From Aurelia coerulea (lineage: Eukaryota > Cnidaria > Scyphozoa > Semaeostomeae > Ulmaridae), in the NCBI GenBank assembly GCA_039566865.1, contig CM076952.1:12420501-12484500 (forward strand): DNA of 64,000 nucleotides. The letters run 5' to 3'. How positions within the stretch are numbered: position 1 is the first letter of the stretch; the number at the start of each line of letters is the position of its first letter. The notes beneath the pieces were generated by a model that was not told the origin of the DNA, did not search any database, and saw only the letters and a program-made list of their open reading frames with translations. The translations under genes and the position numbers were made by a program. Shown here in pieces: positions 1 through 64,000 of this stretch.

Positions 1-540
1 TAAGATGCTTCCTACTGCTTTGATAAAAACTGAAGGATGGCCGACAATATTGAATTGGCAAATTGTTTACTTTATCTTGACAAGAGCTGCCACTATAACA
101 GTGCCACACTTGTTTCTTGATAGTATTATATGGGTTTGTTGGTTCCCTTGGCAACAGCTATCTATATCGAAGATTTCAAACAGTAAGGGCAGTGTGCCAG
201 GTCAAAGAGGTCAAATTTTGAAAATTGCCTTGTAACGAGTTGGCAGCTCGATTAATGTTAGGAGCAAGAAGTAATTTGCCTTAACGAGGAAATGTCAGTT
301 GGCAACTACGCCAAATTTGATTGTTAGCCCAAAAGATCTCTGAATTGTTTTCATTGTACACATTAACAATGCCTATAAATATCTCAAATGCTTCGCTGAT
401 TGTTTCGATTATCTTCATAAATAATGCCTATTGTTACAACATTCCTGATTCCTGGTACTATACCTATATATATAGGTGTATTCCTTCCGGTTGGAGCAAA
501 AGCCCCTGCATAATGTTTTCATTCTTCAAACATAATTAAA
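1..540. repeat. Dispersed repeat, copy A
   Basis: This stretch recurs at 1058-1560 with scattered substitutions and small indels. Both copies begin with AAGATGCTTCCTACTGCT and run through the same blocks to a shared segment beginning ATTCCTTCCGGTTGGAG. No convincing protein is encoded; short ORFs across it are not conserved between the copies. It is probably an old unclassified interspersed repeat or a local duplication. Confidence 0.65.
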
Positions 541-734
541 GGCCCCCATTAGCCATGTTTGAAGAATGAGATCATGCACGTAGCTTGCCTCAAAATTTTA
601 GACTATTTATTTGCAATTGCAACTGCATGATTTAGCTTCTATTGAAATGGCAGTAGCCCAATAAAAAAGCCACTTGATGAAGCAGACCAGATTTTATGAT
701 ATGCATCAGAACTATCACATTAGATGTAGCGAAA

Positions 735-1057
735 CCAGAGATGTAGGAACTGGGGGCACTGGGGGAACGTGCTCTCCCAGATTTTGCAACAAACCGAAAA
801 GTGCCCTTTTTGTTTCAGGATATGCCCCTTTTGAAGACCGATGCGGACAGAAAGTCGTTTCATTTAGTTATTATTTACTTCATGATTTAGTTATGTTTAT
901 TTCTAATTTTGTTTCATTTTGAAGGAAATCGGATATCTATCAGCGTTCACACTATTTTTTTCCATATATCCCATTTCTACCGTCAAGAATCTGGTGTATA
1001 TTAAAGTGCCCTTCTTACGAAAAAAGTGCCACTGAAATGCCGTGCCCCTCCAAGTTA
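735..1057. repeat. Dispersed 'CACGTGCCCCC'-type repeat, copy 1
   Basis: The block with GATGTAGGAACTGGGGGCAC, then GATTTTGCAACAAAC and AAGTGCCCTTTTTGTTTC, has a clear relative at about 36765-36910. That relative has the same order of blocks and also ends in GAGATGCTTCCTA. The alternating G and C runs and lack of coding capacity suggest a short interspersed element. Its class is not recognised. Confidence 0.55.
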
Positions 1058-1905
1058 AAGATGCTTCCTACTGCTCTGAGTGAAACTAAAGGATAGCCGA
1101 CGATATTTACAAATTGCATACTTTATCCAGTCAAGAATTGCCACTACAACAGTGCCACACTTGTTTCTTGATACTATTTTATGGGTTGGTAAGGTTCCCT
1201 TGCTAACAGTTATTGATATTGAAGATTTCAAACAGTAAAGGCAGTGTGCCAGGTCAAAGAGGTCAATTTTGAAGATTGCTTTGTAATGAGTTGGCAGCAA
1301 GCAGTAATTAGCCTTAATGAGGAAATTCGAATTGGCAACTTCGCCAAAATTGATTGTTGGCCCAAATATATCGGAATTGTTTTGATTGTATACATTAACA
1401 ATGCCTATAAATATCTCAGATGCTTCGCTGATTGTTTGATTGTGTGCACAAATAATGCCCATTGTTACAACATTCCTGATTCCTATGTACCTATATATAT
1501 GTCTATATGTCTAGGTGTATTCCTTCCGGTTGGAGAAAAAGCCCCTCCATAATGTTTTCATTCTTCAAACATAAAAACGATTGTTTCAACATAATTAAGC
1601 TGCTAATGAAGTCAAGAACGTGCCAATTCTGGGTAAATTTGTTGTTGTGCCCGGGTAGTAAACATCGTGGTGAATTATCCATCTTATGGTGTCAAATCTG
1701 TCTGACATGAAATAAGCCGACGTCAAATGTTGCTATAGGATCGCGGGAAACTTCTGTCTTGTATGCGCTTTCTGTGCGCTTTCTTTATTTCAGTGCCAAT
1801 TAGCAGAGATAAAACGTTAATCAATTGCTTTAACGAGCGTGACGGACTTTCTTTCTTTCTTACTGACCTGGAGCCCCCTCTTAGATTACAAAGTACTTTG
1901 TAATC
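1058..1905. repeat. Dispersed repeat, copy B, ending in a perfect palindrome
   Basis: The first 500 bp match copy A at 1-540. The last 300 bp, from about 1575, match 2948-3320 (AATTAAGCTGCTAATGAAGTC onward). The segment ends with GATTACAAAGTACTTTGTAATC, a perfect 22-bp palindrome whose equivalent at 3296-3319 is GATTACAAAGTGGACTTTGTAATC written as two mirrored halves. No gene is seen. Confidence 0.6.
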
Positions 1906-2044
1906 AAACATAAGATCCTTTTGGATGATTACAAAGTCTGTCCTGAGCTAAACAAGCATAAGAATATCTGAATATTGATTTCTTCATAACCCCAAATGAT
2001 CGTAGATGCTGTTTTTAGCTACAGTCAGGGAGATGAGTGTTGCT

Positions 2045-2430
2045 GCTACACGTATTTTTTTTTATAAGAAACTAAGAATTTGGGCCAGTACTGGAAGTTT
2101 CTTGAAATTATCAGATTTTGAGTACTCAGAGTTTCTTACGAGTTTCTTAGAGGTTCCATAACAATCTTCATGTTCACTACTTGTGCCCTCGTGAACACTT
2201 CAAAACAAAGTTGTTTATGCCTTTCCAATGTTTAGACACTACTCAAGTACCTTACGAGTAATATGATACAGGAAACAAGTGAAAATAGATTAATATATGT
2301 TGAGGATTTCTTTAATCAAAATAAATAGTTTCTTGGCTTATATTTTCCCAGTACTGGAGTTTCTTAATTTTTTGGCGACCTGAGAGTTGAGTTTCTTATA
2401 AGCAGTTTCTTATAAAAAAAATACGTGTAG
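2045..2430. mobile_element. MITE of the TTTCTTATAAG family
   Basis: The left end CTACACGTATTTTTTTTTAT and the right end, read on the other strand, CTACACGTATTTTTTTTATA form a TIR of about 26 bp. Internal blocks are TTGGGCCAGTACTGGAAGTT on the left and CCCAGTACTGGAGTTTCTTA on the right. Related sequence occurs at 8690-8745, 17943-18297, 26790-27085, 45100-45195 and 59680-59790. It is non-coding, about 386 bp, and so a non-autonomous DNA element. Confidence 0.75.
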
Positions 2431-2933
2431 TCGCCTTCAATGGAAAATCGAGTGCCTTGTATAAGGACAAGAATCGCCTCAAAGGCAATATTTTGGTCTT
2501 TATGTCAAACGAGAATGATACGCAAAAGTCAAAAGTCATTACCCCTAGTTTGCTTAGTTCGTGCACGAAACTATTGGTGCATCTGTGTCAAATGAGATGT
2601 CATGTGAGATTTACGATAACGCAAAATTACTTATGCAGAACCCTGCAGAACGTTTCAATTGTTGCTATTCGCGGGCATCTAATTTAAGACAAACAGTCAC
2701 GAAGATAACCTCTGTGCAGAATGATATGCATGAAGATGTTTTGGTTCAGTGTTATCTCGTGCCTTCCCCCAGTCAATGGCGCCATTGTTTGCTGGGACTC
2801 TGCACCTTTCTGTAGCTGTGTAGGAGGGGGTCCTTCTACCTTCGGTGATGCTGCGAATGCTAGCCTCTGTGCAGGCCGCCGGTTACATCATCCTCTAAAG
2901 TTGACTTATTTGCATAATGAGTACTATCAATAA
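2431..2933. other. No recognisable gene
   Basis: About 500 bp of unique-looking AT-rich sequence. It contains only short ORFs without recognisable domains and I could not match it to anything else in the window. Confidence 0.4.
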
Positions 2934-3236
2934 GTGGCTAATGATTCGTTCGTTCTAGAAAACGATTGTTTTCACATAATTAAGCTGCTAATTAAGTCAA
3001 GAACGTGCCAATTCTGGGTAAATTTGTTGTTGTGCCAGGGTAAACATCATGGTAATTTATCCATCTTATGGTGTCAAATCTGTCTAACATCAAATAAGCC
3101 GACGTCAAATGTTGCTATAGGATCGCGGGAAACTTCTGTCTTGTATGCGCTTTATGTGCGCTTTCTTTATTTCAGTGCCAATTAGCAGAGATAAAACGTT
3201 AATCAATCGTTTTAACGAGCGTGACGGAAGTGGGTT

Positions 3237-3267
<31 letters not shown>

Positions 3268-3320
3268 GACTGACTGACATCGAAGCCCCTTCTTAGATTA
3301 CAAAGTGGACTTTGTAATCA
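2934..3320. repeat. Dispersed repeat, copy C, with TTTC microsatellite
   Basis: This matches the second half of copy B (1575-1905) closely. It contains a short (TTTC)n and (TGAC)n run at about 3240-3275 that copy B largely lacks, and it ends with the mirrored halves GATTACAAAG and CTTTGTAATC around TGGA. It directly abuts a LINE fragment. Confidence 0.6.
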
Positions 3321-3335
3321 AAAAGGGCTGTTTGT

Positions 3336-3960
3336 AACGGATTTTACCGAAAAGGCACAGATATTTAATGACTATTTCATTCCTCAATCCACGACCATTG
3401 ACACAGGTAGTGAAATTCCCCCAAGATACTCCGATAACTACGACTCTGATAAGTGATTTGGTTTTCTTTTTTCATCACAGTTAAGAACTCAACAAGATAC
3501 AAAATACAATATTCTGTGCCGTCCATAGCAGAAATAGACATGACGTCATCTGGTTCTGGCTATGAACGGCACTTGACAATATCTTTAACAAACAATCTTA
3601 TTTAGCACACTTAGTTTCCGTCACCTCTGAGGAATTTCGTCATCTCTGAGGAAAATCTGAGTGATTTCGTCATCTCTGAGGAAAAGATACATATTTAATA
3701 TCATTAGATCGCTTAATCCCAATAAAGCACATGGCTGGGACGAAATATCTGATAGGATGATAAAGTTGAGCGATGTTGCATTGGTTATGCCACTCAAGAT
3801 AATTTTCACAAATTGTTTGAGGCGTGGTTTATTTCCCGAAATATGGAAATATGCAAATGTAGTGCCGGTTCATAAGAAAAATGAGGAAAACTACCGTCCT
3901 ATTTCTCTTTTAACAATTTTTGGGAAAATACTTGAAAAACTCATATACGATTCTCTTTAT
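3336..3960 (+). pseudogene. Non-LTR retrotransposon fragment (linker and N-terminal RT)
   Basis: The first part (3336-3455) encodes a peptide of the form TEKAQIFNDYFIPQSTT, typical of the segment between endonuclease and reverse transcriptase in LINEs. From about 3690 the frame encodes LNPNKAHGWDEIS..MIK, then FPEIWKYANVVPVHKK, then NYRPISLLTIFGKILEKL. These are the conserved start of a non-LTR RT domain (RT motifs 0-2). The two parts lie in different frames with stops between them. The frame ends abruptly at about 3960, before the catalytic YxDD motif, so this is a truncated, frameshifted copy. Clade assignment (Jockey/CR1-like) is tentative. Confidence 0.8.
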
Positions 3961-4388
3961 TGCTGCCGAAGGCAGCCTAACTATTCTGCTTCAATCAGCG
4001 AGCGAAATTAGCCTGTCTGCCAGCTGCCTATCTGCCTGCTGTCTGTCTGTCTGTCTGCCGTCAGGCTATGTCGATAGACGGGCCAGCTCACGGCTGCTGT
4101 TCGTGGGCTCGCGGCTTGCGAGCATTTATTTATCGTTCTTATTATCCGTATGTGTTGTTTTAGTAGCGTTCTTTAAGTTTAAGTAGTTTTCCTTTCCTTT
4201 ATCTATGTTAATTCCCTTAAGGTAGACACAGTTTTTTGCTCCCCGGGGGTATTTGTCCCAGTAGTATTGTAAAGTAATTCTTGTAAGTAGTGTAGACCGT
4301 AATATGTATTGTAAAATTTTATTGATTTATAAAAGAAAAAAAAGCATTTATCCAACAAACAACAACAAAAGTTTTCCAACAAAAGATA
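3961..4388 (+). mobile_element. Retroelement 3' tail
   Basis: After a CTGTCTGTCTG-rich stretch, 4185-4340 resembles 7385-7550 block by block: GGTAGACACAG, TTTTGCTCCC, then GTAGTATTGTA, GTAATATGTATTGTA. This looks like the shared 3' untranslated region of two LINE copies in the same orientation. No coding region is supported here. Confidence 0.55.
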
Positions 4389-4680
4389 ATGAGTTCTTCC
4401 TACCTACTTAACTACCTAACTACGTCAATGGACGACAAAGGTTTATTTCTGAAAATGCAGAACTCAATATTACAGACCACGGAACCATGGACTACAGAAC
4501 TACGGAACCAAGAGCCTTGGACACAGGAACTTAGACAGGAACTAAAAAAAACTCAACTTAGAGTCAGTCTCAGCAAGTTAAATTTTCATAAATTTAAATA
4601 CAATTTTAAAGATACCACAAATCCTATGTGTCCGACAAATGATGGTATTGAAGATACGGAGCACTTGTGTGTGTGTGTGT
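4389..4680 (+). pseudogene. LINE C-terminal fragment, 5' part of a split copy
   Basis: From about 4560 the plus strand encodes LSKLNFHKFKYNFKDT and then CPTNDGIEDTEH. This is the characteristic C-terminal Cys/His segment of Jockey/R1-type LINE ORF2 proteins (S.LRFHKF.HNF.D...C.C...IE.TEHFLL.C). It is cut right after TEH by a (TG)n run, which is the 3' tail of an opposite-strand LINE. The missing continuation (EHFLLLCSCFDIQRR) appears at 7103, so one old LINE has been split by a later insertion. The N-terminal part of the ORF (4389-4550) is low-complexity and not recognisable. Confidence 0.75.
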
Positions 4681-7102
4681 GTGTGTGTGTAATCTTATTT
4701 CAATTCGATCATTTTTACATATAGCTAACAATATATACATCATTTAAATATATACAAGTTAACTAATCAAAATCGAATATACAGAACTAATAAACAAAAT
4801 TAATATTTTCTAAATAATACAATTAAGTTGGTAGGCAAGCACAAGCACTACATTTGCAGTTGGGACCGTCCCATTGTTTTATTAAAACCTTAAAACTTTT
4901 CAGATTTTCTGCCGATTTTAGTTCATTTGGTAGGCCATTCCAAATCTGTGGCCCAATGGACTTGAGACTCTTGGACCCGAAAGTTGTTTGATTAGGCCTA
5001 AAATGTGCTAAATTATTTGGATTTCTTGAAGAATAAATTGAAGAACGTAATTCAAAAATGCTCTGCATAAATGGTGGATTCAAATGATTCAGTGTTTTGA
5101 ATATTTCAATGCAAAGGAGTCTGTGGCGGGCAACATGCATCGTGCATTTACTCGATCTCGAAAGCAAATCATTATACGAACTCGTATGATCATTATAAAG
5201 AAATCTTAGAGCACGTTCTTGTAATTTTTTTATTTTCTGCAATGATTTGGAAGATGAGAAATACCAAACCAAAGGACAATAGTCAAAATTAGAATATACG
5301 AAACTCTGAACAAGGATCTTCTTCTCCTGAAAGCCAATGAATGTCTTTAATCTTTTGAGAACATTTAATTGCGTTGCAGCCTTTTTGCAAAGATTCGAAA
5401 TATGTGGGTCGAAATCAAGTCTATAATCCAAAGTGACTCCTAAAAGTTTCACAGTCTCCTCAGATTTGATTATTTTACCGTTAATGTTAATTTGTTCTCC
5501 ACTAGTATTTGTTTGGTTTTTTCTGAGCAGTAAAGCATGGAATTTTTCAGGATTAGCAATCATTTCATTTTGTTCTAGCCAAGCTAGAGCAACTCCAGAT
5601 TCTTTTTCCAAAATATTGATAAGATCGGGCATTCTTTTAGAGAAATAAGCAAGAGTATTGTCGTCAGCATAGTTATAGAGAGTTGCCTGTTTTATGAAGA
5701 GAAACAAATCATTTATATAAAAGTTAAACAGGATTGGGCCCAGCACAGATCCTTGGGGTACACCAGAAATAACCTCTAGGAAGGAACTGTAAGTATTATT
5801 TATCCGAACGCTTTGTTTACGTCGCTTGAGATAGAATAGGTAAGGACAAGCGCATCTTCATCGAATCCGTATGCATGTAGTTTGGCAATAAGCAAGTCAT
5901 GTGGAATGCAATCAAAAGCTTTGGAAAGATCCATCAGGACTGCACCTACGAGGTAGTCGTTGTCGAGGTTAGACCTCCAATCTTCAATCATTCGTATTAA
6001 TACATGATGGGTGCCGTACGCTCGTCTATAGGCCGCAATGAAAACAGAAAGTGTGTTATCTAAGTGTTGAGTCAGTTGTTGTTTCAGGACTTTTTCATAT
6101 ATCTTAGAAAAGGTATTAAGAACACTAACTGGGCGGAAATTTCTTTCCACCGTGCGAATTGGTTCCCCCTTATCTAAAGGGCAGACCGCAGCCTTTTTTG
6201 CATCGTCTGGGAATCTAGAATTTCGAATGCTACAGGTTATTGCCATGGTTAGTGCGACTGAGAGTTCGTTAGAAGCTAGAGATACTAGCTTTGGGGGTAT
6301 TTGATCCTCTCCAGTAGATTTTTTTCCATCAAGGGATTTTAATAGTTCCATAATTTCTTGATTGCCTATTTCATGAAAGGAAAAGGTATTCAATACTTGT
6401 TCTGGGTTTTGAATGATAGCTAGGACGCTAGGATGGTTTTTATACTTGTCAAGAATTAATCTAACAATTTGTCGGTCATCAGAAATTCCAGTATATTCAG
6501 CAAGGTTAACGGGCTTCTTGCCGCTGGATTTCTCTACTATGTTTACATAGTGATCGTTGAAGATCTCTGTCAATTCTTGGTCATCTGTTACAACAGTATC
6601 GTTTTTCACAAGAGAAATATCGCTACTTGTAAGTCCCCCTTTATTTGAAAGAAAGGGTTTTACGAGATCCCAAAATTCTTTATTTGAAAGTGTACCATTT
6701 TTTGTCGCTTCTTTAAAGTGGGTTTTCATAGCTTTCTTCCTTAGGGAAACACATTTATTTCGCTGCTTTTTGAATTTTCTTCTATTTTCTTGTGTAGGGT
6801 TCTTATTTAGTCTTTTTTTAGCCTTGATCTAATGTAGATTGCCTTTTGTAATTGCTGATTCATAAAAGGGGCGGAATTTCCTCGCTGAAACTTAGTTTTC
6901 AAAGGAGCATGTTTATCTACAAGTTTTCGAAAAGTAGATGAAAGATTCCTATAAGACAAATCTGCATCATTTGAATCTGCTTTAAAATCAGTATTCTTCA
7001 CATCTTGCAAAAAATTTTCAGGGTCAAACTTTTTATAGCTACGGTACTTAACAATCTTGGGTTTTAGGCGAGGTATGTGTATTTTCATTAAAGTTAAAAC
7101 AA
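4663..7102 (-). pseudogene. CR1/L2-like non-LTR retrotransposon, 5'-truncated
   Basis: Read on the minus strand, 7100-6832 encodes the end of the endonuclease and linker (HIPRLKPKIVKYRSYK, then FQRGNSAPFMNQQLQKAI). 6729-5800 encodes the linker and N-terminal RT (NFRPVSVLNTFSKIYEKVLK, LMDLSKAFDCIPHDLL). 5800-4823 encodes the catalytic half (GVPQGSVLGPIL, then the YADD box at 5660-5671) and a C-terminus ending WDGPNCKCSACACLPT. These lie in three frames: one break near 6830, and one single-base loss near 5830, inside the peptide between palm motifs A and B. Apart from these two shifts the frame is open for about 2.2 kb, so the copy is young. The 3' end is a (CA)n tail on the minus strand; the 5' end is truncated at the end of the endonuclease domain. 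Confidence 0.88.
4664..4690. repeat. (TG)n microsatellite as LINE 3' tail
   Basis: A run of about 12 TG units separates the interrupted plus-strand LINE (GGAGCACTTG) from the 3' untranslated region of the minus-strand LINE. On the minus strand it reads (CA)n at the exact 3' terminus, as expected for CR1/L2 elements, which end in short tandem repeats rather than poly(A). Confidence 0.75.
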
Positions 7103-7560
7103 GGCCATGAACACTTCTTGTTGCTCTGCTCTTGCTTTGATATACAAAGACGAGACCTCCTCGCTGGAATCTATGCATTAATACGACCATTTGGATATGT
7201 AGATCTTGCAAATGAAGCTTTATTACAACTTTTATTGTATGGCAATAAATATTTTCCCATTTCACTAAATAGACATATTCTTGAGCTTACGCTACATTTT
7301 ATCCATGAAACTGGTCGATTCGAGTGAATTACTGTAGCCACTTAACCATCCCTTCATAAGCCACCCGATTTTTGTCGCGTATTTAAAGTAGTTTCTTTTC
7401 TTTTATCATATTCATTTAATGGCCTCGGGGTAGACACAGCCTTTTGCTCCCTGGGGTTGATCGTCCTAGTAGTATTGTAGAGTAAGTTTGTAAGTAATGT
7501 AGTTCGTAATGTGTATTGTAAATTGTATTTGGAATATGTTACATAAAAAAAGAAAAAAAA
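7103..7560 (+). pseudogene. LINE C-terminal fragment and 3' UTR, 3' part of the split copy
   Basis: Plus-strand codons from about 7108 give EHFLLLCSCFDIQRRDLL, continuing to ILELTLHFIHETGRFE and a stop at 7325-7327. This completes the Cys/His C-terminus interrupted at 4680. It is followed by a 3' untranslated region (7385-7550) that matches 4185-4340. A short direct repeat (GAGCACTT near 4660, GAACACTT near 7110) flanks the intervening minus-strand LINE and fits a target-site duplication. Confidence 0.7.
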
Positions 7561-8190
7561 TCATTTGATAGTATCCTTGTTCCTTTGTGTACTTATAATT
7601 TGTAAGGTCTCTTTCATTTTTCCCATGAACAATAGACCAATTATGTGTCGCGTGACCTCGTCTATGACGTCATCTCTAAGAAAATGGCAAAAATTATTTA
7701 GTGGCCTTTCTGCAAGGATATTTCGACCGCAAAAGTTTTACAGCAGCAATAAATAGATTAAAGCTGATCAATAGGGTTGTTTCCGCCTAATTTGTGTAAT
7801 TTTGTTGGAATTTTGTGCACCATTGGTCTCAAACGGTATAAGATTCCCTGGGGGTATCCTCACATGGTACTAATAACGATCAGTTTTCATGCATATCTTG
7901 TGAATCTGTTTTATAGCAAGAATTTTTTGACTTGAACGTTTTTAGTTTGTCAAGATATTATCAAAATTACACAAAATTACTATCCTCAACCCCATATTTC
8001 CCCCTTCCTCCTTCCCTCCAAATCCTTTGCTTCATACTGGGGTAAAAATGCTGATGTCGGCATTTTTTGCAATAATCGAAACACAATTCATTTTCGAAAG
8101 AATTTTGTCGAAGTGGAATTTTTTGTCAATTGATCTCAATATATATATATTCGTCAGATTATGTAAAATTCATTTGTTTAAATTCAAAGT
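7561..8190. other. No gene seen; short inverted repeat
   Basis: AT-rich sequence with a pair of complementary blocks, TAATTTGTGTAATTTTG near 7788 and AAAATTACACAAAATTA near 7963, possibly the ends of a 190-bp MITE. Nothing coding is supported. Confidence 0.35.
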
Positions 8191-8196
8191 AAAGTT

Positions 8197-8271
8197 GATG
8201 TACGAGTAAATAAGCCTGAAGAGTCTGCGTGAACAGACGAAACTAGTAGCATATCATATTAGCGTTACATC
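8197..8271 (+). ncRNA. Hammerhead ribozyme motif (type I)
   Basis: The strictly conserved core is present: CTGAAGA at 8216-8222, then a stem II of GTCTG (8223-8227) and CAGAC (8234-8238) closed by the loop CGTGAA, then GAAA at 8239-8242. This is followed by a one-base-pair stem III (C8243 with G8246) and the triplet GTA, giving a predicted cleavage after A8248. Stem I has the short proximal pairing GC (8214-8215) with GC (8249-8250), an internal loop, and a distal helix GATGTACG (8197-8204) with CGTTACATC (8263-8271, one bulged T). Hammerheads with a minimal stem III are known from Penelope-like elements and retrozymes. A PLE reverse-transcriptase fragment lies downstream on the same strand at 9695. 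Activity is not demonstrated. Confidence 0.78.
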
Positions 8272-8384
8272 TCAACGAATTTGTTGTCATTTCTGTGTTT
8301 CGACTTATATACATTTATATATAATGGATACTATAAGTGCGGATGAAGAACGAACGAGAAATAGACAAAAATTTGATGTTTTTA

Positions 8385-8431
8385 GCACACTAAGGCCTTT
8401 CAAGTCATTACTATCATCATCAGAGTGTGAC
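8385..8431 (-). other. Degenerate hammerhead-like motif
   Basis: On the minus strand, CACACT and AGTGTG form a 6-bp stem I around CTGATGA and GAAA. The GAAA is followed by the palindrome GGCC and TT, laid out as in a type I hammerhead with a dimerising stem III. Stem II is poor (AGT with ACT around AATG, plus unpaired bases from an apparent extra GAT), so it may be a decayed copy. It lies 115 bp from the better motif at 8197-8271. Confidence 0.35.
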
Positions 8432-8599
8432 TGACATGACAAACTGAATTGAAATTCTTATAATAATACTGAGATTAATATGTTTACATAATAACAGACG
8501 AGTGAGAATAGTGTTAAGTGAATGTGTCAATTGAAGATTGCGTGTCCTGCTTTGTCCTGCTGGGACTTCCTCCGCAAGATTTCATATGAATTTAGTAAT

Positions 8600-9695
8600 C
8601 CGGTGTAATATGCGTTTCGGTCCACTTATGCGTTTCGGTCCGGACCGGTCCACCTCAAATGGACACATACGCATGGTAATTTTCCCAGTATACTGAAGTT
8701 TCTTAATTGTTTGGCGATCTGAGTTGATTTTCTTTCTTCTGCAAAGATCTTAAAAGATAGTTAAAAAATTGAGTAATTCGTTGGTTACTATCAGGTTGTG
8801 TGCTCAAAATTAGTCAAAACTTTCTTTCAACCAGCTACTCTCGAGTACCGAATAATCGCCAAAGCCCGATTAATTTTTTTGAAATCTCTTCCAACCCCCC
8901 CCCCCCTTTTAATAATTCTTGAAAAATTTAAATGACAGTAAACATAATTTTTGAATAGATGAAAAATACGTATCTAAGAAAAGGACCATTTTAATGTTCC
9001 CAACCCCCGATCGTTCCAGCATCCCCCCGATTGTTCCAGCTCCCGATTATTACATTGAATCATTTGTAACCCCTTTCGATCATTCTGATCCCCCATTTAT
9101 TTGGTACTCGAGGGGATTCAACCACCTCTTAATAATACTTACAGTACTCCTTGTTTACTACTGCAACGATAATTACCCCGTATCATAAAGGCATTGTTTC
9201 GACTACCCAACTTGAGCATCCTTCGACGTGAATTTATAAAATGCCCGAGCCCCCTGAATTAATCTGAGATCCCACCAGCCCCTATGAATTGATAAATAGT
9301 CTTCACTCCCTTTCCACCATTGTCCACAAATCACCACGAACTGACAGATTGTCTTAACCTTAGCGTTGGAGAAGATAAATCATTGGGGGCTGCCCAATAA
9401 AAAGTCCATTGTTTACCAAACTTTTTGCCCGACTAAGTATGGATTTTGGCCCAAAAAGGCATATTTCGGGAAATTGTTCCACTATTGGGGGGCCGCCCCA
9501 TCTTCTCTCGCCCCCTGACTTCACCTTCCCCTTTAAATATATTCAATAGGCATCATATCATCTGACCCTGAAGTGCATTGCGTTTGCCCCTGAAGCGCAT
9601 AGCGTCTCACCCTGAAGCGCATAGGTGACTCGGAAGCGCATAGCGTTTCATGCAGGACACTTTCGCATAGTGGACCGAAACGCATAGTACACCGG
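8600..9695. mobile_element. TIR element with CCGGTGTA termini
   Basis: The left end CCGGTGTAATATGCGTTTCG (continuing GTCCACTTATGCG) and the right end on the opposite strand CCGGTGTACTATGCGTTTCG (continuing GTCCACTATGCG) form a TIR of about 32 bp over a 1.1 kb element. Near the right end there is a short tandem array of GAAGCGCATAGCG-like units (9560-9650). No coding region is visible; the interior has several runs of C. It separates the hammerhead region from a PLE fragment. I could not define a clean target-site duplication. Confidence 0.65.
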
Positions 9696-9975
9696 CTTCA
9701 TTGTATTCGTATGACATCACAAGTCTTTACACAAGCATCTCTCACAGCCTTGGCATCGAGGCGCTTAAATATTGGGTCAAAAAAAGAAGAGACTTGATTC
9801 CAGTTCGCTTTTCAAATGACTTTATCGTTAAATCGGCAAAGTTCGTTCTCGAAAATAACAATTTTTGTTTGATAACGAATTGTATAGACAAATCAAAGGA
9901 ACAGCTATGGGAACTAAGTTTGCCCCTTCATACGCTTGCTTAACAATCGGTTTTCTAGAAGAAACTAAACTTTTT
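9696..9975 (+). pseudogene. Penelope-like element RT fragment
   Basis: Plus-strand codons give YSYDITSLYTSISHSLGIEA, which matches RT motif A of PLEs (MDVxSLYTNIP), then KFVLENNNFCL. After a one-base shift near 9900 comes KGTAMGTKFAPSYACL, the PLE motif B. The fragment ends soon after (FLEETKLFP), so only about 90 residues remain. It resembles the RT regions at 32400-34556 and 47535-48815 but belongs to a different PLE lineage. It may belong with the hammerhead motif at 8197, from which the 8600-9695 TIR element separates it. Confidence 0.8.
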
Positions 9976-10296
9976 CCTAACTCAAGAATATGACAATGCT
10001 CGGTATTAAAAGCCTTAGATGCTGCCGAGAAAGTCAGTCTCAGGTAGCAGGTTGACAGAGGTAGTTCCCTGTCATAAAAGCGCTCACAGCGCCCATTGGC
10101 TTTCCTGTTGAGACTGACGTCAATAAATATATCAAAAATACACAAGTCTGCAGTAAACCAGTGATGCCTGTACTCATTTTGTATTTCGTTTTGACTCATA
10201 CATATATATATATATATTTTTGGTAGAAGTTGTAATGTTACAACTTTTTCATATAATTTGGTAAATTTTTCGACAAATGGAAAAATGGAAAAAGAG
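9976..10296. other. No gene seen
   Basis: Unique-looking sequence ending in a short (AT)n run near 10200 and an AT-rich stretch. No conserved domain is visible on either strand. Confidence 0.35.
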
Positions 10297-10369
10297 TGAC
10301 GAGAGCGAGATTTGAACTCGCGACCTTCTGCATTCTAGGCAATTGCTCTACCGACTGAGCTATCTCGGC
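10297..10369 (-). tRNA. tRNA-like sequence, probably a SINE head or tRNA pseudogene
   Basis: The minus strand folds as a 73-nt class I tRNA. The acceptor GCCGAGA pairs with TCTCGTC with one mismatch at the second pair. The D stem is GCTC/GAGC, the T arm GCGAG-TTCAAAT-CTCGC, and the variable loop has five bases. Both Pol III boxes are good: A box TAGCTCAGTCGG and B box GAGTTCAAATC. The anticodon arm is weak (terminal A-A mismatch and a G-U) and would read AGA (Ser), but serine tRNAs have a long variable arm and the body is closer to a lysine-type tRNA. No terminal T run directly follows. The 5' half is repeated at 10714-10738 at the far end of a hairpin. A tRNA-derived SINE is more likely than a working tRNA. 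Confidence 0.6.
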
Positions 10370-10720
10370 CACACTTATACAGCAAGTGGGCTTCATTCAT
10401 ATCCAGATCAGTGTGGTGACGTAACCTGTATAATGTCTAGCCCACGCGACTCAATGTACGCAGACCGGCTCTATGCCCTCGACGCAACCCTGGCAGAATT
10501 ACGTCACCTTAACATCACACTTTTCCCTAAAATACTGTAAGACACTGGAAGGGAAAAGTGTGATGTTAAGGTGACGTAATTCTGTCAGGGTTGCGTCGAG
10601 GGCATAAAGCCGGTCTGCGTTTGGGACATTGAGTCGCGTGGGCTAGACATTATACAGGTTACGTCACCACACTGATCTGGATATCAATGAAGCCCACTTG
10701 CTGTATAAGTGTGGCCGAGA
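10363..10720. repeat. Long near-perfect inverted repeat joined to tRNA-like ends
   Basis: The left arm (10363-10528) and right arm (10550-10720) are reverse complements apart from a few substitutions and a short TTTGGG insertion, with a 21-bp spacer. Both outer ends carry the 5' end of the tRNA-like sequence (GCCGAGATAGCTC). Transcription of either strand would give a hairpin of about 165 bp. It looks like two tRNA-derived SINE bodies joined tail to tail. Confidence 0.8.
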
Positions 10721-10740
10721 TAGCTCTGTCGGTAGAGTAA

Positions 10741-11239
10741 CCACAGGGAAACCAGGAATTAATCGTTGCTAAGAATAGAAATTATCTTTCGAAATAATTG
10801 TTGATAAAAAATTGTATTTCTTTGTCCCCTGTGCTTGCTGTTGGTCATTTTTGTACCTTCTTTCGATGTGTTATAGTTGCGTAGCAATTGGCTGCGCAGG
10901 AGGGACGGGAGAAGAGAGAAGGAAGAAAGAAGAATAGGGACGAAACTTCGCCAACCTTGCCGTAGATTTCTGCTCCAATCTCCCCAACCCCTTGTTAAAT
11001 ATGCCGTAACATCGGCACAAATTATTCGCAAATGATTGCGCTTCCAGATGTCATCAAGCATGGCCTGTTTCGGAAGTCGCAAAACATTTGGTGAAGGCTA
11101 AACTAATTTTGCGAAGGTGCTCCGCAGTCAAGTTGGACACTTTTACGCGGCAAATCGGGCCAAAAAGAAAGTACGAGTCTGCGTTGAATAGGCCTATCTT
11201 GAATTTTGCTTGATTTTATCGTGATAATTTTGTTCGATC
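10741..11239. other. Region upstream of the helicase frame
   Basis: About 500 bp with no coding exon that I can recognise. It would hold the promoter of the helicase at 11240, but I see no clear TATA or initiator element. Confidence 0.3.
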
Positions 11240-14057
11240 ATGGAACGTGTAAATGAGGAGCAGAATGACTTAATACACATCGCTACGAGAGGTCATAATG
11301 CGGTGCTATTAGGGAAAGCAGGATGGCAAGACTTTTACCATTTCACGAGCCATTTCGATCTTGCAAGCAAGAGGGAAGGAAGTGATGGTCACTAGCTCAT
11401 CGGGAATGGCTGCAACTTTGTTCAAAAATGGAAGGACTCTCCACTCAGCTGTAGGCATTGGGACATGTAGGTTGAGCAAAGATGCGCTCCTGAGCATCAT
11501 AGACGCAAGAAAGGACAAACTGGAAGAGATCATACGTGCCGATGTTCTGGTTGTTGACGAAGCTTCAGCAATCAGTGCAAATGTCATTGAAGTTGTAGAA
11601 TTCATTTTGAGAGGGGCTATGCACAATAGTCAACCATTTGGGGGAAAACAAATACTTTTGAGTGCAGATTTTTTCCAGCTACCTCCAGTCAAAAGTAACT
11701 TTGACGATGGGAGGTTCATCTATGAATGTAAATTTTGGAGGAGTGTTTTCCCACATGTCATCCTATTATCAGAAACAATGAGGCAAGGTGAAAAGGATTT
11801 TATCAACTTTTTAAACAATGTAGCCGACGGGAAATTTACAGATGAGGATGCCCAGTATGCACAAGAATACCTGCAAGCAAAGTTGGATGACACAGAAGTC
11901 ACTGAAATAGTTTGCACAAATGAGCAAATTTATTATGAAACACTGCTGCAATATGAAAGAATAAAAGAAGAGTTGTTGTGTTTTGATGCCAATGATGAAG
12001 GAGAGACCAAGATCCTTAAGAAATACATTGCTGATAAAAGGTTTTTGTTGAAGGTTGGAGCTCCTATGATGCTTTTGTACAACATCAACAAGGACTTAGT
12101 TAATGGATTGCAAGGAAAGTTCCTAAAGATGGAGGATGGCTGCCCTGTTGTCAATTTTGCCAAAATTGATAAAGTTGTTAGAATAGAGAGAAAGCTGTGG
12201 TCATTTTTTGATGAAAAGAATGGCAAGATGATTGCTTCTAGAAAACAATTTCCCTTGAAGCCATCATTTGCGATAACTGCCCATAAATCTCAAGGACAGA
12301 CCCTAAAAGCAGTTGAGGTGATTTCAGGAAATGAATTTGTTCATGGCCAGTTATACGTTGCTTGTAGACGAGTGAGAAGGAAGGAGGATCTGTGTTTGAA
12401 AGGATTCAATATAAGTAGAATAATCCCACCACCAGCCTCAGTCACAAAGTTTTATGAAGATCTGCACGTACGAACAAGCACCTCTTTGCAGCAAGATTTT
12501 AGCTGCTGCAGAAATAATGCAGAATTTGAGTCTGTTGCCCTCACAGATGCATTGTCTCTTGAAGATGTTGAATGAAGTGACCATAACTTTGAGATGTTGG
12601 ATGATACATCAGAAACAGAGGTAGAAGAAGATTCATCAGAAATTGAAAGCCAATCTGAAGGATTGAACAAATCTTTTGATACCATTCTGACAAATATTGA
12701 TATGGATAGAATATCTCTAAAATTTCCTGAACAATTTGAAGTAAATAACTTCATCAAAGTTATAAAGAAGGATGGTAAAGTGGACCCAGATTTGTTCATG
12801 GAAAATAGCCTTGCGTCACAGCAGAAATCTCTGTTGGAATCATTAGGAAAGAAAGAAAATGACTTGCTGCAACTTTTAAAAATTCAATGGCATAGATTGG
12901 CATTGTTGATGAAACACAAGGACGAGAAGGGAATCAAACAACAGGAGTTCACAAGCTTTTGAGCAGGACTGTTTTGTCTAACTACAGATGAAAATTTATT
13001 GGAGGAGTTCAGCATACTAACTGGTGTAAACAGGGGAGATATGTCCATAGAACACTTCTCTGTTTGCACTGACTTGGTTTTTGGTGTTGCACTTTTCATG
13101 CTGCAAAGTTTAACTCCTGCTGGTGAGACTGTTCATGAAAGTGCTTTTAAGTCATTTGAAAATCTTACTTCAGGGGAAAAGAGCAAAATACGATATGTTG
13201 GAGGATGGGCTCTAAAGAAACTGCTTGATGCTGCCAGAAGGTATATCACTGTTAATGTTACATCAGAAAACAAAGATGTAAGGCAAAATTTAAAGAAGAA
13301 TATTGTCCAATCTCAATTACTCCAGTGCATGTTGTGTAGTGAGTCTGCATTGAGAGAAACAAGCAATTACAAAGAATCTCTTGATGTCACATCTGGGAAA
13401 CAGTTCAGAACTCATGGTCTTTTGAACATCTCAGATGAAGCCTATGAGTTTTTCTTAAAGCTGGAAGAGCAGAGAGTAAACCTTTTGACCCAGAACAGGT
13501 TGAATTCTCTAAAGGGTGAAGTCCTTTGTGATTCAGTAGAGGTAACGGAAAACAACAAGATTTTGTTTGAACTTTGGAGGGACAGTTGCAATAATTATAA
13601 GAAAAAGCTGATTGATATCAATGGGTGTAATGATGAACTAGTTGATGAATGCATCAAAAGTATCTACCGTGAGGTAGTTCATCGATACTTTAACATGGGT
13701 GCCAAGGAATTTTTGAGGAGCTACCGTAGAGAAAAGACATGGCAAAAAAGTCAGGCCCATCGAATCAAGATTCAAATCCGCACCCAAAAGAATGATCTTA
13801 AGTCAGATCAGGTAAAGATGGAGGACATTTGATCTGACCAATCTGATGGAAAAGTAGAGTCACATTATTTGTTGAAGGCAATGATCCAGAAGCAACCGGG
13901 CATTTTTTCTACAAGACTTTACTCGAACAAAGACATTGAGCTTTTGTTGAAGGCATATGGAATCAATAAGAAAGGCAAAAAAGACATAATTGGAAATAGA
14001 TTAGTGCAAGCAATTCAGGAGAACATTAGTATAGTAGACTGTTCAGTCTTTGAGTAA
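11240..14057 (+). pseudogene. PIF1-type DNA helicase with C-terminal extension, interrupted
   Basis: The ATG at 11240 begins MERVNEEQNDLIHIATRG, then LLGKAG leads into the Walker A loop. There GGATGGCAAG (11321-11330) lacks two bases compared with the expected GxAGxGKT, shifting the frame. From 11327 the frame is open and shows superfamily 1B helicase motifs in order: TSSSGMAA (Ia), VLVVDEAS (II), LSADFFQLPPV (III, usual Gly replaced by Ser), SETMRQ (IV), ITAHKSQGQTL (V) and YVACRRVRRKEDL (VI). It then meets TGA at 12573, 12960 and 13830, yet stays in the same frame with clearly coding text to a TAA at 14055. The C-terminal half has no certain family; it includes IRYVGGWALKKLL and a SAP-like end (LLLKAYGINKKGKKD). 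There are no introns. The final TAA overlaps a perfect splice-donor consensus (GTAAGT). It is probably a decaying gene from a mobile or multicopy family. Confidence 0.88.
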
Positions 14058-14112
14058 GTATCTGTTCATGTAAATGTGCAGTTAATAACCCTTCACTACT
14101 AATGAATAAATA

Positions 14113-14256
14113 GACGATTACGCTAAAGATGACGGAGAGGAACTTTTTACCGAGATGCACTGCGTTCTTTAATCAAATTCCTTTAAAGATTCACAATTTG
14201 CGAACGCAACACATTTTGGTAAAAAGTTCCTCACCACCATCTTTAGCGTAATCGTC
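14113..14256. mobile_element. Palindromic hairpin MITE
   Basis: The left arm GACGATTACGCTAAAGATG and the right arm (other strand, same 19 bases) continue as GAGGAACTTTTTACC on both sides and pair for about 60 bp in all. The element is 144 bp with almost no loop. It lies 55 bp after the helicase stop codon. No coding content. Confidence 0.75.
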
Positions 14257-15518
14257 CATTTTGAGGAGCAGGCTGTTTGGTTTCTTAAAAACATTTCAAC
14301 ATTTCATAGAGTGTTTGGCTCAGTTTGTACCCCATAATGTCACATGGTCTTATTGATATTTAAGTGGACACTTTTGATAGTCTTCTAGTTTTAATTTCAC
14401 ACATAAATAAGAGTATAATGTCTTTGAAATATGTTTATCGGTGACACGTGCTTACTGTATTTGATGAATGCACAAAATATATTAAGATTAAACGTGAAGC
14501 TGTCACCATCATACACATTACTATATTTGAACTTTCATGCAGTATTGGGAGGCTTGAAGAATAAAACTGAAGGTTGTTGAAAGTGTCTCAGCACAAATAG
14601 TCATTGCAATAACCCAATTCACAACTGTATAAGAGATTATTTCTGCAAGTCTTTATGATGTATCTTTCTAATGCCACATCACAATATCATCCAAATTGTT
14701 TGGATGTTGCAGAAAAATTTTTTAGGTGAACACTTGTTAGCAATGATATCCTTTTTACAGCATATTGGTGATGGTGCAAATATTGGCTTGAAGTATGTTG
14801 TATTCGGATAGAATTAAACCTAATTTTAAGCATAATTTGGTAAGGTTTTTTTACCCATTTCAAGTCATGTGACCATACTCTTGGGAGGTTTTAGTATTAT
14901 ACTACTTTTTGCACTTGTGGCATAAATTTGCATGGCACAAAATGTGTTTGAGAAATCAAAAGATGTTTTATCAAGAGATTGATCACATGACTTGCAATGG
15001 GTGTAAACAAACCTCAGCCGATTTTGCCTATTGGCACTGAATGCTCCAAATATATTAGATGCATAAAATTTAGCCACAAATGTTGAGCCTGTAATCCTGA
15101 CCAAAATTGTGTCCGAAACTTTAACCTTCTGCAACTTTTGGATGTAGATGTATGTGCCATTCTATGATGTATAAGTTAAGTGAAATGAACAACTTTTGTT
15201 GAAAAAATATACCCATATTCAGAATATGTAAAAGATGATTGAATTTATCTCTAAAATTCGCAGAATAACGAGCCTTTCTTTTTTCAAAGCTGTGGGGAAA
15301 ATCCCGAAAATTTCTACTTAGGCCCTTTTTCCTCCCAAATGGATCGTGCTCGTTTTCCTACTAAATGCACTTGCTAACTCCAGATTAATGATTAAATACC
15401 TTAAAAAGGGTTGAAATAAGGTCCTCCAAAAGTTTGTTTTCAGTTTCTCGATTTATCCACTTCAGAATCAGCCCAAGACGATCGGCCAGTTTTCGTTGAT
15501 TTTTCAACATTTTCTTCC
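14257..15518. other. No gene seen
   Basis: About 1.26 kb of AT-rich sequence without a recognised domain, terminator or repeat partner in the window. Short ORFs on both strands look random. Confidence 0.35.
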
Positions 15519-15706
15519 ACGTTTTGGTAGCCTGCGTGCAGACTCTACGACCCTGAAGAAAAGTGAGGTTCCTCCTCCAGTAGAGTCTGCGCATCAGCGA
15601 CGGAAAGCCTGTCTGCTAACATCAGCATTTCGCATTCTGATGTTCCCGGATGTTGCCGTCTGTTGTACATTCAATATGGCCGCCACGCTGCACGAGTCGC
15701 TTGACG

Positions 15707-17131
15707 TTTATGGAACGCCATTTGCACAAAAATGACATAATATAGGATTATGTTACATAAACCTATATTTTGTGCACATAAACTAGGATTATGTTACATA
15801 AACCTATATTATGTCGACATAAACTAGGATTATGTACATAAACCTATATTATGTCGACATAATATAGGTTTATGTACATAATCCTAGTTTATGTCAACAT
15901 AATATAGGTTTATGTAACATAATCCTAGTTTATGTGCACATAATATAGGTTATTGGGACATAAACCTATATTATATAGTGATAACCTATATTATGTGCAC
16001 ATAATATAGGTTTATGTACATAATCCTAGTTTATGTCGACATAATATAGGTTTATGTACATAATCCTAGTTTATGTCGACATAATATGGGTTAGAGCACA
16101 TAATAATAGTTAAAGGTGTGACTTTGTTTTGGAACAATACATCTATCACTCTCTGGCAGCCAGGACTATTCAATTGGGGGAGAGAATAGGATTATGACAC
16201 TGGGACTCGTTATGTGTCCCAAATGGTATATCACAGGAACTGAATGTGCAATTCGGGAGCCTTTCATCTCTTTCCCTTTGGTGAAACTGGCTTTATACAC
16301 GATGTATGCACATTTCGATTTATATTACAAAGTGACATGGCTGAGGACGCAGAGAGCTACGACGATTTTGTGCTTCCATCAAATTTTAATGCTTCGATCA
16401 GTAAAATGAAGGCCAAGTGAAAACCAAAAACAGCGAAAATCCGAATTTGCTTCATCTTAATTTCAAATGTCCACGCAACACAGACGAAAGCCAAAATATG
16501 TCAGTTTCGCGGTTTCACCAAAGCGAAAGAGATGAAAGGCTCCCGAATTGCACATTCAGTTCCTGTGATATACCATTTGGGACACATAACGAGTCCCAGT
16601 GTCATAATCCTATTCTCTCCCCCAATTGAATAGTCCTGGCAGCCAGAGACTGATAGGTGTATTGTTCCAAAACAAAGTCACACCTTTAACTATCATTATG
16701 TGCTCTAACCTATATCATGTCGACATAAACTAGGATTATGAACATAAACCTATATTATGTGCACATAAACTAGGATTATGTACATAAACCTATATTATGT
16801 GCACATAATATAGGTTATCACTACATAATATAGGTTTATGTCCCAATAACCCATATTATGTGCACATAAACTAGGATTATGTTACATAAACCTATATTAT
16901 GTCGACATAAACTAGGATTATGTACATAAACCTATATTATGTGCACATAATATAGGTTTATGTACATAATCCTAGTTTATGTTGACATAATATAGGTTTA
17001 TGTACATAATCCTAGTTTATGTCGACATAATATAGGTTTATGTAACATAATCCTAGTTTATGTGCACATAATATAGGTTTATGTAACATAATCCTATATT
17101 ATGTCATTTTTGTGCAAATGGCGTTCCATAG
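15707..17131. mobile_element. Foldback element with tandem-repeat arms, inserted in E1
   Basis: Both ends read ATGGAACGCCATTTGCACAA inward. The arms (about 15707-16290 and 16500-17131) are reverse complements. Their outer parts are arrays of a unit of about 40 bp built from CATAATATAGGTTTATG and CATAATCCTAGTTTATG; the inner parts are unique sequence beginning AAAGGTGTGACTTTG. The loop is about 200 bp. Copy E2 has the uninterrupted site (CTTGACGGTGGTTAAAAG near 27885, other strand). Here the site reads TTGACGTT before and GACGTTGGTTAAAAG after, implying a target duplication of about 6 bp. No transposase is present. Confidence 0.8.
16337..16420 (+). CDS. Short exon-like ORF in the foldback loop
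   Basis: ATG at 16337 opens a 27-codon frame, beginning MAEDAESYDDFVLPSNF and ending SKMKAK. The acidic, well-balanced composition is unlike the AT-rich surroundings. A possible splice donor (CAA|GTGAAA) overlaps its end, so it could be a first coding exon captured from a host gene. No family is recognised; a chance ORF is possible. Confidence 0.3.
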   Translation: MAEDAESYDDFVLPSNFNASISKMKAK

Positions 17132-17149
17132 ACGTTGGTTAAAAGATTG

Positions 17150-17760
17150 TATGCAAAATGGAGTTGGAGAGAACATTGTGCAGAATTTGCAGAATTGAAA
17201 CAGTAACAAAGCACGACTTTAATTTAATTCCAGGAAAGATGATTATGAGGAAAGCATTGAAAGTTTTCATGAGTCGATCAAAATCGAGAGGTTGGATGGC
17301 GCGGCCTAAAATGAAATACATTTGCAAAGAAAACAATGTTTGACGCAACTGAAGCGATGGCAGGGACTCGAAGCAAGTTTGCAAATTACTGATCAGCCAG
17401 CCCGTGTGAAGCACGCAGCCTAATATATTATGGAGCAGGTTCCACAAATCTAAAGAAAGCTCTGGAGGAAGCACACCCCTTGATTTGGTGCTAGAACATT
17501 GATGAAGAACATGATGAAGAATGTTGTCAGGCTCTTGGGGCCAAACAATACCAATGGGAGAGCAGCAGATTGTTATGCTAATGCAGTCACTACCAACAAA
17601 ACTATGCTTGACCACTTTGATAAGGCCTGGAGAGTGCAGAATCTTTAGGAGATCAGGAAAACACCAAAGCATCAATCAAAAAAGACCTCAAGAAAATTGT
17701 CAAGGAACTTACAAGTCAAGAAGCATTTATTTACTGACAACAAGGTAGACAATACAAAGC
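17150..17760 (+). pseudogene. Cys-rich ORF of E1 (putative transposase N-terminus)
   Basis: The frame from 17158 begins MELERTLCRICRIETVTKHD, followed by FNLIPGK and, 40 residues on, RPKMKYICKEN. The CxxC, FNL..GK and RPxxKYxC pattern recurs in element E3 (41250-42510), where the second CxxC is intact (KYSCGEC across an insertion). It therefore looks like an N-terminal four-Cys zinc-binding domain shared by the family's second gene. Later segments up to 17760 are lysine-rich (KKDLKKIVKELTSQ) but in shifted frames with stops. It runs convergently to the RecQ gene. By position it is the best candidate for the transposase, but no catalytic DDE residues can be seen. Confidence 0.55.
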
Positions 17761-17942
17761 ACAAGGCAAAATCCAGCCATCTTAAACAACTTTGATGTTC
17801 ATACATGTTCTATACATGTCCTGGGATGAAACAGACAAGAAAAAAATTCAAATCATTATTTACTGTAAACTGTTAAAAGACATCAACCAGTGGTTGCAGC
17901 TCTATGGTCTCATCCCACGTGTCCACTACAGTGTAAAACTCT

Positions 17943-18297
17943 GCATGCATTTTTTTTATAAGAAATGAAGAATTTGGGCCAGTACTTAAAGTTTCTTAAT
18001 TATCAGATTTTGAGTATTCTCAGTTTCTTATGAATTTCTGAAAGGTTTCACAACAAACCTCATGTTCACTACCTGTGCCCTTGCAAACTTCTCAAAACAA
18101 TGTATTTTGAAAGCTTCTAATGTTTAGACATTAAACATATGAAGATAAAGTAAACATATTTTAACAATTTCCTTTGTCGAAATAAATAGTTTCTAAAGTT
18201 ATCTTTTCCCAGTACTGGATTTTCTTGATTTTTTGGCAATCTGAGAGTTGAGTTTCCTATAAGCAGTTTCTTACAGAAGAAAATTTGTGCATGTAGC
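17943..18297. mobile_element. MITE of the TTTCTTATAAG family inside E1
   Basis: The left end TGCATGCATTTTTTTTATAA and right end (other strand) CTACATGCACAAATTTTCTT enclose the family blocks TTGGGCCAGTACTTAAAG and CCCAGTACTGGATTTTCTTG. The same insertion is found at the equivalent position in copy E2 (26790-27085), so it was present before the two copies separated. Confidence 0.7.
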
Positions 18298-18937
18298 CTA
18301 ACTATTTTTCAAGGCCCCTCTCTCATAAGCCCCTCACACCTATGCCCAAACCTAATATAGACCCCTCTCATTGTAAAGCCCCCTTCATGTATTTAAAACA
18401 CAAAATGCTTTGAAAACTTTCTCTCAGAAAACTAAAACAATTAAAAGAATTATTTTCATATGTCTTGGGCTCAACACCAACTTGCATTTGTTTGTTTTAC
18501 TTTCAAAATTTTAACAGTCAAACTCGGATAAATCAGACTTGCATTTTCAGAATCTCAAGAAAAAGTATCAGTCCCTAGATTGGATTGAACTAAAATCCCT
18601 AAATTGGACAAAATATGACTGAGTTAAAATATTGTATGACACGGTAGTCAGATTTGCTTGGATTACGTCAGATTATTTCTCTCGGTCTGACGAAATCTGA
18701 ATTATGCAAGTATGACCGTATGTTCATTTTGGGAAACAAAATAAAAGGTTCCAAAGCTTTTGTGGGCTCAACATATACCTTTAATGGTATGAGAGTATGA
18801 ACAGATCTTATATGGTAGTAAGAAATTACTGTATCAATCATTCATTCCATTTCAAGGTCTCAGTTTGAATGTTCCAACACTGTTGGAGCTCAGATATATT
18901 TATTTGATCCTCTAATGAATAAAGAAGATGAGTTTTT
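18298..18937. other. E1 non-coding interior
   Basis: About 640 bp matching E2 26200-26780 in the opposite orientation. It includes CCCTCTC-rich blocks and a stretch around 18540-18720 with short inverted blocks (AATCAGACTT, CAGATTTGC). No coding sequence is supported. Confidence 0.4.
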
Positions 18938-21240
18938 CTATGTCTTGTCATGCATTGCATTTTCTTCCACCAAAAATGAATGATCCAAATCTGAACAAGG
19001 AGACACTGGAATTTCTATGTCTGGAAAGATTGAACTCAAGATCTCCAAAATTTTGATTCCATGGGTAAATTTCCAGATCTCCACATGCTTTCTCAGAGTT
19101 TCATAGTTAAATATTTTGTCAGCATGCTTCAACACTTGGCTGATATGAAAATCTCCATAGTTGATATTCACATTGGACAAAATAGATAATGTGCTCATAA
19201 CTTTGTATTCCTGTAAATCTTTGGAAAGTAGTTTCATTTGTTCATTTGATATTTCTTGTGTTTTTACTATATGTTCACACCCGTCAGAATTTTCCTGAAT
19301 AAAAGGATACAGTGCATGGATCTGCTTTACAGTCATTTTTACAATTTCAGCATAAATGTCACAGCACTTGCAGCCTCGTATTACACCCATTGCATCATAA
19401 TTGTTTTCAGAAAGATTGTTCTAAATCACCTCTCTGCCGCATTTGCTTGACGTCACATATTCTCTGATGTCCCCTGCACAATTTGATTGCAAAATCCATT
19501 GTATAGCAGGAAGCAGTGGCTTTCAGAACCATCTCATGGATTTTGATGGCCCTAAATGCAATATTCTACTGACACCTTTGCAATTCATACCCATAAGCCA
19601 CAGTATATATCAAAATTCTCATTGTGCCATCTAAGTTTGAAAGATCATTTAAAATATGCTCTTTTGCTGTTTGGTGTTCCTGCATATGAAGCATGTCTAC
19701 TGACCTATTCTCTGTGTGATCATGAGTTCCAATGCATAAAAATCTGGACCAAGGCTTTCTTCAAATGCCCTCCATATGACAGCTGCTTGGTTGCGGGATT
19801 TGCCAAATAAATCCTTCCTGGCCTTATTTTGACTTGCAACTCACTTACAAGTGGGTGGAAAAGTTCTTTAAATAACATATCGTTATGGACATAGTCAAAG
19901 CAAAATTTAAAATTCTTCTTCCCAGGTAACAACTCCAATATGTGTGTCTTATGTTTAAGGCCTCAAAGATGTTCAGTTTTGTAACTTTTGTAGCAGTTGC
20001 TGTGAACACTGAAAACTGTCCAAATCCTGAAGTGATCCATGTAAGACCTTGATGACCCCCTTCAAAAGAAGATGTTGTTACCTGTGTTTTTAAAGATGTT
20101 TGCACTTATATAAATCCAGCTTGAGATTAAAACATTTATTCAGAAATCTAACAAATTTTTACAGGCAGTAAGATTCATCTCTAATTTTACTAAATCTACT
20201 ATGAGCATTTTTTATCATATATTCTAACATGAATTAAGAAAATCTTTATTTCCCAAATTGTGCCCCACTTGTGAATTTTTCCACATAGCTTGTTTCAGCT
20301 TGTTGAGTATCTCCAGAATAGTCTAGCACTTTTGTGACATTTAGTTAGAGTTTCTATCTCTAATTTCACTAAAGATCTATTATGAGCATTTTTTATCATA
20401 TATTGTCTAACATGAATTAAGAAAATCTTTATTTCCCAAATTCAAGTTTTAGAATGAGGCCATTCAATTTTACATCAAACAAAGTTAGTGTCAGAAGTTA
20501 ACATTCTAGAATGTATGGTTTCCAGGATTGTCTAATACAGGCTGGTCCAAGTAAGGGGTAAAGAACTCTGTCTTGTAACAAGCAATGATTCAAAATTCAT
20601 TTCAATGGCAGCACACTGTATTGATTTTCTAAGCTTTGATAATAGTATTCAAGGGATTAAATATTGCAAGAATCTTGCCTCAACCCTGTCTAGTCTAATG
20701 AGGGGGGCACTACAAGGATTCTTTAAAATTTGAGTAAGGGGTTGCCACCCAACCACGAACAACCCATTTTCAAAGTTAATTTCATAAAAATGAATGCACC
20801 CACAATAATTCCATGCTGCTCCCCAACAAGAATTTACTTGTTTGCACCATCAAAAACTTACCATTGTGTTATGCAATGCACTTCATCAACAGCAACTCCG
20901 ACACAGTTATCAGCAAAATAATTATCAGTAAATAGTCTCTCCATTTTGTTGGGAACACAATGGCAACATCGATTCAGGTGTGAACACTGCTGTACAACCC
21001 TTCAGCTAACAGCTTGGAGACTCTTCCTGCCTGTCCATGGAATACTGCCACAGCTGAAACAAAAGTCTTTAAAATCTTTGAAATAAAATACAGTGCATTC
21101 TATTGTTCGTTGTTAAATCGGTCGACATTCAAAATACTGTTCACAGGCTTCCATGAGGCTTCCATGCTTCCTCGAAACACACGTTCATCTCACTGCTGCC
21201 ATGTTGTTGTTCCTGTTGCGCCATCTTGAAATGCGAGATA
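18938..21240 (-). pseudogene. RecQ-like DNA helicase remnant in E1
   Basis: Exon-like blocks on the minus strand, 5' to 3': an N-terminal segment near 21240-21080; a motif II block, DNYFADNCVGVAVDEVHCIT, near 20925-20860 followed by a splice donor GTAAGT; a block GGHQGLTWITSGFGQFSVFTATATKV near 20060-19985 covering motif III (TATAT); a motif V/VI region near 19580-19500; and a C-terminal zinc-type segment IRGCKCCDIY followed by a helical tail to 18938. Relative to E2, about 35 bp around motif VI (the Q..GR..RDG box) are deleted. Several frames carry stops. RecQ-family helicases unwind DNA 3' to 5'; this copy cannot be functional. Confidence 0.8.
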
Positions 21241-21409
21241 ACAATAGAATCGCTCTCTACCAATGAGATTAGGTTCCTCGACCCTGGGAACCGCACGTGA
21301 CCGCAGACAGGCTTTCCGTCGCTGATGCGCAGACTCTACTGGAGGAGGAACCTCACTTTTCTTCAGGGAATCAGTAGAGTCTGCACGCAGGCTACGCTTT
21401 GGACTTATC

Positions 21410-21600
21410 ACATTTGAAGTAAGGGGTCAGAATCAGCTGATCGTTTGTTTATGTGCTCTACTCTACAAATCAATCATGGGAAATACATCGAATAAGATAT
21501 TCTGAAGTGGAGAGGATTCCCCGATGTTACTAGGGCTGTCGGAATTGGCCGCGCTCGCCTCAATCCCTTTTTCCTAATTGGCAAATGGTCTATTGCTGGG
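21410..21600. repeat. Dispersed repeat next to E1 (partner at 40785-40980)
   Basis: AAGGGGTCAGAATCAGCTGA, GGGAAATACATCGAATAAGA, and TCGCCTCAATCCCTTTTTCC recur in the same order on the other strand at 40785-40980, beside transposon E3. It is non-coding as far as I can tell and probably an old retroelement piece. Confidence 0.65.
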
Positions 21601-22820
21601 CTTCTTTTGTGTTCCCTAACTTCATCAACGATGCATTTGTCTATTAATAATTGGTCCATTGTTCCAAGGAATCCATCAATTGCACCAAATTGCCCTTCAT
21701 CTCATACATTGTTCCTCATCGCATGCTCTTTCATATACTTTGCTATCATTCCTGTATATACCTTATACGACGTATTAAGGCAAGTGATTGGTCGATAATC
21801 TTTCACTGGGCTTAAATCTTCAGCCTTGGGCAGTGTTAACGTTCTCCCCCACGAATATCTGCAATATTTACGAAATTACGGAGAGGGGGCAAGCTCGGTA
21901 TTAATAGGGTCAAAAGATCTCCCTCACTTTTTACAAGAAAATGGTCTATTGATCTTTGTTCTCGATATACTCAATCAGAAATGCTGATAAGTCTACTTCC
22001 TCCATCCTTTCTTTTTATGAACAATCGAATGACATTCACATATTATGCCACCGCTCCATGCATGAAAAAAAAACTTATTGGAACAGTCTTTAAAAAGGAT
22101 CAAGTCAAAACTTCGAGATAGTTAGAAATTCTTACGCAAGAAAATGATGAATAAAGATCATAAAGGACTTGTAGAAATATTAACAAATCATGAAAACCCT
22201 GCAAGCTGATCATGAAGAATTGCAGGTGATGACAGATAAGTCTGCGCGTGGGTCCAAATATTGTTAATACCTATGACATGATGGCCCATTCTTGGATTGT
22301 GGAGGCACTTAGATCTAAATCGTCCAAACATGACAAAGCTTTGAACTCGTCGGTCGTTAGGCATTCAAACATTATAACTGAAACAAAATCGAATAGCAAC
22401 AATGTAGCATGGCAACTTTAACATTATTCTTACTGTTTCACTTACCCCTTGTGTTGTCATCTTTTAGAAAAACGTCTAAACAGTCGATGAAGTTGGTACC
22501 ATTAAATGGATCACCACCGATTCCTAGAATGAAAATAGGTTCCTATCAAAATAGTGTCTTAAGCCTAGAAAACTAAAGTTCCTTTTTGAAAACAAATGCA
22601 GAAAAAGCCTTACTAGCGATATGAAAAAGAAAACTTTCCGGTTTCGATCTTCTGATACAATCAGAAAAATTCCGTAGATACACCCAACTGATCTAAGGTG
22701 ACTATTCTAGCAGAATGCTGCGCCTAAGGTGTCCGAAGAGTATCAAAGTTTCTAATTGAAAAATATAGTCGTAAATCGTGATTCATAAAAAACAAAAACT
22801 CGCAAAAATAAAGTGAAGAA
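21601..22820. other. Spacer between E1 and E2, no gene seen
   Basis: About 1.2 kb. Parts of 21600-21830 could be decayed LINE sequence (a plus-strand block VIPVYTLYDVLRQVIGR), but I cannot place it in a family. The rest is AT-rich without coding signal. Confidence 0.3.
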
Positions 22821-23403
22821 GGGGAGGAGTAGCCTGCGTGCAGACTCTACTGATTCCCTGAAGAGAAGTGAGGTTCCTCCTCCAGTAGAGTCTGCGCATC
22901 AGCGACGGAAAGCCTGTCTGCGGTCACGTGCGGTTCCTCGGCTCGAGGAACCAAATTTCATTGGTAGAGAGCGATTCTATTGTTATCTCGCAATTCATGA
23001 TGGCGCAACAGGAACAACAACATGGCAGGAGTGGGATGAAGAAGGTTTCCAGGAAGCATGGAAGCTTGCATGCTGTACTTTGAATGTCGACAGATTTAAC
23101 AACGAACAAAAGAATGCACTGTAATTTCATTTCAAAGATTTTAAAGACTTATGTTTCAGCTGTGGCAATATTCCGTGGACAGGAGCACTGTACAACCCTT
23201 CTTGGATGTCTTTAAGGACAGACTCGTCCTTCTCACACCTGAATCGATGTTGTCTTCCCAACAAAATGGAGAAACTCTTTAGGCCTACTGATAATTACTT
23301 TGCTGATAACTGTGTCGGAGTTGCTGTTAATGAAACCCATTGCATAACACTATATGGTAAGTTTTTCATGGTGCAAAAAGTAAATTCTCGTTGGGGGAAC
23401 ATC

Positions 23404-23966
23404 ATGAAGTAAAGTATAATAAAGTAAAATAAAGTATTAATAAAGTAAAAAAGTTCAATAAAGTATTAATGAAGTCACTTCAGATTCTGCAGAATAAGGT
23501 TGCAAAAGTCATGCTGGACCGCCCAAACAGGTCATCAAGCTCTGATGCACTTGCTGCTTTGAAATGGGAATCACTTGAAGAAAGAAGGAAGGCACACAGG
23601 AGTTCATTTGTAAAGAAAACTTTGCTAAATAATGTGAACACATCGAACGTGAGGGGTAATGAAATACATACCTATAATACTCGAAATAAGGGGAACTTTA
23701 GATTACCGAATTCAAGAACTAATTGGGGGAAGCAAAGATCTTCATATTGTTTTTTTAAAGAACAGAATGAACAATTTTGAATTGTAACGAAGGACTGTAA
23801 TCGCTTTTAGCTGTGTAAGATGTTATTAAGTTTAGGTAGTTTACTATTAATTTCTATTTTTTATACCTACATTGTAACTTTTTACTTTTGAGGACCCCCA
23901 TGAAAAGCACCTCTTGGTGATTGGGGCATCCTCTTTAAAGATATTTAATCAAATCAAATCAAATCA
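23404..23966 (+). mobile_element. CR1-like LINE 3' fragment inserted in E2
   Basis: Codons 23469-23777 give the C-terminal part of a CR1-type RT protein: LQILQNKVAKVMLDR, DALAALKWESLEERR, YNTRNKGNFRLPNSRTNWGK. The 3' untranslated region follows, ending in the tail (AATCA)n at 23946-23967. Sister copy E1 lacks it: there AACAT/CAGCATGG runs directly on (20800-20780, minus). It is preceded by an AAAGTA-rich stretch (23402-23460). The sequence after the tail up to about 24125 is also absent from E1. Confidence 0.8.
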
Positions 23967-25540
23967 ATGGAATACTGGTGCATAGAAGGGGGACATGCCT
24001 CTAAGCAAAGTGGACCATCTTCAACATCATTTTTGATACAGACAGTAGGTTTAGGTTAGGGTTTTGCCCAAGTGATACAGAAATTTAATGCTTCAAATTT
24101 AATAAATGGTAGCCAAATCCATGATATGAAAAGTTATTGTGGTGCATTCATTTTTTGAAATTAACTTTGAAAATATGGGTTGTTTGTGCAGTGGTTGGGG
24201 GGTGGCAACCCCCTACTCAAAAGAATCCTTGTAGTGCCCTCTTCATTAGACAAAACAGGGTGGATGCAGATTCTTGCAATATTATTATTATTTTATTATA
24301 ATAATTATTATTTGCAGATTCTTGCAATGTTTAACCCCTTGAATACCATATTATCAAGCCCTGGAAAATCAATACAGTGTGCTGCCATTGAAGTAAGTTT
24401 TGAATCATTGCCTGTTGAATGATGTCAGACAGGGTTCTTTATCCCTAGGATTGGATCAGCCGTATTAGATAACTCTGGAATCCATACATTCTAGAATCTG
24501 AACTTCTGACACTAACTGTGTTTGATGTAAAATTGAATATGGCCATTCTAAAACATGAATTTGGGAAATAAAGATTTTCTTATTAATTCACGTAGGACAA
24601 TGTTTGATAAGAAATGCTCATAATAGATCATTTATTTAGTAAAATTAGAGATGAGTCTGACTCCCTGTGAAAATTTGTTAGATTTCTAAATAAATGTTTT
24701 ATTCTCAAGCTGGATTTAAATTAAGTGCAAACATCTTTCAAAGTACAGTAGTTCTTGAGGTAACAAAATATTCTTTTGCAGGGGGTCATCAAGGTCTAAC
24801 ATAGATCACTCCAGGATTTGGTATGGATCAATTGGGGAGTTAAGATCTTTGCTACCAAGAGATACACAGTTTTCAGGGTTCACAGCAACTGCTACAAAAG
24901 TTACAAAACTGGAAATCTTTGAGGCCTTGTGTTGGCAGAAACACACGCATCTTGGAGTTTTCACCTGGGAAGGAGAATTTTAAATTTTGTGTTGACTTAT
25001 TGATATGTTATTCAAAAAAGGTTCTACCCACTTATAACTGAGTTGTAAGTCAAAAATAAGGACAGAAAGGATTTATTTGCAAAACCCAAAACCCAGCAGC
25101 TGTCATATGGAGGACATTTGAAGAAAGCCTTGGTCCAGATTTTTATGCATTGAAACTCAAGATCCCACAGAAAAGGTCAGTAGACATGTTTCATGCAGGA
25201 ACACCAAACAGAGCAAAAGTGCATATTTTAAGGATCTTTCAGAATTAGATGGCACAATAAGAATTTTCAAATGTACTGTGGCTTTGGAATGGGTATGAAT
25301 TGCAAAAGGTGTCTGTAGAATATTGCATTCAGGGCCATCAAAATCCATTGAATCCTACATACAAGAATGTGGTAGGACGCAAAGAGATGGTTCTAAAAGC
25401 CGCTGCTTTCTGCTGTACAATGGATTTTTGCAATCAAATTGTGCAGGGGACATAAGAGAATATGTGACATCAAGCAAATGCCGCAGAGAGATGATTTCAA
25501 ACAATCTTTCTGAAAACAATGATGCAATGGGTGTAATACG

Positions 25541-25614
25541 TAGCCTGCGTGCAGACTCGACTATCCTAAAGTGTAGGACTACACTTTAGGATAGTCGAGT
25601 CTGCACGCAGGCTA
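25541..25614. mobile_element. 74-bp palindromic MITE, E3-type ends
   Basis: It starts TAGCCTGCGTGCAGACTCGA and ends with the exact reverse complement, with only about two unpaired central bases; the sequence is simply the two 36-bp ends of the E3 family fused. It is flanked by TGTAATACG on both sides (25532-25540, 25615-25623). The equivalent place in E1 (minus strand near 19385) has a single TGTAATACG, which is the empty site. It interrupts the RecQ zinc-binding coding segment (VIRGCKCC). Confidence 0.95.
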
Positions 25615-26789
25615 TGTAATACGAGGCTGCAAGTGCTGTGACATTTGTGCTGAAAATTTTAATAATGACTGTAAAGCAGATCCATGCACTGTATCCTATT
25701 ATCCTTTTATTCAGGAAAATTCTGAAGGGTGTGAACATATAGTAAAAACACAAGAGATATCAAATGAACAAATGAAACTACTTTCCAAAGATTTACAGAA
25801 ATAAAAATTATGAGCACATTATCTATTTTGTCCAATGTGAATATCAACTATGGAGATTTTCATATCAACCAAGTGTTGAAGCATGCTGACAAAACATTTA
25901 ACTATGAAACTCTGAGAACGCATGCGGAGATCTGGAAATTTACCCATGGAATCAAAATTTTGGAGATCTTGAGTTCAATCTTTCCAGACATCCTTGTTCA
26001 GATTTGGATCATTCATTTTTGGTGGAAGAAAATTAAGACAATGCATGACAAGACATTGTTGATGATTCTAAATTGGATGCCTTTAATTACGCAAGTCAAC
26101 ATCAAAATATGGACACAGCATTTAGTGCCACTCTTTGTTCAGAAAAACTCATCTTCTAGAGGATCAAATAAATATATCTGAACTCCAACAGTGTTGGAAC
26201 GTTCAAACTGAGACATTGAAATGGAATGAATGATTGATACATTAATTTCTTATTACTATAAGATCTGTTCATACTGTATTATGACAAGAGTCCTCATTTA
26301 CCGTTAAAGCTATATATTAAGCCCGCAAAAGCTTTTTGGAACCTTTTATTTCGTATTGCCCAAAATGAACATACGGTCATACTCGCATAATTCAGATTTC
26401 GTCAGACCAAGAGAAATAATTTGACTTAATCCAAGCAAATCTGACTAACCTGTCATATTTTAACTCATCATATTTTGTCAAATTTAGGGATTTTAATTCA
26501 GTCCAATCTGGGACTGATACTTTTTCTTGAGCTTCTGAAAATGCAAGACTGATTTATCCGAGTTTGACTGTTAACATTTTGAAAGTAAAACAAACAAATA
26601 CAAGTTGGTGTTGAGCCCAAAACATATAAAAATTATTCTTTTGATTGTTTTAGTTCTCTGAGAGAAAATTTTCAAAAGCATTTGTGTTTTAAATACATGG
26701 AGGGGGCCTTACAACGAGAGGGGGTCTCAATTAGGTTTGGGAATAGGTGTGAGGGGCTTATTAGAGAGGGGCCTTGATAAATAGTAAAA

Positions 26790-27085
26790 ATTTTCTCCTG
26801 TAAGAAGAACCTTGACTCTCAGATCGCCAAAAAATTAAGAAACTCCAGTACTGGGAAAAGATAACTTTATAAAATATTTTTACTTTATCTTCATTTGTTT
26901 AATGTCTAAATATTGGAAGCCCTCAAAACACATTGTTTTAAAAAGTTCGCAAGGGCACAGGTAGTGAACATGAAGTTTGTTAGGAAACTTTTCAGAAATT
27001 CGTAAGAAAGTATGAATAATCAAAATCTGATCTTTAAGAAACTTTCAGTACTGGCCCAAATTCTTAATTTCTTATAAAAAAAATG
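26790..27085. mobile_element. MITE of the TTTCTTATAAG family inside E2
   Basis: Blocks AAGAAACTCCAGTACTGGG and AGTACTGGCCCAAATTCTTA, with end TTCTTATAAAAAAAATGCA, are the mirrored counterpart of 17943-18297 in E1. Confidence 0.65.
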
Positions 27086-27469
27086 CACTCAGCGTTTTAC
27101 ACTGCAGTGGACATGTGGGATGAGGCCATAGAGCTGCAACCACTAGTTGATATGCTTTTTAACGGTTTACTGTAAATAATGAATCTGAATTTTTTTCTTG
27201 TCTGTTTCATCCCATAACATGTATAGAAGTAATGAACATCAAAGTCGTCTAAAATGGCTGGATTTTGCCTTGTGTGTGCTTTGTATTGTCTACCTTTGTT
27301 ATTAGTACATAAATGTTTCTTTACTTTACTTGTAAGTTCCTAAACAATTTCTTGAGGTCATTTTTGATTGATGCTTTAGTGTTTTCCTGATCTTCTTAAT
27401 TCTGCACTCTCTGCGGGCCTTCTGAGAGTGGCTAAGCACAGTTTCGTAATGTTGTTGAAATGTTCTAGC

Positions 27470-27890
27470 ACCAAATCAAGGGGTATATTTCCTCCAGAGC
27501 CATGTAATATTAGGCTATGCGTGCATCCACCGGCACCAGCACACGGGCGGGGTGATAAAATTGATTGGGCCAGGTAAAAACTCGGATTTCATTCGTGACT
27601 CCAAGAGAATATCTGACTTCATTCGTAACTTCAAAGTTACCTCAGTAATTTTCAATGCCATCGCTTCAGTTGCGTCAAACATTATTGTTTGGTTTGCAAA
27701 TGTATTTCATTTTAGGCCTCGCTCGCCAACGCCAACCTCTCTATTTTTATCGACTCATGAAAACTTTTAATGCTTTTCTCATAATCAACTTTCCTGGAAT
27801 TAAGCTAAAGTCGTGCTTTGTTACTATTTCGATTCTACAAATTCTGCACAATGTTCTTTCCAACTCCATTTTGCATACAATCTTTTAACC
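27470..27890 (-). pseudogene. Cys-rich ORF remnant of E2
   Basis: Reverse complement of the E1 ORF region. Minus-strand sequence starting near 27870 corresponds to MELERTLCRICRIE with frame-disrupting changes, continuing to the RPKMKY block near 27715. The intact CTGCAC/GATCGTGC site at 27895-27910 shows that E2 lacks the foldback element found in E1. No complete domain remains. Confidence 0.5.
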
Positions 27891-28082
27891 ACCGTCAAGC
27901 GATCGTGCAGCGTGGCGGCCATATTGAATATACAACAGACGGCAACATCCGGGAACATCAGGATGTAAAATGCTGATGTCAGCAGACAGGCTCTCCGTCG
28001 CTGATGCGCAGACTCTACTGGAGGAGGAACCTCACTTTTCTTTAGGGAATCAGTAGAGTCTGCACGCAGGCTAGGGGAGGAG

Positions 28083-30394
<2,312 letters not shown>

Positions 30395-30601
30395 ATGGAG
30401 TTGGAAATTTCCACGGGAAGCAGAGGGCGTCCTCGTCGTCCAGAACAGCGTAAAGTGGTGTACTTCAATGAAACAACATTGAAGATTTGGAATGCGAGGA
30501 AGAAAGAGATATCGAGTCGTATTAAAGGCCGTATATTAACGAGCGATGAGTTTGCAACGTTCCTGCTGAATCAGCTTGGACAGGGAAGTTTGACAGGATG
30601 A
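30395..30601 (+). CDS. Small ORF or first exon, unknown function
   Basis: A 68-codon frame from ATG 30395 to TGA 30599. It encodes a basic protein starting MELEISTGSRGRPRRPEQRK and continuing VVYFNETTLKIWNARKKEIS. The composition looks genuinely coding and the GRPRR segment resembles an AT-hook-like basic patch. A possible further exon lies at 31318-31386 (after TTACTTTTAG, ending ...AATGCAG|GTACAG). The family is not recognised; such ORFs are often part of multicopy transposon genes. Confidence 0.45.
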   Translation: MELEISTGSRGRPRRPEQRKVVYFNETTLKIWNARKKEISSRIKGRILTSDEFATFLLNQLGQGSLTG

Positions 30602-31467
30602 ACCGTTTCGTCGACAGTAGTCAGCTCTTCAAATACCCATACAAGCGATCATACCTATTATGATAAGAAGAAAGGACCCACTACTCTGGCAGTGGCAGTC
30701 TGGCTGCAATGCCAAATGAAAGGTGAGAGGCAGTATAGTATGTTAAACCAAACAAGGCATACTCTCTCTATAAAAGAGGGGTCATCAACAAAAGATTTTC
30801 GTCCCCTATTTGTTTTGTCAAGATCTGAACCCCCTCCCCCCTGCTTAGCGACTTTTCTTGTCAGGATTTTCATCCCCAAAGCGAAAATTTTAATGCGTAA
30901 TGGATTCAGGTGAGACCCCCCACCCCCTCTTAATGGACAGAATCTGTTAACGGGGATGAAAATCTTTTGTCAATGACCCCAACTGATTTGATAGATACTG
31001 AAACCCATCAATAGAATATATTTGGATTGTGATGGCCTTATACATTATATATTCAGTAACATTGTTCGGAGAGTCAACCCAAAATTCATACAGCATTTGT
31101 ATGATATATGAGAAACATTAACCAGAGAAAATGAATTTGAGACAGAAGTAAGAGTTGCATTTTGACAATGTACAAAACTTACCTTTTATTACCTTTAATT
31201 GCAAATGATGATTTCTGAAAAGTTAGTGTATCAAATGCACAAAAAAACTTACATGGAAAATGCCCACTCCGCTGTTCTCTGAATAACATCAAAATTACAT
31301 GCTTCATTTACTTTTAGCGAGAGTGGCTTGGATATGCTGGTAAGCCCTACTCGTGCAGCTACGACAGCAGTCAAGAGGAATGCAGGTACAGTATATATGG
31401 AAAGAAATTTCTATACTTTTTCATAGATTTTCTTACATTGGAATAAAGAATTTTAGCACATTATTCA
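30602..31467. other. No certain gene
   Basis: Contains a pyrimidine-rich block with related motifs on both strands (CCTCCCCCCTG near 30830 and CACCCCCTCTTAATG near 30920). A possible 69-bp exon lies at 31318-31386. Otherwise nothing is supported. Confidence 0.3.
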
Positions 31468-31555
31468 GGAACAATCTTTTTGTATGCGTGTTGTACAATG
31501 TTGCTATAATATAACTATTTAAAATAAAATAATTGTACCTTGAACAGAGATGATA

Positions 31556-31606
31556 AAGCACGACGTTTCGAGCTTAGCCCGTTATCAAGGAAAGAAAGAT
31601 TAGTAG
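31556..31606 (-). other. Hammerhead-like segment in the 3' PLE repeat
   Basis: Minus strand: TTGATAA, then CGGGC-TAA-GCTCG (a 5-bp stem II with a G-U pair), then GAAAC and GTC. The layout matches PLE hammerheads with stem II, GAAA and a GUC cleavage triplet, but the first core box is TTGATAA instead of CUGANGA, which should abolish catalysis. The same segment is present in the other repeat at 34716-34766. Confidence 0.4.
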
Positions 31607-31793
31607 AACAGGAGTAAAAGGAAGAGTAGATTCAAAAGATGGGATCGAATAAAAAGGAACAGTGGTGATGCAACATAAATAAATAGTATGAGCAGGATAA
31701 AAAAAACAAAAACAAAAACAAAACAAAATATGTAAATAATAAAAAAAAACACCCAGGGCAATGGTCAAAAGGAAGTGCTATGCTATGATAATG

Positions 31794-32160
31794 TTACTGT
31801 AAATAAGTAAATTGTTTGTTAAGTCCAACAGGATAAAGAGTGGCGAGTTTGAAGATGATACGCTTTTCCAATGTTTTTAGTTTAGCGCTGTCTGTAGGGG
31901 CAAAGAGAAGACCAAGAATTGACAAGTCTTCAGTTGAATGGTTTGGCAAATTGAAATGCTTTGATATATTGCTGTCAGGGTCATTTTCATGTTGATCATT
32001 AAGGTGAATTTTGTGTTTGACATTTCTCATGTGTTCGCCGAATCTGTTGTTAAGTTGTCGGGAAGTTTCGCCGATATAGATGATGTTACATTTGTTGCAG
32101 GAGATACAGTAAATGATGCTTGAAGATGAACAGGTAAATTTAGATTTGATAGTGAAGGAT
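31794..32160 (-). pseudogene. PLE GIY-YIG endonuclease domain
   Basis: Minus strand. The block CISCNKCNIIYIGETSRQLN followed by NRFGEHMRNVK is the canonical PLE GIY-YIG motif (CxxC, IYIGET, then an Arg- and His-containing helix). It continues with SILGLLFAPTDSAKLKTLEK, AATLYPVGLN-like sequence and a stop at 31794. It belongs downstream of the RT but is one frame out, with a break near 32150 after PKLILHYQI. In intact PLEs this domain nicks target DNA for priming. A duplicated C-terminal piece lies at 34954-35213. Confidence 0.85.
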
Positions 32161-34556
32161 CAGTTTCGGTTGTTGATTGCAGTTGCTGGGTTGATGAGTA
32201 CACGTTTGACAGAGGTGATGATTACAAGGAAATGTGCCAGGGGAATCTGAAGATTGAAGGTTGGTGCGAACAAGACAATCCCTGATGTTTTTGTCTCTTC
32301 TGAAGGCCATCAGTGGTGGGGCATAGAATATTTCTTTGGTCTGTAGATCTTCCCTTAAGATGTGGTGGTTGTTGTAAATAATTTTCTTGATCCGGTTGTT
32401 CAGTGGATGGTAGGTGAGGGTGAATGGGATTCGGTTGTTGGTCTGTTTCCTGTCGACTGGCAGCAAGGCATCGTCTTGTGAGAGGTTGTTGACTTTATTG
32501 AGGGCTGAAGTTGTGATGGTCTCTCGATAATCATTTGATGGAAGAAGGATGTCATTTCTGTTGCTTTATTATGAAAATCATCATCATGAGAGCAGATACG
32601 GCGGAGACGGCGTAATTGTGAGTAGGGAATTGAATCTTTGTATTTGCTAGGGTGAGATGATTTGTAATTGAGAAAGCTGTGTGCATCTGTGTCTTTGTAA
32701 TATATAGAAGTTGCAATGGTATCGTTTTCAATCTTCAGTAGGATGTCGAGAAAGGGCAGGCTTTGTGCAGTGATGTTGTGTGTGAATTGAAGAGCTGGGT
32801 GGAAGTTGTTTGTAAATTCGATGAACTCCTGTAGGGCTGCAAGCGGCAGTGACGTTGCACCAATAATTTCATCCATATATCTTTTGATAAGGCATGGTAT
32901 TGGGCCATTATATGAATTACAGATGAGATGCTCCTGATGTCCCACAAAAAGGCAAGCATAGCTGGGTCCTAGTTTACTTCCCATTGCAACCCCAGAGGTT
33001 TGCAGATGAAAACTGCCATTGAATGAGAATGCATTGCTAGTTAAGACAAGCTCGGCTAGGCGAAGAAGAGTGTTGGCTGGTGGATGTTGTTTAGGGCGTT
33101 GATCAAGAAAGAATTTAAGCGCCTTTAATCCCTCAGCATGAGGAATGCAGGTATATAGTGACTTAACGTCCATAGTGAACAAATAACGATTAGGGCCATT
33201 AAATTTAAATTCTTTGAACAGCCGGAGAGCATGTGATGTATCTTTGATAAAGGTAGGTAGTTGTTGATTGATAGGTGTGAAAATGCTGTCAAGGTAGGAT
33301 GCAATTTGGGCTGTTGGGCAAGAGACGGCTGATACAATGGGACGTCCAGGGTTTTTTGGCTTGTGGATTTTTGGAAGCATGTAGAAAACAGAAGTTCTTG
33401 GGTGTTGAATATAGAGTTTGTCTGCATTCGGGGGGAGGTGTTCAAGGTTCATTTCTTCTTTGATGGTATAGATGATTGTTTTGTTGAATGACTTTGTGGG
33501 ATTCTTTGCAATATTTTCATAGGAAGATGATTGTAACTGGGAGTTAGCTTCTTGGATGTAGAGGTCTTTCCTCCAAACGACAATACGGCCACCTTTATCC
33601 GCAGGTTTGATGACGATGTCGTCACGTGATTTAGGATGCTTAAGGGCTGACCATTCTTGTTGTGTTAAATTGGATGTTTTGCATTTGGTTTTAAAATTAA
33701 TTTGAGAAATCTCATACCTGCATTTGTCAATGTAGAGGTCAAGTGCTGAATGTTTTCCAGGTTTTGGGGTCCATGCTGACTTGGTAGGGAAAAGGGTATT
33801 AATAGTAGTTATGTCGTCTTCTTCAGGAGAAGAGGAAATTGAATCGTTGTCTTGCTGTGAAGATTCTTCTGAATTCCTTCCATGAAAGTGAGCTTTGAGA
33901 CGAAGACGCCGGAAGAATGCTTCGGTATCATGCTTTGCTTGGAATTCATCCACACGCTGTCTTTGTGGAACAAATTTAAGGCGTTTGTTGAGTACATTCC
34001 TTTCTTCAGAGGATAATGGTAAATCTTCTGGTATGGTTTGGACAATATTTCTTGATTCACTTACAGTAGTTGTTGTTGAATTGGATTTGATGTTTCCAAT
34101 AAGATCATCAAATTTGCGGTCTTTTGTTTCTTTCAAATTCAGGTATAAAGACTGGTTCAACTCATGTATATTTCTGTGTATTGATAGAAAAGTTTCATAG
34201 TTACTACAGAGAAATTGAAGACGGTTGACGAGATTGGGTAACTTATCTGAAAGTTCCTTGTTGATTAGCTGGTAATCCTGAAGTGTTGAACGGATGAGGT
34301 TTCTTGAACAGCAGTTGAGATGTCTTTTGATGGCAACTGATTGCATCGACGAATGAAATTTGAGTTGGAAGCCTTTTGGGATGACTTTTGATCGCAGGCA
34401 TCGACTGAGGAAATGTGCATGGCTAGTAAATCGTGTTTTCTTGAAGGTTGATGTTGAAACTTCATAAGATGCTTGAATGATGTCTTGGGAGAAGCATTCA
34501 GTAAAATGTTTAAAGTCGCGCCGGATCCCTTGAGTAAACTGTTTCAGAGAAGGCAT
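32140..34556 (-). pseudogene. PLE reverse transcriptase ORF
   Basis: The main frame of 718 codons (34556-32400) starts at MPSLKQFTQGIRRDFKH. Features in order: a long N-terminal region with a Ser/Asp-rich acidic patch; KPADKGGRIVVWRKDLYI; YMLPKIHKPKNPGRPIVS (RT motif 2-3 of PLEs); FTMDVKSLYTCIPH (motif A); SGVAMGSKLGPSYACL (motif B); and KRYMDEIIGAT (motif C, where the usual DD is DE). After SLPFLDILL, the C-terminal part shifts frame near 32545 and continues in another frame (IPFTLTYHPLN ... 32140). The frameshifts and the DE catalytic pair argue that it is inactive. The copy is otherwise nearly full length and young. Confidence 0.92.
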
Positions 34557-34715
34557 GAGTTACGGCATCAGCAGCAGAGTAGAAGGCTTGAGAAAAATCC
34601 AGTATCACGCTGATAAAATATAAATGCAGAACAATCTTTTTGTATGCGTGTTGTACAATGTTGCTATAATATAACTATTTAAAATAAAATAATTGTACCT
34701 TGAACAGAGATGATA

Positions 34716-34766
34716 AAGCACGACGTTTCGAGCTTAGCCCGTTATCAAGTAAAGAAAGATAAGTAG
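34716..34766 (-). other. Hammerhead-like segment in the 5' PLE repeat
   Basis: Identical in its core to 31556-31606 (TTGATAA, stem II CGGGC/GCTCG, GAAACGTC). Its conservation in both repeats reflects their recent common origin and does not prove function. Confidence 0.4.
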
Positions 34767-36599
34767 AACAGGAGTAAAAGGAAGAGTAGATTCAAAAGAT
34801 GGGATCGAATAAAAAGGAACAGTGGTGACGCAACATAAATAAATAGTATGAGCAGGATAAAAAAAACAAAAACAAAAACAAAACAAAATATGTAAATAAT
34901 TAAAAAAAACACCCAGGGCAATGGTCAAAAGGAAGTGCTATGCTATGATAATGTTACTGTAAATAAGTAAATTGTTTGTTAAGTCCAACAGGATAAAGAG
35001 TGGCGAGTTTGAAGATGATATGCTTTTCCAATGTTTTTCGTTTAGCGCTATCTGTAGGGGCAAAGAGAAGACCAAGAATTGACATGTCTTCAGTTGAATG
35101 GTTTGGCAAATTGAAATGCTTTGATATATTGCTGTCAGGGTCATTTTCATGTTGAACATCAAGGTGAATTTTGTGTTTGACATTTCTCATGTGTTCGCCA
35201 AATCTGTTGTTAAAGAGCACATGACACAATTCAAGTTATTTTAATAAGAAATTTCAAAATTCAAGTTATTTTCTGTCAGTTGTGAAAATTGTGTTGCGGT
35301 AACATTTGTGGTTCCGTAATTACGTGGTTTTGAATTACAGAGGTTTAGTCAATTTTGTGACCCCAAACAAAACGCGGCCAAGATCACGTGATCTTGGAAC
35401 TGTGACGTCAGATTGTTTGCAGCAAGAAATCGCGCGAACCAAAACAATGCGGGAAATGATGGAGAACGCAAGTGATCGAAGCAGAGTCAGAGTCATGGAA
35501 GAGAAAAAGAGGAGAGGTGGCCGATACTGCGTCGCTGGAGGGCCAGGAAATACAAGCTGCATGAATACAAGCTACAGCCCTGCCATAAAAATGCACCAGT
35601 TTCCCAAAAATCCCGATGTTCGGCAAAAGTGGATAAAATTCGTCCAAAAACATACAGTAGGCCATCCTTCAAAAATCCATCCAAGCACGCTTCTCTCTGT
35701 TCTGCCCATTTCGAAGAATCCTGCTATCATCGACCACTGGTATTGGAGGATTCGACAGGAGTGTCTTGGAGAAGAAACTTTGTTCAAGGATCTATTCCTA
35801 CACGAGATTCCGTGAACTTGGCTTCGCCTAAAAAACTGTCAGCTCGCAAGAAACGACAGGTAAGGCCTACGTTTGCTTTATAAGACCGAGCCTTTATCTA
35901 GCATTTATTACTTACGAGAGCCAGGATGGCTTGGTCGAAAGCAAGTATTTTTGCAATTAGTTGAGCTTGGAAATGACTGCTGACTGTATCTATTTGTTTC
36001 AATGTTCAAGATATTTTTATTCAGGCCTAGTAGCTATTTACATTATTATTATTTTTTACAAAACAAACACAGTAGTGGAAACTACTCACACTTTCATTGT
36101 TTTAAACAAGGAAAACTGTGTACCTACATGCAGCTTTCATTTTTTAAATCATTCACCTATTTTTGTTTATAGTTTTTCTTCTTCCATTCAGCTTATTCGT
36201 CATGCCCTGAAGGTCTCACCAAAGAAACGTAGACTGGCAGTAGAAGTGCCACCAAATAATTTTGCAAATGAGAACCCAAGTGAAATACCAATGGCAGGGC
36301 AAGACAGTTATGAAGGTAATGCTGACAAATCAACTATGACCATGCCAGTAATTCATCCCCATCACAAATGCAAAAATTGTGTGAGGAAATCAGAGAAGAT
36401 AAAGAATCTTCAAAGGAAACTCAGACGATGGAAAAAATTGTCAAAATCGAAAAAGAAGAAAGTTTCTGGAAAAAAGGAGGTAAATACACATTTTATGTGA
36501 AATTTATATGTCATTGCGAAAACTGCCAACGGAAAAGTTTCATCACTTTATAGTAAAACTTCACAGTTAGCTCTGGTTTGGTCATAAATTGGCAAGGTC

Positions 36600-36725
36600 A
36601 TAAATTGGCAATTAATTTGAGCACCAGCAATCAATAGCACTGTAAATTTAGAGCAGGAAAGGCTCTATAGGATGCCTGACTACCAATGTGAAGGTTGGTG
36701 GTTTGAGTCCCCACCATTGTCAAAC
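36600..36725 (+). repeat. Possible tRNA-derived SINE remnant
   Basis: In the intron of the THAP gene, GGTGGTTTGAGTCCCCACC has the form of a T arm with a B box, preceded by GATGCCTGACTACCAATGTG. A similar block (CGCATGTGCCTACCTATTTG then AAGGTTAG) occurs at 39170-39205. Too degenerate to fold as a tRNA. Confidence 0.35.
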
Positions 36726-36764
36726 CTGTTATTTAGAGCGAGAAGAGTTACCAACTTCAGAGAC

Positions 36765-36910
36765 GTAGGAACCAGGGTGCCCTGGGGGCACGTGCCCCCC
36801 AAGATTTTGCAATAAACACAGAAGTGCCCTTTTTATTTCCAGGAAATGCCCCCTTAGCTTAATGAAAAAACTGCCCTTGAAGTGTCGTGCCCCCTCGAGT
36901 TGGAGATGCT
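36765..36910. repeat. Dispersed 'CACGTGCCCCC'-type repeat, copy 2
   Basis: Same block order as 735-1057: GACGTAGGAACCAGGGTGCC, GATTTTGCAATAAAC, AAGTGCCCTTTTTATTTCC, GAGATGCTTCCTATG. It lies in a THAP-gene intron. Confidence 0.6.
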
Positions 36911-37424
36911 TCCTATGTCCCTGGCCAACTCTGTGTACTTCCAGGCTAAAAGAATCACAAGGTGTGGTCATTCCAAGAGGGCATTGCTTGATAAGTTTAA
37001 CTTCTCAGTGTCCTGAACAAATACCTTAGGATGCTATTAGGAATAAAAGACAGGAAATATGTTACAACTGTCAGAAATCTTGCAAAGTTTATACAATTTG
37101 CATTAAATTTTTACTTGAAGGAAGAAGTGGTTCAACTGGAGGAGCCTATAGAATTAGAGGAAGATAGCGAAGAGGCATTGTTTGATGTAAATATGCGGAG
37201 TGATGATGAGAACATGTTCTCTGATGAAAATGATGGCAGTGACAGTGAAATATCTGATACGGACCAGGAGAGTGATGATGAAAGCTACTCAGTGACCAGT
37301 TCTGATGAAGACAGTGATGATGAAGACAGTGATGATGAAGGTCTTAATGATGATTTTGATGATGAACAAACAAGAAATTTTGTAAAGTAAGTACAGTAGA
37401 ACATTATGTATACATAGGCATAGA

Positions 37425-37580
37425 AGACTGGGGGGTTGCAGCCCCCCCAACGCCAGAAAATTTTGCAAAAATCAGCCATAATCGGGCAGAAATCTGCCTG
37501 AAGTCGGGCAAAAGTTTCTTAAACAATGGATTTTTTATCAGCAGCCCCCCCCCCAAATTTTATCTCCTCCTACGCCCATG
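37425..37580. repeat. GC-run repeat in THAP gene intron
   Basis: GACTGGGGGGTTGCAGCCCC, then AAATTTTGCAAAAATCAGCC and CAGCCCCCCCCCCAAATTTT, ending TCCTCCTACGCCCATGAATG. It has the style of the window's other GC-run repeats but a different sequence. Non-coding. Confidence 0.4.
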
Positions 37581-38400
37581 AATGTATAGATTGCTAATTC
37601 AAGGCATTGAGCTATGTCAAATAGCCTGCATCTATACCAAGACACAAGGAATATGCCAGGTTATGGTTTTGACTGATGTTCAAGACAAACTGATCACCTG
37701 AAACATGAGCCAGGGGATATCCTGCATTGTTTCTGAATTCATCTTGCTGAACAAGATAAATTGAATTTCATTATATTATATTTAATTTCATTATAATTAT
37801 GATGTTAATATTTGTTTTTAATTTAACAGTGTTGATCCTGACATGCCATCATATGAGGAACCAAAATTCATCGTTTTCTTCTCTATGCTAATGAGTTTAT
37901 TTTCAATGTTTTGTTTTCGATGCAAAGAGGATAAACCAACTGCTACAATGACCACAACTGGAACAATGGTCACAGTGAGACAGAATTGTGCAAAGTGCGG
38001 TGATTCCAGCTTTGTGTGGCGATCTCAGCCCTTAGTGTTTGACAAGCAACCTGCAGGAAACATATTGCTCAGTTTTGCAATCCTTATGGCCGGTGCAACA
38101 ATCAACAAAACTCTGTTAGTGTTTCGTCATATGGGTTTGTCCGTCATTAATGCCAGAACGTTTTTCAGACATCAGAGAAATCAGCTTTTCCCTGTTGTGT
38201 TAACTCATTGGCAAGGTTCCCAAACGTGTTTCTTGATCAACTGAAGAATGTAGGGAATGTTGTTTGGAGTGGGTATGGCCGGTTTGATTCAATGGGCCAT
38301 TCTGCAAAATATGGAGTGTACAGTATGTTCAACTGCAACTTGATGAAAATTCTACACTTCGAGCTTGTTCAGGTAAATTTAACTTCAGTTTGTTAGACCT

Positions 38401-39990
38401 CCTTTTACCATTGGAGAAATATTCACAAACTATGGTATTGTCCTGAGCTGTGTTGTTGCTTCACCATTTTTATCATAAAAGTTTGAACAAATTCAAAGAA
38501 ATTGCCAATTAGACCAAAATGGCGACCAAAATGACGTCTTTATAAAAAAAATTCTAACGTCATCAAATTCCAGAAATTCCGGTGTCAAATTGAATCCCTT
38601 TGTTTGCTGATTCGTTGGCTTAAAATCTATCCACTGAAATCATTGAAAACAATAATTTTTCTGCTGCCTCCTTCTAAATATGGGCATGTCAGGTGACCTG
38701 TTTGCCCTATTGTTTAAAAATTCTTCCATCAAGATGTAGCTAATAGATGATTAGTAAAAGTTAGGGAGGTTGGGGGACATAGTTGATGTCGTTTAAAAAC
38801 GCGGTAAATAAAACCTCGAGGGGGGGGGGGGTGGAATCTATATGGATTAGGGTTAAGAAATGCATTTAGAAACACAGAAGATGTTCAAGGTTAAATTTTT
38901 GAGGCTACAATCAGAAATTTCATTCCCATTGTCACCGTGACAGTAGCAGTGTATACGTGTAACACAGATACAAGCAAAAAAACGCGACGCACAAGTTAAA
39001 AAACATACCTATCGTTCCAGGCCTGTGAATATGTCCAGGCATAATTCCAATTTTACATTCACCAGGCTAGAGAATGATAGAAAAATATTACAATGCTGCC
39101 GGTAAATGAAATAGTGCATGAAGCATTCCCCAAGATCTAGAAATTAGTGAAATGCATTTGAGATCGTTGGTAACGCATGTGCCTACCTATTTGAAGGTTA
39201 GTTGTTAGGGTAAATGCCCTTCCAAACCTGCTACCTCTGGTGAGGAAAGCAGTAGTTAGTAAGCACTCTGTAATTCAAGGACCAGGAATATGATTAGATA
39301 AACTTGGTTGTTTAGTGTTCCAAAAACTACGTAGAAACAGACAAGCACTAACACAATAACTTGTCTCCAAACAACATAGAAATGGATAAAGCGATGCATC
39401 TTCAAAGAATCTAGATATGCATAAGCCTGTGATAAAAATAGCCATGCAAAGACGATAGAACTTGACATGCGCCAGCTCCTTGTTGGAAAACTGATCAATG
39501 CTAACATTAAATACTAACAGGTGATCGGCTAGAATCTTTCTATCGTTAGTGGTTTGAGCCACTTTCCAATGGAGATTCGAAACCACAAGCACTAAAGTCC
39601 GACCGCTTTTCAGCACAAAAATGACAAGCCACTGCGATCCTCATTCAAGTGTGGGTTGACAGTTTAATGGTAGCAACAGAGTTCAGATAAATGCACAACC
39701 TTCCTCTGAACAGAAACGTGTCTTTGATAGAACCTTCCTCGTTTTTAAATAGAAAAAGAGTGTATTTAGGGCGTGGCACAAGGTTTATCTTTGTTTTTAG
39801 AGACCTTCCTCGTGGTCACTGACCATGTAACCGTACATTTTTCTTGACTCTAGCTAGCACGTAAAGCGTTCAAGCAAAGCAATGCATTTACCCGGACACA
39901 AAAAGAAAGGCAAACTATTCGATAGAAAAGAAACATTTTACATAAACACTTCTTTAGGATAAACCATTAGGGTAATGGTAGGGAGATGCA
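38401..39990. other. No gene seen
   Basis: About 1.6 kb of AT-rich sequence with a G run at 38820-38831. Short ORFs on the minus strand at 39256-39616 show no domain. It may hold introns or the lost 3' part of the THAP gene. Confidence 0.35.
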
Positions 39991-39993
39991 TTA

Positions 39994-40408
39994 CAGTAAA
40001 AACCCGCACATAAGAACCTAAGATTTTGAAGTCAGCCTGTTTAGGTTCTTATGCAATGAGGCACATCTAGTAATCAGGGTGTAGGTCCTTAATATAAGAA
40101 AATATGTAAATCTAAATCTTAGCCAAACCTATTTGCACTCTGGACCCTATCCATTTCAACCCAATCTTACCCAGTTTACCCCAGCAGGCCCTGCCTATGA
40201 TAGTTCTGTAAGTAATGTTTTGGAGTTCACGAAAGAGGTTGATTGGCAAAAATGTTGTATTTATTTCCCAATGAATGAATAAAACCCTTTATTAAGAACC
40301 TAGTTTAGATATCAGCCTGAAATGGTTCTTAATTATTGGGTACAAAATATATTATTTCAGGTTGTAGGTTCTTAACAGATGAAGGTTCTTATGTGCGGGT
40401 TTTTACTG
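39994..40408. mobile_element. Tc1/mariner-type MITE
   Basis: The ends CAGTAAAAACCCGCACATAA and its exact reverse complement (TTATGTGCGGGTTTTTACTG) are flanked by TA on both sides (39992-39993, 40409-40410), the usual mariner duplication. Internal blocks repeat the motif TAGGTTCTTA. 415 bp, no coding sequence. Confidence 0.85.
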
Positions 40409-40410
40409 TA

Positions 40411-40784
40411 CTGGAAAGTACGAGATAAATTGCAGAATAACTTCTTTTCATAAAATTGGTACAAACAACAGCTGCAACTTCAATTTTAACCATCTTCTGC
40501 TATCCAACAACAACAACAACCGTGGTACTTCAAACAGGCTCCAACATGAGACTACAATGCAAGACAGTGTCTAGCATACGATAGAGCTACAGAAAAGACT
40601 ACCTACTTTTATTATTCCAGGGCAGTTTGGTCCGATGAGTCTGCTGGAATTCTGTTTCAAAAGTCGCCTCTTTACCTGAAAATACATGGATACGTTGCTG
40701 TAAAAAATTACTCAAATCAATTGTCAAATACTTTAGGACAACATTGATATCATAAATTCATGTAAATATATCATGCCTTTGTAA
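40411..40784. other. No gene seen
   Basis: Contains a short (CAA)n run near 40508 and otherwise unremarkable AT-rich sequence. Confidence 0.3.
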
Positions 40785-40980
40785 TATACCATTTGCCAAT
40801 TAGGAAAAAGGGATTGAGGCGAGCACGGCCAATTCTGACAGTTTTAGTATTAGTCGGAAATCCGGAAAATCCTCTCAACTTCAGAATATTTCATTCGATG
40901 TATTTCCCACAATCGTAAGGCGGCTCGATTTGTAGGCTAGATTAAATAAATAAACGATCAGCTGATTTTGACCCCTTGCT
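40785..40980. repeat. Dispersed repeat next to E3 (partner at 21410-21600)
   Basis: Reverse-complement match to 21410-21600, including AATTAGGAAAAAGGGATTGA, TCGATGTATTTCCC and AGCTGATTTTGACCCCTT. It ends a few bases before the E3 target duplication. Confidence 0.65.
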
Positions 40981-41169
40981 TAGCTTGACCTAGCCTGCGT
41001 GCAGACTCGACTATCCTAAAGTGTAGAGTCTGCGCAACAAAGTCGAAACGCTTGTCTTATGAATCAGCAGAAATTGCTGCCGCTGGCGGTTCTGCGGCCT
41101 TATTGCGCAGTGTTGGATTAAATAGCGCGTCAACACGCCAAGATCATTATCCTTCATGGTCAACAAATC

Positions 41170-42760
41170 TGCACTGTAGCAAAATATCGCGTAAGAAAAA
41201 GCAATCATTTTTTCATTTGTACCACTACTGTATCAAATATGTCTTCGTGCCTTTTTTCTTAAAGAATATTTCGTTGAAGGATGGTCGCAAAGACTTTAAT
41301 TTGCTCGTTGGAAAAGGGAAATTGAACGTGAAAGCTGCTTTGCAACAATTGGAGGTCGTCGTACGGCCTAGGCCCACGGCAAAGTACACTTACCTCACAT
41401 ACCTCACATAAGTATTGCACCACCTGACACAAAATGGCGGCCAAAAGTGTCTTTCAACTTTCAACTCAAAAACTCAATCAACAAAATTTGCATAACAAAG
41501 GCATCAGCATTTAAGGGTTTCTCTACCGGGTGTTTTGGCAGGAAAATAATTGTTAATTCGTTTGCTTTTCATTCATAAATAGAATGAAACGTTATTTTGT
41601 TGGTTTCTTTGATAAATTAGCAAAAACCTCCGGACACAATGCACAAGATTTTGGCAGTATAGCTGGAGGAGTAGGCCAAAACAAAATCAGAAACGGATAG
41701 ATATCTGGGGGCAAAGATAACAACATTTTAGCGTTTTCAAATTAGGATTCTACGAACTTTATCGCTATGACAAAAGTTTTCCGTGAGAAATGCCAGAAGG
41801 ATAAACACAAAGAGAAAACGGAAAGAAACCATCGCAAGGTAAGAATATCCTTGATATTACTTTTATCACATTAACATTAAGTTTGCTTCCTGGAAGACTT
41901 TAAGCAAGTGATTGACACTTAAATATATGGATTTTGATGTATTTAACAAACTCGTTACGCTTGAATTTAGTTTCAAGATAATTTGAAATTTAGCAAGCGA
42001 CTGGAGCGTATTTTCTTAAACCTGACTCCTTCTTCGACAAATTTAAGTTGAGTTACATTGAGTGATGGCCTTGTTATTTATTTGAGTTTTCTTCTTTTAT
42101 CACATTCGAAGTGGAAAACTTTTATCATGGTGATAAAGTTTGTTGAATCTCAATTTGAAAACATTATAATGTTGTTTTCTTTGCTCTAAGAAATCTATCC
42201 ATTTATCATTTTGCTTTGGCCTACTCCTCCTTCAAGGCTGCCGAAATCTTGTTCAACGTTGTGCGAAGGTTTTTGCTAATTTATCAAAGAAACCAACAAA
42301 ATAAGGTTTCATTTTACTTATGAATGAAAAGCAAACGAATTAACAATTCTTTTCCCACCAAAACACCCGGTAGAGAAACCCTTAAATGCTGATGCTTTTG
42401 TTATGTAAATTTTGTTGGTTGGGCAAAAAGACACTTTTGGGCGCCATTTTGGGTAAGGTGGTGCAATACTTATGTGAGGTAAGTGTATAGTTGTGGAGAA
42501 TGTCTCAGACTTCTTCTGCAGCGCATCCAGTCTGCACGTCAAAAGCAGAGAGTTTTGGCGGATGAAGCATCCAATATTTACTAGCAGGCACTTGCAGCAA
42601 AAAAATCCACCTTTGAAAAATGCAACAACAAGCTTTCAGGGACTCCAAGGAAATCAGAAAAATTGGGGACGGGAATTTTGTACAAAAAATTTCTGTATTT
42701 GAAGACTGATGATTCTCTAGCATTTTGACACCAAATTTGATAAAATACCATCAGTAGAAG
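41170..42760 (+). pseudogene. Cys-rich ORF of E3 (putative transposase N-terminus), split
   Basis: Plus-strand codons before 41385 encode KDFNLLVGKGKLNVKAALQQ, then VVVRPRPTAKY. After the inserted element the frame resumes at 42487 with SCGECLRLLLQRIQSARQKQ, followed by RVLADEASNIY, ALAAKKSTFEKCNNKLSG and KKFLYLKTDDS. Removing the TA-flanked insertion puts KY directly before SCGEC in frame, giving a CxxC finger that corresponds to the KYIC of E1. A CxxC upstream of FNLL is not clear in this copy. The basic coiled segment after the finger is new relative to E1. The C-terminus is not recognised. Confidence 0.6.
41387..42485. mobile_element. Long-TIR, TA-flanked non-autonomous element
   Basis: The ends CACTTACCTCACAT and ATGTGAGGTAAGTG are flanked by TA (41385-41386, 42486-42487). 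The arms (to about 41690 and from about 42195) are reverse complements for about 300 bp, with blocks AAGTATTGCACCACC, TTTAAGGGTTTCTCTACCGG and GGAGTAGGCCAAAAC. The central 500 bp are unique and non-coding. The TA target suggests the Tc1/mariner superfamily. Confidence 0.82.
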
Positions 42761-43749
42761 CAACCTAGGCCTACATTTTCTTGGCTATAAAATGAATCAC
42801 AACCACATTTGGTCCAAGGTATTTGATATAATGCATCCTGCAACGTCCTGCATTGAACCAGAAGGCTGATTACTTCCTGTAGTTGATTTCTTTCATGAGC
42901 AATAATAATGTTCAATGTTCAATTTATACTCTTGAAAATTCTATTCATTTGTGTCTATTGATTTTGAGTAGATGATGAAATAGCTTAAAATGCCACAAGC
43001 ACTGGCTCTGCTCAAAAAACAAAACCATATTTGGTAATGTTCTGCTTGTGACATTTGTTAAAAAGAGGTTTAAAAAGATCAATCATTGCAATCTCTCAAA
43101 GGACGGATCTTGCAACACTTACACAATCTTGAAAGGAGCATGGCTTGAAATTGAGTATATTAACCTAATTATAGAGTTTGATAAAGCTTTGCAATAACCC
43201 TACACAAGAATTATTCTCAAACAGACAACAAATCAAGCTTGTTTGAGTTTGCCTTGAGTAACAAAGATTTGTTTTCCCAAAGAAAAATCCAGCATCATTT
43301 GCTTGAACTGGAAATGAGCTTGAATGGTGACTGTTTTCAGTATGATATCAATCTCACTTTAGATTCTTGTCAGTCTCAAGAGAGTTCAAATCAATTTGCA
43401 GAGCTTGTTTCCCTGAGCCAGTTGTGAGGGTGCATGCTGCAAGCTAGCGCAAGTGGTGCAGAACTCTTACTTGAATCAGGCTCTCAAACATGCTCAAACC
43501 ATACCCAAAGCAAGTTGTTATCAGGCTTGAAGCATGCTACAAACATACTCAATATTTTGCAAAAGGATTGCCCAACAAATAAAAAGTTATGCAGAAGAAT
43601 GCCTAAATAATATAGAGTGGAAAGACAGAACACAATTCAGAGATAAATTCTGGTTTAGGAGATCTCAGAAAACAGAAATTTTAATTCCTTCTGTGATAGG
43701 TTTGTAGAAAACAAACCACATTCATTTTGGAGAGGACAAAACTCAATAA
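42761..43749. other. E3 interior without a clear gene
   Basis: About 1 kb. A block near 43239-43425 (FALSNKDLFSQRKIQHHLLE, ending in a stop) could be a decayed exon, but no family is recognised. Confidence 0.3.
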
Positions 43750-44410
43750 ATTCTCTTTAGACAAAAAAAAGCAAGAACCTGAAAAAGTTGGACATATCTG
43801 GGATGCATCACATATCTGGGATGCATCCTAGATGAAAATCTTTCTGGGCAGTCGATGGTAACTAAAGATGCTTGGAAAAATAAATTGCAATTAGCAGGTT
43901 GCTTTTAAATGCTCTTAATCAACCTCATTTTTATCATGCATGCAGTTCTTGGTATCCAGGGTTGAATAAGAGGCTGTCCAAAAAAATCTAGATGGCTCAA
44001 AACAAAATGCATTTGTTTTTACCTGAATTTGAAAAGCACAGCACATATTGGGGTCACAGAATTCAAGGCTATAAATTGGTGCACTACAAAGAACAGGACA
44101 GATCAATGTGTCCATTTCAATGTTAGGAAATTTTTCAAAGGAACTGCCCCAGCGTGCAGTGCTGAGATATTCCATCTAGTCAACCAGGGCCAAACAACAC
44201 AAAATCCAAGTTCAAATTGGATATTCCATTTCAAAAACATAATGCTGGACAAAAATGCCTCTCTTATCTGGGGCCAAAAACATGGAATAGTCTTGTCTTT
44301 CGTCTGAGAACAAATCAACAAACAATATTTATGCATTCAAACATAAGATCAAAGAGAACTTTTTCCAAAATATACAGAAAGAGAAAGATGACATATATGT
44401 CTTCTACTGA
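43750..44410 (+). pseudogene. LINE RT C-terminal fragment inside E3
   Basis: Plus-strand pieces in shifting frames give the 3' part of a non-LTR RT protein: a stretch resembling LGCILDENLSG near 43810, then QNKCICFYLNLK-like sequence, FKAINWCTTKNRTDQC, NVRKFFKGTAPAC, HNAGQKCLSYLGPKTWNSL and a basic end near 44400. The order and spacing match the thumb and C-terminus of CR1/L2-type proteins (LGP..WNSLP). Many frameshifts; an old copy. Confidence 0.75.
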
Positions 44411-44485
44411 GGACCATATTGAAAATACACATGCAGCTCTGAATTTCCTTTTTTCTATGTATTTCCGTTATACAGCACCTCTAAG

Positions 44486-44773
44486 GGGACCATTATGGAG
44501 GTAAAGTCAGCTTGACCTTTTAGTGCTATCCCTGCCACCGTAATTAGGGGTGTTTATCTTTATATTTTTAACATCTGATATTGTATTGTATCTACTTTTA
44601 TTATAAAACTTGTAGATATCTATTGTGGCAAATTGATACATACATACTGTACCTACAAAAATATCTGAGCATAGATACAATACAATATATAGGGTTACTA
44701 AAGGAAAACACCCCTAATTACAGTGGCAGGGGTAGCAATAAGGTCAAGATGACCTTAATTCCATAATAGTCCC
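44486..44773. mobile_element. 288-bp hairpin MITE
   Basis: The ends GGGACCATTATGG and CCATAATAGTCCC are complementary with one mismatch. Inner blocks CCTGCCACCGTAATTAGGGG and CCCCTAATTACAGTGGCAGG, then TTGTATTGTATCTA and TAGATACAATACAA, continue the pairing over most of the length. Non-coding, inside E3. Confidence 0.75.
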
Positions 44774-45559
44774 GCTTGGAGATGCTGGTACAACAAAAAA
44801 TGTAAGAGAAAAATACAAAACTGTAGTTTTGAAAAGCTTTTTGTTCATTTGAATGTCACAGAACTGATTGCAAATGAAATTTATAATATCTGTTGTAAGA
44901 AATTGTGATGCAGATACCTGAAAATATGTTAAAACAACTTAATGCTACAAGTTTATTCCATTATTTTAGAATATCAGAAATTTTACAACCAACATCCTCT
45001 ACAAGCGCCTGATCCTCTGTTCTGCCAACTGTGGTTGGGTATTGGAAAAAACATTCAGTAAAGAAACCTTTTAAATGTTGTATGAATATGAATTGCTACA
45101 CCAACTAAGAAACTGCTAAGAAACTTTCAGCACTTAAATTCAATAAATTTAAGAAACATTCCATTGTTGGTAAATTTCTTAGTTTCTTTTAAAACAACCC
45201 CTGTATATGTTCACAAGTTATTGTTTGTTCAATAATATGCACAGATTGAGCTGCTACAATTGCAATCAATTAATCTGTATTGTTTTGTTGTAAAATTCTA
45301 CTACAGTAGCTGCATTAAATTCCTTCACTCTCAAATTGTCTAAATTGACAATCAGCATACAGTATGCTAGTTCAAAATGGATTCTCCTGTTTCCAGATAG
45401 CAAGATCTGCCTCCATGATGTAAATTTAGACAATTAGAACATCTTCAAACTTCTTTGATTAAAATTCTTACTCTTCTTTGATCTACTCTTTTTAAACTTC
45501 ACTCTTCTCACTGTCCATATCATGAAAGAGTTCTTGGCTGCAGAACGTTGTTGCTATTA
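44774..45559. other. E3 interior without a clear gene
   Basis: AT-rich. It includes a TTTCTTA-type MITE remnant at 45100-45195 (AAGAAACTGCTAAGAAACTT, AAATTTCTTAGTTTC). The 3' exons of the RecQ remnant could be here but are not recognisable. Confidence 0.35.
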
Positions 45560-46560
45560 AACATGGGTAGAGACTGGGGCTAAATTCACAACAGACAAGA
45601 TTGATGCTATTGTATATTTGAAGCAGTTGCTGTGAAAACTGCAAATTTCACTGAAGAATCCAGAAATGCCTTTATTTCCAGAACTTGTCCATACAATTTT
45701 CTGAAGGCCAGGTTTCTGAGTAGTGCCAGGTCCCTGAAAGAATGAAAATTGAAAATGTGAGCCACAATATACTATGTACCAGCCTAATCTTTTTGACATC
45801 CAGATACCTCTCCAAAGAGCTATTTGAAGCTGAGTCTTAGAAAATCATTTAAAACTTTGGTAGGCAAAGTGTCATAAAATTCAAGAAACTGTCTACCAGC
45901 CCCAGCCTTTTTAGTTTCTTTAAAAACCTATGAAAAGTCTTAGACAGCTGCTTCATTGTCTCTCCTGCTACTTTAAAGGTTCAAAATCTACATTCCACAT
46001 TATCTTTTAATCATGCACTGGTACTCATGAAATGAGAAACACACTGATTTGGTGCCTCGGTCTGCTTCAATTAAGTAAGTAATATGCCAATGTAAATCCA
46101 AAAAAACATACGATGCAAATACTAACCACTGTCTGTTGCTACGATGTGAAGATGATGGCGATTAGGCCTATCCCCTCCTTCTTCGATGTCTTTCAAAACC
46201 TCCTCTGTCTGACTGCAGTCGACTGGTCAGAATAAATTGCAGCAGTGTTGATACCAATGTCCTTGAGTTTCCCTACTTGATCAAGCATCAACGACTGGAG
46301 TGGTGAAACAACGAGTATGGAATTTTGAAAGGATTCACATATCTTAAATAATCAGCAACCATCAAGGGAATGGCCTGAAAAATCAGCGACTTCCCATAAA
46401 TCCTGGAGGTGCACTGAAAAAAAAAGTAAAGGTTCTTCCCTTGAAAGAAACAGCAAAGGGCCTTTTCTTGATCCTCAAACATGTTGGGAACGCGATAATA
46501 TAACTTAACAAATTCCAATCCTTCTTTTGAACCTTTCAGCGCTCCAAACTAAATTTCTCA
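45560..46560 (-). pseudogene. RecQ-like DNA helicase remnant in E3
   Basis: The 5' block (46518-46288, minus) encodes VPNMFEDQEKALCCFFQGKN, then a Walker A region where GGATTTATGGGAAG has two extra bases and breaks the GYGKS reading frame, then YGKSLIFQAIPLM, and after a further shift a motif Ia-like stretch (46300-46220). A block near 45800-45560 encodes SGNKGISGFFSEICS and corresponds to motif III of RecQ (TATAT) in decayed form. Gene order and orientation match E1 and E2 (starts just inside one TIR, convergent with the Cys-rich ORF). Later exons are not identified between 44774 and 45559. Confidence 0.7.
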
Positions 46561-46781
46561 CTGCTCCACACTACTTCGCCATTTTGCAACGAATGAGCAA
46601 GCACCGCGCGGCGTGATTACTCGTGTACGAACATTTTTGTCCAATCAAAATCCGAGCTGCTTCCCAAACTTTTTTAGGAAATTGATTGATCAATCATGAT
46701 GAGGTAGACAAGCGTTTCGACTTTGTTGCGCAGACTCTACACTTTAGGATAGTCGAGTCTGCACGCAGGCTAAGCTTGACC

Positions 46782-47271
46782 AGGCATTTTGCAAAGATTT
46801 TGGATATTGTAGGTAGAAGTGATATATCTCTAAGTGTTGTTGAATCATCTGGATCATAATTTTTCCTTGAGTTTCTCCTAATTAATGCACCCTTCCATGT
46901 ACGCGGGGATTTCTTGTAGTGTTTTATGGCATTTAAGATATCTGAAACTTCCACTGAGGTATTAGATAAATCGTTCTTAAAATCTTCAAAACAGACCCCA
47001 TCATAACCCCATTTTTTCCAGATGGCAAACCTCTGATGATATTATCTGTTTCATCTGGTGTAAAATCTGGAATATTATCATCTCCTCCTTGAAAGTTTTC
47101 AACGATTTGTTTCAAATTTGATCGACGCCCACTGTATTTGTTTTCGTAGTATTCCTCTGTTTTCTGTTTATCTATTTTCGCATGAACAGTTTCAGGCCAG
47201 AACCCTTTGTTATTGGTGATGTTAATTGCTCTCTTTCTTTCATCAAACCATAATTGCATAAGCTTCTCCAT
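46782..47271 (-). pseudogene. LINE linker and RT fragment interrupted by E3
   Basis: The minus strand encodes MEKLMQLWFDERKRAINITN, then FWPETVHAKIDKQ, DFTPDETDNIIRGLPSGKNG, and after one frameshift near 46950 VEVSDILNAIKHYKKSP and LLPTISKIFAKCLVK at the E3 junction. These are the linker and first RT motifs of a non-LTR element. The LVK codons overlap the target duplication of E3. The continuation on the far side of E3 (before 40982) is not obvious RT, so the LINE was already truncated. Confidence 0.75.
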
Positions 47272-47429
47272 GGTTACCTTATTATTGCTATTGCTTGTAC
47301 TGAATTGTTTCGATGAAAAATATGGTTAAATGGTTTTTTTAATGCAGGATAATTGTCTCTCTAAAAGTTCTAGGTTTGACCAGCTCTTTTCAAATGTATT
47401 ATGTTCCCATGAAAGACTATGTACGACAC

Positions 47430-47535
47430 GACACATACATACATACATACATACATACATACATACATACATACATACATACATACATACATACATACAT
47501 ACATACATACATACATACATACATACATACATACA
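47430..47535. repeat. (CATA)n microsatellite
   Basis: About 26 uninterrupted CATA units abutting the 5' end of a PLE fragment. The run is in frame with the RT on the plus strand (as HTYI repeats), which makes the ORF look longer than the real protein. Confidence 0.95.
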
Positions 47536-48815
47536 GGGTATCGAAGAATACCTCACGGAAGCCAATAACCAACTAGGAAATACGTCGTTTTATAGGAAAT
47601 TAACATTTGACCCGTTTCAAGGTTACATTCGAATAATCAACAACTCACTAGACGAAATGCGCTCTCAAGGCAAAGTAGACGCAGAAGCAATAGATATTTT
47701 AAAAGCTCCTAAAAATGTAAAACCGGCAAGATTCTACCTCCTACCAAAAATTCACAAAAAGAATAATCCTGGCCGCCCTGTTGTGGCATCTACAAACTGT
47801 CACACAACGAAAATATCAAAATACGTAGATCATTTTATACAACCGCTAGCGAAAAAAGTTCGATCCTACATCCGTGATACCACAGATTTACTTCACAAAA
47901 TAAAGAATATAGGTAAAATACCGAATGATGCATTACTCGTAACCATGGACGTAAGGTCCCTTTACACAAACATATCCCACGAAGAAGGACTATTATTCCT
48001 TAAAAATGCACTTAACGCAAGACCCGAAAAAGAGCCAGCAACTGAGGTCCTATTGACCCTCATGAGACATGTGCTCACGCTTAATTGCTTTACGTTTAAC
48101 GGAAACAGCTATCTCCAAACAAGAGGATGTGCCATGGGCACGGTTGCAGCACCTTCATACGCAGTAATTTACATGGGTGAATTCGAAGAAAAATACATCT
48201 ACCCTGAAGTAACTAACGATTGCCTGTACTACGGCAGATATATAGACGACATTTTGATGATCTACAAAGGCGATGAACAAAGATTCAAGACCTTTGCCGA
48301 AAGGCTGAACACCAAGCACCCATCTATAAAATTTGACTACGAAATATCAAAGACATCAATTCCTTTTCTTGACACCCGCATATACATCGACGAAAATAGA
48401 CAACTACAAACAACCCTTTTCACCAAACCAACCGATACACACAACTACCTCCACTACAAATCAGCTCATCCCAGGCACTTAAAGAACAGTCTACCATATT
48501 CTCAAGCACTTAGACTCCGAAGAATATGCACTAAAGATAGTGAATTAAAGAGTCACTGCAAACAAATGGAAGCAAATTTTATACGCCGTGGATATCACAA
48601 AGAAATACTCCACGAGCAGATCCACAAAGCCATCACAACCCCAAGAGAAACTACGCTACAAAAAACCTTGAAAGAAAGAACAAAAAGAATCCCCCTAGTA
48701 ACTACTTTCAACTCTACACTTCCCCAAATTGGTAAGATCCTAAGAGAAAGATGGGATATCTTAAATATAAAACCAAAATTAAAGGCACTCTTCCCAGAAC
48801 ACCCAATTATCGCAT
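47536..48815 (+). pseudogene. PLE reverse transcriptase, truncated but open frame
   Basis: An open frame of about 425 codons from the microsatellite to a TGA at 48827. Motifs: RFYLLPKIHKKNNPGRPVVA, VTMDVRSLYTNISHEEGLLF (motif A), RGCAMGTVAAPSYAVIY (motif B), YYGRYIDDILMIY (motif C, catalytic DD intact), SIPFLDTRIYI, and TKPTDTHNYLHYKSAHP (motif E region), ending at LKALFPEHPIIA. The N-terminal third and the whole GIY-YIG domain are missing. The last codons (SEIQ) come from an adjoining LINE. It is the best-preserved RT domain in the window and a different PLE lineage from the 32-34 kb element. Confidence 0.9.
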
Positions 48816-49235
48816 CTGAGATACAGTGATGAACTATGGGGCAGTTTGTCAAACACAAAGCTTGATCATCTTCAGCGTCTACAAACTAGAGCACGATCGC
48901 TAATAGAAGGTTCTAGATTAAAGGAAGAGTGGAGCTGCAACTGGCTTTCAGTTTCAAACTTTAAAAAATTTGACAGGGCCTTGATGATCTACAAAATAAT
49001 GAATGGTCTCTGCCCGGACAACTTAAGAGGGAGATTTGTTACCAGATCTCAATTATCTAGCTATCCAACAAGAAATCAGTTAGATCTAGACACCCCAAGC
49101 CAGAACCTAGAATTCTCCAAAAGCAGTTTTTTCTATTCTGGTGCAAAGACGTGGAATGAAATCCCATAAGAGATCAGAAGGAGTTCCACGATTACCATAT
49201 TCCAAAGGAAACTGAAGAAATTCCTACAAAATTAG
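48816..49235 (+). pseudogene. CR1/L2-like LINE C-terminal fragment
   Basis: From about 48816 another frame encodes YSDELWGSLSNTKLDHLQRL, then QTRARSLIEGSRLKEEWSC, ALMIYKIMNGLCPDNLRGRF, FFYSGAKTWNEIP, one stop at 49168, then RRSSTITIFQRKLKKFLQN. This is the thumb and C-terminal part of a CR1/L2 RT protein. Its 5' border is exactly where the PLE fragment ends. Confidence 0.82.
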
Positions 49236-49370
49236 CACCCCTCCCGAAGCACGATCCCTAGGAAGATCAGCAAATTTGTAAGATTTTATTTGTAAATAGA
49301 TGTTTATTTGTAAAGCAATAGTTCTTTTAGCTGATAGGGTTTTTGTGCTCAAATATGATAAATGGAATGA

Positions 49371-49880
49371 AGAAGGACTGGGAGTTGTGGAGCCTCCATC
49401 CCCTATGTTGCAAAACGTGCCGTCTCTGCCTAAGTTGGAAATAAGAGGCAATCTAGCAAATAATTCGAAGATATTCAAAAGAGTTTGGAACAGTTATGAA
49501 ATTGCATCGAAACTAGTAGAGCAAGGAAGAGAAGAAAGAACCACGACTTTGTGACATTTTGAGGCCCTGATGCTGTGTAAATTGTAGATAACCTAAATTT
49601 TGTCAGCGAGATAGAACGCACAAATCCGGATATTGTTATTCAGAAACTGGAGGCATTTGCATTGGTGAGAGGAACGAAACGTATGAAAAGAACAAATATA
49701 TTAAGAGAGATCAGGAATTGAATAAGTCAATCGATTCCTATGTGGCCGGCTAAGAAACTTGGGCAAAATCGTGTAATTACGATACTTTGGAAGAAAAATT
49801 CATACGAGTTAACATTTTCATAAGTATCAGAGAAAATTCGAAGAGGAGAGATTGCTACAAGAGTCTGAATTAACGCTTAA
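49371..49880 (+). pseudogene. Gypsy-type LTR retrotransposon gag remnant
   Basis: A block LPKLEIRGNLANNSKIFKRV, then WNSYEIASKLVEQGREERTT, is followed after stops by RTNPDIVIQKLEAFA and a TLEEKFIR segment near 49790. This order (LxLxGN...W..F...Y...LL...G..A) is the N-terminal capsid region common in Metaviridae gag proteins of marine invertebrates. At least three frame or stop lesions. No LTRs, protease or pol sequence nearby. Only described here; no intact frame exists. Confidence 0.6.
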
Positions 49881-51004
49881 AGGCCCATTTCCATTTCAAA
49901 TTCGCAATCAATCTACGATCTCCGAAAAAAAATCGCCCTCCGATTTCAATACACACTTTCACGAAGCTCGGATGATCGCTTATTGTTAAATCATCCAATG
50001 AAATTACGTGAATCTATTCATGATGCCAGTGAAAAATGAACAATGGTAGCGGGCCTGTTTATATTATCACGTGCAACATCCCACGGGACTTTCTGATCGG
50101 AATCCGAATTGGGATAAAAAACAAAATCTTCAAGCGTGCCAAGGCCAACAATTTTCAAGAGATAGGTTTTTGCTTGTCAACAAATTATGTTAAAATGATC
50201 AAACATCGCCATTTATTTTATCCAAGTTTTAACACCCTTATTTGCGAGTGTATGTATGCCCCACAGCACTGTTTAACGTGCATTTATCAGAAGACAAGCA
50301 TAGCATATTGTTTTGAAAAGTTTTGTCATAAATGAAATATGTCCAGGAGCATTATACCAAAAGTACAACAGTTTCATCATCGTTACCACAGCTTTAAATA
50401 TTCAAAGTTTCAGCAAGCGATACGAAAACAAAATGCTTTCTATGATATGGGTGTTTTTAAAACGAATTTCAGTTGCTGAAAGATTGCTGATAAACGAAGT
50501 TGTCTAAGTCTGAAAGTTCTGGATGTTAATCCTGCAAAGAGTGCAACAATTCTTTTTTCGGCAAGACCTCTAAGATCTTGGCGTCGCTCCTCTCTTGAAT
50601 GTCCAAAAAAGTATTGAATAATTTAGCAGTCCTTAATACTCATAAGAAGAAGACGGGTGATATAAGCTCTATGGACGTCCCAACTATTTTAATCAATAGA
50701 TATGAAAAAAGTATAAAATTTTGGGACATTTGAAAAATTTTATTGGTGCTATGAATCTATACATTAAAACTATTTTGCGTCTGAAAGTAAAGAGACTGTT
50801 TCCATATCATATATTTTTCAGAGACGACAATTCCACGAGATTCTGTAAGTTTAATAACAAGGCTTCAGCAGTGCTTTCATTCTAGACCCTTCCTGTCGTG
50901 AGCCTTATTAAAGAAAAAATTGCAATAGAATACATTTCAATTTATGATGCTTTTAGGGTGATTAAATGATTGGACATGCTGATAATAAATGTCTTTTCCA
51001 AGGA
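49881..51004. other. No gene seen
   Basis: About 1.1 kb of AT-rich sequence. Short ORFs at 50036-50335 and 50313-50507 lack recognisable domains. Confidence 0.35.
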
Positions 51005-52800
51005 GTTTTTGGCAACATGCAGTTCAAATCCTTAGTGGTTGCTGAAGCACGCGGAAATCATCCAATTTCACGGTGCTCAGCCAATCAAATCGGATCTTTC
51101 TAACCACGTGATAACAAATCAGTCGTTGGGATGGAATTCTCGAGTACCCTCACGAAAATTGAAATGACTACTAAGTTACGATAATTACATGGAATTTTTT
51201 GAAAAATCAGTGGAAGGGATGCCCCTCTGCAGTTTGTAGCGTGCGTGGGCAAATATCTCATTTGGAGCCGAAATTGTATTCATTTTCTGGTCGACGAATA
51301 TTGACCTTCGTTAAATCATTGATAAAATTCGCTACAAATAAGATATAAGGATAAAAATCTCAGCGATTATGGATATTGCCCTAAGAAATAACCCAAACAG
51401 TTTCCCTTCCTTTACATATCAAAATCGCAGGCGATTTTCAGCGATCTCTGTCAGAAATGTCATTTGGGCCTAAGCTGCTCACCGATTAAACCTCATGCGT
51501 TGGCCCCAATAAGGCTTAGTTTGTATTCTTGAGCTAAACGATTCACTTACCAATGACTCCAGCATCAATTTGACCTCATTTTCAATTTAATGTCTCCAAA
51601 TTTTGTTCAAAAACATCCAATCTTGAGCAATTTCTGCAAATTTGTCTCGTTCCGTATCTGCTCGAATGTCGCAATCGGTAGGTTATTGTGATACAAAGTA
51701 ACGCGATTCGACACAATTGATGCACTCATGAACAGAATTGGCACGTCTGTCTTTCTCAATTCATTCAAATTGAAACACTTTTTGGCTGTTTGGTACATTA
51801 ATGAATAGATTTCACACAAAACAGCAAAGCAAGAAACAGTTTTGAAAGCAGCTTTGTCGAATCTATTCTTGAATGAATGCAATCAAACAAAAGGAACAAA
51901 GCTGTAAACGTGCAGCGCAAAAAACAATTTGTCTGTTGTTTTGTGTAAAATCTATTCATTAAATGACCCAAACAGCCAAAAAGTGTTTTATCCCTTTTGT
52001 TTCAATTTGAATGAATAGAGAAAGACAGACGTGCCAAATCTGTTCACGAGTGCATCAACTGTGTCGAATCGCGTTACTTTGTATCACAATAACCTACCGA
52101 TTGCGACATTCGAGCAGGTAATACTTGCACTTGCAGAGAAATACGGAACGAAACGAATTTGCAAAAATTGCTCAAGATTGGATTTTTGAACAAAATTTGG
52201 AGACATTAACTTGTAAATGAAGTCAAATTGATGCTGGAGTCATTGGTAAGTGAATCGTTTAGCTCAAGAATACAAACTAAGCTTTATTGGGGCCAACGTA
52301 TGAGCTTTAATCGGTGAGAAGCTTAGGCCGAAATGACATTTCTGACAGAGATCGCTGAATATCGCCTGCGAGTTTGATATGTAAAAGAAGAGAAAGTGTT
52401 TGGGTTATTTCTTAGGGCACTATCCATAATCGCTGAGATTTTTATCCTTATATCTTATTTGTAGCGAATTTTATCAATGATTTAACGAAGGTCAATATTC
52501 GTCGACCGGAAAATGAATACAATATCGGCCCCAAATGAGATATTTGTCCACGCACGCTACAACTGCAGAAGGGCACATCCCTTCTACCGATTTTTCAAAC
52601 AAAATTCCATGTAATTATTGTAACTTAGTAGCCATTTCAATTTTCGTGAGGGTACTCAAGAATTTCCTTCGAACGACTGATTTGATATGACGTGGTTAGA
52701 AAGAGGCGATTTGATTGGCTGAGCACCGAGAAATTGGATGACTTCCGCGTGCTTCAGCAACCAGTAAGGATTTGAACTATATGTTGTTTTTGGCTGTGAG
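51005..52800. repeat. 1.8 kb inverted repeat (foldback)
   Basis: The left arm (about 51005-51835) and right arm (about 51935-52800) are reverse complements at roughly 94 percent by eye. Matching blocks include CAGTTCAAATCCTTAGTGGT with its partner near 52765, ATATCTCATTTGGAGCCG near 51250 with its partner near 52540, and AACCTACCGATTGCGACATT near 52090 with its partner near 51670. The central 100 bp are unpaired. No protein is encoded. It looks like a foldback element with very long TIRs. Confidence 0.85.
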
Positions 52801-53220
52801 AAAGGGCGTTGGTCACATTTATAGCCAAAGTAAAGGGCGTGGCCACAAAAACCCCTTCAACCTTTTCGGCCGCTTTCTATCCCCCTCAATCCAAAATATG
52901 CCCCGCGGTCCCTGGCCAAGTCCCATTCCCACTTCCTTTGGATTTCGGATTTCGCATCCGAGTCTATTGTTTAGCGTCCAGATGCAAACGTTCGGAAATC
53001 ACACTCGAACGTTCGCATACGAATTTGACACTCGTTGAAGAGATAAAACGAGAACTACAGATACAATATAAGAAAAGTTAGGACCAACGATTGCAGAAAA
53101 ACTTTGAAGAAAGCAAAGACTACACATTATGCAGCAAGGATGCTCCCTCACAAACGTTTGTTCTGAATCAATAATGAAGTGACAAACATAACGATTTTAT
53201 GAGGATCTAATAAAACTCAC
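52801..53220. other. SUCLG1 intron, no feature
   Basis: Sequence downstream of the last recognised SUCLG1 exon. Overlapping short plus-strand ORFs (52772-53081) contain a proline-rich segment but no domain. Confidence 0.3.
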
Positions 53221-53364
53221 CTTGACCATATCCTGTTGTGGAATTCCTTCAGTAATACAGACAATTAATGGCACTTCAGCATCAATGGCTTCAAAAATTG
53301 CTTCAGCAGCAGCCATAGCAGGTACGTAAATGACAGTTGCATCACAATTTGTTGCTTCTTTTGC
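53221..53364 (-). CDS. SUCLG1: SUCLG1 exon (CoA-binding region, third visible exon)
   Basis: Minus-strand exon with acceptor ...CATGGCAG and donor AAG|GTGAGT, 48 codons, in phase 0 at both ends. It encodes [20 protein letters not shown], then [19 protein letters not shown]. This is the N-terminal CoA-binding fold of the succinyl-CoA ligase alpha subunit; [11 protein letters not shown] is nearly invariant. The enzyme is mitochondrial and makes GTP or ATP from succinyl-CoA in the citric acid cycle, as a heterodimer with a beta subunit. The following exon should start near a GPNCPG motif, but I do not find it in the 53 kb downstream, so the rest of the gene may be distant, lost or misassembled. 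Confidence 0.95.
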
Positions 53365-53531
53365 CTGCCATGACGAGTGGAGCAACTCATAGTTATTAGG
53401 TACACAAATAAAACACGTCAGTATGTTCTTAGTCAGGTCAGCAGAAAAAGGTTGAAGAGAAGTTATTTCAAGTTTACTCGAGAGTATAACACGGATGAAA
53501 CTATTTTAAGAATAGAAACAAAAATACTTAC

Positions 53532-53648
53532 CTCCTTAACTGAAGCAAAAACTGGCCTCCCCAAATGTTTTGTTCCTGCTTTCTTTGGAGACACACCCCC
53601 AACGACATTTGTTCCATAAGCTAACGCTTGCTCACTGTGAAACGTTCC
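53532..53648 (-). CDS. SUCLG1: SUCLG1 exon (second visible exon)
   Basis: Minus-strand exon of 39 codons with acceptor CATTTTTCAG and donor GAG|GTAAGT. It encodes [20 protein letters not shown], then [19 protein letters not shown]. It joins in phase to the exon at 53221 (SVKE then AKEA) across a 167-bp intron, and to the exon ending GFTGKQ at 63830 across an intron of 10.2 kb. The residues match the family closely (GTFH, YGT..VGG..P.K.G..HLG.PVF). Confidence 0.96.
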
Positions 53649-53734
53649 CTGAAAAATGATACAAAACAATTGCTCAAATCAAAACAAAACAAAGGAAATA
53701 ACAAAAAACACAAGTTCATTTCATTTTATCTTTT

Positions 53735-54690
53735 TTACCCATGGTAGCCCCTCAATAATAATAATTGATTTACAGGGGGCCATGCTAAAAACTTACAAAT
53801 AACTACTAATTTACAATAAAAACGACATTTGCTATAAAACCTAAACCTAAACCTAAACTAATTACAAATTGTCATAAATAAATAAAAGAAAACAGAAAAG
53901 AATTGGTGAGAAATTCATGGTTGCACCTTCTTTTTAAACGCTCTCAGGGTTGAAGTATTTCGGATCTCAGAGCCAAGACTGTTCCAAAGCTTGGCGCCTC
54001 GGTACGCGAAACATTTCTGCCCCCCTGCCGATTTTAATAATGGCAACCTGAGATTGACTTCGGCGTTTCTAAGAGAACGACTGGTAGAGTTGTTGACTCT
54101 CGTGAACATGCCTTTCATATAAGAAGGCACGTCCCCATTAAGGGATTTAAAGACCATTTTCTGAGCTTCAAAATCAATAAGCTCCCTGACAGTCGGCCAT
54201 TTAAGCGCCCGAATAACTGGTAAAGCAGTAGCATTAAATGGACTGTTGGAGACGAGTTTTGCAGCCCGATTTTGAAGTTTCTGCAATTTTTCAATGGCAG
54301 TCACCCCAGCATTTCCCCAGACAGGACAGCAATATCTAAAGTAAGGCTCCACTAAACTCTTATACATTGTCTTGACAGTTGAAATAGGAAGGTACTGCTT
54401 GGCATAACGAAGCACACCAATACCTCTAGAGATCTTATTAGTTGTTAGGGCCAATTGAGATGTCCATTTAAGTTGATGGTCAACCTGAACACCAAGGTAT
54501 TTGACCTCCTTTACCAACTTGATATCCTCGGAACCAATCTTAAGGTGTGGTTTGGTTGAATCAACAGAGTCAATTTTTCGCAGCTTACCATTACTCCCTA
54601 TAATCATTGCTTCTGTCTTTGCAACGTTTGAAGACAACTTATTCCCTTCAAGCCATCCTTTCAAAGCTTCCAAAGCAAAGCAAAAAGATT
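53735..54690 (-). pseudogene. CR1-like LINE 3' fragment in the SUCLG1 intron
   Basis: Minus-strand frame 54673-53915 (252 codons, no stops) begins MEALKGWLEGNKLSSNVAKT and continues with KTEAMIIGS, LVKEVKYLGVQVDHQLKW, YFRYCCPVWGNAG, LQKLQNRAAKLV and FAYRGAKLWNSLGSEIR. This is the RT thumb and C-terminus of a CR1-type element; the catalytic part is missing by 5' truncation. The 3' UTR (53735-53914) includes an (AAT)n stretch. The 5' border meets an AAAGCAAAGCAAAA run (54680-54705) like the satellite at 60487. Confidence 0.88.
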
Positions 54691-55069
54691 AACAAAGCAA
54701 AGCAAAATCAAAGTACCCTTGGGGCAACTCACGGAGCATTAGCGAATTTTTTCTTCTAAGCAAGTTGAACTAATGGCCAATTTAAGCATGGAGCATTGCG
54801 GACACCTTTATTTTGTAGGAAATTTTGTAGGAAATTTTTATTCGATACTACTACCTTAAGTCTTCTGCGGATGAGCATTGCTCGCGAAGCGAGCTACCTC
54901 TCCGAAGGAGCGAGCTAGCGTAGCGCTTGAGAAGATTTTAATGGGTAAGTAACTAAGTGGTTTTCCATAACAGCGATTTCGTAAGGTGCGCGTAACAATT
55001 TTGCTGCGGTGGTGGATGAGTAACAATAGGAATTTCACAATAGGTTCTCTTGTAATCAGGGGGTTATTC

Positions 55070-56929
55070 TATCAAAATTCATCACCATTGTATTCAAACA
55101 ACAGATCTTTTCTGGCCAACATTAGGGGGAGGGGGGGGTGATGATAACCCTTTTTCTTCTAATTGTCCACCACTGATTCATAGCATATTTTTGACTTTTG
55201 TTTTGTATAGCATTTAAGTATTCAGCAGAATTTGTGTGAAACTACTTTGATATGATTTTTTGAAAAATGAGTTGCTGCTACTTTGAAAATGTGTGTTATT
55301 TATGTGTTTTGTGGTGACTGAAAGAAGTCATTCATTTACACTTGGGCAAGGTTGGGGTTTGCAGCCAGGAGTAATAAAGTAGTTTAGCATGGGATGATTG
55401 TGCTAAGATGGTTGCAAGGAACATATCAAGATTTGATTCTTCAAAAATTTCAAAATTTTTGAAATGTTCCTTGTGGTCATATCTTCAGTGAAATCATATG
55501 CGGTCTTCTACGCTTTTCGCATCTCTATGACTTTCACAGAAAAATTGGGAGTCTCCTTTGTTTATTTAAGGCTCAGGCATTTGGTGTGGGATATACAATG
55601 GAACCATATGATCATTAACCCTCAAGAGAACAGAAGCTGTCTTTTGAAGACAACAAAAAATCTACCAGCGGCACGTGAAAGGAAATTAAACCTCACAGAG
55701 GAGAAGACCTGTCCTTTGCTGGTAACAGTACAGTATATCATTTTGTAGCAATTCATAGGATGCTTCAGCATCAATTTAGAATAGATATTTAGAACTTACG
55801 TAATTGGCATGAAAATTGCAATTTCAACTTTTCTGCCAGATGCTCTGAGGCTTCAAAATATTCTTCCAATAATATCAATTTAGGGTAAAATTTCCCTGGT
55901 TAGGCTAACATTGGTACAATGTGGACCTGTGGCATATTTGTGGGCAGTGGTGTAGTGTATAGCTAGATTAATAACCAAGGGGCTCAGGTAGAGAGGTGCT
56001 GAACAGGGGTGAAGCCCATGAAGAATGCTGGGGTACAGTATGACCCACTACAAACCTTTGACATTGCTGCTAAGACCCTCCTAGAAATACTGTTTTTACA
56101 TCATGAACCTTATTTGGATTCAAGGAAGCTATTCAGATGAAATCATAATTTCATAATTTAACTTTATTGGAATTAATACTACTTACTACTCTTGTTCATG
56201 ATAAAAAGTACAATTAGTGTTCTTTCAAAGCTGCATACAGACACACTCAATGATTTATAATCAGATTTCAACAAATGCCCTGTTGAAATAATTTGACATG
56301 GAGATATCTCAGCAGAAAGTTGTTGAACTTGGTTTAAGCACTGAATGATGTCTATTCGCAGTTCCTAATTTTCATTTGCACTTTGCTTCTGAAGTCATTT
56401 GATGTAGCATTTGTGGCATCCCATAGATAGGTTCTTGTTTGCTGTGAACTGAATTGTGTATGGAGAAAAATGAAATCATTTGAGCTTTCTTAACCATGTG
56501 ATAAGAAACCTTTCAGCCTGTTATGCAAAGTTCAAATGAGGAACAGATGCAGCATGTCCCTAAATATCCTCTTTGTATCACAGTCCTATGGTAATATTTA
56601 TAGTATAATAGTATACAGTATGATATTAATATTAGGTGTGCGATCTCATATCTCAAGTCACTCTAGCGTCTCATCTCTCCTAAGGTACCTATGGTCTACT
56701 TTACCATGGTCTTGTGAATTAATACAGTATCTGATCTGTGCCTGAATAGCCTAGTCTGTCTCAATACAACATCAAACTCAGCACACATTTTACAAAACTT
56801 AGAATACCCTTCAAAACATAAGACTCCACAATTTACAAGAAAATACAACACATAATAATCAAGAAACCCTGAACCTAAATGAGTGACAACTCTCTTCCTC
56901 CGCACACCACCAGTGTCATACACCTCCAA
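55070..56929. other. E4 interior, no certain coding sequence
   Basis: AT-rich, with a G run at 55127-55138. ORFs such as the one at 55464-55748 look random in composition. The 3' end of the E4 gene may lie here. Confidence 0.3.
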
Positions 56930-58990
56930 AATATATAGTCAGGATCTGTACACCCAATACAAAGCTTGCCACTGGATACTTTGCTGAAAAGTAAACAAAG
57001 ATCTTTAAAGGTATTAACTCTATCAGGGGCTCCTTCAACAAAACAATCATGGTCACCAACCTTAACCTGAAATGAATGTTATAACTTTGGAAACAACAAA
57101 ATTATTGTGGCAAACCATTGTTGTTTGACACAGAACAAAGACACCAGCAGACAATGTGGCTTGCCAGGCATTAAATTGCTTATTTTTGGAGAACAAGTTT
57201 TCCCGCCAACCCGCCAACAACTTAAAATCAACCTCTTGGTGAACATTTGTAAGATCACGCAATGGAGTATTCACAACTTTTTTCAACCCTATCCTGCTTG
57301 CAATTCCAATATATACACCCACCTGAAAGAAATGAAAGAGTATGCACATGCACAGATGATGTTCTTACGAAAACAGATGAATTGCCTTTACTGGCCATAG
57401 GCCATATTCATAAATGACAAAAATAAAGAGAAATTGTGCTGCTATAGTCTTCTTCATGATATTTGCAAAAGGGTAGTTCATTCTTGAGACAATAAACATG
57501 GAGCAATTGTGAATTTTAAACGGAAATAAATGATCAAATTCAATGACAGGTAAAAACATTGCTGAACATTGGGAAAATGAGATGAGGGTTTGCAGGGGTA
57601 AGATGGGTAGGTGATGGGGTAAATGGGGGTAATGCTGGTGGTTGGAAAATGATTCATTGTGAACTGTTAAATCAAACTTCACAATCACAACATTCTTAGA
57701 AGTTTCAAAGTGGGACAAACACATGAATCATGATTTTCATGAAATTGTCTTCATTTCCTTCAACCAATTTTATCCTACCTACATTACAGCATGCATTGTT
57801 AGGTCCTGGTTAGAGTTCTAAATGTGGCAAATTCTTCCAGACAAGGAAGTTCACTCACTCTTTATTTTACGATACCTTTTCCTTCCAAAAAATTCCAATG
57901 TGTTTCAGTTTGTGTTACTCTTAAATGCGGGAAGTGCAGAGTTAATCTATTTTTTTTGAAGGGCTGCCAAAAGTCTGCCAAATTAGTGAGTAAAGTCTCA
58001 TAAACAAGTAATAATACATGATTCAAATGCAAAGTTAAGTTGCTATAACTGTTCAGTGTAAATAAATCTTTGAGTGCAAGTTGCAAGTTTCTTTTATCTT
58101 CAGTTTCCTATGAGCTGTTTCTCTAAAAAAAACCTGAAATTAAGATGGACAGTTTTAGTTCATGTATTTTCTTGGTTCCCCTTTATTGACAACTTTTCCT
58201 CCTCTTCTTCAAAGTTTGATCTCCAAAAACCCTCAACAGCATATATCATCTCTCGAAATAAACTCTTCTTATTCACTGCTATACCCCTCTTTTTTGTGTG
58301 CCTTGTTGGTGTAAATGTCAAATGCTTCATCAACTTCAATTTCCACATGTTCATCACTTTTAAAAAGTTCGCAAATCAGTATTTCATCAATCCTTGATGG
58401 ATTGGGAATGCTGAATTCAGGCACTATCAGATTTACGAATGTGCAGCAAAGTGGAGCTTTATTAAAGTTTGTTATGAGCGGCTTGCTTCACTGGTCGTGA
58501 CCAGTTTGACACAGCAACCCCAGCCAAGCTGGCATGGCCTTTTTATCAAATTCATAGCTAAATATCTGCATAGTGTCTGTATGTATACCAAAGTTTGTTG
58601 TCAAGACTAAACTTCAAAGAGTGGCGCGAAAAAAGTAGCTGGGCCTAGACTAGTCTAGGCCTAACTTCGTTGAGAACAAAAATAAAGCATCAAACAAATA
58701 ATAAGGATGTTTGATGGACTTTTTTACAGAATTAGGAGATTAAAGAAATGAAACGTTTCAAATACCTGCAACCACGCTTCGAATCCATGACTATAAAACA
58801 CATATCAGCACCCATTCCCTCCAATTGAATCTTCAGTGCAGTCCTTTCTTCAGAGCTTGCCGAATTCACAATTCAGATTTTCCCGCTCTTGAAGCACCAC
58901 AGCTTCTTCCTTCCCGGTTTCCCCCGTACGGAGACTATTTTTTGCGAAAATTCGCACAGTTCGTGGCATGGCAGAATCCTTATATGGTCA
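56930..58990 (-). pseudogene. Degraded minus-strand gene of E4, unknown family
   Basis: Exon-like blocks, 5' to 3' on the minus strand: ATG near 58978 with MPRTVRIFAKNSLRTGETGK, and after a frame break ALKIQLEGMGADMCFIVMDS, ending at a GTATTT donor (58765); a block ILICELFKSDEHVEIEVDEA near 58395; a block after the acceptor TTTCTTTCAG (57323), VGVYIGIASRIGLKKVVNTP, then FKLLAGWRENLF; and a block after CATTTCAG (57068), VKVGDHDCFVEGAPDRVN, then LCIGCTDPDYIFWR. The pattern of a gene starting next to a TIR suggests a transposase, but I recognise no catalytic motif. Confidence 0.45.
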
Positions 58991-59533
58991 TTTGTTTGTT
59001 ACGCGCACCGTACGAAAGCGCTGTTATGGAAAACCACTTAGTTACTTGCCCATTCAAATCTTCTCGCTCGCTACGCTCGCTCGCTCCTTCGGAGAGGTAG
59101 CTCGCTTCGCGAGCAATGCTCCTCCGCGGAAGACTTAAGGTAGTAGTATCGAATAAAAATTTCCTACAAAATTCCCTACAAAATAAAGGTGTCCGCAATG
59201 CTCCATGATCTAAGCGTTGAAAAATCCGTTACATTTCAGTTACAGATGCAAAGCTGTACCAGTAGAGCGTAAAAGGGGTCCAAGTGACACTGGATGGAGA
59301 CCACACCCAAACCTATACCAAGCTCCCTTCTGTGTACTTTACCGTGTGCAAACTTGAAAACATGAAAATGACAGCTTTTGTATACGACCTACTGAAATAA
59401 GACTATCTTATTGCTTTCATGCTTCACTTTTGCTTCAACGTCAACTGTCTGTCTTTGAATATCGAATTCTACGTTGATACTTGTCACTTTGCAACATCAT
59501 TGCATGACGGGAGTTCTTGATACGGGCGAACGA

Positions 59534-59560
59534 GCATCCTAATACGCAACGTATTAGGAT
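59534..59560. repeat. Short perfect hairpin
   Basis: CATCCTAATACG and CGTATTAGGATG flank CAA. A 12-bp stem with a 3-base loop, possibly a deleted MITE. No other copy noticed. Confidence 0.5.
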
Positions 59561-59679
59561 GATTTGCTAAAAGCTAATCATGAAACCACATGCGGAAAAG
59601 CTTGTCAAACGTTACAGAGATAATTTGATGATAAGCCACAAGTAATGCATAATTTTCACTTGTTTCAAATAGCATATAC

Positions 59680-59830
59680 TTCGAAGGTACTTGAGTACAC
59701 ATACTTTTTCTAAGAAAGTGCTTATAAGAAACAGAATTCTCAGATCGCCAAAAATTAAGAAACTCCAGCACTGACAAAATATAACTTTGAGACATCTATT
59801 TCGGTTAAGGTATAACTTGTTTTTACTTTA
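59680..59830. mobile_element. Remnant of the TTTCTTATAAG MITE family
   Basis: GTGCTTATAAGAAACAGAAT, AGATCGCCAAAAATTAAGAA and ACTCCAGCACTG match the right half of the element at 2045-2430. Only one end is present. Confidence 0.6.
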
Positions 59831-60167
59831 TTTTCATTTATTTCCTGTATCGTATTACTCGCTAGGTACTGAAAACCAGAAATAATCACATTTTCCACAC
59901 TGTAAAATACTGCATCATATGAAACAAAGTGCAGGGAAAGTTGTTCATTGCCGAAATCAAAGCACAGGCATGAAAGAGGACAACGAAAAGGTGTCCTGTT
60001 TATGGGGCCTATCTCCCTAATGTTTCATAATTGGGTCAAACTGCTGCAGAGTCCAACATTGATATTGGAAATTTCACTACCTTTTATCGTTCAATTAATT
60101 GCTCACTAATTCTAATCACTCCTCGAAGAGTCCAGACCAGGGTCATTAATATTGACAGGGACATTAT

Positions 60168-60275
60168 TTTTGTTTGTTTGTTTGTTTGTTTGTTTGTTTG
60201 TTTGTCATCTTATTTTAATTCAATCAAATTTTAGCTTCTAAATAGAAACTAATCTAAATCGAATGTTTGTTCTTT
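60168..60275 (-). mobile_element. LINE 3' end with (CAAA)n tail
   Basis: Plus-strand (TTTG)n at 60168-60205 is followed by TCATCTTATTTTAATTCAAT and ATCTAAATCGAAT, matching the 3' untranslated end of the LINE at 4663-7102 (TAATCTTATTTCAATTCGAT, AATCAAAATCGAAT). This is a strongly 5'-truncated minus-strand insertion of the same family, with a different microsatellite tail. Confidence 0.7.
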
Positions 60276-60486
60276 GTTCATCTATTGCTAAGCGTTCCTA
60301 GCTGCTAGATGTCATGATCTGATTCCACATCGATTCAGATCAACGACTCCATACCTCAACACTCCCAAAACAGCCTCTTGCGCCATGACATAAGAAAAGG
60401 AAATTTGCATTGATTTGCATAAGAAAAGAATTTGCACACCGGACAGGATTCAAGCCCTATACTATTGTCCTCACTTCGTGAGTCAA
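60276..60486. other. No feature
   Basis: Unique intronic sequence of SUCLG1 between a LINE end and the AAAGC array; nothing recognised. Confidence 0.3.
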
Positions 60487-61865
60487 AAATGAACAAAGCA
60501 AGGCAAAGCAAGAGATAAACAAAGCAAAGCAAAAAACAAAGCAAATCAAATCAAAGAAAATCAATAAACAAAGCAAATAAAAGCTAAGCAAATCATAAAC
60601 AAGCAAAAAAGCAAAAAATACACAAAGCAACAAAATACACAAAGCAAAGTAAAGCAAAAACTACACAAAGCAAAGCAAACAAATAAACAAAGCAAAGCAA
60701 AGCAAAAAATACCGAAAGAAAAGCAAAGCAAAGCAACAAAATACACAAAGCAAAACAAAGCAAAGCAAAGCAAAAAGATAAACAAAGCAAAGCAAAAATA
60801 AACAAAGCAAAGCTAAAAGATAAACATAGCAAATCAAAGCAAAAAATAAACAAAGCAAAGCAAATCAAAGCAAGGCAAAGCAAAGCAAAGCAAAGAAACA
60901 AAATATACAAAGCAAAGCAAAGCAAAAAATAAACAAAGCAAAACAAAGCAAAGCAAATAAACAAAGCAAAGCAAAGCAAAGAAAAACAATAAGCAAAGCA
61001 AAGCAAGGCAAATCAAATCAAAGCAAATCAAATCAATCATAGCAAATCAAAACAAAAAAATACACAAAGCAAAGCAAAGCAAAAAATACACAAAGCAAAG
61101 CAAAGCTAAAAAATAAACAAAACAAAAACAAAACAAAGCAAAGAAAAACAATAAACAAAGCAAAGCGAAGCAAAGCAAAGCAAAGTAAAAAAATTAACAA
61201 AGCAAAGCAAAGCAACAAATTAAACAAAAGCAAAGCAAAGCAAAATTAAATAAAGCAAAGCAAAGCAAGGAAAGGCAAATCAAATCAAATCAAAGCAAAG
61301 AAGAGCAAAGCAAAGCAAAGCATGTCAAAGCAAAGCAAAGCAAAAAAATATACAAAGCAAAGCATATCAACTAAAAGCACAGCAAAGAAAAGCAAAAAAA
61401 TAAACCAAGCAAAGTAAAGCAAAAAACAAAGCAAAGTAAAGCAAAACAATAAACAACGCAAAGCTGAAAAACTAAACAAAACAAAACAAAACAAATCAAA
61501 GCAAAAAATAAACAAAACAAATCAAAGCAAAGAATAAACTAAGCAAAGCAAAAAAATAAACAAAGAAAAGCATATCAACTAAAAGCACAGCAAAGAAAAG
61601 CAAAGCAAGGCAAATCAAATGAAATCAAAGCAAATAAAATCAAAGCAAAGCAAAGCAAAGCAAAGCAAAGCAAAGCAAAGCAAAGCAAGCAGAACAGTAA
61701 CAAAGCAACACACAGCAAAAAGATAAACAAAGCAAAAAATAAACAAAGCAAAGCAAAGCAGCAAATTAAACAAAGCAAAGAAAAGCAAAAATCAAATAAA
61801 GCAAGGCAAAGCAAAGCAAGGCAAGGCAAGGCAAACCAAAGCAAACCGAAGCAAACCAAAGCAAA
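60487..61865. repeat. AAAGC-type satellite, 1.4 kb
   Basis: Nearly all of this stretch is (AAAGC)n with interspersed AAATAAAC, AAATC and AAACAC variants. One strand has almost no T and little C beyond the repeat. Long open frames on the minus strand (Leu, Cys, Phe and Ala only) are a by-product of the pentamer. A short piece of the same repeat lies at 54680-54705. Confidence 0.93.
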
Positions 61866-61880
61866 ACGTTGTAAAAATTG

Positions 61881-62351
61881 TTATGACAGGCAAATTTTTG
61901 CATTGGTAAGATCATTCAAAATTGGCATTTGACTTTCATTCAACTGTAACAGGTTTGATCTCCCATCTGGCCGATCGCCAAGCCAACGAAAAATGACTTC
62001 TTTGGCAATGCCAAACCTTGCCATCTCTACAAAAATCCATACCCATTGCTCATTCGTGATTAGGCCTAATTTCTTTGCATGTTGAAAGTTGCAGCAATTT
62101 GTAGCGATGGAGTGCAGGAGAAAGAAGGAGCAGCCTAAATGCACCCATTATGATACAAATGAACATCCATTGTTTATGGCATAACAGACAAAAACTTGCA
62201 AATTTAAGGGAATATTGCGAATGATGAAGTCATACGTTTGACTTTCAATCAAAAAAGCTATGTCCACTCTCTTGAAATGAGATTCTGCACTGTAAAGTTT
62301 CAGTGCTATGCAGTCATCTACTGTATAAGCCACAAGCAAAGCAAACTCCAT
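61881..62351 (-). other. Two exon-like blocks of unknown function
   Basis: On the minus strand, after the acceptor GCTTATACAG (62325), VDDCIALKLYSAESHFKRVD and IAFLIESQTYDFIIRNIPLN. Then a second block (62075-61890) LGLITNEQWVWIFVEMARFG, AKEVIFRWLGDRPDG. Composition and splice sites look coding, but I recognise no family. They lie in the SUCLG1 intron on the same strand and may be part of a nested transposon gene. Confidence 0.4.
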
Positions 62352-62660
62352 TCCCTTGATTCAAATATTTCTTGAGGGTTAACAAAATTTAGACTTTCAA
62401 AAATTCATCACTTTCGCTGCCTTTAATAGCTAAAAAGGTAACAAAAATAGCAATAAACCCCTTTTTGATAGACTGCCGTCTGAATCTTTGAAAAAGAGGC
62501 AGCTGCTGTTGTTGAGAAGCTTTTCAAATCAAGAATCTTTTTAAATGGGTCCAGCCCACAAAAATTCCTAATTTCTTCTTGCTGTTGGGTACATATTACA
62601 ATACTCTGTGTAGAACTCTGTATATTGTATCACCCTGCCATTTTTGGGTATAAATCTGCT

Positions 62661-62736
62661 TCATCATCATCATCATCATCGTCGTCGTCGTCGTCATCGT
62701 CACCGCCGCCGCCGCCGCCGCCGTCGTCGTCGTCAC
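62661..62736. repeat. Trinucleotide microsatellite (TCA/TCG/CCG)
   Basis: Runs of TCA, then TCG, then CCG, then TCG. It sits exactly at the 3' end of a minus-strand LINE fragment (62737 onward), so on that strand it is the element's tail. Confidence 0.9.
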
Positions 62737-63150
62737 TTTATTTTTACAGCAGGCGAGAATTAATCATAGCTCTAAATTACAGCTAATTTAAGCATACTTT
62801 ACACTATACAATATATAAACAATTACAAAATATATATTAATACTAATTAGATGAGGATAAAAACATAGAAAGTTTTATCCTGTTAGGAACCCAAAATGCG
62901 GTACATATATCTTGCACAGTCTGCAGTTGCATTTATCGCCTTTCCAGCACTATATTTGCTTTTTTTAAAGATTGGAAGGGTGCTCAAGTCTTTTATCTCA
63001 TGTAGTATTACCTGACACATTCTATTTCCAAAGAAGGCTATAGTTTCTATGCCAACGGAGGTGGTGCCTATCATTGGAAGCTGCGCGTCCTTACCATATC
63101 TTAGTTTGTAACCAATGTTTCGTAGCATAAAAATCTCCTTCACAAAACTT
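62737..63150 (-). pseudogene. CR1/L2-like LINE C-terminus and 3' UTR
   Basis: Minus-strand frame 63143-62883 encodes RNIGYKLRYGKDAQLPMIGT, TSVGIETIAFFGNRM, HEIKDLSTLPIFKK and CARYMYRILGS. It matches the C-terminus of the LINE at 4823 in pattern (LP..T..G..S..F.G...W..LP.EIK....L..FK). Several positions, including the WNxLP and CxC residues, are mutated. The 3' UTR (62737-62882) resembles that of 4691-4822 in base composition and ends in the trinucleotide tail. Confidence 0.7.
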
Positions 63151-63829
63151 CCCTCACCTTATAGAAGGGCTTCCCTCAACTTATAGAAGTGCAGCTAATA
63201 TTTGGGGCCACAGACATATCACATTGATTTTTTCCTAACACCTCAACCCCCCCCCCCCCCCTATAAAACATCCGTAAATTTCTATATTGACGATAGTTTT
63301 GCATAATAGCTAATAGGCCTAAATTTCTACATACCTCATTTATAATAGAGAACTTCACTGCATGGTGCGATAATAATAACTTTGAACAGCGGGAAATAAT
63401 TACAAAGACAGCTTTCAGAACTTACAGAATGAAGTCCATCTTTATCAGTTACTTCTTTTTGATTAAAGAATTTCAATTTTTTGAAGAGGTCTTTTGGACA
63501 AAACCCCTCCCCCAAATGACATTGATGGGGAAACAATCAACATGTGTCCAGCTCCTTACTCCAGAATGGAAGTTGTTTGGCATGTTTTTATAACAAGTTT
63601 TGAATTCGACTTTGAAAAATGTTTAGAGTTTCTTAAATGTTTGGCCATCCAAGTACAAGTTTCTTATCAACGATTCTATTATTAAGGAAAACAATTAGAA
63701 TTGCTTTTTGGGGCGGTATGAAAAAATTGTGAAGCTCTTGATCCATACATATACATACTTCTCCAGCTTAGGATAGACTACAACCTTACTTAGTCTCGAT
63801 GTTAAAATGCTGTATGCTCAACAACAAAC
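63151..63829. other. Intronic sequence with two possible small exons
   Basis: On the minus strand, a block ending KKLKFFNQKEVTDKDGLHS followed by a perfect GTAAGT donor (about 63500-63426), and a 23-bp block VKFSIINE between CATGCAG and GTATGT (63329-63351). Both could be exons of the same unknown nested gene as 61881-62351. A C run lies at 63247-63261. Confidence 0.35.
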
Positions 63830-63942
63830 CTGCTTTCCAGTGAAACCTTGACAAATCAACTTCGTGTGTTTATTGATCATCAAGTTTGCTCTCGTGGACT
63901 CATAATTCATTGACCTTGACCCTAATGGTTTGAGGAACTGAC
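63830..63942 (-). CDS. SUCLG1: SUCLG1 exon (N-terminal, first visible exon)
   Basis: Minus-strand exon of 113 bp between the acceptor TTTCTTTTCAG and donor CAG|GTTTGT. It begins with two bases completing a codon from an upstream exon beyond the window. It encodes QFLKPLGSRSMNYESTRANL, then MINKHTKLICQGFTGKQ. The first part fits the end of a mitochondrial targeting peptide; ICQGFTGKQ is the conserved start of the CoA-binding domain and continues in frame into GTFH at 53648. The start codon and promoter are outside the window. Confidence 0.93.
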
Positions 63943-64000
63943 CTGAAAAGAAATTAAATATTTGATAAAAAGTTTGAATCTTCAACCAATGCAAGAAAGA

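Follow-up and report, generated by a model that had tools for sequence, protein, structure and literature searches.

In 64,000 nucleotides of Aurelia coerulea DNA (the whole stretch analysed, hereafter the window) we found four TIR elements, E1 to E4, which we interpret as two families, E1/E2 and E3/E4, of a single group that duplicates 9 bp of its target, probably AcademH or something very close to it, with copies that would be non-autonomous and mobilised in trans. We read the families as AcademH-like because they join helicase remains to 9-bp duplications, which is the combination printed for AcademH. Their interest lies chiefly in what they suggest about the minimum of DNA required for such an element to move. 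Copies apparently defective in the helicase still moved; across two diverged families both ends present the same two boxes in inverted order; and a derivative of 74 bp that lacks the inner box bears a duplication of the same 9-bp length. These features bear on why some DNA transposons carry RecQ, and on whether the helicase sets the 9-10-bp duplication.

Shared termini, target duplications and two families

Searching the window for the 18-mer TAGCCTGCGTGCAGACTC with up to 3 mismatches allowed, we recovered 8 occurrences, each with 0 mismatches (shuffle mean 0.01, n = 100), and these are the 8 ends of the four elements, each of which can be written TAGCCTGCGTGCAGACTC...GAGTCTGCACGCAGGCTA with 18/18 terminal bases identical (Table 1). 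The preliminary description had reported identical 18-base termini and TIRs of 67-90 bp for three copies, a structural observation that holds, with measured TIRs of 92/89 bp in E1 (89 identical bases, gaps totalling 3 bp), 92 bp in E2 (89/92 identical) and 67 bp in E3 (67/67 identical); its count of three overlooked E4, the TIRs of which are identical at 36/36 positions. Flanking duplications are exact at 9 bp in 3 of the 4 units, including E2 (GGGGAGGAG) and E3 (AGCTTGACC) as had been claimed, and for these two none of the other lengths tried (5 to 12) was ever exact. The 8/9 duplication earlier credited to E1 (ACGTTTTGG/ACGCTTTGG) is obtained when the A at 21394 is counted twice, in the TIR and in the duplication, whereas strict comparison gives 7/8 matching bases at length 8 and 4/9 at length 9. 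Repbase places non-autonomous elements in one superfamily when their duplications are of equal length and positions 1-11 align with at most one mismatch, and by this rule E1-E4 belong together, the duplication of E1 requiring the shared base. When the flanks of E1, E2 and E3 were joined, each had some frame open across the site, which proves nothing. Next to both E1 and E3 there is a repeat of 180-200 bp, a candidate for a favoured target.

Table 1. Elements, target duplications and coding remains, in positions of the window
Feature	Positions	Strand	Basis or remark
E1, TIR transposon of the E2 family, inverted relative to E2	15528..21394	- (RecQ strand)	ends, TIRs, similarity to E2
E1 left 9-mer ACGTTTTGG	15519..15527		8/9 only via shared terminal A, strictly 7/8
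E1 right 9-mer ACGCTTTGG	21394..21402		first base is last TIR base
E1 left TIR with outer 18-mer plus inverted inner box GTAGAGTCTGCGCA (bipartite)	15528..15616	+	TIR comparison
Nested palindromic insertion in E1, not in E2	15709..17130		bounded by 6-bp repeats GACGTT
Short Cys-rich ORF, E1	17143..17340	+	66 aa between stops
RecQ remains, E1 (outer limits approximate)	18941..21230	-	RecQ comparison and E2 alignment
E2, TIR transposon	22830..28073	+ (RecQ strand)	ends, TIRs, duplications
E2 left target duplication GGGGAGGAG	22821..22829		flank comparison
E2 right target duplication GGGGAGGAG	28074..28082		flank comparison
RecQ remains, E2 (outer limits approximate)	23000..26060	+	motif II, III and V-VI regions
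Cys-rich ORF, E2 (same as in E1)	27750..27884	-	45 aa between stops
E4, 74-bp MITE: a pair of 36-bp E3-type ends separated by 2 bp	25541..25614		within E2 RecQ remains
E4 left target duplication TGTAATACG	25532..25540		single copy at matching place in E1
E4 right target duplication TGTAATACG	25615..25623		exact 9 bp
E3, TIR transposon of second family	40991..46772	- (RecQ strand)	ends, TIRs, duplications, RecQ
E3 left target duplication AGCTTGACC	40982..40990		flank comparison
E3 right target duplication AGCTTGACC	46773..46781		flank comparison
E3 left TIR, same two boxes, spacer shorter and different	40991..41057	+	TIR comparison
Possible weak counterpart of Cys-rich ORF, E3	41277..41408	+	equalled by 6/1000 shuffles
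RecQ remains, E3	45613..46548	-	one part with motif Ia (and, by eye, motif I), one with motif III

Judged by their sequences, E1 and E2 are a single family, with 3623 of 4016 aligned columns identical in opposite orientation; an alternative alignment method gave a lower 3507 of 4083, an effect of forcing the alignment through the 3' part, in which E1 has its 1.4-kb palindrome. Both hold the same MITE, and the Walker-A region, found in the RecQ remains of neither, is absent from both at one identical junction, so that their common ancestor would already have been helicase-defective when it was copied. The DNA of E3 matches that of E2 at the ends and, apart from them, in one 29-bp stretch. The bipartite end, an outer box followed by an inverted inner box, is kept in both families. 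Single-strand folding of these ends exceeds that of shuffles moderately (z -3.1 for E1, -4.5 for E2 and -2.2 for E3, with 1/200, 0/200 and 4/200 shuffles folding as well), and our claim is accordingly one of conserved boxes, a hairpin being unproven for the large elements. The small element E4, which folds into a hairpin from end to end and at 74 bp has no room for a helicase, occupies a site that is empty in E1, and it hints that 36 bp at each end, with no inner box present, were enough for movement.

Coding remains of the large elements

Comparing E. coli RecQ with the whole window, we obtained as the top three matches one per large unit, each on the expected strand (E 0.002, 0.002 and 0.008; 32.3, 32.3 and 30.4 bits), with 30.4 bits reached by 0/20 shuffled windows (best 28.1), a best score of 23.1 bits in the reversed window, and nothing better than E 3 elsewhere in the window. 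A RecQ-like helicase inside the TIR-bounded units, as previously proposed, is thereby upheld for 3/3 large copies, and a helicase with intact motifs is present in none of them. The remains of E2 include a motif-VI piece that matches WRN at 2e-6, followed by helicase Q1 and BLM, and, by eye, a Cys pattern resembling the RecQ zinc domain; E4 and a LINE-like piece break these remains up, and one match (residues 519-535, E 0.41) is out of order. In E3, where the remains are weakest, the matches are individually short and weak, and no C-terminal RecQ half was detected. Both families have their RecQ remains starting about 170-225 bp inside one end (start codon at 23000 in E2, piece from 46548 in E3). 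For the C-terminal RecQ ORF (160 aa), purifying selection was considered and rejected, the differences between E1 and E2 by codon position (4/154, 6/153 and 2/153) showing no third-position excess.

The second element of the gene plan described earlier, a Cys-rich ORF converging on the helicase, fared less evenly, RecQ being well supported and the Cys-rich ORF of E3 weakly so. Between E1 and E2 this ORF is identical at 42/45 amino acids; it matched no Pfam family, and 1 candidate but no relative was found among database proteins of 0.55-1.75 times its length. The C-terminal RecQ ORF of E1 gave 16 candidates under the same length limit, none at E <= 0.001, a limit that put full-length relatives of both the RecQ and the Cys-rich ORFs beyond the reach of the search. 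A DDE or other transposase domain was absent from 80/80 stop-to-stop pieces of at least 45 aa on the Cys-rich strand (our own count from the ORF listing) at Pfam E <= 0.05, with a Pfam that possibly holds no Academ model, and the scanned pieces gave no Pfam match to a nuclease family. Matches dismissed as chance were Flu_PB2_5th (0.00075), zf-rbx1 (0.0031) and ANP (0.02), in one piece each, together with DUF378 (0.029), COG2_N (0.023) and GhoS (0.13). The large copies look internally deleted, and the "three complete copies" first described are complete in their ends but not in coding capacity, RecQ being partial in 3/3 and no transposase domain having been found.

Affinity with AcademH and competing explanations

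AcademH is described as a lineage of Academ that encodes a helicase and duplicates 9 or 10 bp of its target (PMC10045372), reported from animals and fungi (title of Kojima 2020, via PMC10045372); a RecQ helicase is reported for Academ (PMC3627910), and a link between helicase and the long 9-10-bp duplication has been suggested (PMC10045372). The elements in the window resemble it in both respects, with RecQ remains in 3/3 large units, none intact, and duplications of that class that are exact in 3/4 units and 8/9 with the shared base in E1; they differ in being broken and in that no DDE transposase was found. The affinity to AcademH proposed in the preliminary description is supported in part, by the printed helicase and duplication length. 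AcademX, although of the same superfamily, carries a nuclease in place of the helicase and makes 3-4-bp duplications (PMC10045372), and is rejected on the 9-bp length of the duplications here. To summarize the biology of the AcademH-like reading, we suppose that in fuller ancestors the RecQ gene would have started at one end and, at the opposite end, a gene for a Cys-rich protein that possibly binds DNA. Other copies may have supplied an intact helicase together with a DDE transposase in trans, and these proteins would have recognised the termini, cleaved at TAG...CTA and integrated the element with a 9-bp stagger. One such insertion is shown, that of E4 into E2 at the site empty in E1.

Several other explanations compete with this one. 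MULE, hAT and KDZ elements make duplications of 8-10 bp, and non-autonomous copies of these that captured host RecQ fragments would be expected to lack a transposase; the duplication length fits MULEs, which tend to pick up host gene fragments (PMC6446971). Two separate captures, however, would not predict that RecQ starts at a similar distance inside one end in families that are otherwise nearly all different, and we regard this origin as quite unlikely. KolobokH, too, is a DNA transposon that encodes RecQ, as does Kolobok-1_CCri on its complementary strand (PMC9587614), but a KolobokH-like or other Kolobok identity is barely credible, since Kolobok has TTAA-specific 4-bp duplications and 5'-RR...YY-3' termini (3-5 bp in KolobokP solo repeats), as against TA...TA ends and 9-bp duplications without TTAA (E2 and E3 flanks) here, and KolobokH, as printed, is known only from fungi (PMC9587614). 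We reject it on duplication length and ends, the 9-bp duplications coming close to refuting it. E1 and E2 are oppositely oriented and separated by 1.4 kb, which would suit a segmental duplication of one old insertion rather than separate transpositions; their differing flanks, with different 9-mers and 1-kb sequences unmatched at E <= 1e-3 beyond the intervening stretch that they physically share, lead us to reject this very improbable account.

A new TIR superfamily with 9-bp duplications that gained RecQ independently of Academ would accord with our finding no Academ transposase in these elements, and with bipartite ends with an inverted inner box, which go unmentioned in the AcademH passages cited above. 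Helicase and 9-10-bp duplication are nevertheless already printed together for AcademH, and RecQ for Academ, so that a new superfamily is not needed as an explanation and seems to us unlikely. A broader proposal, either a new superfamily or an unrecognised AcademH branch, characterised by a bipartite end whose inner box can pair with the outer 18-mer, by a RecQ of its own that is dispensable in cis and by the sufficiency of 36 bp per end, we hold to be rather doubtful.

Beyond the window, two RecQ pieces gave 2 and 5 pattern matches in viral contigs, none of them confirmed, and the terminus gave 0 matches there; in prokaryote contigs a single 18-mer match occurred, in Hallella seregens, which we take as chance.

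Ends and target duplications of the four units

The transposons analyzed here have discrete ends, duplicate 9 bp upon insertion, hold RecQ within the unit and, in one case, form a clean insertion into known sequence. Searching the whole window for the 18-base terminus TAGCCTGCGTGCAGACTC, we found 8 exact occurrences (mean in shuffles, 0.01), and these are both ends of each of 4 units: three large TIR transposons (E1, E2 and E3) and a 74-bp MITE (E4) inside the RecQ remains of E2. Identical 9-mers flank E2 (GGGGAGGAG) and E3 (AGCTTGACC), with no exact match at any other tested length within 5–12. E4 is flanked on either side by TGTAATACG, which stands once in E1 at the corresponding position of the RecQ remains, where the insert is absent; this E1 site is a paralogous empty site of E4. 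E1 itself is the weak case among the target duplications: the 8 of 9 matching bases of the preliminary description hold only if the A at 21394 is counted both as last TIR base and as first duplication base, while strictly its flanks match at 7/8 for length 8 and 4/9 for length 9. Open frames crossed the site in the joined flanks of all three large elements, which we counted as no evidence.

Two boxes are conserved at the ends of both families (E1/E2-type and E3-type): the outer 18-mer and, further in, an inverted box (GTAGAGTCTGCGCA, the inner box). The spacer that separates them differs between the families in length and sequence. Single-strand folding of the ends was modestly better than in shuffles. 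Since E4 lacks the inner box yet has an exact duplication, ends of 36 bp probably sufficed for movement, unless E4 shrank post-insertion. Two copies of a 180–200-bp repeat were found in the window, one beside the right end of E1 and one beside the left end of E3, each beginning ~10–23 bp from it, and the opposite flanks of E1 and E3 have no match to each other; target preference or chance could possibly account for this placement.

Positions of the units, RecQ matches and other features in the window
Feature	Position	Details
E1	15528-21394	TIRs 92/89 bp, 3 bp of gaps, 0 mismatches
E2	22830-28073	TIR identity 89/92
E3	40991-46772	TIR identity 67/67
E4	25541-25614	TIR identity 36/36
RecQ residues 308-341, in E2	25320-25421	E 0.002
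RecQ residues 124-154, in E1	20941-20861	E 0.002
RecQ residues 69-100, in E3	46315-46220	E 0.008
180–200-bp repeat	21417-21594; 40783-40981	77.9% identity over 199 columns
Collinear stretch	E1 17596-18939; E2 26141-27447
MITE in collinear stretch	E1 17950-18282; E2 26805-26864 + 26900-27083
Separate copy of this MITE	2046-2432	TIR CTACACGTATTTTTTTTATAAGAAACT
Pieces of this MITE family	8679-8734; 45105-45197 (E3); 59652-59870
Near-perfect palindrome in E1	15703-17136	1.4 kb, between GACGTT 6-bp repeats
LINE-like fragment in E2 (by eye)	~23400-24130	AAATC-type tail
Palindromic insertion in E3	~41385-42488	TA-flanked, MITE-like in look
PIF1-like helicase ORF, then ORF without Pfam match	11313-13829	PF05970, 2.7e-30
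Reverse transcriptase ORFs	32403-34559 (-); 47330-48826 (+)	RVT_1 1.2e-07; 8.4e-12
THAP-domain ORF, then CxxC-pattern ORF without Pfam match	35303-38241	THAP 2.5e-05
LINE-type reverse transcriptase	4826-6828	RVT_1; two overlapping minus-strand ORFs

Broken RecQ genes and the Cys-rich strand

Comparing E. coli RecQ with the six-frame translation of the whole 64 kb, we found that the three best matches fall one in each large element, each on the strand that the layout predicts; the matched parts of RecQ correspond to the regions of motif VI (residues 308-341), motif II (124-154) and motif Ia (69-100). None of 20 shuffled windows reached 30.4 bits (best 28.1) and the best of the reversed window was 23.1; with composition correction on, the same three matches led (4.1e-4, 4.4e-4 and 0.011), the reversed window giving E 0.49 at best. 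Outside the elements, no RecQ match in the window was better than E 3 (E 3.1 at 61887-62057, among the five matches listed, and E 5.5 at 9366-9452). The motif VI piece of E2 matched WRN (2e-6), then helicase Q1 and BLM, and is preceded in order by weaker matches to residues 139-158 (E 0.11), 162-196 (E 0.046) and 262-283 (E 2.8), with one to residues 519-535 (E 0.41) out of order. A CRRE...GCKCCDIC pattern present in E1 and E2 reads, by eye, like the RecQ zinc domain. The pieces missed the curated Pfam cut-offs (Helicase_C 0.12, DEAD 0.021), as may be expected of broken ones. Against PDB, 20861-21001 drew 9 weak rows (best 0.31), and 8 of these were DNA helicases; 46196-46351 drew 14, topped by two DNA helicases, one at 0.029 and the other, with RecQ in its name, at 0.033; 46291-46548 had no match and 19723-19962 a single, unrelated one.

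In their alignment, E1 and E2 pass from an N-terminal RecQ exon through a ~40-bp intron-like stretch directly to a part that, by eye, lies after motif Ia. On the RecQ strand, the sole match within residues 29-120 of E. coli RecQ covers 11 residues (E 4.2) in the far TIR of E1, and matches to residues 94-121 lie on the opposite strand close to that TIR. We conclude that the Walker-A region is missing from both elements, at the same junction. E3 retains parts of motif Ia, motif I (by eye) and motif III, the last a 27-aa match to E2 (2.5e-4) barely above a background that begins near 7e-4; the C-terminal half of RecQ was looked for in E3 and not found.

The Cys-rich ORF starts near the end opposite RecQ and is read towards it. 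On this strand, E1–E3 together have 80 stop-to-stop pieces with a length of 45 aa or more. Scanned against Pfam (E <= 0.05), these gave four matches (E 0.00075 to 0.029), none of which was to a transposase. Between stops the ORF of E1 measures 66 aa and that of E2 45 aa (42/45 identical); the ORF had no Pfam match, and its E1 form no relative in the protein database, a search limited by protein length. In E3 its best local match is 10 residues long, and 6 of 1000 shuffles scored as high. By eye a CxxC lies downstream of it, but the gene plan previously ascribed to all three copies is not proven in E3. The palindromic insertion of E3 adjoins this possible ORF.

Families, shared insertions and movement

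Reversed E1 and E2 are identical at 3623 of 4016 aligned columns and on this alignment are assigned to one family. E3 DNA matches E2 at the ends and at E4, and otherwise over one 29-bp stretch (6e-4). The ends of E4 are E3-type (36/36), and therefore E3-type elements were still mobile after the RecQ gene was present in E2's line. A collinear stretch of E1 and E2 contains the same MITE, a family with relatives at one common place in E1 and E2, a separate copy and further pieces in the window; the E3 piece also belongs to it. The palindrome of E1 is absent from the corresponding place in E2, and the LINE-like fragment of E2 is missing from E1.

Because E1 and E2 hold the same MITE and both lack the Walker-A region, their progenitor must already have been MITE-bearing and helicase-defective before copies of it arose at two sites that differ in their 9-mers. 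Such a defective progenitor would have moved in trans, with transposase and, if needed, helicase supplied from elsewhere.

Classification and neighbouring elements

A passage of PMC10045372 gives AcademH duplications of 9 or 10 bp and AcademX ones of 3 or 4, with a link to helicase and nuclease; RecQ helicase in Academ is reported in a passage of PMC3627910, and fungal helicase sources listed in PMC10799480 are AcademH, KolobokH and Helitron. KolobokH is strongly disfavoured by the TTAA duplications described for Kolobok in a passage of PMC9587614, and E1–E4 belong together under the Repbase rule as printed in PMC4455052. Taking these descriptions together, we therefore read E1–E4 as AcademH-like, with membership unproven, no transposase having been found in the units and the AcademH lineage being represented here by citing papers' descriptions rather than by its published termini. 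Our literature search found no paper combining Academ, cnidarian, transposon and superfamilies.

Elsewhere in the window, the PIF1-like helicase ORF and its companion are perhaps another mobile element, and the THAP-domain and CxxC-pattern ORFs may be Kolobok-like. The reverse transcriptase ORFs on either side of E3 look Penelope-like by eye.
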